Source: Zobellia alginiliquefaciens
Lineage (GTDB): Bacteria > Bacteroidota > Bacteroidia > Flavobacteriales > Flavobacteriaceae
DNA: 64,000 nt
Assembly: GCF_029323795.1 (NCBI RefSeq)
Contig: NZ_CP119758.1
Location: forward strand, 3,782,001-3,846,000
Direction of reading: 5' to 3'
In this document: piece by piece, positions 1 through 64,000 of the stretch
Layout: each line of letters begins with the position of its first letter
How positions within the stretch are numbered: the stretch's first letter is position 1
Made by a program: the position numbers and the translations under genes
Notes under the pieces: generated by a model
The model's input: the letters and a program-made list of their open reading frames with translations, nothing else
What the model was told of the DNA's origin: nothing
The model's database searches: none

Positions 1-1780
1 TTGCAGCCTGTCTGAAGAACAGAGCATAATGAACCAAGGTATCTTTTGGATGTATGGCATACCAACTGAGTGATGTTTCATGGTCCAGAAAATTATGGGA
101 TTCTGCACCTTGAGCTCCGGGACGAACCTGAGACCCTTCATCGTTGGTTATCCACAAACTGTTTTCTCCCGCCATGCAGAATACCTTATTCTTTATATCC
201 GGATGTTGGTAGAAACCATGACCTGGCAGATTACTGTTTCCGGCCCCTACATAACTTTCCGTATCCGGAGTGGTATACTCATCATCAGTATCTACCCAAG
301 TTTCACCTTTGTCGTAGCTCATTAGGGATATTTTGGCCATTTGGGTGTGAAGCACTGTACCGTCTGCATTCCATCGTATAAAATTGGACCCTTTACGTTC
401 ATAGAAGTCCCTGTCTACCCAATCTTTTAGGTAACGAAGAGAGATGTTGGTTTCCATAGGGTTGCCTCTTTCTTTCCAGTAGGCATAATCTTTGGAGGTC
501 GTTTTCCAGGCTTTTCCGTTACGAAGGGCAACATGCCAATTTTTACCTCCGTCTTTACTGCGCCAAATCTGACCGGGTTTGAAGTTGTTCCGAGAAGCGT
601 TGGAATATTCATTGTTAAGGTAAATATTATCTGCATCATTAGGGTCTACCGCAATAGTGTTAAAACGGATGGTAATGGCCGAGGGCATTTCCGGGAATTT
701 TTCCTTAAAATCATGGTCTTTCATATCAAAAACATAAGCTGCGCAGTGTACATAGCTCTTTTTGACATCTGCATTCTTTTGAAATTGCCGCATATCCAAA
801 GGCAAGTTGCCATCTAATTTTTCCCAACTTTCGCCACGGTCAATACTTTTGAAAATCCCACCCTTGTCATTGGTCAATGTTTTACCATCTGCTTTCCACA
901 TGGGGTTACATATAACGTATAGGGTTAGGACATCATTTTTTTTGTTGTAGTGATGGCTCATAGCTCGCATTACATCATAATCAAAACCATTGTTTTTTTG
1001 GGACCAGTTGTTTCCACCATCCGCGCTTTTATAAAAACCATAGTTGGTACTGGCGTATATAATATTTGAGTCTTTTGGGTCTACCAATAAAGTTTCGAAT
1101 TGGGTTTTTGGATGCAAACCTTTGTTCAGTACTACCCAGTTTTTACCCTTGTCCGTACTTTTCCAAAGTTTGTTTAAACTAGGTTCATGTTCTTTAGAGC
1201 CGTGGGGTTTGCTATTGGGGAACAACATTCTACCTAAATGTCTCATTTCACCACCACCGGCATACCAGATATTATCGTCTTTAGGGTCGACGGTTACGCA
1301 GGAAACGTATTTGCCTTTAAAAACAGGATGATTGAGATTTTTCCAAGAGCGGCCTCGGTCTTTGGTAATGAAAATACCCTTATTCTTGTCATCGCTACAA
1401 AAACCAAAATCATGGTTTTGGTGGGAGAAATCTACACTAAAAAGTTGCATGGGGCCTCGGTGCCCTTCCCTGTAACCGGATTCATCACCGTTCAATATGG
1501 TATTGTACGTTTTTCCCTTATCAAAAGAAACGTAAGAATTACCCATATTAGGGCTTATATAGAGAGCATTTGGGTCCGTAGGGTGCCAAAAGGCGCATTT
1601 GTTGTTGCCACTCATGCCAGGGCCAAATTGTTGCCAAACCACAGAAGGGTCGGATGATACTTTTTCGGTCTTTAGGCGTTTGAAAAAAGTAGAACCTTTT
1701 TGCGGTGCTTGAGCGAATATCAGCATTCCCATGAAGAGAAAGGATAGGGTGGCTATTTTAGAAAGGGAGGTTTTACTCAT
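1..1780 (-). CDS. Asp-box (BNR) propeller protein, 3' end outside window
   Basis: The frame is open from an ATG at 1780 to the left edge of the window (593 codons, no stop), so the C-terminus is missing. The N-terminus is a signal peptide ending in F-A-Q. About eight Asp boxes (S/T-x-D-x-G-x-x-W/F) are spaced along the protein, for example SFDKGKTY, TKDRGRSW, STDKGKNW, SADGGNNW, SIDRGESW, SKDGGKNW, SYDKGETW and TNDEG. Each follows a VDPKD-type strand. This is the pattern of a sialidase/VPS10-like beta-propeller of the BNR or WD40/YVTN type. Such proteins occur in PULs, where they may bind or cleave glycans; no sialidase Arg triad was recognised, so an enzymatic role is not claimed. It is the last visible gene of the minus-strand PUL operon, 30 bp after the GH16 gene. 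Confidence 0.85.
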   Translation of the reverse strand, partial: MSKTSLSKIATLSFLFMGMLIFAQAPQKGSTFFKRLKTEKVSSDPSVVWQQFGPGMSGNNKCAFWHPTDPNALYISPNMGNSYVSFDKGKTYNTILNGDESGYREGHRGPMQLFSVDFSHQNHDFGFCSDDKNKGIFITKDRGRSWKNLNHPVFKGKYVSCVTVDPKDDNIWYAGGGEMRHLGRMLFPNSKPHGSKEHEPSLNKLWKSTDKGKNWVVLNKGLHPKTQFETLLVDPKDSNIIYASTNYGFYKSADGGNNWSQKNNGFDYDVMRAMSHHYNKKNDVLTLYVICNPMWKADGKTLTNDKGGIFKSIDRGESWEKLDGNLPLDMRQFQKNADVKKSYVHCAAYVFDMKDHDFKEKFPEMPSAITIRFNTIAVDPNDADNIYLNNEYSNASRNNFKPGQIWRSKDGGKNWHVALRNGKAWKTTSKDYAYWKERGNPMETNISLRYLKDWVDRDFYERKGSNFIRWNADGTVLHTQMAKISLMSYDKGETWVDTDDEYTTPDTESYVGAGNSNLPGHGFYQHPDIKNKVFCMAGENSLWITNDEGSQVRPGAQGAESHNFLDHETSLSWYAIHPKDTLVHYALFFRQAA

Positions 1781-1810
1781 ATCACTGTGGTTTGGAAAAT
1801 GGAAGCCTAT

Positions 1811-3076
1811 TTATTTTATCAAGTTGATATACAGTGTGTTTTGATCTAAAATATTTTTGTTATCACCGTTTACAGGTCGAATGTTGGCCGTTAGCTTATA
1901 GGGCGATTCGGTAGATAGCTTTTCTTCCACCTGAACCACTGTGGTAATATTGGCATATCCCGCATAAGCAATAAATTTGGACTCCGCCACTTTTTCGCCT
2001 TCTGCATCAAACAATTTCAGTTCTATTTCTCGGTCTTGATTTGCCTGATAGGTAAGTGGAATTTGAACAGTGTTAGACTCTTTTTGAGAGATAATGGCCG
2101 TATTGAACGATACATTTTCTTTATAAAGTTTCAACGTACTCTTATTCGTTGAATTGGCGTCATTGGCGTCTACCAGCTTATAAGCTCTAACCCAATCATA
2201 GTACACCGTATTTCTACTTGGGTCGTTTAATTCTTCGGCACTAGGAATTTCTATCCACGGAAATGGATAAGTTTCACTCACTAAACGCATGTACATAGGT
2301 TGATCAAAGGGTTTCTCTTTTATCTTATCGTAAAATTTTTGATGTTTTGGCTGTCGGTCGTTATAATAGTAGCTCGCTGTACTTTCATTACGCCACCAAC
2401 CTCCATATATATTAAAATCTTCCGAGGTAAGTTTTTCGTCTTCAAATTTTACTTGTGGGGCTCGGTAATCATGTTTTTCGCCATCGCAGTCCGTATACCA
2501 GAAATGGGAATTGGAGTGCATTCCACTGGCAAAGTAACTTCCATTAAAATCCCCTTCACGCCCAATAGATTCATGAATATCCCACTCTAAACCGTATTTG
2601 TCACAATCGTTCGGTCCTTTAAAATTGTTGCTGCTCGAAAACCAGAATGTGGTGGACATGGTCGTAGCGGCAGCTTTAACACGACATTCGTAATAACCAA
2701 ATTGAGTCGATTTTTTCGAAACCACGGCGGCCCCTCCAACGTTAAAAGTTATATCTCTACCGTAGGCATGAACTATAGTATCCTTCTCAAGTTTTTTACT
2801 TGTCATTTTCAGAAAACCATCACCCACAGAAACCTGTGATGCCATAAAAAGTCCCGGTGGACGTCCAATCCAAGTGGGGTGGTGGTCGTACCATTTGGTA
2901 GTGTCTAGTTCTGTACCGTTAAATTCATCTGAAAAATCAGGGTTCAAAACCCAACGCTTGCCCATAGGCGGTTTTGGGGGTCCCTGGCGAGTTTCTTCAT
3001 TGGTATTAGGTATTTCTTGAGCAAATAGGCTACCGCTTACAAATGCAAAAAATATAATGGCGTGTTTAAAAATCAT
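1811..3076 (-). CDS. GH16 beta-galactanase (agarase/porphyranase-like)
   Basis: This 421-residue protein has a signal peptide with likely cleavage after Ala19 (S-L-F-A|Q-E). The GH16 catalytic signature ExDxxE is present as EWDIHES, with Glu164 as nucleophile, Asp166 assisting and Glu169 as acid/base. The N-terminal part has the W-x-G-R-P-P-G-L-F and QVSVGDGFLK segments typical of GH16 agarases and porphyranases, in the strand before the active-site cleft. The catalytic domain ends near residue 300 (VYYDWVRAYKLV). About 115 residues follow as a predicted beta-rich tail; no T9SS sorting domain was recognised there. The enzyme would cut beta-1,4 bonds inside a galactan, feeding the exo-enzymes of the same operon. 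The choice between agarose, porphyran and furcellaran as substrate is not settled by eye. Confidence 0.85.
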   Translation of the reverse strand: MIFKHAIIFFAFVSGSLFAQEIPNTNEETRQGPPKPPMGKRWVLNPDFSDEFNGTELDTTKWYDHHPTWIGRPPGLFMASQVSVGDGFLKMTSKKLEKDTIVHAYGRDITFNVGGAAVVSKKSTQFGYYECRVKAAATTMSTTFWFSSSNNFKGPNDCDKYGLEWDIHESIGREGDFNGSYFASGMHSNSHFWYTDCDGEKHDYRAPQVKFEDEKLTSEDFNIYGGWWRNESTASYYYNDRQPKHQKFYDKIKEKPFDQPMYMRLVSETYPFPWIEIPSAEELNDPSRNTVYYDWVRAYKLVDANDANSTNKSTLKLYKENVSFNTAIISQKESNTVQIPLTYQANQDREIELKLFDAEGEKVAESKFIAYAGYANITTVVQVEEKLSTESPYKLTANIRPVNGDNKNILDQNTLYINLIK

Positions 3077-3115
3077 TTTATTTCGTTTAGGTTATTATTT
3101 TTTGGAGAGCAAAAG

Positions 3116-4930
3116 TTAGATGCTCACGCTTATTTTCTTGTTATTTTTCTTTTGTGCTTCAACTTCATAAAAGCGCTGAAGTTTTTCTCCTTCCCCAACT
3201 TCAATGGTGTAAGCACCTTGTTGGAGCACTTTGGGTTTATATTCAGCACCTTTTATTCGGAGAGAGGTTATTACTTCACCTGTATAAAAGTCCTTTACGG
3301 TGACTACTTGATCGGGTTTTGAAATCTTTAAACCGGGTAATTCATAACCATTTTTAATTTGAAAATTATCCGTTTGCTTAAAAGTGATCGGCCAATCGCT
3401 ATACGGTTTTGCATCGTCTGCAAACATATTCGTATTTCTTGGCCAGCATTCGTAAGTGATTTCTCTTTTAGGTTTGTTAAAGCGAATAATGCCATAGCCT
3501 GAAGCTCTTCCGTTCAATAGGTTTTCTGTGGGAGTATTGTCTTCATGGGTAGGGTTGGCAATGGCATGAACCGTAATTTTATTTTTAAATCCGTCCAAAT
3601 ATTCACCCGTGTAATCTGCTGTGCCGGGTTTTCTGTTTTTTCCGGGTTTTTCAGGTTTCCAATAACGTAACCAAAAGTTAGATGAAGCAGGTACTGCAAA
3701 TGAATAACCGGCGTTGTTCCAATCTTCAATTCCATGATGAACCACAGAACCTAGATGTTGGTCTCCCGCAATCATACAGGAAAAACTTTTTCTAATGATA
3801 CCGAGTGCTTTGTTTCTTCCCGATTGCGGCCAGCCGTTGGAATCTACACTATAGCGTTGTCTTTTTTCTAGGGTAGGGGAATGGGTGGAAACACTGGCAA
3901 AAATGGTTTGGGAGAGTACAGCTTTCATTTCCGCATTTTCCCAATCTGTGGTCCAATCTTCTAAAAAGTCCATTTGGCGCTCTCCCAGTAGGGTAGCCTC
4001 GGGCACGTTCATTTCGCGTGTATCTGTAAAACCTCTTTTATTCAATACGCGGTCCGGCCCCGATTTAAATTTTCTGTCTTCTATGATTGCAAAACTGATT
4101 CCGCCCCATTTTAAATCGGTATAATAGACACCTATGCCCTGTTCAATAGGAGTAGGGTCATAGGGGTCCGGTAGGTGGCTGGTCTGTGCACGCTCAACTT
4201 CCTGAATATATGAAACAGGCATGTAATACCCTCCCTTTGTACCGTCTCTGTTTTCGGATTTTATTCCGCCATCGCCCCAAAAATTACCTTGACCTATATC
4301 GTGGTCATCGGGAATGGTAATGGTTGGCGTATTCCTGATGATATCTCCAAAAACCTCCCCGAATTTTAACCAATAGCTGTAATGCTGACTATGGTCATAC
4401 ACTTGGTCTCCCGCAAAGAACAGCACATCTGGTTTTAATTTGTTTAAATTATTTATGATGTCGTCTGCTGGGCCTTGACCGCCATGTCTTTTGTAAATGG
4501 ACCAACAGGAAAAGGCGGCCATAATTACTTCTTCCTTGTTTACAGGATTTTTTTGAATGGTGCCTGTGTAAAACGACTTTTTATTATACGCCACCCGGTA
4601 TTCTTTCTTTAGGGTGTCGTCCCAGTTATCTATCCGGAAAAGAGCTGTGTAGCCAGGATAGTTAATCCGTGATTCTTGAACGGTCTTCCATTCATTATTT
4701 TCTTTAATCTGTAGCTCTGCGGAAAATGGTTCATAATCCTTTATAGGATAGAACTGAGCGGTAAGTTTTAAGGTGTTCTCATGAACGGTATATAAGGCAA
4801 AGCATATTTTGTCTTTTGGAGACGGACTTTTAGAGGAGTGCGGCGCTGTCTTTTTCTGTGCCTGTGCCTGTACACCAATGGTTAGACCTATGAAAAGTTG
4901 TAAAATAAATGATTTTAAAATGGTTTTCAT
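3116..4930 (-). CDS. PhoD-like metallophosphohydrolase
   Basis: The chosen start is the ATG at 4930, giving 604 residues and the signal peptide MKTILKSFILQLFIG...VQAQAQ. A longer frame to 4981 would overlap the upstream sulfatase. The metal-binding motifs of calcineurin-like/PhoD enzymes are visible: FSCWS, AGDQVYDH (about residues 173-180), IPDDHDIGQGN (about 206-216), and a later IAGDQHLGS plus NPTHEDN. A beta-sandwich of about 130 residues precedes the catalytic domain, as in PhoD-type phosphodiesterases. It lies between a sulfatase (25 bp gap) and GH16 (39 bp gap), so it is co-transcribed with galactan-degrading genes. It could remove phosphate or another ester from the substrate or scavenge phosphate. 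Family assignment is firm; the role in the PUL is inference. Confidence 0.8.
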   Translation of the reverse strand: MKTILKSFILQLFIGLTIGVQAQAQKKTAPHSSKSPSPKDKICFALYTVHENTLKLTAQFYPIKDYEPFSAELQIKENNEWKTVQESRINYPGYTALFRIDNWDDTLKKEYRVAYNKKSFYTGTIQKNPVNKEEVIMAAFSCWSIYKRHGGQGPADDIINNLNKLKPDVLFFAGDQVYDHSQHYSYWLKFGEVFGDIIRNTPTITIPDDHDIGQGNFWGDGGIKSENRDGTKGGYYMPVSYIQEVERAQTSHLPDPYDPTPIEQGIGVYYTDLKWGGISFAIIEDRKFKSGPDRVLNKRGFTDTREMNVPEATLLGERQMDFLEDWTTDWENAEMKAVLSQTIFASVSTHSPTLEKRQRYSVDSNGWPQSGRNKALGIIRKSFSCMIAGDQHLGSVVHHGIEDWNNAGYSFAVPASSNFWLRYWKPEKPGKNRKPGTADYTGEYLDGFKNKITVHAIANPTHEDNTPTENLLNGRASGYGIIRFNKPKREITYECWPRNTNMFADDAKPYSDWPITFKQTDNFQIKNGYELPGLKISKPDQVVTVKDFYTGEVITSLRIKGAEYKPKVLQQGAYTIEVGEGEKLQRFYEVEAQKKNNKKISVSI

Positions 4931-4955
4931 TTGATAATAGTTTAGTCCCAACCGC

Positions 4956-6572
4956 TTATTTTGTTTTTTTAAGGGAATCAATTTTTCCTATACCATTTGT
5001 AGGAGCATCATGTTGGGTTTCATGAAGATTAAAAGTAGGAATAGTTTTTAATAATTTGTCACGTTCATTTTTATGTGCTTGTGAAACTTGACTCCAATCT
5101 TTTATTTTAGGATAGCTGATAAGGTCATCCGGTGTTTTACTTACATCATACCACACATCGTTTCCATCTTTTAGAACAAGGTTCCCTCTTACAATTTGGG
5201 TTTCTTTATGATAGCCGTAAACCCACTCCCGATGTGTTGTTTTATCCGTAGTCAAAAAGGGTATTAAACTTTCTCCATTGATTTCATAACTATTGGGAAT
5301 TTCTACATTAGCGATATCGGCAATGGTAGGGAGCACATCCGACATATTTGCAAGCACATCTTGCATTCCTTTTTTGGTCATATTCATTCCTGGAGCGTAG
5401 ATGATTAGAGGTACGTGCGTACCTTTCTGAGATACTGGACTTGATTTGCCGTAGCCACTAGTACCATTGTCCGCACAAAAAATAAAAATGGTGTTGTTCT
5501 CAATACCTAGCTTTTTAAGTTTGTTCATGTACTGCCAAACCTGATAATCTAGATAGTTTATATGATGGTGAATACCGCTATCGGTAACCGTACCATGGGT
5601 GTCATACACTCCGTTATCTCCGGTAACATTAGGTTTAATACGTGTGTATTTTGATCCGTCCCATGAAATTTTTGGCGTACCGGGCCATTTGTTTCCGGAG
5701 TCTGGGTTGAAAAAGTCCCAAGCATCATGACCCAAGTGACTGGTATGGTATACAAAGAAAGGTTCTTTTTCTTTTTGCTTTCTTTCCATGAACTCAAAAA
5801 TAAAATCTAGTTCCACATCGGGACCAAAGGTGTTCAATCCAAATTCTTTTTCCGCTTTTTTAGTATTGGGCCACCACACAAGTTTTTTGTTCGTGCCGGG
5901 GTGGTTCATGAGCTGTACATGTGGTTTCCAATACCAACCGGATTGTACGTAGCTTTTCTTATGGATTTCCTTATTGGTATCGGCATTAAAAATCTTCTTC
6001 TTTCCGTTTATTTCTCTAGTTTCCAAACGGAAGTCCGTGGTGTGTATGGCTTTATTGTAAGAGCCTTCTCCTGGCGTAAAACACCCTTCGTCAAACTGAA
6101 ATCCTTCAATCTCCATTTGTGTTTTTCCTGCCCAAAACGTAACATAGCCACCTGCTTTGGCCACATTGGCGATGGAGTGAGGTGAACTGTCATATAAGTT
6201 CCAAACGCCTTTGCCGTTGGGAGCTTTACCTTTGTCTTTATTATGCCACCATTTGTGTAAATGCGCATACCTGCCTGTCATCATCATAGCCCTACTTGGT
6301 CCGCAAACCGTAGCTGCCCAGGCGGTTTTAATATAACAACCTTCTTCAGCAAGTGTGTTCAATACAGGTGTTTCTGCACGGTATTGCATATCTGAGGTAT
6401 TACCTCCTTTTGGAGGGCTCCAAACCGTAGAGCCGTAAATGGGCAGTTCACGGGCACTAATATCATCGGCATATAAAAGAATGATATTAGGTTTTTCTTG
6501 GGCTATTCCTAATGAGGTTATCATCAGGCTTCCTAGTAAAACCCATAAGACTTTATGATTTGAAATTTTCAT
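4956..6572 (-). CDS. S1-family sulfatase (FGly type, CGPSR)
   Basis: The start is taken at the ATG at 6572 (538 residues), because it gives a clean signal peptide (MKISNHKVLW...SLGIAQ) and avoids overlap with the upstream sulfatase that ends at 6607. The N-terminal NIILLYADDIS strand carries the metal-binding Asp pair. The formylglycine motif is C-G-P-S-R-A-M-M-M-T-G-R, with Cys90 as the residue to be oxidised. FCADNGTSGYG later supplies the second metal-binding D-N. The protein belongs to the type I alkaline-phosphatase-like sulfatases, which hydrolyse carbohydrate sulfate esters, and would act in the periplasm. No maturase (FGE/anSME) gene is in the window. It shares the operon with another sulfatase 34 bp upstream. 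The sulfate position it attacks cannot be told from the sequence alone. Confidence 0.9.
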   Translation of the reverse strand: MKISNHKVLWVLLGSLMITSLGIAQEKPNIILLYADDISARELPIYGSTVWSPPKGGNTSDMQYRAETPVLNTLAEEGCYIKTAWAATVCGPSRAMMMTGRYAHLHKWWHNKDKGKAPNGKGVWNLYDSSPHSIANVAKAGGYVTFWAGKTQMEIEGFQFDEGCFTPGEGSYNKAIHTTDFRLETREINGKKKIFNADTNKEIHKKSYVQSGWYWKPHVQLMNHPGTNKKLVWWPNTKKAEKEFGLNTFGPDVELDFIFEFMERKQKEKEPFFVYHTSHLGHDAWDFFNPDSGNKWPGTPKISWDGSKYTRIKPNVTGDNGVYDTHGTVTDSGIHHHINYLDYQVWQYMNKLKKLGIENNTIFIFCADNGTSGYGKSSPVSQKGTHVPLIIYAPGMNMTKKGMQDVLANMSDVLPTIADIANVEIPNSYEINGESLIPFLTTDKTTHREWVYGYHKETQIVRGNLVLKDGNDVWYDVSKTPDDLISYPKIKDWSQVSQAHKNERDKLLKTIPTFNLHETQHDAPTNGIGKIDSLKKTK

Positions 6573-6606
6573 GTTCTGGTTTGATATGTTTTTAAGTAGT
6601 CTGGAT

Positions 6607-8175
6607 TCAATAAAATTCCCAAAATCCGTATTTCTCACCTTCAATATTTTTTTTAGTATCACCCAATTCCTTGGCTTTCTCCTTCATTTCTTTGCGCATG
6701 GTCCGTACTTGATCGGCGTATTCGGGAAAGAAGGAAAGGTCATAAACCTCCCAGGGGTCGTTTTTAATATTGAACAATTGGGTAACGCGGGATCCCATTA
6801 CGGTTTCACCGCTCTTTTTGTCATAATTATTTGCACGGACGTACTCAATTAATTTATAGTCCCCTTTTCTATATGCCCTTTGGAACTGCCTGTAAGCATG
6901 GTAGGTATAATCCCGAACACTGGTTTTTTCTTTATTGATTACAGGCAAAAGACTTTTACCGGTAACCGAACTAGGCACATCATTACCGATAAAATCCAAG
7001 ATCGTAGGGAAGATATCGAAGTTATAGGCTAAAGCCTCTCTTTTACCGCCCTTGTCTTTTATGAGATTACCTGAAAAAACGAGTGGAATATGAACTCCAT
7101 CTTCATCATAAATATTCTGTTTCCCCATTAAACCATGATTGCCAACTGCCAGACCACTATCACCAGCAAAAACAATTAACGTATTTTCATAGGCGCCGCT
7201 TTCTTTCAATGATGCAATGACTTTACCTATTTGGTCATCTAAATGAGTGATAATGGCATAGTAATCGGAAAGTTGTTCTTTCGCCACATCCGGTGTTCTG
7301 GGCCACACGGCCAATTCTTCGTCTCTTAAAAACATATGCCCATTATCAAAAGGGTGTTGTGCCATATAGGAAGGGGGGAGGATGATATCCTCAATTGGGT
7401 ACATGTCTTTGTATTTCTGTGGTGCCTGTCTTGGATCATGAGGCGCGTGAAATGCCAAATACATGAAGAAGGGATCTTTCTTTTTATAATCCATAATAAA
7501 CTTGGAAGCACTTTCTGCATAGATTTGAGAGGTATGTGGACCGTTTTTTTCTGTGCCGAAAGGGCCTCTTTTATCCTCTTTGGTTACCGGTCTACGGACC
7601 ACTTTTCCATCGGTATCATATACTAGTAGATATCCATCCTCTTTTTTGTAATCACCGTCTTTTTTCCAGTCCCAAGAAGGCATACGAAAGTGATCGACCA
7701 AGTAAATACCTCTGGACATTATACGATCTCCTGAATCAAAAGAACGAGACAGACTGGCATTATCTTGGTGCCATTTGCCCACAATATGGGTGTTGTAGTT
7801 TTGGGCCTGTAAGGCTTCTCCTATGGTTGAATGTTCGGGCGGAATAGTGTGTCCCTGACCCTGTAATTCAAATACGTTTCTACCGGTCAATAACATAGCT
7901 CTACTGGGAACGCAGGTAGCACCGGAAAAAGCACCCATTAAATATCCATTGGAAAATGAAATGCCATCAGCAACCAAAGCATCCATATTTGGAGTCTTTA
8001 CTTGCATGCCACCCAAGGCATGTACTCCTGAAAAGCGATGGTCATCCGTATAGATTACAAGTACATTAGGCCGGTCTTTCTTTTTGGTTTTACGTTTTTG
8101 AGCCCTTACGGGAAGCACCAATAACGTACAAAAAACGACTAAAAAGCAAAGTGAAAATCGATTTCTAAACTTCAT
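6607..8175 (-). CDS. S1-family sulfatase (FGly type, CVPSR)
   Basis: This 522-residue protein starts at the ATG at 8175 with a signal peptide ending LPVRAQ. NVLVIYTDDHR carries the metal-binding aspartates, and C-V-P-S-R-A-M-L-L-T-G-R holds the formylglycine Cys88. AFHAPHDPRQAP (mid-protein) and FAGDSGLAVGNHGLMGKQ (second metal site) are shared with the sulfatase at 17168-18685, suggesting the two are paralogs of one S1 subfamily. It contains a basic stretch (QKRKTKKKDR) right after the signal peptide. It lies 4 bp downstream of a GH28 gene, so it is tightly co-transcribed. It probably removes one class of sulfate ester so that a neighbouring exo-glycosidase can act. Confidence 0.9.
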   Translation of the reverse strand: MKFRNRFSLCFLVVFCTLLVLPVRAQKRKTKKKDRPNVLVIYTDDHRFSGVHALGGMQVKTPNMDALVADGISFSNGYLMGAFSGATCVPSRAMLLTGRNVFELQGQGHTIPPEHSTIGEALQAQNYNTHIVGKWHQDNASLSRSFDSGDRIMSRGIYLVDHFRMPSWDWKKDGDYKKEDGYLLVYDTDGKVVRRPVTKEDKRGPFGTEKNGPHTSQIYAESASKFIMDYKKKDPFFMYLAFHAPHDPRQAPQKYKDMYPIEDIILPPSYMAQHPFDNGHMFLRDEELAVWPRTPDVAKEQLSDYYAIITHLDDQIGKVIASLKESGAYENTLIVFAGDSGLAVGNHGLMGKQNIYDEDGVHIPLVFSGNLIKDKGGKREALAYNFDIFPTILDFIGNDVPSSVTGKSLLPVINKEKTSVRDYTYHAYRQFQRAYRKGDYKLIEYVRANNYDKKSGETVMGSRVTQLFNIKNDPWEVYDLSFFPEYADQVRTMRKEMKEKAKELGDTKKNIEGEKYGFWEFY

Positions 8176-8179
8176 ATTG

Positions 8180-9571
8180 TTATTCTGATTGAACTGAATG
8201 TGTATCCACTAAAATTTGAGTTTCTCTTTGATCATCATCGTTCAAGGAAAAGGAGATATTCTCCGTGTGTAAGCTTTCTATATGCCTACCGTAAATTCCA
8301 TACGCCGGAAGGACCTTGAAAAAGCTGAATTCCGGATACCTTTTTACATCTTCTTCAACCTTGGCCATAGTGTGCTCCATAGTTCCTCCTCCAGGGAGTT
8401 CCAAGTTTATATTTTCTAAAGTTATTTTACCGATTTTATGGTCCGGCGTTCCCGTAATTAGTATACCGGATGGTGGCTTTACCCTAGAACTATCTAAAAC
8501 TCGGGCGTTACCTTTTACATTTTTAATGACCACATTGGTAATGGAGCCTACTTCTTGTTTTTTTGCATTACGATAGGTGCGTAGGCGTTCTCCAAGACGA
8601 ATGAAAATAGGCATATCTACTCTGTCCATCTGGATGCCGTCTATAGTCACATCGTGAATGTTGGCACCATCTACACTTAGGATTTTTATTCCGCCACCTT
8701 TGGTGTCATAAATCTGACAGTTTTTAATATCTATGTTGTACATATCTCCCATAGACTCGGTGCCAAACTTAATAGAGCCCCAATCGCTTTTGAGCTTGCA
8801 ATCGCTTACTTGAACATTGTACGTAGGCTTTGGGCTTGTAGTCTTAATACAAATGGCATCATCTCCCGTATTGATATCGCAATTTTTGATTATTGCATCA
8901 TAGCTGGAATCTAAATCAATACCATCATTATTCTTGTGGGCATGACTATAAATGGAAACGTTATCTACCAAGATAGCATTGGATTGATAGAAATGGCAAG
9001 TCCATGCGGCCGGCTGGCGTAAATGAATATCCTGTACTTTTATTTGAGAGGAGTTTACGAACCGCAAAAGAAAGGGCCTATTGGAGCCAAAATTTTTAGT
9101 TTCGGTAATATTCAATTCCTGAATTTTTGCCTTTATATTTTTCGATAGAAAAGCTTCTCCGTTTCCGTCAATAATTCCTTTTCCGGTTACGGCAATGTTT
9201 GTTGCGTTCTTTGCCCCAATTAGGCAATTGCCGCGTAATTGTCCAGTGGCATCTTGAAACGAATCTATACTTTTATAATCTAACGGATTTGAACTTCCGA
9301 TCAGTTTTGCACCTTCCGCTACATGCAGGGTTACGTTGTCTTTTAAAAGAAGTGTTCCTGAAAGGTAATCGCCATTTTCAATAGTTACAGTGCCTCCACC
9401 AGCAAAATTACAGGCGTCTATGGCCTTCTGAATATTTTTGGTATTCATTGTTTTGCCATCGCCTACGGCACCATAATCGGTTACATTATAGGTGTTCGTT
9501 TTTTCGGAACAGGCTATGAGCATTGAAAATAAGAGTATTACGGGAATAATTAGTTTTTGTTTCAATTTCAT
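8180..9571 (-). CDS. GH28-like exo-glycosidase lipoprotein
   Basis: The ATG at 9571 gives 463 residues with a lipoprotein signal (FSMLIAC, lipobox Cys21); an alternative start lies at 9610. A Pec_lyase-like N-terminal motif (NVTDYGAVGDGKTMNT) leads into a right-handed beta-helix. The GH28 acidic residues are present: NNDGID (about 214-219) and GDDAI (about 236-240). The canonical G-H-G and R-I-K motifs are replaced by S-D-W-G-S-I-K-F-G-T-E-S, as in many bacterial exo-acting members. GH28 enzymes classically cleave galacturonan or rhamnogalacturonan. In this galactan-type locus the real substrate may differ. It is cotranscribed with GH29 (44 bp upstream) and a sulfatase (4 bp downstream). Confidence 0.82.
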   Translation of the reverse strand: MKLKQKLIIPVILLFSMLIACSEKTNTYNVTDYGAVGDGKTMNTKNIQKAIDACNFAGGGTVTIENGDYLSGTLLLKDNVTLHVAEGAKLIGSSNPLDYKSIDSFQDATGQLRGNCLIGAKNATNIAVTGKGIIDGNGEAFLSKNIKAKIQELNITETKNFGSNRPFLLRFVNSSQIKVQDIHLRQPAAWTCHFYQSNAILVDNVSIYSHAHKNNDGIDLDSSYDAIIKNCDINTGDDAICIKTTSPKPTYNVQVSDCKLKSDWGSIKFGTESMGDMYNIDIKNCQIYDTKGGGIKILSVDGANIHDVTIDGIQMDRVDMPIFIRLGERLRTYRNAKKQEVGSITNVVIKNVKGNARVLDSSRVKPPSGILITGTPDHKIGKITLENINLELPGGGTMEHTMAKVEEDVKRYPEFSFFKVLPAYGIYGRHIESLHTENISFSLNDDDQRETQILVDTHSVQSE

Positions 9572-9615
9572 TTTGCGCTCTTTGTGGCTTCTAATTTTAA
9601 GCGGTTCCAAAATGG

Positions 9616-11193
9616 CTATTGTTCAGTGATGATTTTAAAGGTGAAAGCATGCGCGCCCACTTGTTTTTTGGGTAACTGTATGCGTAGTCCTTTTGTAGTA
9701 ACATCAAATTCCAAGGATTTTTCGTACCCTAATAATTCAATTTTTTTAATCGATTTTGGATACACCGTGTTTCCTTGTTTTAATGTTTTTATGAGCAACT
9801 CGTTATTGGAAGGCCAGTCAAGGGCAATAGCATACAACTGATCGTTTTTGGTAGTAAAACGGATGTCTTTTGACGTGTTATCGGCATTTTTTTGTTCGCT
9901 CAAATGACCTTCAATAACTTTAGTTTCACCTTCTCCGTACACTTCAAAGGTTCTTGTTCCGTAAATTGCCTCGCCATTTACTTTTAGCCATTGGCCCATT
10001 TCTAACAAACGCTCTTTTACGGGCTCGGGAATTTCGCCATTGGCCTTTGGCGTAATATTAAGGAGAACCGCTCCATTTTTACTTACCACATCAACTAAGA
10101 AATCAACTAATCGGTTAACGGATTTGTATTTGGGATTTTTAATATGGCTCCAGGAATTCCAATCTATAGAATCATCTGTTAGCCATGGAAACTCCATTTT
10201 GTCTTTCATACGGGAACGTTCAAGGTCCAAAACGGCCGTGCCTTTGGCTAAATCATAAAACTTGTAAGTAGTAACAACTTCCTGTTTTTTATTTTTAGCT
10301 TGGTTGTAATAATATTGAAGAAATTCCTTTCGGTAATCCTCGCCAATAACATCCATTTTATTATCGAACCAAACTAAATCGGGGTCGTATTTGTCAATGA
10401 TTTCTTTAAGACGGGCCAACCATTCTTTATTGAACTCTTCACCTGCAAGCGGATAATATTTTTCTATTCCTGCATCAATATCATGGGTTGAAGGCGGATA
10501 TTGAAAGTCGCCCTTCTTCATTTTAGGGCCGTAAAGTCCGGCGTATTTTGGGTTACTGGCATCCGTAGATTCGTCCCAAGTAGGAAACCAACCCAATAAC
10601 CAATGCCTGTGAAAGGTAGCTATGAATTTCATATCCCTCTTCTTTATTTCTTTGGATAGTTCCCCCATAATATCCCGCTTAGGCCCCATGTTCTTGGCGT
10701 TCCATTTGGTGAGGTCGCTGTCCCACATCGCAAAACCATCTGCATGTTCGGATACCGGACCGGCAAATTTAGCCCCTGATTTTTCAAAGAGGTCGGCCCA
10801 TTCTGCTGCGTCAAATTTTTCTGCAGTGAACATGGGGATGAAATCTTTGTACCCAAACTCGTCTAAAGGCCCGTAGGTATTTACGTGATGTTCATAGAAT
10901 TGGCTTGCTTTGCCATTTTTAGCTTCGGGATTGTCTTTGTTTACATACATCCAATGGGAGTACCACTCATTTTTGAATTCTGGAACCGAGTAAGGTCCCC
11001 AATGGCAATAAATTCCGAATTTGGCATCTAAGAACCATTCAGGAGTAGTGTGTTGTTTTAGTGACTCCCAATCCGCTTGGTATTCTTGGGCAGAACTAAC
11101 TTGAATTGAAACAAGGGCAACAATTGCCCATAAGTATCCTTGAAGAGTGTGTTTCTTGATTGAATTGTTTTTGTTGTGTGTTCGTTCTAGCAT
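9616..11193 (-). CDS. GH29 alpha-L-fucosidase/galactosidase family
   Basis: This 525-residue protein has an N-terminal signal (ending VSSAQ). The GH29 layout is clear: WFLDAKFGIYCHWGPYSVP, EWYSHWMY, the tract GYKDFIPMFTAEKFDA, and the nucleophile region PDLVWFDNKMD with Asp277. A C-terminal beta-sandwich follows LDLERSRM and SWSHI. Unusually, the conserved His-His-Asp-Gly-Phe motif reads E-H-A-D-G-F (about residues 149-154), so the second substrate-contacting His is Ala. Both other GH29 proteins here keep HHDGF. GH29 members release alpha-L-fucose, and some from porphyran loci release alpha-L-galactose. It sits 1 bp downstream of a GH28 gene, indicating translational coupling. Confidence 0.88.
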   Translation of the reverse strand: MLERTHNKNNSIKKHTLQGYLWAIVALVSIQVSSAQEYQADWESLKQHTTPEWFLDAKFGIYCHWGPYSVPEFKNEWYSHWMYVNKDNPEAKNGKASQFYEHHVNTYGPLDEFGYKDFIPMFTAEKFDAAEWADLFEKSGAKFAGPVSEHADGFAMWDSDLTKWNAKNMGPKRDIMGELSKEIKKRDMKFIATFHRHWLLGWFPTWDESTDASNPKYAGLYGPKMKKGDFQYPPSTHDIDAGIEKYYPLAGEEFNKEWLARLKEIIDKYDPDLVWFDNKMDVIGEDYRKEFLQYYYNQAKNKKQEVVTTYKFYDLAKGTAVLDLERSRMKDKMEFPWLTDDSIDWNSWSHIKNPKYKSVNRLVDFLVDVVSKNGAVLLNITPKANGEIPEPVKERLLEMGQWLKVNGEAIYGTRTFEVYGEGETKVIEGHLSEQKNADNTSKDIRFTTKNDQLYAIALDWPSNNELLIKTLKQGNTVYPKSIKKIELLGYEKSLEFDVTTKGLRIQLPKKQVGAHAFTFKIITEQ

Positions 11194-11194
11194 G

Positions 11195-12598
11195 TTATTG
11201 TTTAAGTATGTCGTTTTCTGAAATCGATTTTCGGTTTAGCCGTACACCTGTAATCATTTCGTTTTTTACATTTTGAAGTACTATCGGTTTTCGGGAATCG
11301 GTATTTACTGTATTCAGAATAAAATTATCTACTACCAATCCGTCTATATGTCTTGCATAAATTCCGGAAGCGGGTAGGGAGCCTACCAAGCTGAATTCTG
11401 GCCACCAGCCGTTTAATACTTCTTGGGTATATTCCTTAATTTCCAATTTTTTGGCATCCTCTAGGGTTCCTCCTCCAGAAACCGTAAACTGTACATCTTT
11501 AATGGTGATATCCTCTATATTGTGCCCAGGGAAACCTGTTAAGAAAAAGGCCGAATTTTTGTCCGATTTTGAATTGTCCACTACAATATTGCTAAAGCTA
11601 AAATTGTGCATTCTTTTTAGAGGCTCCAATTCTCCTTCTGGAGTGTCTACGGAGGCTCGTTGTTGTGTAAAGGTCATGAATACCGGTCTTGGTACGTTCT
11701 CCATAACCAAGTTGCTAAAAACCATATTCTTCATTTCCCCACCTTCGTTTTGCTGAATTTTGAGTCCTGAATCTTGAATGTTTTTAAAGGTACAATTGGT
11801 TACCGTAACCGATTCAATATTTCCACGGGACAATAAGCCTATACGCATGCCGCCCCATTTGGTACTAAAGTGACAGTTGCTTACGGAAATGTTCCTACAA
11901 GGTTTATCCGGTCGTGATGCTTGTAAACAAATACTGTCATCGCTATTATCAAAATTGCTATTGGTAACCCGCACATTGGTGCATCCGTCAAAGTCTAGTC
12001 CATCACCATTATTGTTCACGCGACTGATAATATTGATGCCGCTCACGGAAATATTATCGCAATACAGCCATGCAGAGGTCCATGCAGCAGGGTTGATTAA
12101 GGTGATATCGTTTAAATGGATGTCCTTTACGTTTACAAACCGAATCATCATAGGTCTACCTCCTTTTTTCTTGGTAAAGTTTTCTTTATGCCCATTACCG
12201 TCTATAGTACCATAGCCTTCAATGGCGATGGAGCGTGCATCCTTGGCGAAAATCAAACAACGATCCATATGAGGTTCGTTTTTGTACATGTTCTTATGGG
12301 TATTGGTTGTATAATCCCTATAATTGGGACTTCCCAAAAGCACGGCACCGTTTTCTACGTGTAGTGTTACAAAGTCCTTTAAGTAAATAGTACCTGTCAC
12401 GACCGTTTTTCCGGCGGGAATCAAAACTCTGCCTCCGCCATTTTTTGTACAGGCATCTATCGCTTTTTGAACGGCCTGTGTATCTACGGTAATTCCATCT
12501 GCCTTTGCTCCGTAGTTTACCACGTTAAAATCAGTAGCTGTGGCCTGCAGGCAGGAAATACCACAGAGAACTATAAAAAATAATTGTACTCGTTTCAT
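11195..12598 (-). CDS. GH28-like glycosidase (second copy)
   Basis: The ATG at 12598 gives 467 residues with a signal peptide (MKRVQLFFIVLCGISC...). It overlaps the GH2 stop as ATGA, which decides this start over an in-frame extension to 12697. The NVVNYGAKADGITVDT opening and the repeating N-x-x-V-x-N-C/S turns show a parallel beta-helix of the GH28 type. The acidic motifs are NNNGDGLDFDG and N-S-D-D-S-I-C-L-Q. The usual G-H-G is replaced by W-G-G-M-R-I-G. It resembles the GH28 at 8180-9571 in architecture and C-terminal segments (GIYARHI versus GIYGRHI), so the two arose by duplication but have diverged strongly. Its partner enzymes are GH2 upstream and GH29 downstream. Confidence 0.82.
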   Translation of the reverse strand: MKRVQLFFIVLCGISCLQATATDFNVVNYGAKADGITVDTQAVQKAIDACTKNGGGRVLIPAGKTVVTGTIYLKDFVTLHVENGAVLLGSPNYRDYTTNTHKNMYKNEPHMDRCLIFAKDARSIAIEGYGTIDGNGHKENFTKKKGGRPMMIRFVNVKDIHLNDITLINPAAWTSAWLYCDNISVSGINIISRVNNNGDGLDFDGCTNVRVTNSNFDNSDDSICLQASRPDKPCRNISVSNCHFSTKWGGMRIGLLSRGNIESVTVTNCTFKNIQDSGLKIQQNEGGEMKNMVFSNLVMENVPRPVFMTFTQQRASVDTPEGELEPLKRMHNFSFSNIVVDNSKSDKNSAFFLTGFPGHNIEDITIKDVQFTVSGGGTLEDAKKLEIKEYTQEVLNGWWPEFSLVGSLPASGIYARHIDGLVVDNFILNTVNTDSRKPIVLQNVKNEMITGVRLNRKSISENDILKQ

Positions 12599-15072
12599 AG
12601 GGTTTTTAAGGTGGTTTTTGCGCCTTCTAATCCATTGGAAGTGGCGGTGATGGTAATACTTCCGGTTGCATCCGTAGATTTTACGATGAGCAAACATTTT
12701 CCATTAAAAGCTTTGATTTTCGTTTCTTGAAATCCTTCCAAGGAAGCTGAATTTCCGTTTCCTACAGCGGCTAAAACCCCAGCACCTTCTACAGCGAAGC
12801 TCACTTCATTGTTGGCCAAGGGAGCTATATTTCCGTCTGCATCGGTGATATCCACCGTTATAAAAGAAAGGTCTTTTCCGTCTGCTGTAATTTCGGTGCG
12901 ATCAGGCGTCAAGCTTATCTTTGATGCTTTTTCAGCTGTTTTGATAACTTTTACCGTTACGGGTTTTCCGTCTTTATAACCTATAACTTTTAGATTACCC
13001 GGTTGATAGGGCACTTTCCAGCTCAATCGGTATTTAGAAGTGTACATTCCTCTTTCAAACCCGCGGAATTCCGCCGGGATATCTGTAGTGTCAACTCCTT
13101 TTATTTTTCTGCCCATAGATTTTCCGTTCACGATCAATTCTACTTCATCACAATTGGTATACGCAAAAACAGGAATTTCATCACCTTCTTTGCCTTCCCA
13201 GTTCCAGTGGGGAAGAACATGTACCATTGGCTCCGTGGTCCACTGGCTTTGATACAAATAATATCGGTCTTTTGGAAAGCCACATAAATCAACGGGGGCA
13301 AAGAAAGAAGCGTGTACGGGCCAATCATCATTCCAATACCCATCTGTAGAATTGTCACGACCACCATATGGGGTAGGTTCGCCCAAATAGTCGAAGCCTG
13401 TCCACATAAATTCACCTAAAAACGTTGGGTTTTCGGCTTGCACATCAAACTCAACATCCGGAGGATACGCCCACGATGGCCCTACGGTTACATCATAACT
13501 GGATACTTGATGGGTTTCTTTTTGATGTTCATAGGTAATGGGTAGATGATAGGTACCACGGCTACTGGTCTGCGATGAGGTTTCAGAACCGTACAGAATC
13601 ATATTTGGGTTTTCTTTTACCGTTGCGGCATAATCGTAAGGTTTATAATTAAGACCAACAATATCAATTTGATAGGCCAATTTATTTTTAAACGCTCCCC
13701 TATAATTGTTGAAACCGGCTGTAGTGGGCCTGGTATGGTCTTCGTCATGACAGATGTCATTCAGCATTTTGGCGACTTTCCATCCATCTTTTTCGCGCTG
13801 TTCTATGATTTCGTTACCAATACTCCACATGATTACGGAGGGGTGGTTGCGGTCTCTTTTTATCATATCCCTTAAATCGCGCTCATGCCACTCGTCAAAA
13901 AACTTGTTGTATCCGTTAATGACTTTGGGTATTTTCCATTCGTCAAAAGCTTCGTCCAAGACCACAATTCCTAGTTTGTCACAAATCTGTAGCATTTCTG
14001 GTGATGGCGGGTTGTGGCTGGTACGCAAGGCATTCACGCCCATACTTTGCATGATTTCCATTTGACGTTCCGTAGCCCTATAATTAACTGCGGCACCTAA
14101 AGGGCCAAGGTCATGGTGCATGCATACCCCTTTGAATTCTACAGGTTTTTCGTTCAGTAGGAACCCTTTTTTTGCATCAAAGGAAATACTGCGGATACCC
14201 AGCGTGCTTTTAAATTCGTCTATTACTGTACTGCCTTTTTTAATTTGGGTGACTACGTCGTACAAATAAGGGTTTTCAATGCTCCAGCGGTTGGGGTTGC
14301 CTACGACCAACTCTTCTGTAATAATTTTATCCGTAGATTTTTCTAGTTTAATTTCCTGACTGTTGCTTACAACTACATTATTCAGCCCACCAATTATTTT
14401 TGTTTCCAGGGTTACAATAGCATTTTTGTCGCCAGCATTTTTAACTGTAGTTTCAATTTTAACTGTCGCCTTTTCATCGGATACTTGGGGAGTAGTAATA
14501 TAAGTTCCCCATAATGGAACATGAACACCATTGTTAATTTTCAGGTAGGTACTTCTATAGATACCGGCACCTGAATACCAACGGGAGGCTAAATCTTCCG
14601 GAGCGACCCTTACCGCAATTACATTATCCCCTCCAAATTTTATGTATGGGGTTAAATCCAACTCATAACCCATATAACCAAAAGGACGTTCGCCATTGTA
14701 TTTGCCATTAATGTACACTTGACTATTATTCATTATACCATCAAATAAGACCGCTATTTGCTGTTCCGCATATTTCTTATCTACAGTAAAATGTTTGCGG
14801 TACCAAGCTGTACCATGAACTGGCAAACCGCCCGTGCGGGCATTATATTTTTTATCAAAAGGACCTTCAATGGCCCAATCGTGGGGTAGATTTAATTTTC
14901 GCCATGTGGCATCGTTAAAAGTGGTTTTTTCTGCATCTTTTGGGTCTCCTTTTGTAAAGAGCCAATCGTTATTAAAGGATACATCACCATGGGTAGCTTT
15001 AGAACTTAGTTGACCAAAGGAAAAACCAAATTGAAGTAAGAGGATAAATAGAAAGCTTTTTCTCAACATCAT
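12595..15072 (-). CDS. GH2 beta-galactosidase-like enzyme
   Basis: The ATG at 15072 is preferred to a GTG at 15078 in the same frame; the product is 825 residues with a signal peptide ending FGFSFGQ. The GH2 order is visible: sugar-binding jelly roll (NNDWLFTKGD, WYSGAGIYRS), immunoglobulin-like domain, and TIM barrel. The acid/base lies in W-S-I-G-N-E (Glu near 421) and the nucleophile in L-Y-G-S-E-T-S-S (Glu near 497). The barrel also has ALRTSHNPPSPEM and GEFMWTGFDYLGEPTPYGG. Two C-terminal beta-sandwich domains (DUF4982-like, then an invasin/Ig-like domain) complete the protein. It is the first gene of the long minus-strand operon and likely releases beta-linked galactose (or a related sugar) from oligosaccharides in the periplasm. 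Confidence 0.88.
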   Translation of the reverse strand: MMLRKSFLFILLLQFGFSFGQLSSKATHGDVSFNNDWLFTKGDPKDAEKTTFNDATWRKLNLPHDWAIEGPFDKKYNARTGGLPVHGTAWYRKHFTVDKKYAEQQIAVLFDGIMNNSQVYINGKYNGERPFGYMGYELDLTPYIKFGGDNVIAVRVAPEDLASRWYSGAGIYRSTYLKINNGVHVPLWGTYITTPQVSDEKATVKIETTVKNAGDKNAIVTLETKIIGGLNNVVVSNSQEIKLEKSTDKIITEELVVGNPNRWSIENPYLYDVVTQIKKGSTVIDEFKSTLGIRSISFDAKKGFLLNEKPVEFKGVCMHHDLGPLGAAVNYRATERQMEIMQSMGVNALRTSHNPPSPEMLQICDKLGIVVLDEAFDEWKIPKVINGYNKFFDEWHERDLRDMIKRDRNHPSVIMWSIGNEIIEQREKDGWKVAKMLNDICHDEDHTRPTTAGFNNYRGAFKNKLAYQIDIVGLNYKPYDYAATVKENPNMILYGSETSSQTSSRGTYHLPITYEHQKETHQVSSYDVTVGPSWAYPPDVEFDVQAENPTFLGEFMWTGFDYLGEPTPYGGRDNSTDGYWNDDWPVHASFFAPVDLCGFPKDRYYLYQSQWTTEPMVHVLPHWNWEGKEGDEIPVFAYTNCDEVELIVNGKSMGRKIKGVDTTDIPAEFRGFERGMYTSKYRLSWKVPYQPGNLKVIGYKDGKPVTVKVIKTAEKASKISLTPDRTEITADGKDLSFITVDITDADGNIAPLANNEVSFAVEGAGVLAAVGNGNSASLEGFQETKIKAFNGKCLLIVKSTDATGSITITATSNGLEGAKTTLKTL

Positions 15073-15433
15073 TTTCACGTTAATATTTATTGTGGTGAAA
15101 GTCTTAAATAATTATTGGGCAAAAGACCACGAACAGTTGAAATTATAGAACAGATGGTTTTTTTTGTTTGCTCTATATCGGAAGCACTTAGTTTAATGCC
15201 TTTTTATAGTAGGCATTGGCGTTCATAAGAAAATAGAGGTTGTCAATGAATTGTCAAGTTTTAAGTGGGGCGATACCCTTAAACTTGTGCGGACCCCATT
15301 ATAAAACAAATGCCTGTATGTCCATTTGTTGTAAACTTTAGAACATGTGTAGCGCGTGTATAGACCGTAAAAATAGAATTTAGCAATTCTTAACAGGGCG
15401 ATAGAAAAGTACTATCGTCATAACAACCTCGCT
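15073..15433. promoter_or_regulatory. Divergent PUL promoter region
   Basis: These 361 bp separate the GH2 operon (minus) from a GH29 gene (plus), so both promoters must lie here. Visible elements are an inverted repeat AATGCCT/AGGCATT with a 9-nt spacer (15195-15217), two direct copies of TTGTCAA with an 11-bp period (15240-15246 and 15251-15257), and a hairpin next to the GH29 start (listed separately). I found no convincing TAnnTTTG box. Helically phased direct repeats are the kind of site that AraC-type output domains bind, but that link to the hybrid regulator of this locus is inference. Confidence 0.5.
15397..15419 (+). promoter_or_regulatory. Hairpin just upstream of GH29 start
   Basis: GGCGATAG (15397-15404) can pair with CTATCGTC (15412-15419) across a 7-nt loop, with one G-T wobble. 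The 3' arm ends 14 bases before the ATG at 15434. It could be an operator half-site pair in DNA or a leader hairpin affecting translation. Confidence 0.45.
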
Positions 15434-16990
15434 ATGAATTTTAAACATTTAGCGGCATTATCCGTCGCTATTGTCTGTATTGCTTCTTGTGGCAGCTCGG
15501 ATAAGAAAAATCAAAAGGACAAAGCTCAGTTGAGCCTTGCGGACACCTCTAAAGTGTTTCAGCCCAATTGGGAATCGATCAAGAAAAATTATAAAGACCC
15601 AAAGTGGTTCAGTGATGATAAGTTTGGAATTTTCATTCACTGGGGCGCATATTCCGTTCCCGCTTTTGGTTCGGAATGGTACCCCAGAAGAATGTACATG
15701 GATACGGCTACGTTTTCGGCACAATTAAAACCTGGTAAAAAGGGTCCAAATGCAACGTATACACATCATAAAGAGAAATGGGGAGACCAAAAGGAATTCG
15801 GTTATAAAGATTTTATCCCAATGTTCAAGGCCAAAAAATTCGATGCTAAAGAATGGATAGATTTATTCAAGAAATCAGGAGCCAAATATGTGGTTCCCGT
15901 TGCCGATCATCATGATGGTTTTGCTATGTACAAATCCAACACTACGCGTTGGAATTCGTATAACATGGGCCCGAAAAGAGATGTTTTAGGAGAGCTTTTT
16001 AAGGAAGGTCGTGCTCAAGGCTTGAAAATGGGAGCCTCTTCCCACTTTGCCTTCAACTGGTCTTTTTACAATAAAAAGGACAAGTTTGATACGGTAGACC
16101 CTGAGTATGCCGACTTATATTCCAGTAAAGGAAAAGACTTGAGAGAACCTGTTTCCGAAAAATTCAAAGAGCGCTGGTGGAACAGAACCATTGACTTGGT
16201 AGATACTTACCAACCGGATATTCTTTATTTTGATTTTTATGTGGATATAGAGGATTTTGCCGATTTAAGACCCAAATTGGCTGCCTATTACTACAACAAA
16301 GGTCGTGAATGGGGCAAAGAGGTTCTGATCAATGATAAGAATTTTGGTCACGAAGCTTTTCCCGAGGGAACCGTAATCTATGATTTAGAACGTGGTAAAC
16401 TTCCTGGCATTCGTAAACTTCCATGGCAGACCGATACATCTATTGGTAAAAACTCATGGTCTCATGTTACCAATTGGGATTCTAAAACCGCCAATCAGCT
16501 GATCGATGATTTAGTGGATATCGTTTCCAAAAACGGAAACTTGCTATTGAATGTAGGTCCCAAAGCCGACGGTACCATTCCTGATGACCAGAAAGAAATT
16601 CTATTACAAATTGGTGATTGGCTTGCCGTTAATGGAGATGCCATTTATGATACCAGATATTGGAAAACGTTTGGCGAAGGCCCTACGGAGGTAAAGAAAG
16701 GTCACCATTCCGAAGGGAAAAACAAAGAATTTACAGGACAGGATATTCGCTTTACCCATAAAGGAGATAAGCTTTACGCTATTATGCTGGCTTGGCCTAA
16801 AAATGGTGAAATCGCTATTGAATCATTAGGTAGCACTACGGAATACGCCAAAGACCTTAATATAAAATCGGTTCGTTTATTGGGCAGTGATGTTACAGTT
16901 AATTTTCAGCAAACGGAAGATGCATTGTCCATTACGGATTTAGGTGAAAAATCGGGTGAATATGCCCATGTATTAGAGATTTCAATTTAA
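15434..16990 (+). CDS. GH29 alpha-L-fucosidase/galactosidase lipoprotein
   Basis: This 518-residue protein has a lipoprotein signal (VCIASC, Cys19), followed by a polar linker. GH29 landmarks are DDKFGIFIHWGAYSVP, EWYPRRMYM, GYKDFIPMFKAKKFDA, the intact H-H-D-G-F motif (159-163), and the nucleophile segment PDILYFDFYVD with Asp267. A C-terminal beta-sandwich (IRFTHKGDKLYAIMLAWP) is complete. It is monocistronic, diverges from the GH2 operon, and is closed by a strong terminator. The lipid anchor suggests outer-membrane or periplasmic display. It is closest in layout to the GH29 at 9616-11193 but keeps the second His of the sugar-binding motif. Confidence 0.88.
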   Translation: MNFKHLAALSVAIVCIASCGSSDKKNQKDKAQLSLADTSKVFQPNWESIKKNYKDPKWFSDDKFGIFIHWGAYSVPAFGSEWYPRRMYMDTATFSAQLKPGKKGPNATYTHHKEKWGDQKEFGYKDFIPMFKAKKFDAKEWIDLFKKSGAKYVVPVADHHDGFAMYKSNTTRWNSYNMGPKRDVLGELFKEGRAQGLKMGASSHFAFNWSFYNKKDKFDTVDPEYADLYSSKGKDLREPVSEKFKERWWNRTIDLVDTYQPDILYFDFYVDIEDFADLRPKLAAYYYNKGREWGKEVLINDKNFGHEAFPEGTVIYDLERGKLPGIRKLPWQTDTSIGKNSWSHVTNWDSKTANQLIDDLVDIVSKNGNLLLNVGPKADGTIPDDQKEILLQIGDWLAVNGDAIYDTRYWKTFGEGPTEVKKGHHSEGKNKEFTGQDIRFTHKGDKLYAIMLAWPKNGEIAIESLGSTTEYAKDLNIKSVRLLGSDVTVNFQQTEDALSITDLGEKSGEYAHVLEISI

Positions 16991-17031
16991 TGTAAACTCT
17001 ATTTTAAGATTGTTTTTTTTGTGTTAGTTTT

Positions 17032-17067
17032 AAGTGCCCCGGTCGTTCATAGCCGGGGCACTTTTTT
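17032..17067 (+). terminator. Rho-independent terminator after GH29
   Basis: An 11-bp perfect GC-rich stem (AAGTGCCCCGG, 17032-17042, with CCGGGGCACTT, 17053-17063), a 10-nt loop and a T tract to 17067 form a strong terminator for the plus-strand GH29 gene. Confidence 0.9.
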
Positions 17068-17167
17068 GTGCCTGTATTTAGGTAATAAAAAGCTTTTAAA
17101 CAAATAAACCGCCTGTTCATATGACTACGAATAGGGCGATTTAATAATGGTATTCTGTTTGAAGGTG

Positions 17168-18685
17168 CTACTTTTTTGCTCTGTAATTTTTAAGTACACT
17201 ACTAATATCAAGTGTATCTTCCATATCTTTTTGAAGTTGTAGCAACTCAGCGAACATGGTGTCAACTTTTTCTTGGTATTCCGGGTTTGCTGCCAAATCG
17301 TTCATTTCTTTTGGGTCCGCTTTCAAGTCGTAGAGTAATACTACATCCATTTTAGGATATATGATCAGTTTGTAACCGTCTTTGCGAATCATACGCTGTA
17401 AGTCTATATAGCCGTTGTAAATAGCATCGTAATGACTTTCTTTTTTATCCCCGTTTACTAGGTCTAGCACACTATTGAAGAATACATACTCTGGTTTTTT
17501 AATCCCAGCCAACTCTAAACTAGTGGCCATGGCATCCTGTAAATAAATATCGGCATCTATTTTTTTATCTTTAGGTATTTTGGGACCAGCTATTAGGAAA
17601 GGAGCTCGTATACTATGATCAAACTGACTTTGTTTGCCTATAAGTCCGTGTTTACCGACAGCTAGACCGTGATCGGCCGTGAAGATAATATACGTATTAT
17701 CCATTTTACCCGTTTTTTCCAATCCCTCTATAATTTTCCCGATTTGAAAATCTAGATGGGTAATAAGGGCGTAATACTCTTTGGTGTGCACTTTAACGGC
17801 AAATTTGGTTCTAGGAAAAGGAGCTAAAGCTTCATCCCTTAGACTGGGTCCATTGCCCATACCATCTCTGTAAGGGTAGAGGGGAAGAAAACTTTCCGGA
17901 ACACTAATACTATCCAAAGAATACATATCTACAAATTCTTTTGGCGCCTGCCTAGGGTCATGGGGCGCGTTAAAAGCCAAATACATAAAGAAAGGATTAT
18001 CGCTTGTTTCAGTTTGTTCTATAAATCCAAGGGCATCATCTTTTAGGACTTCGCTCCAGTGTTTACCACCCTTCCAAAAACCGCCATGTTTCATGTTATT
18101 GGGCGTCCAGGTAGTATCACTTTCGTTTAAGGGTCTGTTATATCCTGTAGGCATTATATCTGCAGGAGTCAGTCCTTTTTCTTTTAAAGTGCGAAATTTT
18201 GCCTGAATATTCTCGCTAGCCCACAGGTCTCCAGGCATTCCCGGGCGGGTGTGAACTACATTTTGAAATACATTTTGAGCCTTGGCATCAACATGCCATT
18301 TTCCCGTCATATATGTATCGTATCCGGCACCTTCCATGAGTTTACCCCATGTTTTATCAAACTCTTTACCGTTATTCCAGTTTTTACGAAACTCATTTAC
18401 TTCCCATAACTTTCTACCGGAAATAATCATAGCTCTAGAAGCTGCGCAAATAGCACCGTTCCATCCGCCCATATTAAAGGCATGTGTAAAGGTGGTTCCG
18501 TTATGGACTAATTTATCCAGGTTTGGAGTCTTTATTTCTTTATTTCCCAAGGCGTTTATGGCGTCGTACGTCATATCATCGGCAAAAATGAAAACTACAT
18601 TAGGTTTAGAAAGGGGTTTTTCTTTTTTTTCGGCTTTGCAGGAGAATAGCAAAACCGAGATAAGGGCAAGCGTTAAATTTTTCAA
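17168..18685 (-). CDS. S1-family sulfatase with C-A-A-S-R motif
   Basis: The 505-residue frame starts at a TTG (18685); there is no in-frame ATG between it and the preceding stop, and the N-terminus encoded is a lipoprotein signal (LLFSC, Cys16). NVVFIFADDMT holds the metal-binding Asp pair and TADHGLAVGKHG the second site. The formylglycine motif reads C-A-A-S-R-A-M-I-I-S-G-R (Cys80), with Ala in place of the usual Pro of C-x-P-x-R. The middle motif AFNAPHDPRQAP is shared with the sulfatase at 6607-8175. It lies alone between a convergent GH29 and the regulator gene. The Pro-to-Ala change may affect which maturase processes it. Sulfatase identity is otherwise firm. Confidence 0.87.
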   Translation of the reverse strand: MKNLTLALISVLLFSCKAEKKEKPLSKPNVVFIFADDMTYDAINALGNKEIKTPNLDKLVHNGTTFTHAFNMGGWNGAICAASRAMIISGRKLWEVNEFRKNWNNGKEFDKTWGKLMEGAGYDTYMTGKWHVDAKAQNVFQNVVHTRPGMPGDLWASENIQAKFRTLKEKGLTPADIMPTGYNRPLNESDTTWTPNNMKHGGFWKGGKHWSEVLKDDALGFIEQTETSDNPFFMYLAFNAPHDPRQAPKEFVDMYSLDSISVPESFLPLYPYRDGMGNGPSLRDEALAPFPRTKFAVKVHTKEYYALITHLDFQIGKIIEGLEKTGKMDNTYIIFTADHGLAVGKHGLIGKQSQFDHSIRAPFLIAGPKIPKDKKIDADIYLQDAMATSLELAGIKKPEYVFFNSVLDLVNGDKKESHYDAIYNGYIDLQRMIRKDGYKLIIYPKMDVVLLYDLKADPKEMNDLAANPEYQEKVDTMFAELLQLQKDMEDTLDISSVLKNYRAKK

Positions 18686-18842
18686 AGGATTAATTTTTGG
18701 GTTAAATAGTTTGTATTGAATAAGGTCATTGTAAATATACTAAATCATGTTCAAAAGTGTATTTTGGATACTTATTATGCTTCTGATTATAAATGATTTT
18801 TGTGTATTACTGACTAGTATCAATTGAATATTTCAACATTTT

Positions 18843-21800
18843 TCAGGTATCAGCAGCTTCTTTTTTCTTACTGATTTGTTTCACGTATTCGCTAGGGACC
18901 ACTCCAAACTGTTTTTTGAAGCATTTAGAAAAGTATGATGCGGTGCTGAAACCAGTTTTGTACATGATTTCTTTTACGGAATAGCTACTCTGGTTAAAGA
19001 ACTGCACGGCACGTTTTAGACGTACATTCCTAATAAACTCGCTTGAAGATAAGCCAGTAAGTTCTTTGAATTTAAGGTAGAGGGTACTTCTGCTCAGACC
19101 CATTTCCTTTACGAGCATTTCTACATTAAAATCGGTGTTCATCATATGTTTTTCAACGATTTCTATGGCCTGGCTCAGGAATTTTTCATCCATGGAGGTC
19201 ACGGCAATTTCGCTAGGTTGAACCGTTATTTTTCTGTTGAACCTTTTTCTTAATTGTTCTCTTCGCTTAATTATATTTGAAAGTTTGAGTTTTAAAAGTT
19301 CAAAATCAAAAGGCTTACGCAAATATTCATCAACACCTAATTCAAGACTTTTTAGCTCTATCTCTTGCGATGATTTTGCGGTTAGTATAATGATAGGAAT
19401 GTGACTGGTTTCAGGTTGACTTTTCAAGTGACGGGAAAAATCAATACCATCCATAATAGGCATTACAATATCGCAAATAACAATGTTGGGCATTACCTTT
19501 TTGGCGATTTCCAATCCTTTCTTACCATTTTCCGCTTGATAGACAGTATAAGTTTTGCCAAGCACTTTGCTTATGAACGTACGAATGTCCGGGTTGTCAT
19601 CTACTACCAATAAAACAGGTAGTTTAGACCTGGTTTCGGATAAGCCCTCATCAATTAGGTCATCGTTTAGACCAATGGCAAAAGATTCGGTTTCCGAGGA
19701 GCGGACGAGAAAATCATTATCGGAAACGTCTTTACAGCTAATCTCGTTAATATTGGTATAGGTTTCTTTGTCCTTTGGTAAGTGAACTACAAACTTGGTC
19801 CCTTTATCCGGTTTGCTAAAGATTTCAATTCGTCCTTGATGGAGCTCCACTAGGTTTTTGGTAAACGAAAGTCCAATACCAATGCCTTCAGGGTTTATTT
19901 TTTGATTGTTAGTCCCTTCTTTTGCAGAATTAAAACGTTCAAATATTTTTGACATTTTGGCTTTTGGCATACCAATTCCGGAATCCTTCACTTTAATGAC
20001 GACTTCGTTTTTTCCCTCAATGATATCCTCTGATATTTTTACTCTAATTCGGCCACCTGCTTCGGTGAATTTAAAAGCATTGGAGAGCAAGTTGTTCATG
20101 ATCTTCTCTAAAGCCTCATGATCAAACCAGGTAATGAGCGTATCCGAGATGGCATCCACTTCAAAATCTATAGATTGCTTGTGCGCCATGAATTGGAAGG
20201 GTTCCGCGACTTCACGTATAAACGCAATAATATCGCTATTTCTCATAACCAACCTCATCTTACCTTGAGTAATTTTTCTGAAATCTAAAAGCTGCGTTAC
20301 CAAACGTAATAAATAGTTGGTGTTTTTTTGCATCAGGCCAAATTGCACTTTAAGCGATTTTTGATCTAGGGTGGAAACGTTTTTTTGAACGTATTCCAAT
20401 GGGCCTTTTATAAGAGTAAGTGGCGTTCTGAACTCATGCGAAATATTGGTAAAAAACTCCAGTTTCATACGTTGAAGTTCTTCTGACCTTTCGCGCTCAA
20501 CGGATTCCAGTTCCAATTGATGTTTTTCAGATGTTCTAATAAAAGTATATCTCCAAAATAACCAAAGTAGCCCTATTAGAACTAACCCATAGCAAACGTA
20601 AGCAATATGGGTAAGATACCACGGAGGTATAATTCTAATATGCAAGATAGTGGGTTCCGGGTTCCAAACACCATCATTGTTGGACGCTTTTACTTTAAAG
20701 ATATAATTACCGGGCTTTAAATTGGTATAAGTAGCATACCTCTTTTTTGCAGTTGTTTGTGTCCAATCCGTATCAAAACCTTCTAACATATACGCATATT
20801 CGTTTTTGGAAGGAGCGGCATAGTGTAGAGCGGCAAACTCAAAGGAAAAGTTGGTGTTACCGTATTTGAGCTCTATCTCCCTACTTTTGCTGATGTTCTT
20901 TTGTAGAATAACCCTGCCATTTATTTTATCGCCTATTTCTACGGATTTGTTAGATAATAGTAAATCTGTAATTACCGTTTTTGCGGGATATTTGTTTTCA
21001 CGTATTTCATCAGGGTAGAAAGCATTGAAGCCGTTAATGCCACCAAAAAGCATTTCTCCATCTGCTCTTTTTAGGCAGGCAAGCTCTTGAAATTCATTGT
21101 CTTGAAGGCCATCACTTGGATTGTAATTTTGAAACGTTTTCTTTTCAGTATCAAAACAAGACAGCCCTTTGTTGGTAGATAACCAGAGATTTTTTTTACC
21201 GTCTTCTAAGATTCCTTTGATTACATTATTTGGTAGCCCGTCTAGAGTAGAATACAGTTCAAAAGTGGCCTGACTTTCATCTGTTCCCGGAATAAACTTA
21301 TTAAGTCCGCCACCAAAAGTGCCTACCCACAAAGTACCCGCAGTACTCTCGTAGAGAGAAAGAATATAATTATGGCTTATAGATGTTGGGTCGTCCGGGT
21401 CATGTTTGTATACTTTAAACTTAGGCCTTTTTTTATATCTCTCTTTATTGGAGAGCATGCCAAGCCCATCTCCGGTAGCAAACCACATGTTACCTTTGCT
21501 ATCTTCTAAAATGTTCCGGATGATATTACTAGAGATCGAGTTTGATTTACCGGGATAATACCCAAAAGCTTGTCTTTGAAAATGCCCCACGGTGTCGGTC
21601 TTTATCCACCTATGAATTCCTGAATTATAAGTGCCGATCCACATATTTTCGTTAGAATCTGACAATAGGCTAAAAACACCATTGTTCAAATTTGTTTTGG
21701 TCAAAGCCTCTTTTGATATTTTGTGAGGATCGCTAATATCCATAAAGTAAAGCCCGGGGAACCCCTCCGTGCCTATCATTAGGATGGGACTATCGCCTAT

Positions 21801-23093
21801 GACGGTTTCTTCTATGGCAAAGATTTTTGAAATGGAGTTGAAATGCTTAAAATTTTTGTAGGTGCCATTGGCTTCTTCTTTTTTCAACATATTAAGACCA
21901 CCACCCTCCGTACCGATCCATAAGGTGCCGTTACTATCTTCGAACATGGACCTGATTTTGTCATAACTCAGACTTTTAGGATCAGAGGTGTTTCTAACAT
22001 GTTGAAATTGTTTTCTCTTTGGGTCAAAAGTATTGATTCCTCCTCCGTTGGTGCCAATCCATATAATACCCGTATCATCCATGAATAATGACCGTACAAT
22101 ATTTTTACTTAAACTTGTAGGGTCTTTTGAGTCATAAATGAATTTTTTTAAAAAGACGGGTTGTTTGTCATGGGTAAAATTTTCAAAATAAAATAGCCCA
22201 CGGTCAGATCCTGCCCAAATATGATTATCCTTATCAAGAAGAATGCTGCTAAATGTTCCTGTATGAAAGCGTTTAAAATTATTCTCCAATCCGTGGCTTT
22301 GGTAATATAGGCCTCTGCTGGTAGCTATAAATAACCGGCCTGTGGCATCTTCTGCTATACCTTTAATAGTAGTTGAAGGTAATCCGATTTCATCAGTAAT
22401 ATTGGCAAAGAAGTCTTTGCCTTTGCCATCTTTTCTAAGCTTGTAAATTCCACTTTTACCACCTACGAACAGCCCCCCTTTTTTATTCTCATAAATAGAG
22501 CTTACAAATGTACCGTCATACCTGGCAATATGAGAATTGATGTCAGAATTGAAATGTTCAAATTCTAGCTTTTCAGAATCTAATTTTTCAGAAGCGGTAT
22601 TGAGGTCTAATTTATCAAGTCCGTTTCTAGAACCTACCCACAAGCGTTGTTTACTATCTATAAAAACTTTGGTAATATGGTTGCTAGAAATACTCTTAGG
22701 ATTATTTTTATCGTGGGTGTATTGCGTGAACTTACCTGTGGTAACATTAAAAAAATTGAGGCCGCTGCCGGTTGTACCGATCCAAAGATTACCATCATTA
22801 TCCGCTGCAATATCAAAAATAAGATTACTGCTTATGCTTTCCGGGTCATTGTCATCAAGGTTATATACCGTGAATTCATATCCATCATATTTGTTGATGC
22901 CGTCATGGGTTCCAAACCACATAAAGCCTTGTTTGTCCTGATAAATTATGTTGACATCACTTTGTGATAGCCCGTCTTTGGTAGATATATGCTGAAATGA
23001 GATTTGATTTTGACCCAATGAATGCGTCAGAACCCCTAAGCATAGGAGTGAGAAGAAATAAATTGATTTTATTTTGTTAGATACTTGACCCAT
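18843..23093 (-). CDS. Hybrid two-component system regulator (HTCS)
   Basis: This 1416-residue protein combines sensor, kinase, receiver and DNA-binding output in one chain. A signal peptide is followed by periplasmic two-component propeller repeats (many D-x-x-G-x-x-W-x-G-T strands, about residues 30-700) forming two beta-propellers, a Y_Y_Y domain (about 730-815), a membrane segment (about 826-848), HisKA with SHEFRTPL (His886), HATPase_c, a receiver domain starting LLVVDDNPDI with phospho-acceptor Asp1208, and a C-terminal AraC-type HTH (about 1305-1410). HTCS proteins sense an oligosaccharide released by the surface enzymes and activate their PUL. It is transcribed away from susC, from the shared 642-bp region, and is the obvious regulator of this locus. 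Confidence 0.95.
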   Translation of the reverse strand: MGQVSNKIKSIYFFSLLCLGVLTHSLGQNQISFQHISTKDGLSQSDVNIIYQDKQGFMWFGTHDGINKYDGYEFTVYNLDDNDPESISSNLIFDIAADNDGNLWIGTTGSGLNFFNVTTGKFTQYTHDKNNPKSISSNHITKVFIDSKQRLWVGSRNGLDKLDLNTASEKLDSEKLEFEHFNSDINSHIARYDGTFVSSIYENKKGGLFVGGKSGIYKLRKDGKGKDFFANITDEIGLPSTTIKGIAEDATGRLFIATSRGLYYQSHGLENNFKRFHTGTFSSILLDKDNHIWAGSDRGLFYFENFTHDKQPVFLKKFIYDSKDPTSLSKNIVRSLFMDDTGIIWIGTNGGGINTFDPKRKQFQHVRNTSDPKSLSYDKIRSMFEDSNGTLWIGTEGGGLNMLKKEEANGTYKNFKHFNSISKIFAIEETVIGDSPILMIGTEGFPGLYFMDISDPHKISKEALTKTNLNNGVFSLLSDSNENMWIGTYNSGIHRWIKTDTVGHFQRQAFGYYPGKSNSISSNIIRNILEDSKGNMWFATGDGLGMLSNKERYKKRPKFKVYKHDPDDPTSISHNYILSLYESTAGTLWVGTFGGGLNKFIPGTDESQATFELYSTLDGLPNNVIKGILEDGKKNLWLSTNKGLSCFDTEKKTFQNYNPSDGLQDNEFQELACLKRADGEMLFGGINGFNAFYPDEIRENKYPAKTVITDLLLSNKSVEIGDKINGRVILQKNISKSREIELKYGNTNFSFEFAALHYAAPSKNEYAYMLEGFDTDWTQTTAKKRYATYTNLKPGNYIFKVKASNNDGVWNPEPTILHIRIIPPWYLTHIAYVCYGLVLIGLLWLFWRYTFIRTSEKHQLELESVERERSEELQRMKLEFFTNISHEFRTPLTLIKGPLEYVQKNVSTLDQKSLKVQFGLMQKNTNYLLRLVTQLLDFRKITQGKMRLVMRNSDIIAFIREVAEPFQFMAHKQSIDFEVDAISDTLITWFDHEALEKIMNNLLSNAFKFTEAGGRIRVKISEDIIEGKNEVVIKVKDSGIGMPKAKMSKIFERFNSAKEGTNNQKINPEGIGIGLSFTKNLVELHQGRIEIFSKPDKGTKFVVHLPKDKETYTNINEISCKDVSDNDFLVRSSETESFAIGLNDDLIDEGLSETRSKLPVLLVVDDNPDIRTFISKVLGKTYTVYQAENGKKGLEIAKKVMPNIVICDIVMPIMDGIDFSRHLKSQPETSHIPIIILTAKSSQEIELKSLELGVDEYLRKPFDFELLKLKLSNIIKRREQLRKRFNRKITVQPSEIAVTSMDEKFLSQAIEIVEKHMMNTDFNVEMLVKEMGLSRSTLYLKFKELTGLSSSEFIRNVRLKRAVQFFNQSSYSVKEIMYKTGFSTASYFSKCFKKQFGVVPSEYVKQISKKKEAADT

Positions 23094-23735
23094 TTAATAC
23101 AATGCATTAATAATTATGATAAGCTTATAGGGTGAGATATAAATGGAATCCACTGTTCACTTTTGGAAAATTTATTCTAACCTGAGATACTTCAAAAGAA
23201 ACTTATCATTTATCCAAATTTCCGTTTGGCGGTTTACTCTCTTTCTTCTGAAATGAGTATGATAAAAATCTCGTCCATTTTTTGATAACAATGTAAGATA
23301 AAACTAAGATTTGAAATGGAGTAAATGGTTTTGATAGTAAAACATATGATTAATCATATCTGGTTTATTTCTGTTAGCCCTTGTTTTTAGGGGTATTTTG
23401 GAATATTTCTGTTTTAACTATCTTTTGATCATAGTGCTTCTGATTGTATTCAGCTATTTCTTGTCTGTCCTATATAAATGCCTTTCTATAACATAAATTT
23501 AACTTTTGGAAAGCCTGTCATTACACACTTCATTGGCAGTATTACCTCTGTTAATTGCATTTTTTATTTACTCTTTGTACTAGGTTTTTTTGAGTTAAGA
23601 TATTGCTGATTAACCATATACGGCACAATGTTACTTGGTCATTAATCATTTGATCTAAAGATCAACTCATCTGTGATTATCTCGTTGAAATAAAAAAGGA
23701 ACATTTGTTTAACTAAACTTTAACAACGAGAATAT
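23094..23735. promoter_or_regulatory. Divergent HTCS/susC control region
   Basis: This 642-bp gap holds the start regions of the regulator (minus) and susC (plus). No gene of credible length was seen. Two symmetric elements stand out: the perfect 16-bp palindrome ATATGATTAATCATAT (23344-23359) and the inverted repeat TTGATCT-AA-AGATCAA (23650-23665), 70 bp before the susC ATG. The second is well placed for an activator site. The AT-rich remainder holds T- and A-runs but no TAnnTTTG box I would defend. Confidence 0.5.
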
Positions 23736-26700
23736 ATGAAAAACAAGCAATTATTAATTAAAAAATCTAGGCGGAAGCTCATGATACTCATCTTGGGTCT
23801 CTGCTTTGGTATTGCTAGTGCGCAGGAGCTATCCGTTTCGGGTACGGTCTCCGCCGATGGTGCTCCATTGCCGGGAGTAAGTGTGTTAGTAAAAGGAACG
23901 CAAACCGGTACCGTTACAGATTTTGACGGTCTGTATAGTATTATTGCCAAGTCTACTGATGTATTAACCTTCAGTTATATTGGTTTTGCAACCAAAGAAA
24001 TAGCCGTAAGCGGTAAAACAAATTTGAACGTTAGTTTAGAGGAAGACGCTTCGGAATTAGATGAGGTTATCGTTGTCGGTTATGGTACACAGCGAAAAAA
24101 GGAACTTACCGGTGCGGTGGTGCAGGTAAAGTCAGAAGAATTGACCAAGACTACAACATCGGATATCGGTACCGCTTTACAAGGCCAGATTGCAGGTGTG
24201 AACATTACGGCCAGTTCTGGACAACCCGGAGAGGAAGCCAATATTCTTATTCGTGGTTTTAGCTCGCTATTAGATGGGCAGAATGGCCCGCTCTATGTGG
24301 TTGATGGTATTCCTTATAATAGTGATCCACAATTAAGTATTAGTGAAATAGAATCTATAGATGTCTTAAAGGATGCCGCATCTGCTTCTATTTATGGTAC
24401 GCGTGGCGCGGGTGGAGTTATCTTAATTACTACCAAGCAGGGTAAAGTTGGTAAAATGGATATTCGGGTGAATTCTGAATATGGAGTCCAGGACATTACT
24501 TCGGGCACACCACTTATGACCCCTTATCAACTCACCTATATGGAAATGCTACGCGGCGCTCAATCCAGCGGCAAGGTTCAGGGGGGTGTAAATGCAGAGA
24601 TTCATAGAAATAGATCATGGTTTACAAACGATACTCAGTTAGAAGATTTGATTCTTAACGATTTAGCTCCTATTCAAAATCATTCGGTAAACGTTTCTGG
24701 GGGTAAAGATGGATTAACGTATAACTTCAATGCTAGTTTCTATGACCAATCTGGTATTATGATCAATTCGGATTATAGTCGCTTTAATATTAGGTCAAAC
24801 ACCCAATTTACTAAGGGGAAATGGAAAATAGCAACCGGACTGACCTTTAAGAGAGATGAGAAGACACTACCTAATTATGGCGTTTTCAATAAAATTTTGG
24901 AGTACAAACCGTATCAACCGGATATAGAACTTGGACAAACAGAATTGACCGATGTTACTGAGGATGATGTGGATGAGACTGGAGGAATCGGTCCGATTAG
25001 AAATCTAGGAGGGGTAGCCAGAAATTTAAATACCAAAGAGGTAAGAGATGGTACCAGTAACGGTGCCAATATTCAAATTGATTTTGACGCCACTCCATCT
25101 ATAAAATTAACAGCTAGGGGAGGAGCTAATTTTTCACATGAAAAAGGGGTTAGAATTATACCAAGGTTAGACGTTTATAATACGGCCGGTGATTTGATTC
25201 CGCCAAATCCATGGGATATTTCATTAATACAGACCGCTGTCACGGATAATAATAAGCTAACGTTTGAAGGTATGATGAATTACCATAAGAAGTTTGGTAA
25301 ACATGATGTAAACGTTTTGTTGGTAAACTCTATGGAACGTACGGAAAATGAATACTTCAGGGCAGAAAAAAGAGATAATGCCGATGCTGCAGTAACTGTT
25401 TTTGATGGCTATACTACGGGAGATTTGATTACTTCCGGTGGAAGGGACTATACAAGAACTCTTATTGGGTATTTGGGTAGGATACAGTATAACTATGATG
25501 GTAAGTATATTTTTAGCGGAAGTATTAGAAGGGACGGTTCCTCCCAGTTCAGTCCGCAGAACCGGTGGGGCTGGTTTCCTAGTGCCTCCTTTGGTTGGAA
25601 TGTGTCTGATGAACCATTTTGGGAACCAATTAAAGAAACCGTCAACTCCTTTAAAATAAGGGTCGGATACGGTACCACAGGTAATGATAGGTTTGCATCG
25701 TACAGCAACCAAGCCGTTGTAGATCTTGGGCAGGATTACCTTTTTGGAAGTGCCGATGTTGATCCAAGTCTGAATTCTACAACAGAAACACCGGCTTTGG
25801 GAACAACGCAAGAGAGGTATGCCAATGAAAATGTAAAATGGGAAACTTCCAAAGAACGAAACCTTGGGGTTGATTTAGCCTTCTTTAACGGTAAGCTTAC
25901 TTTTTCCAATGATGTATATGTAAGTGAAAAGAAAGATTTGTTGTTTGGAGTAGTCAACCCACCATCAACAGGAGTTTTTGGAGGTAATAGAAGTAGTATT
26001 CTAAATATTGGTGATATGAGAAATACAGGTCATGAAATGGCTCTGAAATTCAATCACTATGGTAAGAAAGGATTCAAATGGAATGTTGGTGTTACCTATG
26101 CCAAAAACGTAAATATGGTAACCAAAACAAGTCCTAACAACCCTGTTATATTCTTGGATAATAGTTATATCTCACAGAGAGGACCTAGGGAACTGGTAAG
26201 TGTTATCCGCGAAGGCTATGAGGCGGCGGCTTTTTTTTTACGTGAAACGGACGGAATTATTAAAACGGAGGAGGAACTGGAAGCATATAGAGAAATTGAT
26301 CCAGCGGCCTCATTGGGCCAGTTAAGGTATGTGGATCAACCAACCGTAGATACAGATGGTGATGGTATTCCAGATGCTGGTGACGGCAAAATAGACCAAG
26401 ATGATAAGGTATACAAGGGTAGTGGCTCAGAAGATTTTAACATGGGCTTCAATTTTGGAGCGAACTACAAAGGTGTAGATTTTTCGATGAACTGGTATGG
26501 TTCTCAAGGTGCGGAAGTTATGAACGGTAGTAAAGCCTATGCCTACCAATCGGGAACACATGCGGATATTTATTACTCATGGACCGTGGTTAACCCATTA
26601 TCGGATATTCCATATTATGATGGTTCGCCAAATACGGATTCATATAGAGATGCTTCGGATTACTTCTTAGAAGATGGTTCTTTCATTAGACTTAGAAATA

Positions 26701-26915
26701 TTAGTCTAGGATATTCATTGCCGTCAAAACTTACGGATAAGATGAAAATAGCCAAGCTTAGAATTTATGTCCAAGCTCAGAATTTACTTACTATCACCGA
26801 CTATTCAGGTTTTGACCCAGAGGTGGGGAACAATGGTTTCAGTAGCAGAGGTATTGACCAAGGTACATACCCGGTAACCTCACAATATAAAGTGGGTCTA
26901 CAATTACAATTCTAA
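23736..26915 (+). CDS. susC: SusC-like TonB-dependent outer-membrane transporter
   Basis: This 1059-residue protein has a signal peptide (cleavage near Ala29, IASA|QE), a CarboxypepD_reg-like domain (about 32-110, GTVSADGAPLPGVSVLVKG), a DEVIVVGYGTQ segment typical of the SusC class, the TonB plug (about 125-235, GAGGVILITTKQGK), and a large 22-strand barrel ending in QYKVGLQLQF. It imports oligosaccharides across the outer membrane using TonB energy. It is followed 11 bp later by its SusD partner, the hallmark pair of a PUL. The control region upstream is shared with the HTCS. A calcium-like D-x-D-x-D-G loop ([13 protein letters not shown]) occurs in an extracellular loop near residue 875. 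Confidence 0.96.
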   Translation: MKNKQLLIKKSRRKLMILILGLCFGIASAQELSVSGTVSADGAPLPGVSVLVKGTQTGTVTDFDGLYSIIAKSTDVLTFSYIGFATKEIAVSGKTNLNVSLEEDASELDEVIVVGYGTQRKKELTGAVVQVKSEELTKTTTSDIGTALQGQIAGVNITASSGQPGEEANILIRGFSSLLDGQNGPLYVVDGIPYNSDPQLSISEIESIDVLKDAASASIYGTRGAGGVILITTKQGKVGKMDIRVNSEYGVQDITSGTPLMTPYQLTYMEMLRGAQSSGKVQGGVNAEIHRNRSWFTNDTQLEDLILNDLAPIQNHSVNVSGGKDGLTYNFNASFYDQSGIMINSDYSRFNIRSNTQFTKGKWKIATGLTFKRDEKTLPNYGVFNKILEYKPYQPDIELGQTELTDVTEDDVDETGGIGPIRNLGGVARNLNTKEVRDGTSNGANIQIDFDATPSIKLTARGGANFSHEKGVRIIPRLDVYNTAGDLIPPNPWDISLIQTAVTDNNKLTFEGMMNYHKKFGKHDVNVLLVNSMERTENEYFRAEKRDNADAAVTVFDGYTTGDLITSGGRDYTRTLIGYLGRIQYNYDGKYIFSGSIRRDGSSQFSPQNRWGWFPSASFGWNVSDEPFWEPIKETVNSFKIRVGYGTTGNDRFASYSNQAVVDLGQDYLFGSADVDPSLNSTTETPALGTTQERYANENVKWETSKERNLGVDLAFFNGKLTFSNDVYVSEKKDLLFGVVNPPSTGVFGGNRSSILNIGDMRNTGHEMALKFNHYGKKGFKWNVGVTYAKNVNMVTKTSPNNPVIFLDNSYISQRGPRELVSVIREGYEAAAFFLRETDGIIKTEEELEAYREIDPAASLGQLRYVDQPTVDTDGDGIPDAGDGKIDQDDKVYKGSGSEDFNMGFNFGANYKGVDFSMNWYGSQGAEVMNGSKAYAYQSGTHADIYYSWTVVNPLSDIPYYDGSPNTDSYRDASDYFLEDGSFIRLRNISLGYSLPSKLTDKMKIAKLRIYVQAQNLLTITDYSGFDPEVGNNGFSSRGIDQGTYPVTSQYKVGLQLQF

Positions 26916-26926
26916 CACAACTAAAG

Positions 26927-28837
26927 ATGAAAAAAATATATAAAATAAAAGAGAGAACAATGCTTAGTCTCTACAGGAGAGCTATGGCGGTGTGCCTACT
27001 AGTGCTGGTTTCTCAGGCATGTAGCGAGGATTTTTTGGACCAGACAAATCCTAATTCCCTGACTACAAAAAGTTTTTGGAAAAACAATACTCAACTTAAT
27101 CAGGGGTTAAATTCAGTTTATAGTGCATTGAAGGATAATGACATTTTAGGTATTCAAAATGAATCTATCCGAACAGATTTAGCCGTTCCCAGCGGTTATA
27201 GACAAGCAACAAGACCGGATGAAATGTATTTTCAGGATTTTACGTCAAATACAAAGTATGTAGAGAACAAATGGAACGCGCTGTACTTAGGTGTGTTTAG
27301 GGCCAATCAAGTTATTGAGAACTATGAGCGATTAGCAGAGAGCTATACTACTGAGGCGGCTGAAGAAGAAGGGCTAAGGATATACGCGCAAGCACGTGCG
27401 TTAAGAGGGTATTTTTATTATGTACTTAATACAAGTTTCAATAACGGGAATGTACCCTTGGTAAGTACGGTTCCTAAGAATTTTGAAGATTTTCAAAAAG
27501 CATTGTCTTCTTCAGAAGCGGTACAGGCTTTTTACCGTGATGATTTGCAATATGGAATGGACAATTTACCCAAAACCTACTCGGAATGGGAGTCATTGGG
27601 GAGTAATAATCTAGGTCGTATTACTGCCGGGGCATGTGAAGCTCTTATGGGCAAAAGTTATTTGACGGAAAATGATTTTCAAAATGCTGAGGTCTACTTT
27701 AAAAGTGTAATTGAGAATTATAATTATGCATTGGTAGAGGATATTGCTACAACCGTAACGGGCATAGCAGAATTCAATTCAGAGTCTATTTTTGAGATTA
27801 ATTATACAACCAATGTAAACCTTGAAACGACGGGAGAGGAATCATTATCCCAGAATATCACTTACATAGTTTTTAACGCTAACATTCAGCCCAGTTCATG
27901 GTTGGTAATGAAGTATAGATCGGAAAAACCGGATCCAGCGGATCCAGCTAATATTAATGTTGGAGCAGATGTGTACAATGATAACGGGGAAGTAATTGGT
28001 ACGGAGGATCGTATGCGGTTGTACAGTAAAAGAATGGGCGATTGTATGGGGCAAGTAGATGACCCGGATTCCCCCATGTATGGTGTGATAAATGGAGAGT
28101 ACGGTAATGCATCAGGGGTTGCTCCTTTTGCCAGGAACCGTGTTAATATGTTTAAAAAGTTCTTGCACTGGAATACCATTGGCGGTGGTGCAGGAGAAGA
28201 TAGGTCAACCTTAATGAACAATCGTTCCGGGATTAATATTCCGGTGATACGTTTGGCAGATGTGTATTTAATGTATGCAGAATGTATGTTAGAGGCCGGT
28301 AATCTATCCGAGGCCCTAAAGTATATCAATAGAATTAGAAAGCGTTCACACTTGGTTTTATTGGGCAAGTCTTCGGAGACAGGTGCAGAGTTCAATAATT
28401 TGGAGACGACTTATATGGATGATATAGATTTTGATTCTTCAAACGGCCAACAGCCTGTTACCGTTCAAAACTTAATGGAACATTTACGTTTTACGGAAAG
28501 ACCTTTAGAATTAGCCCTGGAAGGAGACCGTGCTACGGATTTAAGACGTTGGGGTAAATTTAAGGAGCAATTGGAAAATCTAGCTTCAATAAAATATGAT
28601 TACTGGCATTACGAGAAAAACTTGAACGGGAAACATGGTACAAGATTCAAGTGTTTCTTGACGCTTTCGGGAGAAGCGCCCGCAACGTTTGAGGGTAAAA
28701 AGGTATTTAACCAACCACCGGAAGTGCAGGATGCAACGGTAGGAGCTCAGAAATTTAATGAAAGCTTACATGCCTATTTACCTATGCCACAAAGTGAAAT
28801 TGATTCTAACCTTAATTGGGACGAATTTGTTCAATAA
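26927..28837 (+). CDS. susD: SusD-like glycan-binding lipoprotein
   Basis: This 636-residue lipoprotein begins at 26927 or at an internal ATG at 26960; both keep the signal with Cys32 (VSQACSEDFLD). The SusD/RagB fold is indicated by the C-S-x-D-F-L-D start, the TPR-like helices, YFYYVLNTSFNNGNVPLV, VIRLADVYLMYAEC with the following EALKYINRIRKR, and the RPLELALEGDRATDLRRWG segment. It caps the SusC transporter at the cell surface and selects the glycan. It is somewhat longer than most SusD proteins (500-600 residues), with an added loop around residues 340-400. The gene sits between susC and a second surface lipoprotein in one operon. Confidence 0.95.
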   Translation: MKKIYKIKERTMLSLYRRAMAVCLLVLVSQACSEDFLDQTNPNSLTTKSFWKNNTQLNQGLNSVYSALKDNDILGIQNESIRTDLAVPSGYRQATRPDEMYFQDFTSNTKYVENKWNALYLGVFRANQVIENYERLAESYTTEAAEEEGLRIYAQARALRGYFYYVLNTSFNNGNVPLVSTVPKNFEDFQKALSSSEAVQAFYRDDLQYGMDNLPKTYSEWESLGSNNLGRITAGACEALMGKSYLTENDFQNAEVYFKSVIENYNYALVEDIATTVTGIAEFNSESIFEINYTTNVNLETTGEESLSQNITYIVFNANIQPSSWLVMKYRSEKPDPADPANINVGADVYNDNGEVIGTEDRMRLYSKRMGDCMGQVDDPDSPMYGVINGEYGNASGVAPFARNRVNMFKKFLHWNTIGGGAGEDRSTLMNNRSGINIPVIRLADVYLMYAECMLEAGNLSEALKYINRIRKRSHLVLLGKSSETGAEFNNLETTYMDDIDFDSSNGQQPVTVQNLMEHLRFTERPLELALEGDRATDLRRWGKFKEQLENLASIKYDYWHYEKNLNGKHGTRFKCFLTLSGEAPATFEGKKVFNQPPEVQDATVGAQKFNESLHAYLPMPQSEIDSNLNWDEFVQ

Positions 28838-28858
28838 ATCAAATCTAAACCAAAGAAA

Positions 28859-30862
28859 ATGAGAGATATAAAATATAGTATTAGGTTTCTTTTTTTGCTG
28901 CTGATTGTTGTTGGCTGTGAAGATGATGACGAGTACATAGCACCGAATACCTTTGTAGATGCAGCTTTTACCACTACATGGGGTACAGCGACAGTAAGAG
29001 ATATAGATATCAACAATTATGGGTCGTTTATGGACCTATCCAATGGAACCACAAAACACGAATGGACCATACCGGAAGGAACCTTTTTTCTGGAAGGGCC
29101 TCTACCCACCAGAGCAGATAGCTTTGAGTCTAATATTATTGAGGGTACGGGAAAGGTTTCGGATGAAAGAACGGTACATGTGTTGTTTACAAAAGGAGAT
29201 TCCCTAACTCCTATAAAACTCCATAATGAATATGAGGAATATACGGAGTTTGCTTTGCCCACGGGTTGGGATGCGGAAACCAACTCGGTAATTATAGATA
29301 CCTTAAAGACCGTGCAAAAAGGTTCGGCCTGGGTTTTGGATTACACCATTTTTATTGATGTTTATGATACTATCGTGGCAGATATGGAAATCAGGGACTT
29401 GGAAGGGAATACTATCGATTTTAAAAATCAAGCTGAAATAGATATTAAGTTTGGTGAGCAACTTATTTTTGAAGATTTAAGTCGCCAAAACAATACTTCT
29501 AGACCAACATCTACAATTTGGACTATTCATACCATAGAGGAGAATGAAGAAGACAAGGTGAATATTATAAATGTAAACGAAGAAAAAACTATTGATACGC
29601 TAACCTTTAACAAGCGTATTGGTAAGTTCAAAGGCCGCTTGGTTTCAAGAAGAGATAGGACCGAAACCGTTCAGGCAGACGACGAAACTTATGAGATACC
29701 CGTAGTTTTCAATGTGACCGCATTGGACGAAGCTCTAGAACAGTCTGGAGATGTAATTGAATTGGCGGATAATACTATTGAAGTGCCTTTAAGTTCTAAA
29801 TTGGTACCTCTTACAGAAGATGTTTCCACCAACTTTGTAGTTGAAGTAAATGGTACGGCTAGGTCTGTTACTTCTGTAGTACAGAGTCCTGAAGATGCCT
29901 CTGTACTTGTACTTAGCTTAGACACTCAATTAGAGGGTACTGATGCAGCTAATACGGTTACGGTTTCCTATGACGGTGGTAGTGCTACATTGCAATCTGT
30001 AGATGAACGTGTGCTGGAAGCTTTTAGTAGTGCTCCCGTTGAGGTGTATGTTCCCGTTCCTGTGAATAGGGTAGGAATGATTCAAAAAACTACTGAGGAC
30101 GATGTAATTTTGGTGGCTTTTGACCAACCGCTAGACCCAACTTCGGTTACTGCCTCTGCAGACGCTGCTATGGGCTTTTCGGTCATGGTGAACGGTGTTC
30201 CTTTAACAGTCGCCTCGGTTGAAGTGGATCCTGCAGATTCTACTCGTTTAAGAATGATACTGAACGAAGAGTTATATAGAGATGATGAGATTACCGTTTC
30301 CTATGCTGGTCCAGGCGATATTCGTTCTATTGGGGCTGGGGAATTAGTAGATTTTGGTCCTGATATGGTCATGGCGAATGAAGACAATATTTTAGGTGAC
30401 GTAGGTAATTATGAAAATCCGATTGATACGGATTGGTTAAATACGGGTTCTAATGGTGCGGGAGCAGCTGATATAATTGTGGCACCAACACCTGATGTCA
30501 TCTCTATGGTGGAGCCCACAGGAAACGTCATGCATTTGTCCGCTCCGGATGGGAACAAACCTAATACGGTTACCAGTGCAACCTTTCCGTTTGAAGCTGG
30601 TGTAGCATACAGGGTGAAATTCAAAAGGTATTTGGGCAGTACCACCACAACTACATTTGCCAAGCATTATTTTGGGAATCAGCAAATTGATGATTCTTGG
30701 AACGGTGCGGAAGACGTATTGGGAACTTGGCAGTTGGTTGAGTTCACTTTTACTGCAGATGCCACCTCAAACGGAACGGTAAGGATTCAACCCGTACCAG
30801 CAGGAATAAGTGATGTTTATTATGACGATTATATAATTCAAGTAGATGATAATCGGCCATAA
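28859..30862 (+). CDS. Multidomain surface glycan-binding lipoprotein
   Basis: This 667-residue lipoprotein (lipobox VVGC, Cys20) is the third gene of the susCD operon, 21 bp after susD. The N-terminal half resembles the PKD/DUF-type surface lipoproteins seen after SusD. Two tandem Ig-like domains of the SwmB type follow (about residues 290-390 and 395-490), each with the pattern of V-x-F/L-D-x-x-L-D and VTVSY. The last 160 residues look like a carbohydrate-binding jelly roll (FPFEAGVAYRVKFKRY, WQLVEFTFTAD, YYDDYIIQVD). It probably hands polysaccharide to SusD. No catalytic motif was seen. It is not a standard SusE or SusF, so it is left without a symbol. Confidence 0.7.
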   Translation: MRDIKYSIRFLFLLLIVVGCEDDDEYIAPNTFVDAAFTTTWGTATVRDIDINNYGSFMDLSNGTTKHEWTIPEGTFFLEGPLPTRADSFESNIIEGTGKVSDERTVHVLFTKGDSLTPIKLHNEYEEYTEFALPTGWDAETNSVIIDTLKTVQKGSAWVLDYTIFIDVYDTIVADMEIRDLEGNTIDFKNQAEIDIKFGEQLIFEDLSRQNNTSRPTSTIWTIHTIEENEEDKVNIINVNEEKTIDTLTFNKRIGKFKGRLVSRRDRTETVQADDETYEIPVVFNVTALDEALEQSGDVIELADNTIEVPLSSKLVPLTEDVSTNFVVEVNGTARSVTSVVQSPEDASVLVLSLDTQLEGTDAANTVTVSYDGGSATLQSVDERVLEAFSSAPVEVYVPVPVNRVGMIQKTTEDDVILVAFDQPLDPTSVTASADAAMGFSVMVNGVPLTVASVEVDPADSTRLRMILNEELYRDDEITVSYAGPGDIRSIGAGELVDFGPDMVMANEDNILGDVGNYENPIDTDWLNTGSNGAGAADIIVAPTPDVISMVEPTGNVMHLSAPDGNKPNTVTSATFPFEAGVAYRVKFKRYLGSTTTTTFAKHYFGNQQIDDSWNGAEDVLGTWQLVEFTFTADATSNGTVRIQPVPAGISDVYYDDYIIQVDDNRP

Positions 30863-30903
30863 ATAATTTTGAGTAGAGTTAGTAGTGTGTTAATTGTTTA
30901 GGT

Positions 30904-30939
30904 AAAACCGCTCTCTATGGAAACATAGGAGCGGTTTTT
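30904..30939 (+). terminator. Terminator of the susCD operon
   Basis: AAAACCGCTC (30904-30913) pairs with GAGCGGTTTT (30929-30938), and CTATG pairs with CATAG inside, separated by a GAAA tetraloop and one bulged T. A short T run follows. The rest of 30863-31197 is a 335-bp gap before a convergent sulfatase gene, with no other gene seen. Confidence 0.9.
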
Positions 30940-31197
30940 ATTTATCTATTATTCAAAGAAAAATGGATAGGCAACTGTTGCTATTAAAACGTTCTTGGCA
31001 AAATCCATTCATGACAGTGTAATAATTTACCGTATTTTTTGAAAGAATGAATCAGGGGTAAAATCAACCCTTAAAAGATTGGGGGAAACCAAATAAGCTC
31101 TTACCTCTTAACAATTTAAAACAGGCAGACCACTTATTTACTCTTGGGTTGCAAATTATTTCAATAGGACTAATTTTTATAATTACAAACCTTAGTT

Positions 31198-32877
31198 TTA
31201 CTTTGGTTCAATAATAACACCTCTTTCTCCTTCACTGTCTGCGGTATACCTAAGAACCTTTGGGAATTCAGTGCCTCTAGCATTGGTGATTTCTGTTTTC
31301 CACACCTTTCTCAACTCTTCTAATTTACTTTGGTTTGATGCATCCGAAGCTAAGTTGGTAGTTTCTTTTGGGTCTTTCTTTAGATTGAACAATTCTTCGT
31401 AAACAGCGGGTTCACCTTGCAAAGGGCCATCAGCAAAAGAACGGTACAACGCTATATCTGGATCATGGACTTTATAGAGCATGGCGCTCGTGTTGATGCC
31501 CATTTTTTTTGCTGTTTCAATCTTTTTTAATGCGGATAGATTTTCGTTTTTATAGTAACGAATGTATTTCCATTCATGGTCTTGAACCGATTCGCATCTT
31601 GGGTTTCCAAATTGAGTGGACCATAAATTTTCAGTGTAAAGGTAAGGGCGAACGGCATCTTCTTCTCCGGCTAATAATTGTGTCAAATTTTTGCCTTGGT
31701 AGCTATCCGGAATGGATATACCCGCCATGGTCATCATAGTGGGAGCAATATCTATGCTTTGTACCAAGGCATCCGAAGTTTTACCCCGCTTTGATTTTTT
31801 TGTGTTAGGGTCAAATATAATCATAGGGACGTGAGTGGTTTCCTCATAACACAAAGCTTTTCCGCCAAGTCCGAATTGTCCCATAAAAAGTCCGTGGTCC
31901 GAGGTGAAAACAATAACGGTATTTTTATCTATTTTTTGGTCCTTCAAGGTTTGTCTTAGTTGACCAATAAGTCGATCTATGCCTGTCATAGCCTCTAGTT
32001 GTCTTGTGTAGCGTTCTTTAAAACCTTCAGGTGTATCTACATAGTCATAGCCTGTCTGACGGTCTTCTGCATGATGGATTTCCTTAGGAAGTTTCGGGGT
32101 TTTAATATCTTTTCGAGCTACATAATTTTCTGGTAAAGGCAAGTTTTGGTCGCGATATAAGGTTTTGTATATCTCATCGTCACTCGCTCTCATTTCCATA
32201 GAGCCTGTTCCGTTCCCATGGGGAAGGTTAAAGCAAACGGAAAGCATAAAGGGCTTATTGGTTGGTCGGTTATCAATGAATTTTATTGCTCCACCTAGCT
32301 TCTGTTCGTTCGATAGAAAATCTTGAATACCTTCACCAACTACTTCTACTTGAGTATCGTTTATAGCGTCTTTAAAAATCTTGTGGCGGTCTTTAGGATA
32401 GAAACCTAAATGACCATGACCGGCATACCAGTAATCAAAGCTTTTTTCCATTACTCCGCTGTCGTATCCACCTTCGCCTACAGGTACATGGTTTTTACCT
32501 ACCCATCCCGTGTAATAGCCATTTTCTCTCATGACCATAGGGTAGGTGTTAGTCCAGCCTTCTTCTGACATGCTCGTACCCGAATTGAAATTTATACCGT
32601 GTTTCCTTTCAAACTGACTCGTAAGGATACTGGCTCTACTGGGCGTGCAAATGGCACTGGTAATATGGGCATTAGTAAAAAGTACACCGTCATTCGCCAA
32701 TTTATCTAGGTTCGGAGTCTGAACAATTGTGTTTCCTGTGCAGCCCATAAGACCATATTGCTGGTCATCCGTCAATATGAATATAAAGTTCGGATTATCC
32801 TGGGCGTAGCCTGTAGTTATTGAGGTTACGTAAATAAAAAGCAGTGTGAAAATTGATTTTATAGCTGTCCGGTTCAT
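31198..32877 (-). CDS. S1-family sulfatase (CTPSR)
   Basis: This 559-residue protein has a signal peptide ending GYAQ. NFIFILTDDQQYGLMGC gives the metal-binding Asp pair, and C-T-P-S-R-A-S-I-L-T-S-Q holds formylglycine Cys77. FTSDHGLFMGQFGLGGKALCYEETTHVPM supplies the second metal site and its neighbours. It is the last gene of a four-gene minus-strand operon and converges with the susCD operon. It is longer than the sulfatase upstream and carries a different middle segment, so it belongs to a different S1 subfamily and probably removes a different sulfate. Confidence 0.9.
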   Translation of the reverse strand: MNRTAIKSIFTLLFIYVTSITTGYAQDNPNFIFILTDDQQYGLMGCTGNTIVQTPNLDKLANDGVLFTNAHITSAICTPSRASILTSQFERKHGINFNSGTSMSEEGWTNTYPMVMRENGYYTGWVGKNHVPVGEGGYDSGVMEKSFDYWYAGHGHLGFYPKDRHKIFKDAINDTQVEVVGEGIQDFLSNEQKLGGAIKFIDNRPTNKPFMLSVCFNLPHGNGTGSMEMRASDDEIYKTLYRDQNLPLPENYVARKDIKTPKLPKEIHHAEDRQTGYDYVDTPEGFKERYTRQLEAMTGIDRLIGQLRQTLKDQKIDKNTVIVFTSDHGLFMGQFGLGGKALCYEETTHVPMIIFDPNTKKSKRGKTSDALVQSIDIAPTMMTMAGISIPDSYQGKNLTQLLAGEEDAVRPYLYTENLWSTQFGNPRCESVQDHEWKYIRYYKNENLSALKKIETAKKMGINTSAMLYKVHDPDIALYRSFADGPLQGEPAVYEELFNLKKDPKETTNLASDASNQSKLEELRKVWKTEITNARGTEFPKVLRYTADSEGERGVIIEPK

Positions 32878-32905
32878 ATTATAATTGCATTTTTATTAGT
32901 ATTAT

Positions 32906-34300
32906 TTATTTACCCGTAGTACCCTGGGCTTTTTTGCGCATGCCCTGCAATGCTTTTTCTTCTTTGATTACATTTTCTTGGTGGGGGTCGAACCAGCCCG
33001 GAACTAGGTTTTTAGCATCCCAGGCGGTATAAGCTTTTTCTAATTCTGCAATTACTTCAGGATGTTTATCTGCTATATCCGTTCGTTCCCAAGGGTCGTT
33101 TTTCAGATTAAAAAGTAGGGTTTTAGCTTTGTATGCGCTTTTGTAGAGTTTGTAATCTCCCATTCGGACGGCATATTCAAAACCTCCCACCGATCGCCAG
33201 AACAACTTTTCATGTGGAGTGTCCGTTTTTCCTTCTAAAATGTAGGGTAGAAGGGTAGTACCGTCTAATTGGTTTTCCTTTTTTACGTTTCCTCCAGCTG
33301 CTTCTAGAAAGGTAGGGAAGAGGTCTAATGAACTAATGGGTTTCTCATAACGCTGACCGCCCTTCAATTTATTGGGCCATGTCATAAAGAAGGGAACTTT
33401 TATTCCCCCTTCGAACAACATGCCCTTATGACCACGAAAAGGTCTGTTGTCCGCATGCTGCGTGCGTCCGCCATTATCACTTAGAAATACTAGAATTGTA
33501 TTTTCTTTCATACCATTGACAATTAGTGTTGAGTCTATTCTGCCTACGTTTGCATCTAAGGCATTTACCATAGCGGCATAAATACTTCGTCCACCATATT
33601 CAATATGCTTTGTGTTCTCTAAATATTGTTTTGTAGCATGGTCAGGTGCGTGTGGGGCATTATAGGCCAAATACATAAAGAAGGGTTTATCATCTTTTTT
33701 GTTGATAAAGTCTATGGCTTCATCCGTAAAGTCATCCGTAAGGTACCGTAGTTCATTTTCAGGAACCGGTATGCCATTTCTTACAACAGTTTTTATTGGC
33801 CCACTAGGTTTGCCCCAATAGTTCATTCCGCCACCGGCAAAACCGAACCAATGGTCAAAACCTTGATGCGGGGGGTGCAGGTTGGCATGGTCGCCCAGAT
33901 GCCATTTACCAATGGCGCTGGTACGATAGCCCTGTTCCTTTAAGGCTTCGGGAATCATTTTTTCAGAAAGAGGAGTGCCTACCGTATCATCGTTTTCGGC
34001 TTCGTAAGGCATGTTACAATCGTGTCCGAAACGGGCTTGGTAACGACCTGTTAAAAGTCCGGCACGGGAAGGGCTGCAATAGGGATGAGAAACGTATCCG
34101 TTCTCAAAGATTACACCCTCAGAGGCAATCCGGTCTAGGTTGGGAGTAGGAATATCCGTTGCACCATTAAAGCCAACGTCTGCCCAGCCCTGATCATCCG
34201 TTAAGACTACTATAATGTTCGGTTTTTGTTGTTGAGCTCTGCTCGGCAGGGTTGTCATAAAACCTATAGCAAATATGAATAAGAGTTTGATGTTCTTCAT
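32906..34300 (-). CDS. S1-family sulfatase (CSPSR)
   Basis: This 464-residue protein starts at ATG 34300 with a signal peptide ending PSRAQ. Metal-binding NIIVVLTDDQGWAD, the formylglycine motif C-S-P-S-R-A-G-L-L-T-G-R (Cys75), AIGKWHLGDH and LSDNGGR are all present, which is the arylsulfatase-A-like group. The compact length matches this group. It ends with a Lys/Gln-rich tail (KALQGMRKKAQGTTGK). It is 15 bp downstream of GH29 and 28 bp upstream of the other sulfatase, so a GH29 and two sulfatases are made together, as expected for removal of sulfated alpha-linked units. Confidence 0.92.
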   Translation of the reverse strand: MKNIKLLFIFAIGFMTTLPSRAQQQKPNIIVVLTDDQGWADVGFNGATDIPTPNLDRIASEGVIFENGYVSHPYCSPSRAGLLTGRYQARFGHDCNMPYEAENDDTVGTPLSEKMIPEALKEQGYRTSAIGKWHLGDHANLHPPHQGFDHWFGFAGGGMNYWGKPSGPIKTVVRNGIPVPENELRYLTDDFTDEAIDFINKKDDKPFFMYLAYNAPHAPDHATKQYLENTKHIEYGGRSIYAAMVNALDANVGRIDSTLIVNGMKENTILVFLSDNGGRTQHADNRPFRGHKGMLFEGGIKVPFFMTWPNKLKGGQRYEKPISSLDLFPTFLEAAGGNVKKENQLDGTTLLPYILEGKTDTPHEKLFWRSVGGFEYAVRMGDYKLYKSAYKAKTLLFNLKNDPWERTDIADKHPEVIAELEKAYTAWDAKNLVPGWFDPHQENVIKEEKALQGMRKKAQGTTGK

Positions 34301-34315
34301 TTATGGTGTTCTTTT

Positions 34316-35824
34316 TTATTTTAAAGTGATTTTATAGACTAAAGCGGCTTCAGCTTCAGCGGGCATTTTTTTTGGAGCGATAACTGTAAGTCCTTCTGCG
34401 GTTTTTTTCCATTTTATTTTTTGTTTACTTCCTAAGACCGAGACGGATTTAATTTCCATGTTTTCTGCTTTGTTGGCAAAAGCGGTCAATACGGATTCTT
34501 TGTTCTCGGCTGGCCATCCCAATTGAATGGCGTAGACTGTTTTACTATTGGTGGTATACCGTATATCTTTTGCGTTCAGGTCGTATAAACCAGCTTTTAT
34601 AGCTCCGTAGTCGTTCCACTCGTCTTCTGGGTTTCGTTTCATTTGGGTGGGTCCCTGGCCATATTCCACAAAAGGACGTGTGTTGTAAATAGCCTCTCCA
34701 TATAGTTTGAGCCAAGCGCCAATACCTTTCATGGCTTCGGCTTGTTCTTGGGGAATAACGCCTTCGGCCATTGGAGCCGCAGCTAAAATCATTACCCCGT
34801 TTTTACTGACAACCTCGGCCAATATGCGTATGGCTTTTTTGGGGTCCAAAGCAGTGCGTTTGTTTTTGTTATATCCCCACGAACTACCTAATTGAAAGTC
34901 GGTTACCCAAACTTCTGGAGCAATGTCTTCTACAGTGGCTCTTTCTAGATTGACCACGGCTAAATCCGTTGGGAAAAACGACCCTTTGGTGTTTACCACT
35001 ACCTCTTTGTTCAGTTCGGCCGCTTCATTGAAGTAATTGGCCAAAAATTGCTTGCGATAGTCTTCCTTTACATAACCCTGCGCAAAATCCATCCAAATAT
35101 AATCCGGAGAATAGGCATTGATTACTTCATTAAGTTTTCCCAACCAGATATCACATTCTTCTTGGTACGTGGTATTTCCATATAGAATACGGTATTTTTC
35201 ATCTTGCGGAACTTCGGGGTTTTCATAAGTAACCGAGTGCGAACTTACCGGACGAAGGAAACTATTCTCCTTTTTAGGATAAAAAAGCATATGAAATCCG
35301 TGGTGAAAAGTGGTCATAAACTTTAAGTCACGTTTTTTTACTTCTTCGCTAATTTGTTGTACCACGTCAATACCAGGACCTTTATCAAATGAGTTCCAAG
35401 GATTCACATCACTTTTCCAGAGTGAAAATCCATCGTGGTGTTCGGCAATGGTTCCTATGAATTTTGCCCCCATGTTTTCAAACATATCCACCCATCGTTT
35501 TGCCGAGAATTTTTCAGCTTTCCATTGTGGTATAAAGTCGTGATAATCTACATCTCTCCCATAAGTTTTTGTATGGTAATCGTAAACATCCTTTCCCCAG
35601 GTTTTTTGGCGGTCATGTTCGTACATGAAACGCCCGTACCACTCATTTCCATTGGCAGGAACGTTGTATACGCCCCAATGAAAATAGACACCCAACTTTG
35701 CATCTGCAAACCATTCAGGTGTAGCTTTATGTTGTTTAAGGCTATTCCATTCCGGTTTAAATTTTTCTTGGGCAGAAACGGCATAGGTGAAGATTAATAG
35801 GAATACTGTAGAGAGATTTTTCAT
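34316..35824 (-). CDS. GH29 alpha-L-fucosidase/galactosidase family
   Basis: This 502-residue protein has a signal peptide with cleavage near A18|Q19 (YAVSAQ). GH29 landmarks are DAKLGVYFHWGVYNVP, EWYGRFMYE, intact E-H-H-D-G-F (about 128-133), FHHGFHM, and the nucleophile region PDYIWMDFAQG with Asp246. A complete C-terminal beta-sandwich follows SSWGYN and VSKNGVMILAAAP. It is clearly related to the other two GH29 genes but has insertions (KKENSFLRPVSSHSVTY) that set it apart. It is a secreted, soluble form rather than a lipoprotein. Three GH29 copies in one locus suggest different linkages or sulfation contexts. Confidence 0.9.
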   Translation of the reverse strand: MKNLSTVFLLIFTYAVSAQEKFKPEWNSLKQHKATPEWFADAKLGVYFHWGVYNVPANGNEWYGRFMYEHDRQKTWGKDVYDYHTKTYGRDVDYHDFIPQWKAEKFSAKRWVDMFENMGAKFIGTIAEHHDGFSLWKSDVNPWNSFDKGPGIDVVQQISEEVKKRDLKFMTTFHHGFHMLFYPKKENSFLRPVSSHSVTYENPEVPQDEKYRILYGNTTYQEECDIWLGKLNEVINAYSPDYIWMDFAQGYVKEDYRKQFLANYFNEAAELNKEVVVNTKGSFFPTDLAVVNLERATVEDIAPEVWVTDFQLGSSWGYNKNKRTALDPKKAIRILAEVVSKNGVMILAAAPMAEGVIPQEQAEAMKGIGAWLKLYGEAIYNTRPFVEYGQGPTQMKRNPEDEWNDYGAIKAGLYDLNAKDIRYTTNSKTVYAIQLGWPAENKESVLTAFANKAENMEIKSVSVLGSKQKIKWKKTAEGLTVIAPKKMPAEAEAALVYKITLK

Positions 35825-35849
35825 TTAATATGGGAAGGGTTAATGAAAT

Positions 35850-36596
35850 TTATTGAGGGTATTGTTCAATTTCTTGTATCTTAATATTTCTGTAGATAAT
35901 CTCGGCACCTTCAGCTTGTAGGGCTATATTCCCTTTTTCCAAAGGATTGCCCTCGGAATCTAAAAAGTCTTTCAGCTCGTTAACAAGATGGCCGTTTTCA
36001 AAGAATTTGGCGCTTTCGGAACCTCTAACCTCCACACGTACCTTGTTCCAACCCTCTACTTCATGGTTGGCATATTTATCGCCTTCTATGTATGTCTTCT
36101 TACCGTTGGATTGTAGAAATATTTCAGAACCGTCTTTTTGGAACCAAGTTACTTGTGGTCCTTTTATGACCCGGAGGTCACCCGTATCGCCTTCTTGAAT
36201 TTGGCATTCTAAACAGGTAGGCCAGATTACCTTTTCTCCTTGTACATGAAAAACGATACCGGCATCTCTTTTGGCTTCGAGACGGGGAGCAAATTTGCGC
36301 TCCCCCCACTTATATTCGAGTTCCAAGTTAAAATGACTGTACTCCTTGGTTGTGGTAATCATACCAAAGGGAGCTTTTTCTCCCTTCCAATCATAGAGTA
36401 CCTCTATTTTATTCTTTTTTATTTCGAATAATTTTTGATTGGAGGGTAACTCATTTGGAGTGATGGTGTAACTGGAACCGAGTTCGTTCTTTGGAAATGG
36501 GTTGGTCCATTTTACCCCAGGTTCTTGAGCTGAAAGAGATAACAGGGCACTAGAAAAAAGTGTCCACGTTAAAATAGAAGCGATTTTAATTTTCAT
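35850..36596 (-). CDS. DUF1080 family secreted protein
   Basis: This 248-residue protein has a signal peptide (ending LSLSAQ) and a concanavalin-like beta-sandwich typical of DUF1080 (3-keto-disaccharide hydrolase family): FEIKKNKIEVLYDW, HFNLELEYKWGERKFAPR, DAGIVFHVQGE, CLECQIQEGDTGDL, WNKVRVEVRG and FENGHLVNEL in order. Members bind or hydrolyse modified sugars. It is the first gene of the operon continuing into GH29 and two sulfatases, starting 104 bp from a perfect palindrome. The three Cys residues (in W-P-T-C-L-E-C) are not universal in the family. Catalysis here is not demonstrated. Confidence 0.8.
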   Translation of the reverse strand: MKIKIASILTWTLFSSALLSLSAQEPGVKWTNPFPKNELGSSYTITPNELPSNQKLFEIKKNKIEVLYDWKGEKAPFGMITTTKEYSHFNLELEYKWGERKFAPRLEAKRDAGIVFHVQGEKVIWPTCLECQIQEGDTGDLRVIKGPQVTWFQKDGSEIFLQSNGKKTYIEGDKYANHEVEGWNKVRVEVRGSESAKFFENGHLVNELKDFLDSEGNPLEKGNIALQAEGAEIIYRNIKIQEIEQYPQ

Positions 36597-36699
36597 TTGG
36601 TAAGGTCTAGTAACACGGTGGCAAATTCTAAAAATAATGTCTGTTGATGGGCGACGAACATTTTTTATTCTACCACATATGTTTATTCTTAACCAATTT

Positions 36700-36715
36700 C
36701 GGCATAATTATGCCG
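36700..36715. promoter_or_regulatory. Perfect palindrome, candidate operator
   Basis: CGGCATAATTATGCCG is a perfect 16-bp palindrome in the 162-bp gap (about 36597-36758) upstream of the DUF1080-GH29-sulfatase operon. No T-tract follows it on either strand, so it is not a terminator. It resembles an operator for a dimeric regulator of the LacI/GntR type; no such gene lies beside it. Confidence 0.5.
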
Positions 36716-36758
36716 CTGTGTAGACCAAATGGAAAAAGTCTCTAAAAATAAAACCGTT

Positions 36759-37361
36759 TTAATCGTAAATACGAATAACTTCGCCGTTGCCTTTTCCGTT
36801 TACGCTCCTTATGTAAGCGTTAACTACTTTGTTCATTGGAATAGGGTTGTGACCCGGAAAGAAATCCTTATATTTCTCATAAGCGTCCTCTACCATACCC
36901 AATGACACCGCATTTACTCTAATTCCGCTTTCTATTTCTAAGGCAACTGCCTGAATAAAACTATGAATACCACCGTTTACCATTGCCGCACTGGTGGTCA
37001 TAGCTACGGGGTCATCCGCAAGAATACCTGTGGAGAGTGTTATAGAGCCTTTTTGGGTAAGGTAGTTCTGACCAATTCGTACCAAGTTGACCTGCCCCAT
37101 TAATTTACTGTTCAAACCAACATGAAAATCGTCTTCCGTAAGGTCATTGAAATTGGCCCATTTTGCTTCGCCGGCAATACAGACTATGGCATCTAATTTT
37201 CCAGTTTGCTCTAACATTTTGGTTATAGAGGCAGTATCCTCAATATCTACAAGGACATCGCCTTTTGTTCTACCTGCAATTATAACCTGGTTATGTTGGG
37301 CAAAATGAGCGGTTACTTTTTTACCTATGGTTCCGTGTCCGCCAATAATTAAGATTTTCAT
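36759..37361 (-). CDS. SDR-like protein lacking the Y-x-x-x-K motif
   Basis: The ATG at 37361 gives 200 residues (a TTG at 37367 would add two). The N-terminal Rossmann motif is G-G-H-G-T-I-G, followed by the Asn-Ala-Gly-like V-C-I-A-G-E and the active-site Ser in TLSTG. Where other short-chain dehydrogenases have Y-x-x-x-K, this protein reads M-T-T-S-A-A-M-V-N-G-G. The catalytic Tyr and Lys are thus missing, though NAG and GMVED loops remain. Small SDR-like proteins of about 200 residues of this kind are known but not functionally defined. It ends the thiD-ArsR-membrane protein-SDR run of genes on the minus strand. Confidence 0.75.
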   Translation of the reverse strand: MKILIIGGHGTIGKKVTAHFAQHNQVIIAGRTKGDVLVDIEDTASITKMLEQTGKLDAIVCIAGEAKWANFNDLTEDDFHVGLNSKLMGQVNLVRIGQNYLTQKGSITLSTGILADDPVAMTTSAAMVNGGIHSFIQAVALEIESGIRVNAVSLGMVEDAYEKYKDFFPGHNPIPMNKVVNAYIRSVNGKGNGEVIRIYD

Positions 37362-37372
37362 GTGCAATGTTT

Positions 37373-37642
37373 TTAGGTCAAACGTTTTCTATTATTCTGT
37401 TTTGGTCCTTTCTTTCGGGTTTTATAAATAGTAAGCGTAGCTATAATACTCCACAACATATTAGATACAAATGGGGGTATGGCACTGTAGTAATAACAGT
37501 TCGTCGCAATTAATAATCCACCAAGCAGGTTAAGGTACTTGCTGTAGCCTATAAATTTTTGGTTCTCCATCATGGTGATGGCATAGGCCAGGATAATGAG
37601 CCCCGAGCCCATCCATCCAAAAATATCAATAAGGAGTTTCAT
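37373..37642 (-). CDS. Small membrane protein, CBU_0592-like
   Basis: This 89-residue protein has three hydrophobic segments (about residues 6-24, 35-50 and 55-75) and a basic tail (KTRKKGPKQNNRKRLT). The layout and motifs such as GWMGSGLIILAYA and YLNLLGGLLIATNCYYY fit the CBU_0592-type domain. The function is unknown. It lies 11 bp upstream of the SDR-like gene and 45 bp downstream of the ArsR gene, so it is likely controlled with them. Confidence 0.65.
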   Translation of the reverse strand: MKLLIDIFGWMGSGLIILAYAITMMENQKFIGYSKYLNLLGGLLIATNCYYYSAIPPFVSNMLWSIIATLTIYKTRKKGPKQNNRKRLT

Positions 37643-37687
37643 TTCAAATTGTAATATCTATATATGTCGATTTGTATTAATAAATTT

Positions 37688-37990
37688 TTATAATAAGAAT
37701 TTTGCAAATTCCGTAATTATAGCTTCGTTTCTTTTAAAATAAGACCATTTTCCATGACGGGTCATAATCAATAGACCACATTTTTCCATGTTGGTCAAAT
37801 AATTGGAAATGGTTGATTGAGATAGTTTAGATTTCTCGAATATATAGGTAGCACAGACCCCATCATTAAAATGGTCTATGCTTACATGTGGCGGAAAGTT
37901 ATTTTCAGGTTCCCTGAGCCACTCCATTATTTGCATTCGGGTTTTATTTGATAAACATTTACTTATTTCAACCGCTTCTTTTAAATTCAT
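37688..37990 (-). CDS. ArsR-family winged-helix transcription regulator
   Basis: The ATG at 37990 gives 100 residues and starts with MNLKEAVEISKCLSNKTRMQIMEWL, the classic first helices of ArsR proteins. The reading helix is SKLSQSTISNYLTNMEKCGLL, followed by the wing TRHGKWSYFKRN. Cysteines are present at three or more places (SKCLSN, GVCATY, EKCGLL) but no standard CxC metal site was recognised. It sits in a run of minus-strand genes and has phased repeats just before its start. It probably represses itself and the genes downstream. A start at 38035 would add 15 residues and seems less likely. Confidence 0.85.
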   Translation of the reverse strand: MNLKEAVEISKCLSNKTRMQIMEWLREPENNFPPHVSIDHFNDGVCATYIFEKSKLSQSTISNYLTNMEKCGLLIMTRHGKWSYFKRNEAIITEFAKFLL

Positions 37991-37996
37991 ATATGC

Positions 37997-38018
37997 AAAT
38001 ATCGGTAAATATCGATAT
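37997..38018. promoter_or_regulatory. Phased repeats at ArsR start, candidate operator
   Basis: AAATATCG occurs twice, 10 bp apart (37997-38004 and 38007-38014), and the second overlaps the perfect palindrome ATATCGATAT (38009-38018). The block ends 7 bp before the ArsR start codon, a usual place for an autoregulated ArsR operator. Confidence 0.55.
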
Positions 38019-38038
38019 GATGGGTAAAAAAACATGAT

Positions 38039-38839
38039 TTATTTTACAAAATGTTTTACAGGCCCATGTCCCCGACCTAAACGTATATTTTTTCCTTGTG
38101 TTATGGCTTTGTTTAAATATGAACAACCTTCTTTTACAGCTTCTTCTAAATTCTTGCCTAAGCTTATTTGTGCGGCAATAGCCGAAGACAAAGTACAACC
38201 GGTACCATGGGTATTTTTTGTCTGAATATAGGTATTGTGAATAGAAATGGTTTTCTGAGTGTCATATAGAAATAAAGTGTCCGTCATTTGATCAAATGTT
38301 TCCAAATGGCCACCTTTCAGTAATACGGAAGTTTTATAAGTATTTCCAATTTCTATGCAAATTTGAGCCAGATTGCCTGAATTTATCTTTTTGCCGGTTA
38401 AAAGTTCAGCTTCTGGAATATTTGGAGTAATAAGAAGGGCGTCGCCCATAAAAGATTTTAGACTTTCCAGCGCGTTTTCGGCTAGCAGTCTATCACCTGA
38501 AGTTGCTACCATCACTGGGTCTATAATAATATTGTTTATACGGTATTTGCGCAACATGTTCTGAACAGTTTCAATAACATTTGACGAATGGAGCATTCCA
38601 ACTTTAACTGCTCCAAATTGAATATCGTCAAGAACTGCTTTTAGTTGATTCTCAATATGGGCTACGGGAATAGGGTGAATGTCAAAAACACCCATTGTAT
38701 TTTGAGCGGTAGTTGCTGTTATAACAGAAGCAGCATAGGCACCATTAGCACTAATACTCTTAATGTCTGCTTGAATACCTGCTCCACCTCCAGAATCACT
38801 ACCGGCAATAGTTAGGACACAAGGATATGCTGAATTCAT
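38039..38839 (-). CDS. thiD: Hydroxymethylpyrimidine (phosphate) kinase
   Basis: This 266-residue protein starts with VLTIAGSDSGGGAGIQADIKS, the ThiD ribokinase-fold signature, and has QNTMGVFDIHPIP, QFGAVKVGML, IIDPVMVATSGDRLL and N-T-H-G-T-G-C-T-L-S-S-A with the anion hole and catalytic Asp region (GTGCTLSSA). It phosphorylates hydroxymethylpyrimidine (HMP) and HMP-P in thiamine synthesis. It lies 14 kb from the thi operon and has no TPP riboswitch ahead of it. A TAnnTTTG-like box (TACATTTG, minus strand) lies 36 bp upstream of the start. Confidence 0.94.
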   Translation of the reverse strand: MNSAYPCVLTIAGSDSGGGAGIQADIKSISANGAYAASVITATTAQNTMGVFDIHPIPVAHIENQLKAVLDDIQFGAVKVGMLHSSNVIETVQNMLRKYRINNIIIDPVMVATSGDRLLAENALESLKSFMGDALLITPNIPEAELLTGKKINSGNLAQICIEIGNTYKTSVLLKGGHLETFDQMTDTLFLYDTQKTISIHNTYIQTKNTHGTGCTLSSAIAAQISLGKNLEEAVKEGCSYLNKAITQGKNIRLGRGHGPVKHFVK

Positions 38840-39328
38840 AATTACAGTAAAACAAAGGGTGAGAATAAGAAAACCAAATGTATCAAAATAAATTGGAAAG
38901 AAGTAGAATTGAAGTTTGTATGTCCATGTATTTATTCTTACAAATATATGATGGTTGCATTCTATCCTCTCCCTGAACTATACACTGGATCACGCACTTT
39001 CTGGATATAATATTTTTATTGTTTTTTTGAGTTGAAAACCAAAAAATACAAGAGTTAACTATAACGTTATAGTTGATAGTGCGTTTCGTCGATAAAACGT
39101 TGTGTCTTGAACCTGTTGATATAAAGGGCTTTTTCGATGAAATGCATTTTAATTGGTTGTGTCATATACAAAATATGGACTTTCCCATACAATCTCTCAT
39201 AATAGACAACAATAAATAGCACAAGCTATGGTTTGCAAATATATTTGAGAATATTAACTTTATATATGTAGTCTTTCACCTACTTATATTGCTAACATCC
39301 AATAACAACCGACAAGTCCCCCCCCTGT
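38840..39328. promoter_or_regulatory. Intergenic control region before the giant gene
   Basis: This 489-bp gap between thiD (minus) and the 10.7-kb surface-protein gene (plus) holds no credible gene. The -7-like box TACATTTG of thiD is at 38882-38875 on the minus strand. A perfect 18-bp palindrome AACTATAACGTTATAGTT lies at 39057-39074. A run of eight C (39318-39325) lies three bases before the ATG at 39329 in otherwise AT-rich DNA, and a run of eight A starts two bases after it. Confidence 0.5.
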
Positions 39329-42300
39329 ATGAAAAAAAATGAAATGAACTTAACGAATTACTATTCTGTTTTTTATTTGAAGTTTCTGTTTAAAATGCAC
39401 TTTTTTCAATTTAAAATTAATTATGGATTGATATTGGTTCTACTTATGGCAACCATATCTTTTAACGGTATAAATGCTCAGGATTGTCCATCCTTACCTT
39501 TTACCAATGATTCTGAGATATTAATTGAAGGGTATCACAGTACAATGGTCCGTACGGAAACGGGTTATGTAATATGGGGGGATAACGCACTAGCCAGTGG
39601 AGCTACGACCGGAACCCCCCAGGCTATTACACCTGCCAATGGATACAATTATAGTGGTACAACCCTACTTGGTACCATTGGTGATGATGCGCAAGGAGGG
39701 GCCAACCCTCAAAACTTTATCTTAACAACTGCCGGTATATATGTATGGGGGCAGGAGAATGCTGTTGTTGACGGTTCGCTAACTACAAGTGAAGCATTTC
39801 AATTGTTAACCGTATCAGCTCCAACAGGAAATCCGCTTACCGGTATGCCAATTGGTATAGACCCAACGGATATAAAATATATGTCAGCCTCTAAAGGTGT
39901 AATTGTATTACTAACCAATATTGGTGATGTATATGTTATGGCCGATGATGATTTTGAATTATTTGGTGATGGGTCTACCGCTTTGGATGTGAATTGGCAC
40001 AAAGCCAATATTTCCAATGTATCAAATATTAAAGTAACGGAAAAAGCCATATTCGCTATGAATACTTCAGGGGAGTATTTTACATGGGGAAATTTGACTG
40101 CTTTAGGTGATGGCTCAGCATTTGCTTCCAGAAATAATCCAACACAGATGACAGCACCCTTTGTGGGGCAAGCAGTTTCATTAGCGGTTACAGCTAGTGG
40201 TGATGGAGGAGATATGATGTCTTATTATGCTCTTAATCCTAATGATAATAAAATATACACTTTTGGTGAAAACAAAAATGGACAACTAGGAATAGGTAAT
40301 ACTACAGATCAATTGTCATGGGTAATTGTTCAAAATGAAACAAATACAGGAGACTTAGAAAATGTAAATTTTTTAAGTGCTGCGGACAATAGCCCAGGAC
40401 ACCCGGCAGCAGGGGCTATTACAAGTGATGGAACCCCTTATTTCTGGGGAGATAATAGTACCAGCATGCTTACGGGTACTGGGGCGCAGTATAATAGTCC
40501 AAGGGTTCCCGACGGTTTTGTTCAAGGAACGGAATTTGCAAGTTACATAGGAATTTCGGGGCATTACGTTTTAGTGAAGAAATTTGGGCAAGATGAACCT
40601 TGCTTTGGTGGTCATAAAGCCGAAGGTAATGTTGGTGATGGTGATGATACAGGGTCTAGCGTTTATAATTCTTTAGATTGTGGAGTCTTTCCTGTTTTAG
40701 ATTATTGTTTTAGTTCAACTATTGATAGTGATTTGGTTACTACCAAAACCGTAGACAATAACACCCCAATAGCGGGCGAAATAATTAAATTCAATTTAAA
40801 TGTTACCAATAACGGACCTGAAGATGTAACTAATGTAGAAGTTACCGATTTGCTACCAACAGGTTTGACTTTAGTAAGCTCAACCAATCCTACCGGAGGT
40901 ACAATAAATACGTATAATAGTGGTACTGGTCTTTGGGAAATTGGTGACTTGGCCAACGGCAATTCGGCCAGCATAGAAATAAATGCTCAAGTAGATCCGG
41001 GAACAGAAGGAACTGCAATCACTAATACTATTAGTGGGGCTGCAAACGCCGATAACTTGGCGGATCCAATTACCAATTCTGATGATTTGTCGGAAACAAT
41101 TACAGTACAATATGATACCGATAATGATGGTGTTGGAAACCTTGACGATTTAGATGATGACAATGACGGAATATTAGATACAGACGAATTAAACTGTTCT
41201 CCTGGCTTTGTAGATTTAGGTCAAAGTTTCGCTTCCACAAGTAATCCAGGTACAATAAATGATATTTATGCTTTCTCTGGTGTAGATGCTAATTTCAGTT
41301 ATGAACTTCAAGGTTCAACCACATGGAGTTCTGGTGTGGCAAGTCAAAGTAACGGGTCCATTACTGGAGATTATATAAATGTACAACCTCAAAATACAAA
41401 TTTCTCCAACGGGGATGTCGCTGTTTATACTATTGATTTTGTTAATGGCCCGGTTTACAATGTTCAATTTCAATGGGGAGGATTGGATAATGATGACAGG
41501 TCGGATTTTACTGCATCTAACTCGGGAATGAATACTTCCGTTTTTCTTTCTGATGATAATTTAGGGGCAAATGGAACCTTTACAGGTCAATCAGTAGTTA
41601 GTAGTGCACCGGGAAGCAATGCCCCTTCAAATAGTATTTTCGTTTCTATACCCGGACCTGTAACACAGATAAAAATAATAGCAGGGAAAAACAGTGCAGG
41701 AAACAGCGGAAATGTCACTATGCAGTTATTTCATTTCCAGTATTGCACATTGTTGGATGCCGATAATGATAATATTCCGGACCATTTGGATTTAGATTCG
41801 GATAATGATGGTATTCTAGATATTACCGAAGCTGGAGGTACTGATTCGGATGACGATGGTCAAGTAGACTATCCTACTCCCGGTGACCCGACTTCTATGA
41901 CAGATGTGAATAATGACGGTTTTGCAGATGAAATTGCAACGACTCCGTTACCTGATGAAGATTCGGATAATGACGGTGTTAAGGATAGATTGGACTTGGA
42001 TTCTGATAACGATGGAATTACGGATACTACAGAAGCTGGTGGCGAAGATGTGGATGGTGATGGTGCCATAGATAGTTTTGTTGATGCTGATGATAACGGT
42101 GTTGCCGATAGCGTAGATACTACGCCTTTACCAGATGAAGATTCGGATAATGATGGAATTTTAGACAGATTAGATTTAGATTCGGACAATGACGGCATTA
42201 CAGATGTAACCGAAGCTGGTGGTATGGATGGTGACGGTGATGGTATCATTGATACCTTCGCAACAGATACTGATAGCGATGGTCTTGCCGATAGTGTAGA

Positions 42301-45300
42301 TCCAGTTGGTCCATCTACCCCGGGTACTCCTATTCCAAATCCAGATACGGATAATGATGGTTTAGATGATAGATTGGATCTAGATTCAGAGAACGATGGT
42401 ATTCCAGATGTAATTGAAGCAGGAGGAACAGATCCGGATAATGATGGAAGAATAGGTACGGGAGCTATCGCAGATGATGATGGTGACGGACTTTCGGATA
42501 TTGTAGATCCAGATGACAATGCCACATCCGGAACACCGGGCGATGGTCCTGGAACAGGGCTGCCAATCGATAATTTTGATGGCGACGGCGTACCGAACCA
42601 TATAGATATTGATTCTGATAATGACGGTATTACGGATACTACCGAAGCAGGGGGTACAGATGCCGATGGTAATGGTGCCATAGATAGTTTTGATGATACC
42701 GCTACAACCGATGGTTGGGATGATGCTACATCAGCTTCTCCACTTCCAATTACAAATACAGATGGTACTGGTGGCCCGAATTATTTGGATATAGATGCCG
42801 ATGATGACGGCATTCCAGATAATGTTGAGGCACAAACTACAGCTGGTTATATTGCTCCCGATGAAACAGAAGCTACAAACGGATTAGATAATAACTACCC
42901 GACAGGATTAACTCCTGAAGATACAGACAATGATTTAATTCCAGATTATCTGGATGCAGATTCAGATAATGATGGTGTTGATGATGCGGAGGAAGCAGGA
43001 CAAGGAACAATAACCGATCCTTTGGCCGATGGCGATAGTGATGGTTTAAACGATGCTTTTGACGATACTACTTCAGCCTATGATGTAAATAATGACTTGG
43101 ATACTGGTGCGATTGCTACTGATAATGTAGATGATTTAGACCCAGCTGAAGTTGATTTCAGATCTATTTTGGATTCGGATAACGATGGTATAATGAATAC
43201 AGTCGATATTGACGATGATAATGATGGAATTTTAGACACGGATGAAACAGGTGATACGGATGGAGACGGTATTCCAGATAGTATCGATTTAGATTCTGAT
43301 AACGATGGTGTTCCGGATGTTACGGAGGCAGGAGGTACGGATACGGACGGAGACGGTCATATAGACTACCCAATTCCGGGAGACCCAACTTCTATGACGG
43401 ATACTAATGATGACGGTCTTGCAGATGAAATTGCAACTACACCTTTACCGGACGAAGACTCTGATGGCGACGGTATTGAAGATAGATTAGATTTGGATTC
43501 TGATAATGACGGTATCCCAGATGTTACTGAAGCCGGAGGTCCTGACACGGACAGTGATGGTGTAATTGATACTTTCGCAACAGATACAGACCGTGATGGT
43601 TTAGCAGATAGTGTTGATCCAGTGGATGCTACTACACCAGGTACTCCTCTTGAAAATCCGAATACCGATGGTGACGAGTTTGATGATAGAATTGATACAG
43701 ATTCTGATAATGATGGAATTCCAGATGTTACAGAAGCCGGTGGTTCAGATCTAGATAATGATGGTGTTATCGGAACAGGTACTATTGATGATGCAGATGG
43801 TGACGGACTTTCGGATATCGTAGATCCAGATGACAATACAACACCTACGCCTGCAGATGGCACGGGTACCGCGTTGCCAATCGATAATTTTGATGGTGAT
43901 GCAAATCCTAACCACCTAGACATAGATTCAGATAATGATGGTATTCTAGATGTAGTTGAGAACGGTACTGGTGCTTTAGATAACAATAATGATGGTGCTA
44001 TAGACAGTACCGACGATGTCTTTGCAGATGCAAATGATAATGGTCAAGCTGATGCGACCGAAGGTACGACCCCATTAAATACAGATACTACAGGTGGTGC
44101 AAACTATATTGATATTGATGCTGACGATGACGGTATCCCGGATAATGTAGAGGCACAACCTACAGCGGCCTATAACGCTCCTGATAACGCTTTTGACGCT
44201 GAAGGACTGGATACACAATATCCGAACGGCATTACACCGGAAGATACGGACGGCGACGGAATTCCGGATTATCTAGACCTTGATTCCGAGGATGATGGTA
44301 TATCGGATATGTTGGAGGCGGGTCAAGGTGTTATCGCCGATCCGTTGGCGGATGCCGACGGAGACGGACTGAACGATGCCTTTGACGATACACCCGGTCA
44401 TGATGTGAACAATGATTTGGATACGGGAGCGGAAGGAACGGATAACGAGGATGATACGGATATGTCCGAGGTCGATTTCAGGTCGGTTCTGGACCACGAC
44501 CAGGACGGAATTCCGGATACTGCGGATTTGGATGACGATAACGACGGTATCTCGGATTTGGACGAGGCCAACGGAATAGACCCAAGTGCAGATGATGATA
44601 ACGATGGTGTTCCAAACCATTCCGATGATGACCCGGCGGACCCAACTATTGGTGACGTGAACGGAACAACGGAGCCGGCATTCGATTTCGATGGAGACGG
44701 TATTCCCAACCACTTCGATATCGATTCGGACAATGATGGTATCGTAGATGTAGTGGAAGCCGGTAGCGCTGACCTTGATACGAACAACGATGGAGTAATC
44801 GACAATAACGATACCGGTTTCACGGATACGGACGATAACGGTCAGGCCGATAGCTCGGAAGGGACAACACCTCCAAATACGGACGGTACCGGCGGAGCGA
44901 ACTTCTTGGATATCGATGCGGATGATGACGGTATCCCCGATAACGTGGAAGCACAACCTACAGCGGCCTATAACGCTCCTGATAACGTTTTTGACGCTGA
45001 AGGACTGGATACACAATATCCAAACGGAATTACACCGGAAGATACGGATGGCGATTTAATACCGGATTATTTGGATACCGATTCTGACGATGATGGTACT
45101 CCAGATGCGGTAGAAGCTGGTCAAGGAGCAATCACCGATCCTTTGGCCGATGCCGACGGAGACGGACTGAACGATGCCTTTGACGATACACCGGGCCATG
45201 ATGTGAACAATGATTTGGATACGGGAGCGGACGGAACGGATAACGAGGATGATACGGATATGTCCGAAGTTGATTTCAGATCTATCCTAGATCGTGATCA

Positions 45301-48300
45301 AGATGGTATTATGGATACTGTCGATTTGGATGACGATAATGATGGGATTTCCGATTCGGACGAGGCCAACGGTGTAGACCCAAGTGCGGATGCTGATGGA
45401 GATGGTATCGTAAATTACTTGGATGACGATCCAGCGGACCCAACTATTGGTGACGTGAACGGAACAACGGAGCCGGCATTCGATTTTGACGGTGACGGTA
45501 TTCCCAACCACTTCGATATCGATTCTGACAACGACGGTCTATATGACGTGTACGAAGCCGGTAACGATGCTTTGGATACGAACAACGATGGAGTAATCGA
45601 CAATAACGATACCGGTTTCACGGATACGGACGATAATGGTCAGGCCGATAGCTCGGAAGGGACAACGCCACCAAATACAGATGGTTCAGGTGAAGCTAAC
45701 TTCTTGGATATCGATGCGGATGATGACGGTATCCCCGATAACGTGGAAGCACAACCTACAGCAGCTTATGTTACTCCTGCAGATGCTTTCAATAGAAATG
45801 GTGTGGATACGAATTATCCAAACGGTCTAAGACCAGAGGATACGGACGGCGACGGAACTCCGGATTATCTAGACCTTGATTCCGAGGATGATGGTATATC
45901 GGATATGTTGGAGGCGGGTCAAGGTGTTATCGCCGATCCGTTGGCGGATGCCGACGGAGACGGACTGAACGATGCCTTTGACGATACACCCGGTCATGAT
46001 GTGAACAATGATTTGGATACGGGAGCGGAAGGAACGGATAACGAGGATGATACGGATATGTCCGAGGTCGATTTCAGGTCGGTTCTGGACCACGACCAGG
46101 ACGGAATTCCGGATACTGCGGATTTGGATGACGATAACGACGGTATCTCGGATTTGGACGAGGCCAACGGAATAGACCCAAGTGCAGATGATGATAACGA
46201 TGGTGTTCCAAACCATTCCGATGATGACCCGGCGGACCCAACTATTGGTGACGTGAACGGAACAACGGAGCCGGCATTCGATTTCGATGGAGACGGTATT
46301 CCCAACCACTTCGATATCGATTCGGACAATGATGGTATCGTAGATGTAGTGGAAGCCGGTAGCGCTGACCTTGATACGAACAACGATGGAGTAATCGACA
46401 ATAACGATACCGGTTTCACGGATACGGACGATAACGGTCAGGCCGATAGCTCGGAAGGGACAACACCTCCAAATACGGACGGTACCGGCGGAGCGAACTT
46501 CTTGGATATCGACGCGGATGATGACGGTATCCCCGATAACGTGGAAGCACAACCTACAGCGGCCTATAACGCTCCTGATAACGTTTTTGACGCTGAAGGA
46601 CTGGATACACAATATCCAAACGGAATTACACCGGAAGATACGGATGGCGATTTAATACCGGATTATTTGGATACCGATTCTGACGATGATGGTACTCCAG
46701 ATGCGGTAGAAGCTGGTCAAGGAGCAATCACCGATCCTTTGGCCGATGCCGATGGAGACGGACTGAACGATGCCTTTGACGATACACCGGGCCATGATGT
46801 GAACAATGATTTGGATACGGGAGCAGAAGGAACGGATAACGAGGATGATTTGGATACTGCCGAGGTCGATTTCAGATCTATCCTAGATCGTGATCAAGAT
46901 GGTATTATGGATACTGTCGATTTGGATGACGATAACGATGGGATTTCCGATTCTGACGAGGCGAACGGTGTAAATCCAAGTGGCGATGCTGATGGAGATG
47001 GTATCGTAAATTACTTGGATGACGATCCAGCGGACCCAACTATTGGTGACGTGAACGGAACAACGGAGCCGGCCTTCGATTTTGACGGTGACGGTATTCC
47101 CAACCATTTCGATATCGATTCCGACAATGATGGTATCATAGATGTAGTGGAAGCCGGTAACGGTGACCTTGACACGAACAATGACGGTGTTATTGATAGT
47201 AACGATACCGGTTTCACGGATACGGACGATAACGGTCAGGTCGATAGCTCGGAAGGAACAACGCCTCCAAATACAGATGGTTCAGGTGAAGCTAACTTCT
47301 TGGATATCGATGCGGATGATGACGGTATCCCTGATAACGTGGAAGCACAGCCAACCTTATCGTATGTTGTACCTGCTAATGCTTATGATATAGTAGGCTT
47401 GGATACCAACTACCCAAGTGGTTTGGTGCCAGAAGATACGGACGGCGACGGAACTCCGGATTATCTAGACCTTGATTCCGAGGATGACGGTATATCGGAT
47501 ATGTTGGAGGCGGGTCAAGGTGTTATCGCCGATCCGTTGGCGGATTCTGACGGAGACGGACTGAACGATGCCTTTGACGATACACCCGGTCATGATGTGA
47601 ACAATGATTTGGATACGGGAGCGGAAGGAACGGATAACGAGGATGATACGGATATGTCCGAGGTCGATTTCAGGTCGGTTCTGGACCACGACCAGGACGG
47701 AATTCCAGATACATTTGATCTAGATGACGATAACGACGGTATCTCGGATTTGGACGAGGTCAACGGAATAGACCCAAGTGCAGATGATGATAACGATGGT
47801 GTTCCAAACCATTCCGATGATGATCTTAACGATCCATTGGTTGGTGATGTAAACGGAACAACGGAGCCGGCCTTCGATTTCGATGGTGACGGAATTCCCA
47901 ACCACTTCGATATCGATTCGGACAATGATGGTATCGTAGATGTAGTGGAAGCCGGTAGCGCTGACCTTGATACGAACAATGACGGTGTTATTGATAGTAA
48001 CGATACCGGTTTCACGGATACGGACGATAACGGTCAGGCCGATAGCTCGGAAGGGACAACACCTCCAAATACGGACGGTACCGGCGGAGCGAACTTCTTG
48101 GATATCGATGCGGATGATGACGGTATCCCCGATAACGTGGAAGCACAACCTACGGATGATTATATAGTACCGGCAGATGCTCTTAATGCTTCTGGCTTGG
48201 ATACAAATTATCCAAGTGGATTAGAACCAGAAGATACGGATATGGATGGTATTCCTGATTATATTGATACCGATTCAGATGCTGATGGAGTAGTAGATGC

Positions 48301-50017
48301 ATTAGAGGCGGGTCAAGGAACATTGACAGACCCTATGGCTGATGCTGATGGTGACGGACTTAACGACGCTTACGATGATACTCCGGGTCTGGATGTCAAC
48401 AATGACTTGGATACCGGAGCGGAAGGAACGGATAACGAAGATGATGCTGATTTAACTCAAGTTGATTTTAGGGATATTCTAGACTTTGATAGAGATGGTA
48501 TTCCAGATACATTTGATCTGGATGATGATAACGATGGAATTTCCGATTTGGACGAGGCCAACGCTGTAGATCCAAGTGGAGATGATGACAATGACGGTGT
48601 TCCAAACCATTCCGATGATGACCCGGCGGACCCAACTATTGGTGACGTGAACGGAACAACGGAGCCGGCCTTCGATTTCGATGGAGACGGTATTCCCAAC
48701 CACTTCGATTTCGATTCGGACAATGATGGTATCGTAGATGTAGTGGAAGCCGGTAGCGCTGACCTTGATACGAACAACGATGGAGTAATCGACAATAACG
48801 ATACCGGTTTCACGGATACGGACGATAACGGTCAGGCCGATAGCTCGGAAGGGACAACACCTCCAAATACAGATGGTTCTGGAGAAGCTAACTTCTTGGA
48901 TATCGATGCGGATGATGACGGTATCCCCGATAACGTGGAAGCACAGCCAACCTTATCGTATGTTGTACCTGCTAATGCTTATGATATAGTAGGCTTGGAT
49001 ACCAACTACCCAAGTGGTTTGGTGCCAGAAGATACGGACGGCGACGGAACTCCGGATTATCTAGACCTTGATTCCGAGGATGACGGTGTCTTAGATATAG
49101 AAGATGCGGGACAAGGAACTTTTACAGGTGTTGATTCTGATTCTGATGGGTTGGATGATGGCTTTGATGATACTCCAGGTTTGGATGTAAACAATGATTT
49201 GGATACTGGTGCTGATGGTACGGATAATGATGATGACGCTACAACTCCCGAAGTGAATTTCAGGGAAATAGGGGATAGCGATGGAGATGGAGTTCTTGAC
49301 ACCCAAGAAGAAGCCGACGGCACGGATAAGAACGACCCATGTGATTATGTAATAGAGAACGTTACTTTAGAATTCAGAGGTGACTACCTTATTGCAGATT
49401 GTGATGGCGATGGTGTAATAAATGGTCAGGAGCTAGAAGATGATACCAATCCAGAAGATCCTTGCGATTACAATAAAAATAGTATTACCTTACAACAAGA
49501 AGGGGATTATCTTATATCTGATTGTGATGGAGACGGTTTAACTACGGCTCAAGAAGAAGCGATCGGTACCGATCCGGATGTTGCGGATACGGATGGAGAT
49601 ACTATTGTAGATGGTCAGGAAATTGAAGATGGAACAGATCCACTTAACCCGTGCGACTCATTGAACGGAGTACCTACCTTAGAAGCAGGTTGTGATCCGG
49701 AATTAGTAGAAACAGGTGTTTCTGTTACCAATGAGATTATAACACCGGATAGTGATGGTACCAATGATTCTTTTATAATTGATAATATAGAATCCTATCC
49801 TAATAATACCGTACAGATATATAACCGCTGGGGTATTATTGTGTATGAAATGTCAGGTTATGACAACGGAGCTAATTCGTTTAGAGGTATTTCTAACGGA
49901 AGAATGACAATTCAAACGGATTCAGAATTACCTGTAGGAGTGTATTTCTACGTAATCAAATATGAAAACAACGGAGAGAACTTAAGTAAAGCAGGCTACC
50001 TATATATCAACAGATAA
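39329..50017 (+). CDS. Giant TSP3-repeat surface protein, T9SS type B
   Basis: The 3562-residue product has a signal peptide; starts at 39329, 39344 and 39395 all retain it (AQD after FNGIN). In order: a seven-bladed RCC1-like propeller (about residues 60-430; strands such as [38 protein letters not shown]); a DUF11 domain (about 465-590); a beta-sandwich insert bounded by Cys residues (about 625-810); about 2650 residues of calcium-type D-x-D-x-D-G thrombospondin-3 repeats; three Cys-containing repeats (D-P-C-D-Y ... D-C-D-G-D-G); and a gliding-type T9SS type-B C-terminal domain (about 3470-3562, [15 protein letters not shown] ... GVYFYVIKY). It is exported to the surface by the type IX system and probably holds calcium for rigidity. 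PorP/SprF and OmpA genes follow directly. Confidence 0.9.
44471..49252 (+). repeat. Six tandem 798-bp (266-aa) repeats inside the giant gene
   Basis: Units start with the VDFRS-type codons at 44471, 45269, 46067, 46865, 47663 and 48461. The spacing is exactly 798 bp, with the last unit 792 bp. The opening reads SVLDHDQDG (A), SILDRDQDG (B), A, B, A, then a diverged [10 protein letters not shown] (C), so a 1596-bp higher order A-B pair exists. Copies of the A type match over more than 700 bp with only rare changes, including at synonymous sites. An older related block lies ahead (41755-44470), with one duplication at about 1497 bp spacing. Period multiples of three keep the frame. Confidence 0.93.
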
Positions 50018-50040
50018 ATTCCCCAAAAAAACAAATAACC

Positions 50041-50973
50041 ATGAAAAAAGTAGTAACAACGATCCTCTTCTTATTTGCCGGTCTGGTCTCGGTGTTTAGT
50101 CAGCAGGATGCACAGTACACACAGTACATGTATAACACCATATCGGTAAACCCGGCCTATGCAGGTTCTAGAGGGGTGTTTAGTATTGCCGCACTGCACC
50201 GCTCGCAGTGGGTGGGCCTAGATGGGGCCCCAACGACCCAGACGTTGAATTTCCATACACCGGTTTCAGGTAAAGTGGGGTTGGGCCTATCTATCGTGAA
50301 CGATGAAATCGGTAACGGAACGAACCAGGATACCTATGTAGATGCGGCATTTTCCTATACGGTGAATACGTCTCGTGAGGGCAAACTGTCATTTGGTCTG
50401 AAAGCTGGCGGTCACCTTCTGAACGTAGATTTTTCTAAGTTGAGGAACTATGGAGCGGAAAGTAACCTGCCCAATATAGACAATAAGTTCTCTCCCAACA
50501 TTGGAGCCGGTGTATACTACCACACGGACCATTTTTATGCGGGGCTATCGGTACCCAACTTCCTTCAGACGGAGCATTTTGACGGTTCCAATACGGATGC
50601 CAGTTCATTTCTTGCGGAGGAGCGTATGAACTTCTATTTCATTACGGGTTATGTTTTTGATGTAAACCAAAGGTTGAAGTTCAAACCTGCGGCATTGGTC
50701 AAAGCGGTAAAAGGAGCACCATTACAAGTAGACCTGAGTGCTAACTTTTTAATGAACGATAAGTTTTCGTTAGGACTTGCCTATAGATGGGACGCTGCCC
50801 TGAGTGCGCTGTTCGGGTTTCAGCTAAACGACCAGTTAATGCTGGGTCTCGCCTATGATCGAGAGATTACCGATTTAGGTGCAACGAGGTTCAATCATGG
50901 CTCTTTTGAAGTCTTCCTTAGGTACGAATTCCTGAACCGTTACAAACGAGTGATTACCCCTAGATTCTTCTAA
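50041..50973 (+). CDS. PorP/SprF family type IX membrane protein
   Basis: This 310-residue protein starts 23 bp after the giant gene. It has a signal peptide (FSQQD) and the PorP/SprF opening QYTQYMYNTISVNPAYAGSRG, then HRSQWVGLDGAPTTQTLNFHTP. The rest is a predicted outer-membrane barrel ending LNRYKRVITPRFF. SprF-type proteins help the type IX system deliver or anchor the specific large adhesin encoded next to them. The adjacency to a type-B sorted protein strongly supports this pairing. It is separated by only 10 bp from the OmpA gene. Confidence 0.93.
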   Translation: MKKVVTTILFLFAGLVSVFSQQDAQYTQYMYNTISVNPAYAGSRGVFSIAALHRSQWVGLDGAPTTQTLNFHTPVSGKVGLGLSIVNDEIGNGTNQDTYVDAAFSYTVNTSREGKLSFGLKAGGHLLNVDFSKLRNYGAESNLPNIDNKFSPNIGAGVYYHTDHFYAGLSVPNFLQTEHFDGSNTDASSFLAEERMNFYFITGYVFDVNQRLKFKPAALVKAVKGAPLQVDLSANFLMNDKFSLGLAYRWDAALSALFGFQLNDQLMLGLAYDREITDLGATRFNHGSFEVFLRYEFLNRYKRVITPRFF

Positions 50974-50983
50974 TAGACAAGAC

Positions 50984-52921
50984 ATGAAAAAAGCAAGATA
51001 TATATTCTGTGGCCTAGCGGTAATGACCATGGTCTCTCAGGCACAAGAGAAAAAGATAAAAAAAGCGGATACCAAGTTTACGAACTACGCCTACGCCTCG
51101 GCAATAAGTTCTTATGAGGATTTAGTGGAGGATGGGTATACGGAAGAGGAGATCTTCAAAAACCTGGGCAACGCGAACTATTTGAACGCGAACTATCAAG
51201 AAGCTTCCAATTGGTACGGTCAATTGTTCCAGTTAGGGATAACGGATATAGACCCAGAATATATGTACCGCTACGCCCAAACGCTAAAGTCCTTGGAAAA
51301 GTACGAGGCTTCCGATATTTGGATGAACAAGTTTAAGACGGCAAGATCTAATGATCAACGGGCACTGGCATTTGGTAACAACCTGGATTATTTGGACCAG
51401 ATCGAGGAACGCTCGGGAAGATACGAGCTAAAAAATCTAGCACTGAATTCAAAAGTATCGGATTTTGCACCTTCTTTTTATGGAAAGGACCTGGTCTTTT
51501 CCACAGCAAGAGACAGCGGACGGATATCCAAAAACATCCATAGATGGAACAACGGAGCCTTTCTAAACCTTTACAAAGCTACGGGAGACGATCAAGGTAA
51601 CTTTACGGCTTTGGAAAAGCTGGACCGAAAACTGAACAAGAAAACACATGAATCCTCTACGGCCTTTACCAAAGATGGGCAGACCATGTATTTTACCCGT
51701 AATAACTCGGACAATGGTAAATTCTCCAGGGATGAGGAAGGGATAAGTAGACTGAAGATATACAGGGCCAATCTTTTAGACGGGGAATGGGGCAATATCA
51801 CAGAGTTACCTTTTAACGGAGACGGTTACTCCGTGGCGCACCCAACGCTCAATAAGGACGAAACAAAACTGTTCTTTGCATCGGATATGCCGGGAACAGC
51901 TGGGGAGTCCGATATATTTTCCGTGGAAATCAACAAAGACGGAACTTTTGGGGCACCACAAAATTTAGGGCCACAAATAAATACAGAGGCTAGGGAGACC
52001 TTTCCTTTTGTAACAGAATCCAATATTCTTTATTTTTCATCGGACGGACATCCGGGTTTGGGCGGTCTTGATGTATTCGCTACAGACCTAAAGAATGATA
52101 GTGGCAAGGTCATTAACGTAGGAAGGCCATTGAATGGTGAAGAAGATGATTTTTCGTACATAGTAAATGAAGAAACAAAAAAAGGATACTTCGCCTCCAA
52201 TCGTGAAGGTGGATTAGGTAGTGACGACATTTATGGTTTCTTAGAGACGGAATCTTTGGATTTTACCTGCCACACCAATATTACGGGTACGGTTAAGGAT
52301 AAAACAACAGGAGCATTGCTGGCCAACGCCTCCATAAAAGTGTATGATAGCAAAAAGAACCTAATGGCGAGTTCCGAAACGAATGCCAACGGCGAATTTG
52401 CCATGGAGGGCGACTGTACTGACGGGAACTATAGAATTGTGGCCACGAAGGCGGATTATGATGAGGGAGACAAGATGTTCGCTACGGTCAATGCGCAAGA
52501 CGCTACGGGTATAGAGGTAGTATTGGCGCAAGCGGATAAATCGGCACCAGTTGGGACGGACCTTGCGAAGTATCTGAATATTGAACCGATCTATTTTGAT
52601 TTTGACAAGCACTTTATCCGTGATGATGCACGCATCAGTATAAACAAAGTACTGGCGTATTTGAACGAATACCCGAACGTAAAGGTACAGGTACGATCGC
52701 ATACGGACTCTCGTGCGAACGACAGTTACAATATGCAACTCTCTGCAAATAGGGCCAAGTCTACTGCAGAATACTTAGTAGGGCAGGGTATTGCTGAGAA
52801 CCGTATCTCCTTTGAAGGTTTTGGCGAGACCCAGTTGACCAACGATTGTAGCAACGGGGTGCCCTGTACCAAGGAACAGCACCAGATGAATAGACGATCG
52901 GAGTTTATAGTAGTAGAATAG
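50984..52921 (+). CDS. OmpA-family peptidoglycan-binding lipid-linked or periplasmic protein
   Basis: This 645-residue protein has a signal peptide (VSQAQEKK), TPR-like helices (about 25-120), four to five PD40/WD40-like strands (LVFSTARDSG, TMYFTRNNSD, KLFFASDMPG, ILYFSSDGHPG), a CarboxypepD_reg-like domain (about 430-500, ITGTVKDKTTG), and a C-terminal OmpA domain (YFDFDKHFIR, HTDSRANDSYNMQLSANRA, RISFEGFGE). It fits PorE-like anchors of the type IX system that tie outer-membrane parts to peptidoglycan. The large T9SS protein, PorP/SprF and OmpA triple is a known unit in Flavobacteriia. A strong terminator follows. Confidence 0.92.
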   Translation: MKKARYIFCGLAVMTMVSQAQEKKIKKADTKFTNYAYASAISSYEDLVEDGYTEEEIFKNLGNANYLNANYQEASNWYGQLFQLGITDIDPEYMYRYAQTLKSLEKYEASDIWMNKFKTARSNDQRALAFGNNLDYLDQIEERSGRYELKNLALNSKVSDFAPSFYGKDLVFSTARDSGRISKNIHRWNNGAFLNLYKATGDDQGNFTALEKLDRKLNKKTHESSTAFTKDGQTMYFTRNNSDNGKFSRDEEGISRLKIYRANLLDGEWGNITELPFNGDGYSVAHPTLNKDETKLFFASDMPGTAGESDIFSVEINKDGTFGAPQNLGPQINTEARETFPFVTESNILYFSSDGHPGLGGLDVFATDLKNDSGKVINVGRPLNGEEDDFSYIVNEETKKGYFASNREGGLGSDDIYGFLETESLDFTCHTNITGTVKDKTTGALLANASIKVYDSKKNLMASSETNANGEFAMEGDCTDGNYRIVATKADYDEGDKMFATVNAQDATGIEVVLAQADKSAPVGTDLAKYLNIEPIYFDFDKHFIRDDARISINKVLAYLNEYPNVKVQVRSHTDSRANDSYNMQLSANRAKSTAEYLVGQGIAENRISFEGFGETQLTNDCSNGVPCTKEQHQMNRRSEFIVVE

Positions 52922-52946
52922 AAGAAAATAAATACTTGAAGGGAAG

Positions 52947-52979
52947 AAAGGGAAGGAGCATAGCTTTTTCCCTTTTTTT
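52947..52979 (+). terminator. Terminator after the adhesin operon
   Basis: AAAGGGAAGGAGC (52947-52959) pairs with GCTTTTTCCCTTT (52963-52975) across a 3-nt loop, with two G-T pairs, and a T run continues to 52979. It closes the giant gene-porP-ompA operon just before the thiamine leader. Confidence 0.9.
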
Positions 52980-53029
52980 GTTTTGACCAATTTGGCGCAA
53001 CTAAATTCTTTTTTTTAATCTTCATTGTA

Positions 53030-53037
53030 TACATTTG
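53030..53037 (+). promoter_or_regulatory. TAnnTTTG-type promoter box for the thi operon
   Basis: TACATTTG matches the Bacteroidota -7 consensus TAnnTTTG and lies just before the TPP riboswitch. A clear TTG at -33 was not found. The same octamer precedes thiD on the other strand. Confidence 0.6.
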
Positions 53038-53046
53038 TAAATGTAA

Positions 53047-53125
53047 ACTTTAGGGGTGTTCCTATTTATTGGGACTGAGACATACCCTTTGAACCTGATG
53101 CGGTTAGTACCGACGAAGGGAAAAG
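53047..53125 (+). ncRNA. TPP riboswitch (THI element)
   Basis: The conserved THI-box segments are all present: GGGGTG, CTGAGA, ACCCTTTGAACCTGAT and CGAAGGGAA, with a variable stem (GCGGTTAGTACCG) in between. TPP binding to this leader turns thiamine operons down. The thi genes start 125 bp later. A candidate terminator-like hairpin lies in between (53168-53199). Confidence 0.96.
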
Positions 53126-53167
53126 TTGAAAAACATTTTGAAATAGATGTTTACAACACTTTTCAAT

Positions 53168-53204
53168 AAAGTGTCCGAGGTTTTCTCACGGAGCACTTTC
53201 TTTT
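53168..53204 (+). promoter_or_regulatory. Hairpin between riboswitch and thiS
   Basis: AAAGTGTCCG (53168-53177) can pair with CGGAGCACTTT (53189-53199) with one bulged A and one G-T, followed by C-T-T-T-T. It could be the transcription-ending expression platform, or an inert hairpin. Confidence 0.5.
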
Positions 53205-53249
53205 CAAAGACGTACGGGCCTCTATCGTTACAGCATAAAACTATTCTGT

Positions 53250-53453
53250 ATGATAACGATTCACATGAACCAAAAACGGTTAGAGGTCAACCCGAAAACT
53301 ACCATTTATCAATTTCTCAATCAAATTGATTCTTCACTAAATGGTGTTGCCGTTGCTATTAACGAACAAGTTGTATCCAAAAGTGATTGGCAGACCCAAG
53401 AACTGAAAGACCAAGATCAGATTTTGGTCATTCAAGCTGCGCAAGGTGGTTAA
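53250..53453 (+). CDS. thiS: Thiamine sulfur-carrier protein
   Basis: This 67-residue protein ends in the required Gly-Gly (QAAQGG) and begins ITIHMNQKRLEV, the first beta strand of the ThiS ubiquitin fold. The start at 53250 keeps this strand whole; an ATG at 53265 would cut it. ThiS carries the thiocarboxylate sulfur for thiazole formation. A ThiF adenylating enzyme needed for this is not in the window. It is the first gene of the operon, 107 bp ahead of thiC. Confidence 0.92.
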   Translation: MITIHMNQKRLEVNPKTTIYQFLNQIDSSLNGVAVAINEQVVSKSDWQTQELKDQDQILVIQAAQGG

Positions 53454-53512
53454 TGGATAAACATACGTATCCAACTTCCATCAGTCTATCTACTAAAGAA
53501 TTGAACACATAG

Positions 53513-55420
<1,908 letters not shown>

Positions 55421-56056
55421 ATGGTTGTTCTGATTGCCCCTGAAACCGATGTGACCAATGAATTGGAGCTGCTAAATAAGTTGTTTCAAGAAGGATTGGA
55501 ATATTATCACCTACGTAAACCTAATAAGGATTACGAGGGGCATTTAGCATATTTGAAAAGAATTGATAAAAAATATCATAACCGAATTATAACACACCTT
55601 CATCATGAGTTGATAAGTGAATTTGATTTAAAGGGAATCCATTTTCAAGAGCAGAAGAGGAGAACTATTTTTCAATCCGGAAGAGAAAAGAAGCAGAGCA
55701 CCGACGAGACAATAAAAGCATATATTTCGTCATTGGGAGCGGAGAGGGCGAAGGTCAAAACTATAAGTTCTTCCTTTCATGAACCTGAACAGTTGCAGGA
55801 CTGTACCTTTGCTTTTGATTACCATTTGTTGAGTCCCGTGTTTTCATCCATATCAAAAAAAGGATATGAAGGCAGGGGTTTTGATGTAAACCATATCGAT
55901 AAAAAAATCATTGGTATGGGTGGGGTGACCCAAAACAATTTGCTTGAAATTCAAAAATTGGGATTTCAAGGTGTTGGGGTTTTAGGAGGAATTTGGAACA
56001 GTAAAACGCCTATTGAAGATTTTAAGGCGATGCAAGAATTTTATAGAAATACGTAA
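55421..56056 (+). CDS. TenI-like thiamine phosphate synthase paralog
   Basis: This 211-residue protein starts right at the base after the thiC stop. It has the ThiE/TenI barrel (LEYYHLRKPNKD, RIITHLHHELISEFDLKGIHFQE, GMGGVTQNNLLEIQ, GVGVLGGIW), but lacks the N-D and D-G-V-H-L-G motifs that bind pyrophosphate in true ThiE. K-K-G-Y-E-G-R-G is typical of TenI, the thiazole tautomerase; the catalytic His of TenI seems replaced in S-P-V-F. It probably aids thiazole formation or has a regulatory role. True ThiE is the next gene. Confidence 0.72.
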   Translation: MVVLIAPETDVTNELELLNKLFQEGLEYYHLRKPNKDYEGHLAYLKRIDKKYHNRIITHLHHELISEFDLKGIHFQEQKRRTIFQSGREKKQSTDETIKAYISSLGAERAKVKTISSSFHEPEQLQDCTFAFDYHLLSPVFSSISKKGYEGRGFDVNHIDKKIIGMGGVTQNNLLEIQKLGFQGVGVLGGIWNSKTPIEDFKAMQEFYRNT

Positions 56057-56057
56057 T

Positions 56058-56711
56058 ATGAACATACCAAAATTACATTATATATCTCAAGGAAAGACAC
56101 CTGAAGAACATCTTGAAAACATTCAGAAGGCATGTACATCAGGAGCGGAATTAGTACAATTGCGCTTGAAGAACGTAAAGAAAAATGTGGTGTTGAAGAC
56201 CGCGGAGAAAGCAAGGGAGATTACCGCTCATTATCAAACGAGATTGATAATTAACGACCATTATCAAATTGCCAAAGAGGTTAAAGCAGATGGAGTTCAT
56301 TTGGGGAAAACTGATGCCGACCCAGCAGTAGCCAGAAAACTGCTAGGTGAATATTACATGATCGGTGGTACGGCAAATACACTAGATGATTGCTTGGCCT
56401 TAGTGAAGAAGGGAGTCGATTATATAGGTCTTGGGCCTTTTCGTTTTACGACAACAAAAGAAAATCTGAGTCCGATTATCCCACTTATGGGGTATCATAG
56501 TATCGTAGAAGAGTTGAAGTCCGATACGCCCATAATTGCCATCGGTGGCATCACTTTAGATGATGTTCCGGCAATATTAAAAACAAAGGTGCACGGTATT
56601 GCAGCATCAGGAGAAATTACACGTGACTTCAATAAAATAAATGCTTTTCACCAATTATTGAAAGCACCTAGTGCAAACGAGCAAGTTTGGAATAGCGAAA
56701 CAAAATTTTAG
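56058..56711 (+). CDS. thiE: Thiamine phosphate synthase
   Basis: The ATG at 56058, one base after the previous stop, gives 217 residues; a longer frame to 56013 would overlap the TenI-like gene. The ThiE motifs are complete: [54 protein letters not shown], and [10 protein letters not shown]. It joins HMP-PP and thiazole phosphate to give thiamine phosphate. The next gene follows after 2 bp. Confidence 0.95.
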
Positions 56712-56713
56712 TC

Positions 56714-57484
56714 ATGAAAGATGTACTTCAAATAGCGGATAAGACTTTTAACTCCAGATTATTTACTGGTACGGGTAAGTTTTCAAGTTCCGAGAAGATG
56801 CGAGAGGCTATTTTAGCTTCTGAAAGCGAATTGGTTACCGTGGCATTAAAAAGGGTAGAAGTAGAGAACAAGGCTGATGATATGCTTACGAGTTTGAATG
56901 CGGAACATATCAACCTATTGCCAAATACTTCTGGAGTGAGGACAGCTAAAGAGGCCGTTTTTGCAGCACAATTGGCACGTGAGGCTTTAGAAACGAATTG
57001 GATGAAATTAGAGATTCATCCTGACCCCAGATATCTATTGCCAGACCCTGTTGAAACCCTAAAAGCTACCGAAGAATTGGTGAAACTAGGTTTTGTAGTG
57101 ATGCCCTACATTCACGCCGATCCGGTATTATGCAAGCGATTGGAAGATGTGGGTGTGCAGTGCGTTATGCCTTTGGGAGCGCCTATTGGCAGTAATAAAG
57201 GTTTAAAAACCGATGATTTTCTCAAAATAATTATGGAACAGAGCAATGTACCTGTTATAGTTGATGCCGGTATTGGAGCGCCGTCGCATGCCGCTTATGC
57301 CATGGAATTGGGTGCAGATGCAGTTTTGGTGAACACAGCCATAGCAGTTTCCCAAAGTCCGGTTGAAATGGCAATAGCGTTTAAAATGGCCGTGGAAGCA
57401 GGTCGGATGGCCTACCGAGCTAAACTGGCACCAATGAAAGAAGTTGCCGAAGCGAGTAGCCCGTTGACCTCATTTTTAAATTAG
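56714..57484 (+). CDS. thiG: Thiazole synthase
   Basis: This 256-residue protein has the ThiG TIM-barrel motifs, including [31 protein letters not shown] with the Schiff-base Lys98, and [31 protein letters not shown]. It forms the thiazole ring from ThiS-thiocarboxylate, deoxyxylulose phosphate and dehydroglycine. It is placed directly before thiH, with which it works as a complex. Confidence 0.97.
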
Positions 57485-57495
57485 AACCAAATTTT

Positions 57496-58605
57496 ATGTC
57501 CTTCAGAGATACATTTGATACTTATGATTGGAATACGTTGGAACGGGAAATTTATACCGTAACCGAAGCAGATGTTGCTGCCGTTTTAAAAAAGGAAAGT
57601 ATTTCTTTGGATGATTTTAAAACGCTGATTTCTCCGGCCGCTAAACCTTTTTTAGAGGAAATGGCGCAACGGAGCCATCAATTGACCAAAAAACGTTTTG
57701 GAAATACCATACAGATGTACCTGCCAATGTACCTCTCCAACGAATGCCAAAATATTTGTACCTACTGCGGATTCAGCATGACAAACAAAATCCCAAGAAA
57801 AACACTTACGGATGCTGAAATTTTAAAAGAAGTAGCCCATATCAAAGAATTGGGATACGACCATATTTTATTGGTAACCGGTGAAGCGAACAGAAAAGTG
57901 GGCGTCGCTTATATAAAACATGCCATCGAGTTGATAAAATCGCATTTCTCCAATATAAGTATGGAGGTGCAGCCCATGGACCAAGAAGAATATGAGGAGT
58001 TGATGGAGGCTGGGTTGTACGCCGTTTTGGTGTATCAAGAGACCTATCATGAAGCTACATATAAAGTGCATCATCCTAAAGGGAAGAAATCCAACTTCAA
58101 TTACCGATTGGATACGCCAGATAGATTGGGAAAAGCAGGAATACATAAAATAGGAATAGGTGCTTTGTTCGGTTTGGAAGACTGGCGTGTGGATAGTTTT
58201 TATACGGCCATGCACTTAAAATATTTGCAAAAGACGTATTGGAAAACGAAGTATAGCATTTCATTTCCGAGATTGCGGCCACACCAAGGGGATGTGCAGC
58301 CGAAGGTTGAAATGACCGATGCCGATTTAGTTCAACTTATTTGTGCTTACAGGCTGTTGGATGAAGATGTAGAACTTTCAATGTCAACACGGGAAAGTGA
58401 AACGTTCCGAAACAACATCATTAAATTAGGTATAACTTCGATTAGTGCAGAGTCCAAAACCAACCCCGGTGGGTACACTGCCGAACCGGAATCTTTGGAG
58501 CAATTTGAAATTTCCGATGAGCGTTCCACTTCCGAGATCAGCGAAATGATTAAGAAACAAGGATATGAGCCTGTTTTTAAAGATTGGGAGATTTTTGCAG
58601 GGTAG
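57496..58605 (+). CDS. thiH: 2-iminoacetate synthase (tyrosine lyase)
   Basis: This 369-residue protein is a radical-SAM enzyme with C-x3-C-x2-C as C-Q-N-I-C-T-Y-C (Cys84, 88 and 91). SMEVQPMDQEEYEEL, YQETYHEATYKVHHPKG and GIGALFGLEDWR are typical. It cleaves tyrosine to dehydroglycine for ThiG. The use of ThiH rather than ThiO fits a Bacteroidota thiamine route. It ends the operon and converges with an RNA-modifying enzyme gene 10 bp later. Confidence 0.96.
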   Translation: MSFRDTFDTYDWNTLEREIYTVTEADVAAVLKKESISLDDFKTLISPAAKPFLEEMAQRSHQLTKKRFGNTIQMYLPMYLSNECQNICTYCGFSMTNKIPRKTLTDAEILKEVAHIKELGYDHILLVTGEANRKVGVAYIKHAIELIKSHFSNISMEVQPMDQEEYEELMEAGLYAVLVYQETYHEATYKVHHPKGKKSNFNYRLDTPDRLGKAGIHKIGIGALFGLEDWRVDSFYTAMHLKYLQKTYWKTKYSISFPRLRPHQGDVQPKVEMTDADLVQLICAYRLLDEDVELSMSTRESETFRNNIIKLGITSISAESKTNPGGYTAEPESLEQFEISDERSTSEISEMIKKQGYEPVFKDWEIFAG

Positions 58606-58615
58606 TGTTGAAAAT

Positions 58616-59518
58616 CTATTTTAGTATGCCGAAAATTTTAGTGAATCGTTTCGGTAAATTGTCTTTCACATGAATTTGCTCTGCCGTAAAAGGGTGGGTG
58701 AATTCTAGCGAATAAGCATGTAGATAGAGTCCTTTTCCTTTTAAAATAAAACCTTCTTTTCCATAGGTTTGGTCTCCAAGAATAGGATTGCCAATAGAAG
58801 CCAAATGTTTTCGCAACTGGTGGCGTCTTCCCGTTTTTGGGTCTATTTTTACTAAGTTCAATAATCCATATTTTTCTGAAGCAACAGAATGAATCACAGC
58901 ATAAAGGCTCTCAGAATTTTTACCGTCAATTTCGGAGCTTATTTTTCCTGAAAGCTCCATTTCTCCTATGGTCACAGCATAATAGATCTTTTGAATCTTT
59001 TTATTTTCAAAAAGTAAATTGAGTTTGCGAATGCTACTAGCCGTTTTTCCAATTAACAAAAGCCCGGTGGTGGCATAATCCAATCTATGTACAGGCTGTG
59101 GCGTTGTGGCGTCCACCAGACAGCTAGGTTTTAAATTTTGAGGAAGCGCGTTTGCAATGGTTTTAAAACTGTTGCCACTTACCAGAATACCAGCAGGTTT
59201 ATGAATTATTGCAAGATGTTCATCTTCAAAAATAACTTTGAGCTCAAAAATCAGTTTTTTTCGAGTTTTCGGTTCCAGTGGTTTCAAGAGAGAAATGGTT
59301 TCCCCGCCCTTTATAAAAGTCGCTGTATTGGCAATAGTATCGTTTACCGTAACCAAATTTTTATTTAGGACTTTTTTCCATGCGGATTTTGTGGGTACCG
59401 AAGCAAAAATACCCACACCGTACTCTTGTAGTCGTATAGGCGTGGTCAGTTGGGGTACGATATGGTAAGTTGTTGAAGCGATGATATCAGCATTAGATAA
59501 AGGTGCAAGATACCACAA
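58616..59518 (-). CDS. RluA-family rRNA/tRNA pseudouridine synthase
   Basis: This protein has an S4-like N-terminal part (QLTTPIRLQEYGVGIF ... FIKGGETI) and a catalytic core with the RluA motif H-R-L-D (Asp147) and KIYYAV plus GRRHQLRKHLA. The start is not settled: a TTG at 59518 is used, no in-frame ATG is seen upstream before the stop near 59546, and the first 20 residues look atypical. It modifies uridine in RNA. The gene converges with the thi operon. Confidence 0.85.
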   Translation of the reverse strand: MWYLAPLSNADIIASTTYHIVPQLTTPIRLQEYGVGIFASVPTKSAWKKVLNKNLVTVNDTIANTATFIKGGETISLLKPLEPKTRKKLIFELKVIFEDEHLAIIHKPAGILVSGNSFKTIANALPQNLKPSCLVDATTPQPVHRLDYATTGLLLIGKTASSIRKLNLLFENKKIQKIYYAVTIGEMELSGKISSEIDGKNSESLYAVIHSVASEKYGLLNLVKIDPKTGRRHQLRKHLASIGNPILGDQTYGKEGFILKGKGLYLHAYSLEFTHPFTAEQIHVKDNLPKRFTKIFGILK

Positions 59519-59849
59519 AGAGTAAAGAAATATGGTTTTGGAAACCTATTGTAGGTAGTAGAATGTTTTAATCCGGTTTTGTAGGTGTTACTATATTCAT
59601 TTTTAGCTTTTTAACTTTCGCTTAATTTATGAATTTTGGTAACTTTAAATCTTAAATTATTTGTAAGAATAATATTATAGAAAGATATAGGGGTAAATTC
59701 TTAAAGGTAGTCTGTAATTCTACCTTCAAATATTATAAAAATACATGCAAATCTCCAATAAAGTGTGTGACAGCAACGTTTCACTATAGGATAACAGAAA
59801 ATTAAAAGGATTTTAGATAAATCAACTTTAAGGAAAAAGCAAAATTGTT
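59519..59849. other. Intergenic gap before histidine kinase
   Basis: The 331-bp AT-rich stretch between an outward-facing pair of genes holds both promoters. Boxes such as TTTAACTTTCG and ATTATTTG are near but not a clean TAnnTTTG match. No gene or strong repeat was seen. Confidence 0.5.
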
Positions 59850-61160
59850 ATGGGCGAAAAGAATCTAATTGATAGTAATACAGATGATTTTGGACAGGTT
59901 GAGAAAGATAAAATTATAGAGCGCCAATTACGTTTTCAAGAGTTATTAATCAGTATTTCTACCACATACATTAATACGGATTTATCAAATATAGATGAGG
60001 TTCTAAACAAATCTTTAAAACAAATTGGTGAATTTGTAGAAGCGGACAGAAGCTATATTTTTTCTTATGACTTGGTCAATCGGACTACTTCTAATACCTA
60101 TGAATGGTGTAATACGGGAATAGAGGCGGAGATTGATAATTTGCAAAATATTCCTATTGAGTTTCTTACCCAATGGCTGGACGCCCATAAAAAAGGTGAA
60201 GCCTTGTATATAGAAGATGTTAGCCAGTTACCTGATGGTGGAGAAAATAGTGTGCGTGGAATTTTAGAACCTCAAGGCATTAAAAGTCTAATTGCCATAC
60301 CAAAGATTAAAAACAATGAATTAATCGGGTTTATTGGTTTTGATTCGGTTAGAAAAATTAACAAGTTTTCCGAAAATGAGAAGGAAATTCTTTTTGTGTT
60401 CGCAAATATGCTGGTAAATGTTATCCAAAGAAAAGAGCACGAAGAACTTATTAAAGAACAAGAACGGAAAAAGGAAGAATTGCTAAAAAGTTTATCACTT
60501 CAGAATGAGCAGTTAAATGAGTATGCTCATGCCGTTTCTCATGACTTAAAGGCCCCGTTAGTAAATATAAACACCTTAATTAGTTGGTTTATAGATGATA
60601 ATAAAGAGGCGCTGAGCGAAGATTCATTTGAGCCATTGCATAAAGTTCTCTTTAATGTGGAGAAAATGGACCAAATTATTAAAGGTATTTTAGATTATTC
60701 AACAATTGATAAATTAGAGTCTGATGACAGGCAAATTGATATTAACGGATTGATAGGTGAGGTTCTAAAGACGATTACGGTACCGGATAATATAAAAATT
60801 TCTGTACAGGAAAATATGCCAAAACTGATTGGCAGTACTTGGAAGTTTGAGAAAGTCTTTCAAAACTTAATTACCAATAGCATAAAGTATAGCGATAAAG
60901 AGCAAGGAGTCATTGAAATTGGATTTACTGAAAACAATGAGTTTTACGAGTTTTTTGTAAAAGATAATGGAATTGGAATCAATCCTGATTATTTTGAACG
61001 AATATTCAAGGTTTTTACAAAATTAGAAAGTACCAGTTCCTCTTCGGGAATAGGTTTGTCCATTGTTAAAAAAATTGTGGAATACCACAGTGGAAAGATT
61101 TGGGTGGAAAGCCAAGAAGGCTCTGGAAGCACCTTTTATTTTACTATTTTAAAAAAGTAG
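59850..61160 (+). CDS. GAF-domain sensor histidine kinase
   Basis: This 436-residue protein has no membrane segment. A GAF domain spans about residues 30-195 (ADRSYIFSYD, IAIPKIKNNELIGFIGFDSV), a coiled-coil linker follows (about 196-225), then HisKA with V-S-H-D-L-K-A-P-L (His231) and HATPase_c with NLITNSIKYS, DNGIGINPDYFERIF and S-S-G-I-G-L-S-I-V. It is a cytoplasmic signal sensor similar to phytochrome-like kinases but without a PHY or PAS domain. No partner response regulator is beside it. Confidence 0.93.
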   Translation: MGEKNLIDSNTDDFGQVEKDKIIERQLRFQELLISISTTYINTDLSNIDEVLNKSLKQIGEFVEADRSYIFSYDLVNRTTSNTYEWCNTGIEAEIDNLQNIPIEFLTQWLDAHKKGEALYIEDVSQLPDGGENSVRGILEPQGIKSLIAIPKIKNNELIGFIGFDSVRKINKFSENEKEILFVFANMLVNVIQRKEHEELIKEQERKKEELLKSLSLQNEQLNEYAHAVSHDLKAPLVNINTLISWFIDDNKEALSEDSFEPLHKVLFNVEKMDQIIKGILDYSTIDKLESDDRQIDINGLIGEVLKTITVPDNIKISVQENMPKLIGSTWKFEKVFQNLITNSIKYSDKEQGVIEIGFTENNEFYEFFVKDNGIGINPDYFERIFKVFTKLESTSSSSGIGLSIVKKIVEYHSGKIWVESQEGSGSTFYFTILKK

Positions 61161-61265
61161 CTAAGTATTTAATGATTACCAATTAGGGCCATAAATTAAA
61201 CTAAGTTCTTTTTTTTTAATTTGTCAAGCTCTATTTGAAATTGGAATACCCCACGTTATCACTTA

Positions 61266-61976
61266 TTAGCCATCAATTTGGTCGGTTTGTACAAAGTCGT
61301 TGATCGCTTGTAAATTGTACTCTTCTTCAGTGTTTAAATTGCATAAATGCATCATGTTGTAGTTTAGGACCCTGTTTTCTCCCTCAAGTTTTTCTATGAT
61401 TTCTGCACTATGAAAAACACCAAATGTGGCATCTTCAAAAGATTTACTGTTATTCAGTAACAATAGTCTATAATTCTCTTTAGGGAAAGGGTTTAACTCG
61501 GTAATAAAAGGTTCTAGAACACTGTTATCTAGAATAAGGTTTGCATCTGGGTCACCTCCAAAGAATTCTTTAAGAGAAATTTGCTGGCTATCAATGTATT
61601 TGGAATAGTCCGTAACATATACTTTATTGTTCACCTTTGTTGGTTCATAGCCCAACATCAAAAATGAGTGTGGCTTGGCAGTGTCTCGGTGAGGTCTGCT
61701 AGAATGTTGGTGGTTGAACCTGCCGATACTTTGAAAATTAAGTTGCTTGTTTAAGTGCAGCTCACAGAGTTTAGAAAGTTCGTTTTTAATATCCACCATA
61801 TTTTGCCTAAATGTTGTGGAATCTATTTTATTTCCAAAATTCCAAACGTAAAATCCGGGTTCATTGGCAGACTTTCTAAAAACATCATTGTATGCTGTCT
61901 GTAGGCTTTGTTTTGAAACTGTTGGGGCAATAGCGTTGCTCCCATTTTGCAATTCTTCATTTGTATCCATCAACAT
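61266..61976 (-). CDS. Uncharacterised protein, possible 2OG-Fe(II) oxygenase-like fold
   Basis: This 236-residue protein was not recognised as a known enzyme. It shows a possible His-x-Asp ... His triad (H-R-D, residues 96-98, and F-H-S near 189) followed by Arg202 in a pattern seen in 2-oxoglutarate/Fe(II) double-stranded beta-helix proteins (SFLMLGYEPT, RLLLLNNSKSF, VFHSAEI, NRVLNYNMMHLC). No signal peptide is present. A start at 61970 is also possible. A TAnnTTTG-like box (TATTTTTG, minus strand, 62075-62068) lies upstream. The fold assignment is inference from these motifs only. Confidence 0.55.
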   Translation of the reverse strand: MLMDTNEELQNGSNAIAPTVSKQSLQTAYNDVFRKSANEPGFYVWNFGNKIDSTTFRQNMVDIKNELSKLCELHLNKQLNFQSIGRFNHQHSSRPHRDTAKPHSFLMLGYEPTKVNNKVYVTDYSKYIDSQQISLKEFFGGDPDANLILDNSVLEPFITELNPFPKENYRLLLLNNSKSFEDATFGVFHSAEIIEKLEGENRVLNYNMMHLCNLNTEEEYNLQAINDFVQTDQIDG

Positions 61977-62152
61977 TCTTTTAAGTTTCCGATAATCGGG
62001 TTAGCTATAGGTAAAACAACTTACTTCTAAACCCATAATACAGCAGCTTTGTTAAATTTTTGGGGTACAAAAATAGGCAAACCATTCATTAAAAATGGGG
62101 ACTGCAATCATAAGAAAAACTGAAAGTTTGGAGTTTTGCGAGGAAAAATTTT

Positions 62153-62755
62153 TTAGTTTTTTTCGCATTTAATTAAAAACATGGGCTGGTTTTCCTCTAC
62201 TTCAACAATTTCATAGAGGCCATGATCACCAAATTCAGATGCAATTGATTCTTTGTCATAATAGAATATTTTCACCCCTTTGTGAAATTCGTATCGGTCT
62301 TTTTCAATTCGCTTTCCTTTACCAAAATTTTGGGCACCTTTTGTTATTGCGGTAAAAACCATTTGGCCGTTATCTGCCAGCTGGTTATAGCAGTCATGTA
62401 TTAATTTTGTTCTTTCGTTTGTGTCAAGTAGGTGTATGAGTGCGTAACAGAAAATACCGTCATATTTTTTATTGTCAAATGGCATTTCTGTAACGGAACC
62501 GTGATAAAAGGTCATTTCGGTACCATAATGTTTTTGGGCTAAATCAATAGCGGTTTTAGAGATTTCAATTCCCGTAACCTCAATTCCATTTTCTCTGAAA
62601 ACTTGCGCATTGCGCCCGTATCCAATACCAGGAATAAGTATATTTCTTAAATTTTTCTCAACAAAGAAATCTTTGGTCAATTCAGCGGATTTTGCAGGGT
62701 CAAGGCCCCACATTTCTTGTTTTTCGCTGAAATTTTCTTCCCAAAATTCTGCCAT
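62153..62755 (-). CDS. Class I SAM-dependent methyltransferase
   Basis: This 200-residue protein has a Rossmann core with motif I as I-L-I-P-G-I-G-Y-G-R-N-A (about residues 39-50), then VTGIEISKTAIDLA, and post-motif YDGIFCYALIHLL. AITKGAQNFGKG marks a later loop. It is soluble and small, of the methyltransferase-11/25 group. The substrate is unknown. It ends 176 bp from the start of the gene downstream. Confidence 0.88.
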   Translation of the reverse strand: MAEFWEENFSEKQEMWGLDPAKSAELTKDFFVEKNLRNILIPGIGYGRNAQVFRENGIEVTGIEISKTAIDLAQKHYGTEMTFYHGSVTEMPFDNKKYDGIFCYALIHLLDTNERTKLIHDCYNQLADNGQMVFTAITKGAQNFGKGKRIEKDRYEFHKGVKIFYYDKESIASEFGDHGLYEIVEVEENQPMFLIKCEKN

Positions 62756-63153
62756 TTTTTATAGTTTTTATTTTATCGAACCTTCCAGTTTAATTGTAGT
62801 GCAGCTAAAACAGTTAATTGGTTTTATAAACTTAAAGATACACAGACTCTGTGAACAAGCATAAAAGTCAATATTAAATTTGGGCTATACTTTTACACAA
62901 CCCGGCACGCCTATATCTGGCTGATTTACTTTGTTTTCAATTTAAGTTATAAGCTTCTAACTCAACTTCCATCCTAAAATCAGATGTTATCAATTATTTG
63001 GAAATCGGACTTTTTCGGTATAAAAAAAAGACCCAGAAATGAATTCCGGGCCTTTCTAAAGTCGGTCAGTTTTGGTAAGTAGCTAATTCAAACCATTAGT
63101 GACGAGACACAATCGTTTTGAGTTTATAGTTGTTCGGGATAAGCTCAGCAGTA
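62756..63153. other. Intergenic gap with minus-strand terminator
   Basis: This 398-bp stretch lies between two minus-strand genes. It contains the start region of the methyltransferase and the terminator of the gene to its right (listed separately). No gene was seen. Confidence 0.6.
63022..63055 (-). terminator. Terminator of the right-edge gene
   Basis: On the minus strand, AAAGGCCCGGAA (63055-63044) pairs with TTCTGGGTCTTT (63038-63027) with two G-T pairs and a 5-nt loop, followed by T8. It ends transcription of the gene at 63154-64000. Confidence 0.85.
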
Positions 63154-64000
63154 TTACTTTTCTAATAAAGTGCGGTTGAAATAAATTATTTCTGATATGA
63201 TTTTTCCTTCTTCATCAAAATCATCGTTAATGTGCATGGCAAGCTCTATTTCTTTTTTATCCGACTTTCTAATCAGGTGAAAATTCCACCAGGATAGAAC
63301 CGATCTGCCATTGTCCATTTCATATTCCAGATAATCAGGGTAACCGATCATATCTATACTTTTTATTTCAAAATTGTCTAAAAATTCTTGCCTGACTGCC
63401 TTTACGGCATCTCTAGTAATTGGAGCGTTCAAGTCATCGTTAATATTATAGAATCGGGCATCTTCACTATAATAGTCGATAGCCTTGTCCAAATCCCCAT
63501 TTTCAAAGGCATACACAGCCTTTCGGACGGTATTGATATTATCATGGTGGTTGTAGATGGTACCATTGGTACGATCTGATAAACTTTTATACATTTCCTC
63601 AAAAATGCCTTCGTTCATATAGATGATTTCTGTTTTTATTTTTAGGTCTTTGGTAAGCAGGTACAGGCCGTGAACGGGGGAAGTGAATTTCACACCGGTT
63701 TTCTTATGAACTCCTTTTATCAGTTCCCAAGTTTGCACCCATATTTCACCGTTTTCATTGTCCTTTTTGTACTCAATGGCATCAGGGTAAGCACCAGGGA
63801 AATCACTTATAGAGAAGTAGTCAAGTTCATCGTACCAGCGGTAAGCACTTTTTAAATAGCGTGCCTTTTCTGTTCCTTTTATATTAGAATCTGTAGACAC
63901 CCCATTATAAGATTTAAAATCATCGGTCAATAAACTGGCTAATTTAACAGTGTCTCCACTGGCAAAGGCCTCTGTAAAAGTTGCAAGGACATCAATAGAT
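63154..64000 (-). CDS. SnoaL/NTF2-like protein, 5' end outside window
   Basis: The frame is open across the right edge (LATFTEAFASGDTVKLASLLTDDF), so the start is missing. Two NTF2-like cone folds are visible, about 130 residues each: one ending FTSPVHGLYLLTKDLK and the next starting KAVYAFENGDLDKAIDYYSEDARFYN. Such proteins are usually small-molecule binding or polyketide-cyclase-like. A strong terminator follows. Confidence 0.8.
   Translation of the reverse strand, partial: SIDVLATFTEAFASGDTVKLASLLTDDFKSYNGVSTDSNIKGTEKARYLKSAYRWYDELDYFSISDFPGAYPDAIEYKKDNENGEIWVQTWELIKGVHKKTGVKFTSPVHGLYLLTKDLKIKTEIIYMNEGIFEEMYKSLSDRTNGTIYNHHDNINTVRKAVYAFENGDLDKAIDYYSEDARFYNINDDLNAPITRDAVKAVRQEFLDNFEIKSIDMIGYPDYLEYEMDNGRSVLSWWNFHLIRKSDKKEIELAMHINDDFDEEGKIISEIIYFNRTLLEK

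Follow-up and report, generated by a model that had tools for sequence, protein, structure and literature searches.

Gene content and extent of the locus

The window, a stretch of 64,000 nucleotides of Zobellia alginiliquefaciens DNA, carries a SusC/SusD pair, clustered CAZymes and a regulator, which together define a PUL (Table 1). Pfam profiles and inspection of the translations bore out the inventory given by a sequence-only reading of this DNA: one GH16, a PhoD-like protein, five S1 sulfatases, two GH28, three GH29, one GH2, an HTCS, SusC, SusD, a PF06439 protein and an Asp-box protein. A C-x-P/A-S-R site is present in all five sulfatases. The 667-aa protein is possibly a surface glycan-binding lipoprotein, judging from its position and its N-terminus as read.

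Table 1. Features of the PUL in window coordinates, with E values of profile or solved-structure matches
Feature	Position	Strand	Evidence and remarks
Asp-box / Sortilin-Vps10-type protein	2..1780	-	PF15902 5e-38, PF02012 3e-14; 873 aa in total, 3' part left of window
GH16 endo-beta-porphyranase-type	1811..3076	-	ExDxxE motif as EWDIHE; solved porphyranases 6e-51 to 2e-33
PhoD-like protein	3116..4981	-	PF09423 8e-11; present in 2/5 named Zobellia loci
S1a, S1 sulfatase	4956..6662	-	PF00884 7e-28; positional counterpart of ZGAL_3629 (S1_30 in PMC5698469)
S1b, S1 sulfatase, cassette member	6607..8175	-	PF00884 5e-48; positional counterpart of ZGAL_3630 (S1_28 in PMC5698469)
GH28a, W-type, cassette member	8180..9610	-	PF00295 2e-23; model pLDDT 91
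GH29a, alpha-L-galactosidase-like	9616..11193	-	7ljj 1e-107
GH28b, W-type, cassette member	11195..12697	-	PF00295 3e-22; model pLDDT 88
GH2 beta-galactosidase type	12595..15078	-	PF02836, PF02837, PF18565; positional counterpart of ZGAL_3633
GH29b, alpha-L-galactosidase-like	15434..16990	+	7snk 4e-129, 7ljj 3e-126
S1c, S1 sulfatase, C-A-A-S-R site	17168..18685	-	PF00884 1e-46
HTCS hybrid two-component regulator	18843..23093	-	Reg_prop, Y_Y_Y, HisKA, HATPase_c, Response_reg, HTH_18
SusC-like TonB-dependent transporter	23736..26915	+	Plug, CarbopepD_reg_2
SusD-like lipoprotein	26927..28837	+	PF07980 8e-35
667-aa protein, SWM repeats	28859..30862	+	PF13753 4e-10
S1d, S1 sulfatase, C-T-P-S-R site	31198..32877	-	PF00884 1e-49
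S1e, S1 sulfatase, C-S-P-S-R site	32906..34300	-	PF00884 2e-69
GH29c	34316..35824	-	PF01120 9e-88 (Pfam only)
3-keto-disaccharide hydrolase family protein	35850..36596	-	PF06439 2e-23

The extent of the locus had to be revised. The earlier reading started it at base 1 and gave it no GH117, but PUL genes continue leftward beyond the window, in the order: the remaining part of the Asp-box protein, GH117, a fourth GH29 (GH29d), an 824-aa protein that no Pfam profile matches, a PVC-type haem protein and a further GH2. The GH117 gene (3779847-3781109 of the host contig, beside GH29d) stops 891 bases short of the window, so that its absence is true of the window and false of the locus; among solved structures the protein matches 4u6d at 6e-199 and an anhydro-alpha-L-galactosidase at 9e-57. 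The other absences that had been noted hold for the window: no GH86, GH50, GH127 or GH129 is listed by Pfam among the window proteins scanned, and PF11308 (GH129) has no match genome-wide in the host. With its flank, the PUL comprises two GH28, four GH29 and five sulfatases. Because GH117 and the fourth GH29 sit just outside the window, the puzzle of an unmatched locus is mostly an edge effect. Taken in full, the locus is what one would expect of a bacterium that degrades red-algal galactans.

Evidence for a porphyran-type sulfated agaran

The sequence-only reading favoured a sulfated galactan, which stands, and found no match to an agar or porphyran locus, which does not: a porphyranase-type GH16, GH117, alpha-L-galactosidase-type GH29, GH2 and sulfatases form the agar/porphyran set once the flank is added. 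This set, an endo porphyranase together with GH29 and/or GH117, GH2 and sulfatase, is recognized by homology only. The GH16 scores 6e-4 with Pfam, under the Pfam cut-off, yet reaches E=5.6e-51 with a solved beta-porphyranase; the four porphyranases in Table 1 compare with 6e-7 at best for agarase-named entries and about 2e-5 for kappa-carrageenases. The closest solved enzyme for GH29a, GH29b and GH29d is an exo-alpha-L-galactosidase, namely BpGH29 (7ljj/7snk) for GH29a and GH29b. For GH29a the best fucosidase-named entry other than 7snk scores 1e-75, and for GH29b 4ni3 scores 1e-78; the lead is small for GH29d (1e-62 vs 4e-52 for fucosidases). The exo-L-galactose-6-sulfatase 7lha is among the matches of S1b (6e-33, after 5g2v at 1e-40 and 7snj at 3e-36) and S1c (3e-33, after 7p24 at 2e-40), without being first for either, and S1a has no close solved relative (best 8e-17).

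A host operon at 4.94 Mb comprises a GH29 77% identical to GH29b, a 338-aa dehydrogenase-like protein, UxaA, tagaturonate reductase, a lactonase, an L-fucose/L-galactose dehydrogenase and FucP, the genes being named by homology to relatives' genes profiled in one related locus (L017). At 3.65 Mb the host has another cluster, distinct from this one, in which FucP accompanies an L-fucose-dehydrogenase homologue. A described L-galactose route includes tagaturonate reduction and altronate dehydration (PMC12632266, excerpt), and with its GH29b, tagaturonate reductase and UxaA homologues the 4.94 Mb operon fits, by homology, an L-galactose type.

A sulfated galactan with alpha-L-galactose is the best substrate, as had been proposed, and no pectin genes were found among the proteins scanned. 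Against porphyran, a GH16 near the window type is absent from 22/22 non-Zobellia loci within the pieces fetched (two have matches of 26% and 32%), and among all 27 related loci the fetched pieces include a GH117 in 6. We infer, with a probability of roughly two in three, that the locus is part of a PUL for a porphyran-type sulfated agaran, the GH28 pair being a proposed exo-alpha-galactosidase tandem. The genes present, their homologies, the altered motifs, the association across genomes and the operon are observations, whereas the substrate and the GH28 activity are predictions.

In the corresponding pathway, in which locations and step order are predicted, the HTCS would sense an oligosaccharide, GH16 would cleave the chain extracellularly and SusC/SusD would take up the fragments. 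In the periplasm, sulfatases would strip sulfates, GH29 would remove alpha-L-galactose, GH117 3,6-anhydro-L-galactose and GH2 beta-D-galactose, these steps alternating in turns, and the released L-galactose would be oxidised via the 4.94 Mb operon. The GH28 pair may act as an exo-alpha-galactosidase tandem on a galactose unit that GH29 leaves, for example one that is sulfate-bearing or D-configured.

A GH28 pair with altered canonical motifs

Both GH28 lack the G-H-G motif, as had been noticed, the histidine being replaced by tryptophan. Across the window pair and 49 relatives, the three catalytic aspartates (N-x-D and DD) are kept in 51/51 sequences, and in 51/51 the G-H-G His is Trp and the R-I-K Arg is Gly, with the Lys kept; among 17 distant GH28 rows, two partial sequences (L042 and L053) are gapped at the Trp column. 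GH28a and GH28b are 32% identical over 448 aligned positions. Predicted models and Foldseek give both a right-handed beta-helix of the GH28 type, with top matches 5olp, 2uve and 3jur for GH28a and 5olp and 3jur for GH28b; exo-acting GH28 are the best matches of the models. The pair resembles these three exo-galacturonidases in fold and in the three catalytic aspartates, but is only 21-23% identical to them and carries Trp for His and Gly for Arg. The R-I-K residues of GH28 contact a carboxylate, and the family acts on D-galacto units, alpha-D-galacturonic acid being the usual ligand. We propose that the W-type pair are exo-alpha-galactosidases, D or L.

The pair forms a cassette with GH2 and sulfatase S1b, S1b being found in 24/27 GH28a loci (this and the other 27-locus counts leave out L037 and loci beyond L038, in which GH28 is at most 34% identical). 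Five named Zobellia loci share S1c, GH29b, GH2, GH28b, GH28a, S1b, S1a and GH16 in the same order at 74-93% identity; none of the five has GH29a between the two GH28, and one (L012) lacks the HTCS adjoining S1c. Matches to GH29b of at least 58% identity occur in 26/28 genomes with a GH28a locus, and GH117 in 27/28; in G012, GH28a is present and GH117 was not found at 1e-20. Among 299 genomes of the family, for which the best few candidates per genome were scored, the 14 with GH28b all carry GH117 (vs 15/285 others) and a window-type GH16 (vs 8/285 others). Within the 29 GH117 genomes, the window-type GH16 occurs in 14/14 with GH28b vs 6/15 without (p=7e-4, related genomes being counted as independent, as for the p-value below).

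A tentative reading, to which we give slightly less than even chances, is that the W-type tandem represents a new GH28 activity: exo-alpha-galactosidases, possibly one accepting 6-sulfate and one not, on L- or D-galactose in the sulfated galactans of red algae. Many marine Flavobacteriaceae and the verrucomicrobium Pelagicoccus would carry it in the form of a GH2-GH28b-GH28a-sulfatase cassette. If this is true, GH28, which is associated with pectin, could gain an activity on galactans. The role of L-galactose releaser was considered for GH28, as L017 and L019 seemed to have L-galactose genes adjoining the GH28 cassette but no GH29, and was dropped when each of the two genomes proved to have a GH29b-type gene at a distance of about 13 kb.

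Alternative substrates

The hybrid galactan suggested by the sequence-only reading retains some standing because the Z. galactanivorans counterpart is carrageenan-induced. In this alternative, which we consider unlikely, the substrate would be a galactan of D/L-hybrid type, or else agaran that occurs within the carrageenan of carrageenophytes; GH29 and GH117 would act on the L-units and the GH28 pair on alpha-D-galactose (6-sulfate) units. An alpha-D-galactose differs little from alpha-D-galacturonic acid, which GH28 normally binds, and kappa-carrageenase-like genes are enriched in GH28b genomes (5/14 vs 3/285 others, p=5e-6). D/L-hybrids are reported in red algae, both units in one molecule being unsettled (PMC7511586, excerpt), and GH110A provides a precedent as an exo-6-sulfo-alpha-D-galactosidase (PMC12549532, excerpt). 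The counterpart genes in Z. galactanivorans (ZGAL_3629-3638) are strongly induced by kappa- and iota-carrageenan (log2 values of 3.9 to 9.9), whereas D-anhydrogalactose does not induce them, and the GH2 ZGAL_3633 cuts odd-DP oligo-carrageenan, but none of the polysaccharides tried, agar, porphyran and carrageenan gels included, clearly shifted the SusD ZGAL_3638 (PMC5698469). Furthermore, kappa-carrageenase-like genes are absent in 9/14 GH28b genomes, whereas GH117 is present in 14/14. The best host kappa-carrageenase match has 75 bits, while the 8 family genomes classed as kappa-carrageenase-like score 208-305 bits, although failure of the host at the 350-bit cut-off itself is less telling, since 0/299 family genomes reach it. 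The host also has no PF11308 match, GH129 being a poor marker of carrageenan use, the Zobellia enzyme being only GH129-like. Carrageenan as the main substrate was given less weight, since a good kappa-carrageenase match is missing in the host and GH28b co-occurs with GH117 and the window-type GH16; it stays among the rivals on account of the published induction and of the association of GH28b with kappa-carrageenase-like genes, which is less full than that with GH117.

That the GH28 pair are true (rhamno)galacturonidases, in a PUL attacking a uronic-acid-bearing or pectin-like polymer, is very improbable. The Pfam family is GH28, the galacturonidase 5olp is the best solved relative by fold, KduI adjoins GH2 in 4/27 related loci (over the cut-off in L016), and the best NCBIfam model for GH28a and GH28b is NF049898 (rhamnogalacturonidase BT4146, E 8e-72 and 6e-61). 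However, the scores with that model, 242 and 207 bits, fall far below its cut-off of 500, the canonical histidine and arginine are replaced throughout the alignment, no pectin lyase, GH105 or GH88 is listed among the window and flank proteins scanned, and GH28b is associated with GH117 and the window-type GH16; a pectin substrate was lowered on the grounds of these scores, motifs and missing genes.

A fucose-containing sulfated polysaccharide with the GH29 as alpha-L-fucosidases can be given hardly any credence, and the fucose branches suggested earlier are less likely than L-galactose: Pfam labels GH29 as alpha-L-fucosidase, L-fucose figures in the names of the dehydrogenase and permease profiles, and C6 is the sole difference between the two sugars, but GH29a, b and d are nearest to exo-alpha-L-galactosidases, the operon holding the GH29b homologue carries tagaturonate reductase and UxaA homologues while the L-fucose-dehydrogenase/FucP cluster is separate, and we know of no role of GH117 or porphyranase on fucans.

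Comparison with known systems

The porphyran PUL of Phocaeicola (Bacteroides) plebeius shares with the window a GH16 porphyranase, a GH29 alpha-L-galactosidase, a GH2 and an S1 sulfatase (BpGH16B, BpGH29, BpGH2C and BpS1_11; PMC12316285, excerpt). It differs in having a GH86, and the main text of that paper contains no occurrence of GH28 or GH117. In a lambda-carrageenan PUL, a GH110A/GH110B exo-alpha-galactosidase tandem works with GH2 and sulfatases (PMC12549532, excerpt). The GH28 cassette would be analogous only if our proposal is right, with another GH family and another substrate. In Foldseek, GH28a matches GH110 entries distantly, at TM values of 0.36 and 0.42 by query length.

The counterpart of the window locus in Z. 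galactanivorans is ZGAL_3628-3640, already published in 2017 as carrageenan-induced with an unproved substrate (PMC5698469). The families and their order, GH16 (PorD), S1_30, S1_28, GH28, GH28, GH2, GH29, SusC and SusD, are the same, a match established from that paper, sequences having been compared with five other Zobellia. The published numbering leaves no place for GH29a and PhoD, both present in the window, and Z. galactanivorans has a second GH16 (ZGAL_3640), whereas for the window PUL none is listed at its right end. The ZGAL_36xx names do not occur in the main text of the agar/porphyran microarray paper. The cassette is noteworthy for its conserved order, its co-occurrence with GH117 and GH16 and its strong induction in this published relative, with no substrate assigned in the papers found, and establishing what it acts on would explain the published anomaly of an agar-type locus induced by carrageenan.

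Extent and gene content of the locus

Pfam bore out the gene list of the sequence-only reading: a GH16-like and a PhoD-like protein, five S1 sulfatases (S1a–S1e), two GH28 (GH28a and GH28b), three GH29 (GH29a–c), GH2, HTCS, SusC, SusD and a PF06439 protein. The translations contain a C-x-P/A-S-R site in all five sulfatases and an ExDxxE motif in the GH16, and all four GH29 (GH29d lies in the left flank) have an x-x-x-D stretch, read as the nucleophile region. The same reading had the locus start at base 1, but when the host genome (one contig of 5.07 Mb, with 48 SusD matches) is read leftward, PUL genes extend beyond the window: the remainder of the Asp-box protein, GH117, GH29d, an 824-aa protein, a PVC-type haem protein and a second GH2. 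The claimed absence of GH117 therefore holds for the window but fails for the locus, owing to where the window was cut, 891 bases from the end of the GH117 gene; the apparent lack of a textbook match likewise stems from this truncation. Among solved structures the flank GH117 matches 4u6d (6e-199) and the anhydro-alpha-L-galactosidase 4ak5 (9e-57); 4u6d and 4u6b are the Zobellia GH117 paralogues. The genes beside the PUL that head the table, with the PF06439 protein, may hint at a 3-keto-glycoside route.

Features in and around the PUL, in the host operon and in related loci (L-numbers, fetched pieces or loci; L009 and L010, host left flank; L058 and L059, host operon)
Feature	Location	Strand	Remarks
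PVC-type haem/DUF7133 protein, two FAD-dependent oxidoreductases, CstA, SSF transporter, GH97	L010:736-3054 and L009:764-17552		beside the PUL
824-aa protein	L010:3590-6064		between GH29d and haem protein; no Pfam match
PF06439 protein	window 35850-36596		
Phosphomethylpyrimidine-kinase-type and ThiC genes (thiamine)	window 38039-38839 and 53561-55420		right of PUL end
3562-aa type IX secretion cargo (CHU_C)	window 39329-50017	+	DUF11 and RCC1-like domains
PorP/SprF and OmpA-family protein	window 50041-52921		after the CHU_C cargo
L-galactose-type operon	host contig 4944385-4953487 (L058/L059)		outside window; in order: GH29 (77% identical to GH29b), 338-aa gene, then homologues of UxaA, tagaturonate reductase, lactonase, L-fucose/L-galactose dehydrogenase, FucP
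Second, different cluster with FucP and L-fucose-dehydrogenase homologue	host, 3.65 Mb		
KduI	L016:436-1275		adjoins cassette GH2; over NCBIfam cut-off (L016 copy tested); relatives in L018, L021, L026
Extra sulfatase-type gene (cluster c11)	L015:7319-8614; also L016, L018, L021		directly before GH28b; Pfam on L016 copy

Target polysaccharide

The sequence-only guess of a sulfated hybrid galactan with alpha-L-galactose or fucose branches is largely right. The nearest solved relatives of the window GH16 are beta-porphyranases (4awd, 5.6e-51), compared with 6e-7 at best for agarase-named entries and about 2e-5 for kappa-carrageenases. The exo-alpha-L-galactosidases 7ljj/7snk are nearest to GH29a (1e-107), GH29b (4e-129) and GH29d (1e-62), the next fucosidase, 4ni3, giving 1e-75, 1e-78 and 4e-52, respectively, so that the alpha-L-galactosidase case is weakest for GH29d. 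A passage of PMC12316285 identifies 7ljj/7snk as BpGH29 from a porphyran PUL of B. plebeius. The exo-L-galactose-6-sulfatase 7lha is among the solved relatives of S1b and S1c, though not top-ranked, and S1a has no close relative among solved structures.

The corresponding PUL of Z. galactanivorans, ZGAL_3628-3640, is described in passages of PMC5698469 as encoding S1_30, S1_28, two GH28, GH2, GH29 and SusCD, flanked by the putative porphyranases PorD and PorE. According to these passages, kappa- and iota-carrageenan induce ZGAL_3629-3638, D-anhydrogalactose does not, and odd-DP oligo-carrageenan is a substrate of the GH2 ZGAL_3633; the SusD ZGAL_3638 bound no tested polysaccharide clearly, and the authors proposed a different sulfated galactan, for example sulfated agars. 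In a search that left most subscription journals outside, this was the sole paper found naming six of these locus tags.

We compared both targets across 299 family genomes, counted as independent and uncorrected for relatedness. GH28b (E<=1e-100) occurs in 14 genomes of 10 genera, GH117 (E<=1e-40) in 29, a GH16 of the window's type in 22 (E<=1e-30, a loose threshold that can also let in other agar-type GH16) and a kappa-carrageenase-like protein (E<=1e-60) in 8, none of them above the model's cut-off. With GH28b, the frequencies are 14/14 for GH117, 14/14 for GH16 and 5/14 for kappa-carrageenase-like proteins; without it, 15/285, 8/285 and 3/285. Within the 29 GH117 genomes, GH16 accompanies GH28b in 14/14 against 6/15 without it (p=7e-4), and the kappa-carrageenase-like protein in 5/14 against 1/15 (p=0.08), kinship being ignored in both. 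These associations favour agaran over carrageenan, with carrageenan still a possible target because its link to GH28b is also clear over all 299 genomes (p=5e-6, kinship ignored).

The GH28 pair

A single scan with GH28a returned 44 loci, from Zobellia, Kriegella, Maribacter, Aquimarina, Cellulophaga, Flavivirga, Algibacter, a Jejuia MAG, other Flavobacteriaceae and the verrucomicrobium Pelagicoccus. In the 27 with GH28a of at least 57%, the cassette partners S1b, GH28b and GH2 recur in 24, 22 and 20 loci; six of the fetched pieces include a GH117, and five, all of them from Zobellia, a GH16 that closely resembles that of the window. Four related loci have an extra sulfatase-type gene directly before GH28b; the window has, instead, GH29a directly after it.

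An alignment of 28 GH28a and 23 GH28b, window pair counted, shows that all retain the three catalytic Asp and the Lys of R-I-K, and that in all of them the His of G-H-G is replaced by Trp and the Arg of R-I-K by Gly. In GH28a the replacing Trp is residue 277. Among distant GH28, the 15 that can be read at the His column all lack Trp there. AlphaFold models are good (pLDDT 91 for GH28a, 88 for GH28b), and exo-acting GH28 are the best structural matches of both. Fold and catalytic acids mark the pair as GH28, but two residues of the canonical motifs do not. No function for these GH28 is assigned in the titles and abstract starts found, those of PMC5698469, PMC5613140 and PMC12243196 included, most subscription journals lying outside the search.

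Probable L-galactose use

Names in the host L-galactose-type operon were transferred by homology from relatives' genes in the locus L017, where profiles score above cut-off for the dehydrogenase, reductase and FucP and below it for the lactonase and galactarate dehydratase; the 338-aa gene is read as a zinc-type dehydrogenase. In the L-galactose route, tagaturonate is reduced and altronate is dehydrated to KDG (passage of PMC12632266). The 28 genomes in which a GH28a locus is present, the host among them, all have FucP above cut-off and a GH29b relative (E<=1e-80), and 27 have GH117 (the exception being G012). When only GH29b relatives of at least 58% are counted, 19/28 genomes have one no more than 15 kb from FucP, and 21/28 have one on the contig of GH28a at a distance of up to 90 kb; FucP is no more than 90 kb from GH28a in 14/28.

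Proposed working of the PUL

Most likely, GH16 would endo-cut the chain and SusCD would import the fragments; sulfatases, GH29, GH117 and GH2 would then take turns in exo-trimming, and L-galactose would be oxidised towards KDG. We infer that the GH28 pair may act as exo-alpha-galactosidases. This reading draws on their exo-type fold, the retained acids, the loss of two canonical residues, the agaran association and the frequency of GH2 and sulfatase as partners. It also has a precedent: an exo-alpha-galactosidase tandem does the same job in a lambda-carrageenan PUL, GH110A acting on 6-sulfated and GH110B best on free galactose (passage of PMC12549532). The agaran setting points to L-galactose as their target. 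GH28 prefer D-galacto units, and this preference, together with carrageenan induction, points to D-galactose. Agarans carry L-galactose stubs and many substitutions (passage of PMC7511586), a variety that might account for the retention of four GH29 and two GH28. The GH28 cassette poses a sound, testable question; the locus as a whole is a known kind of system.
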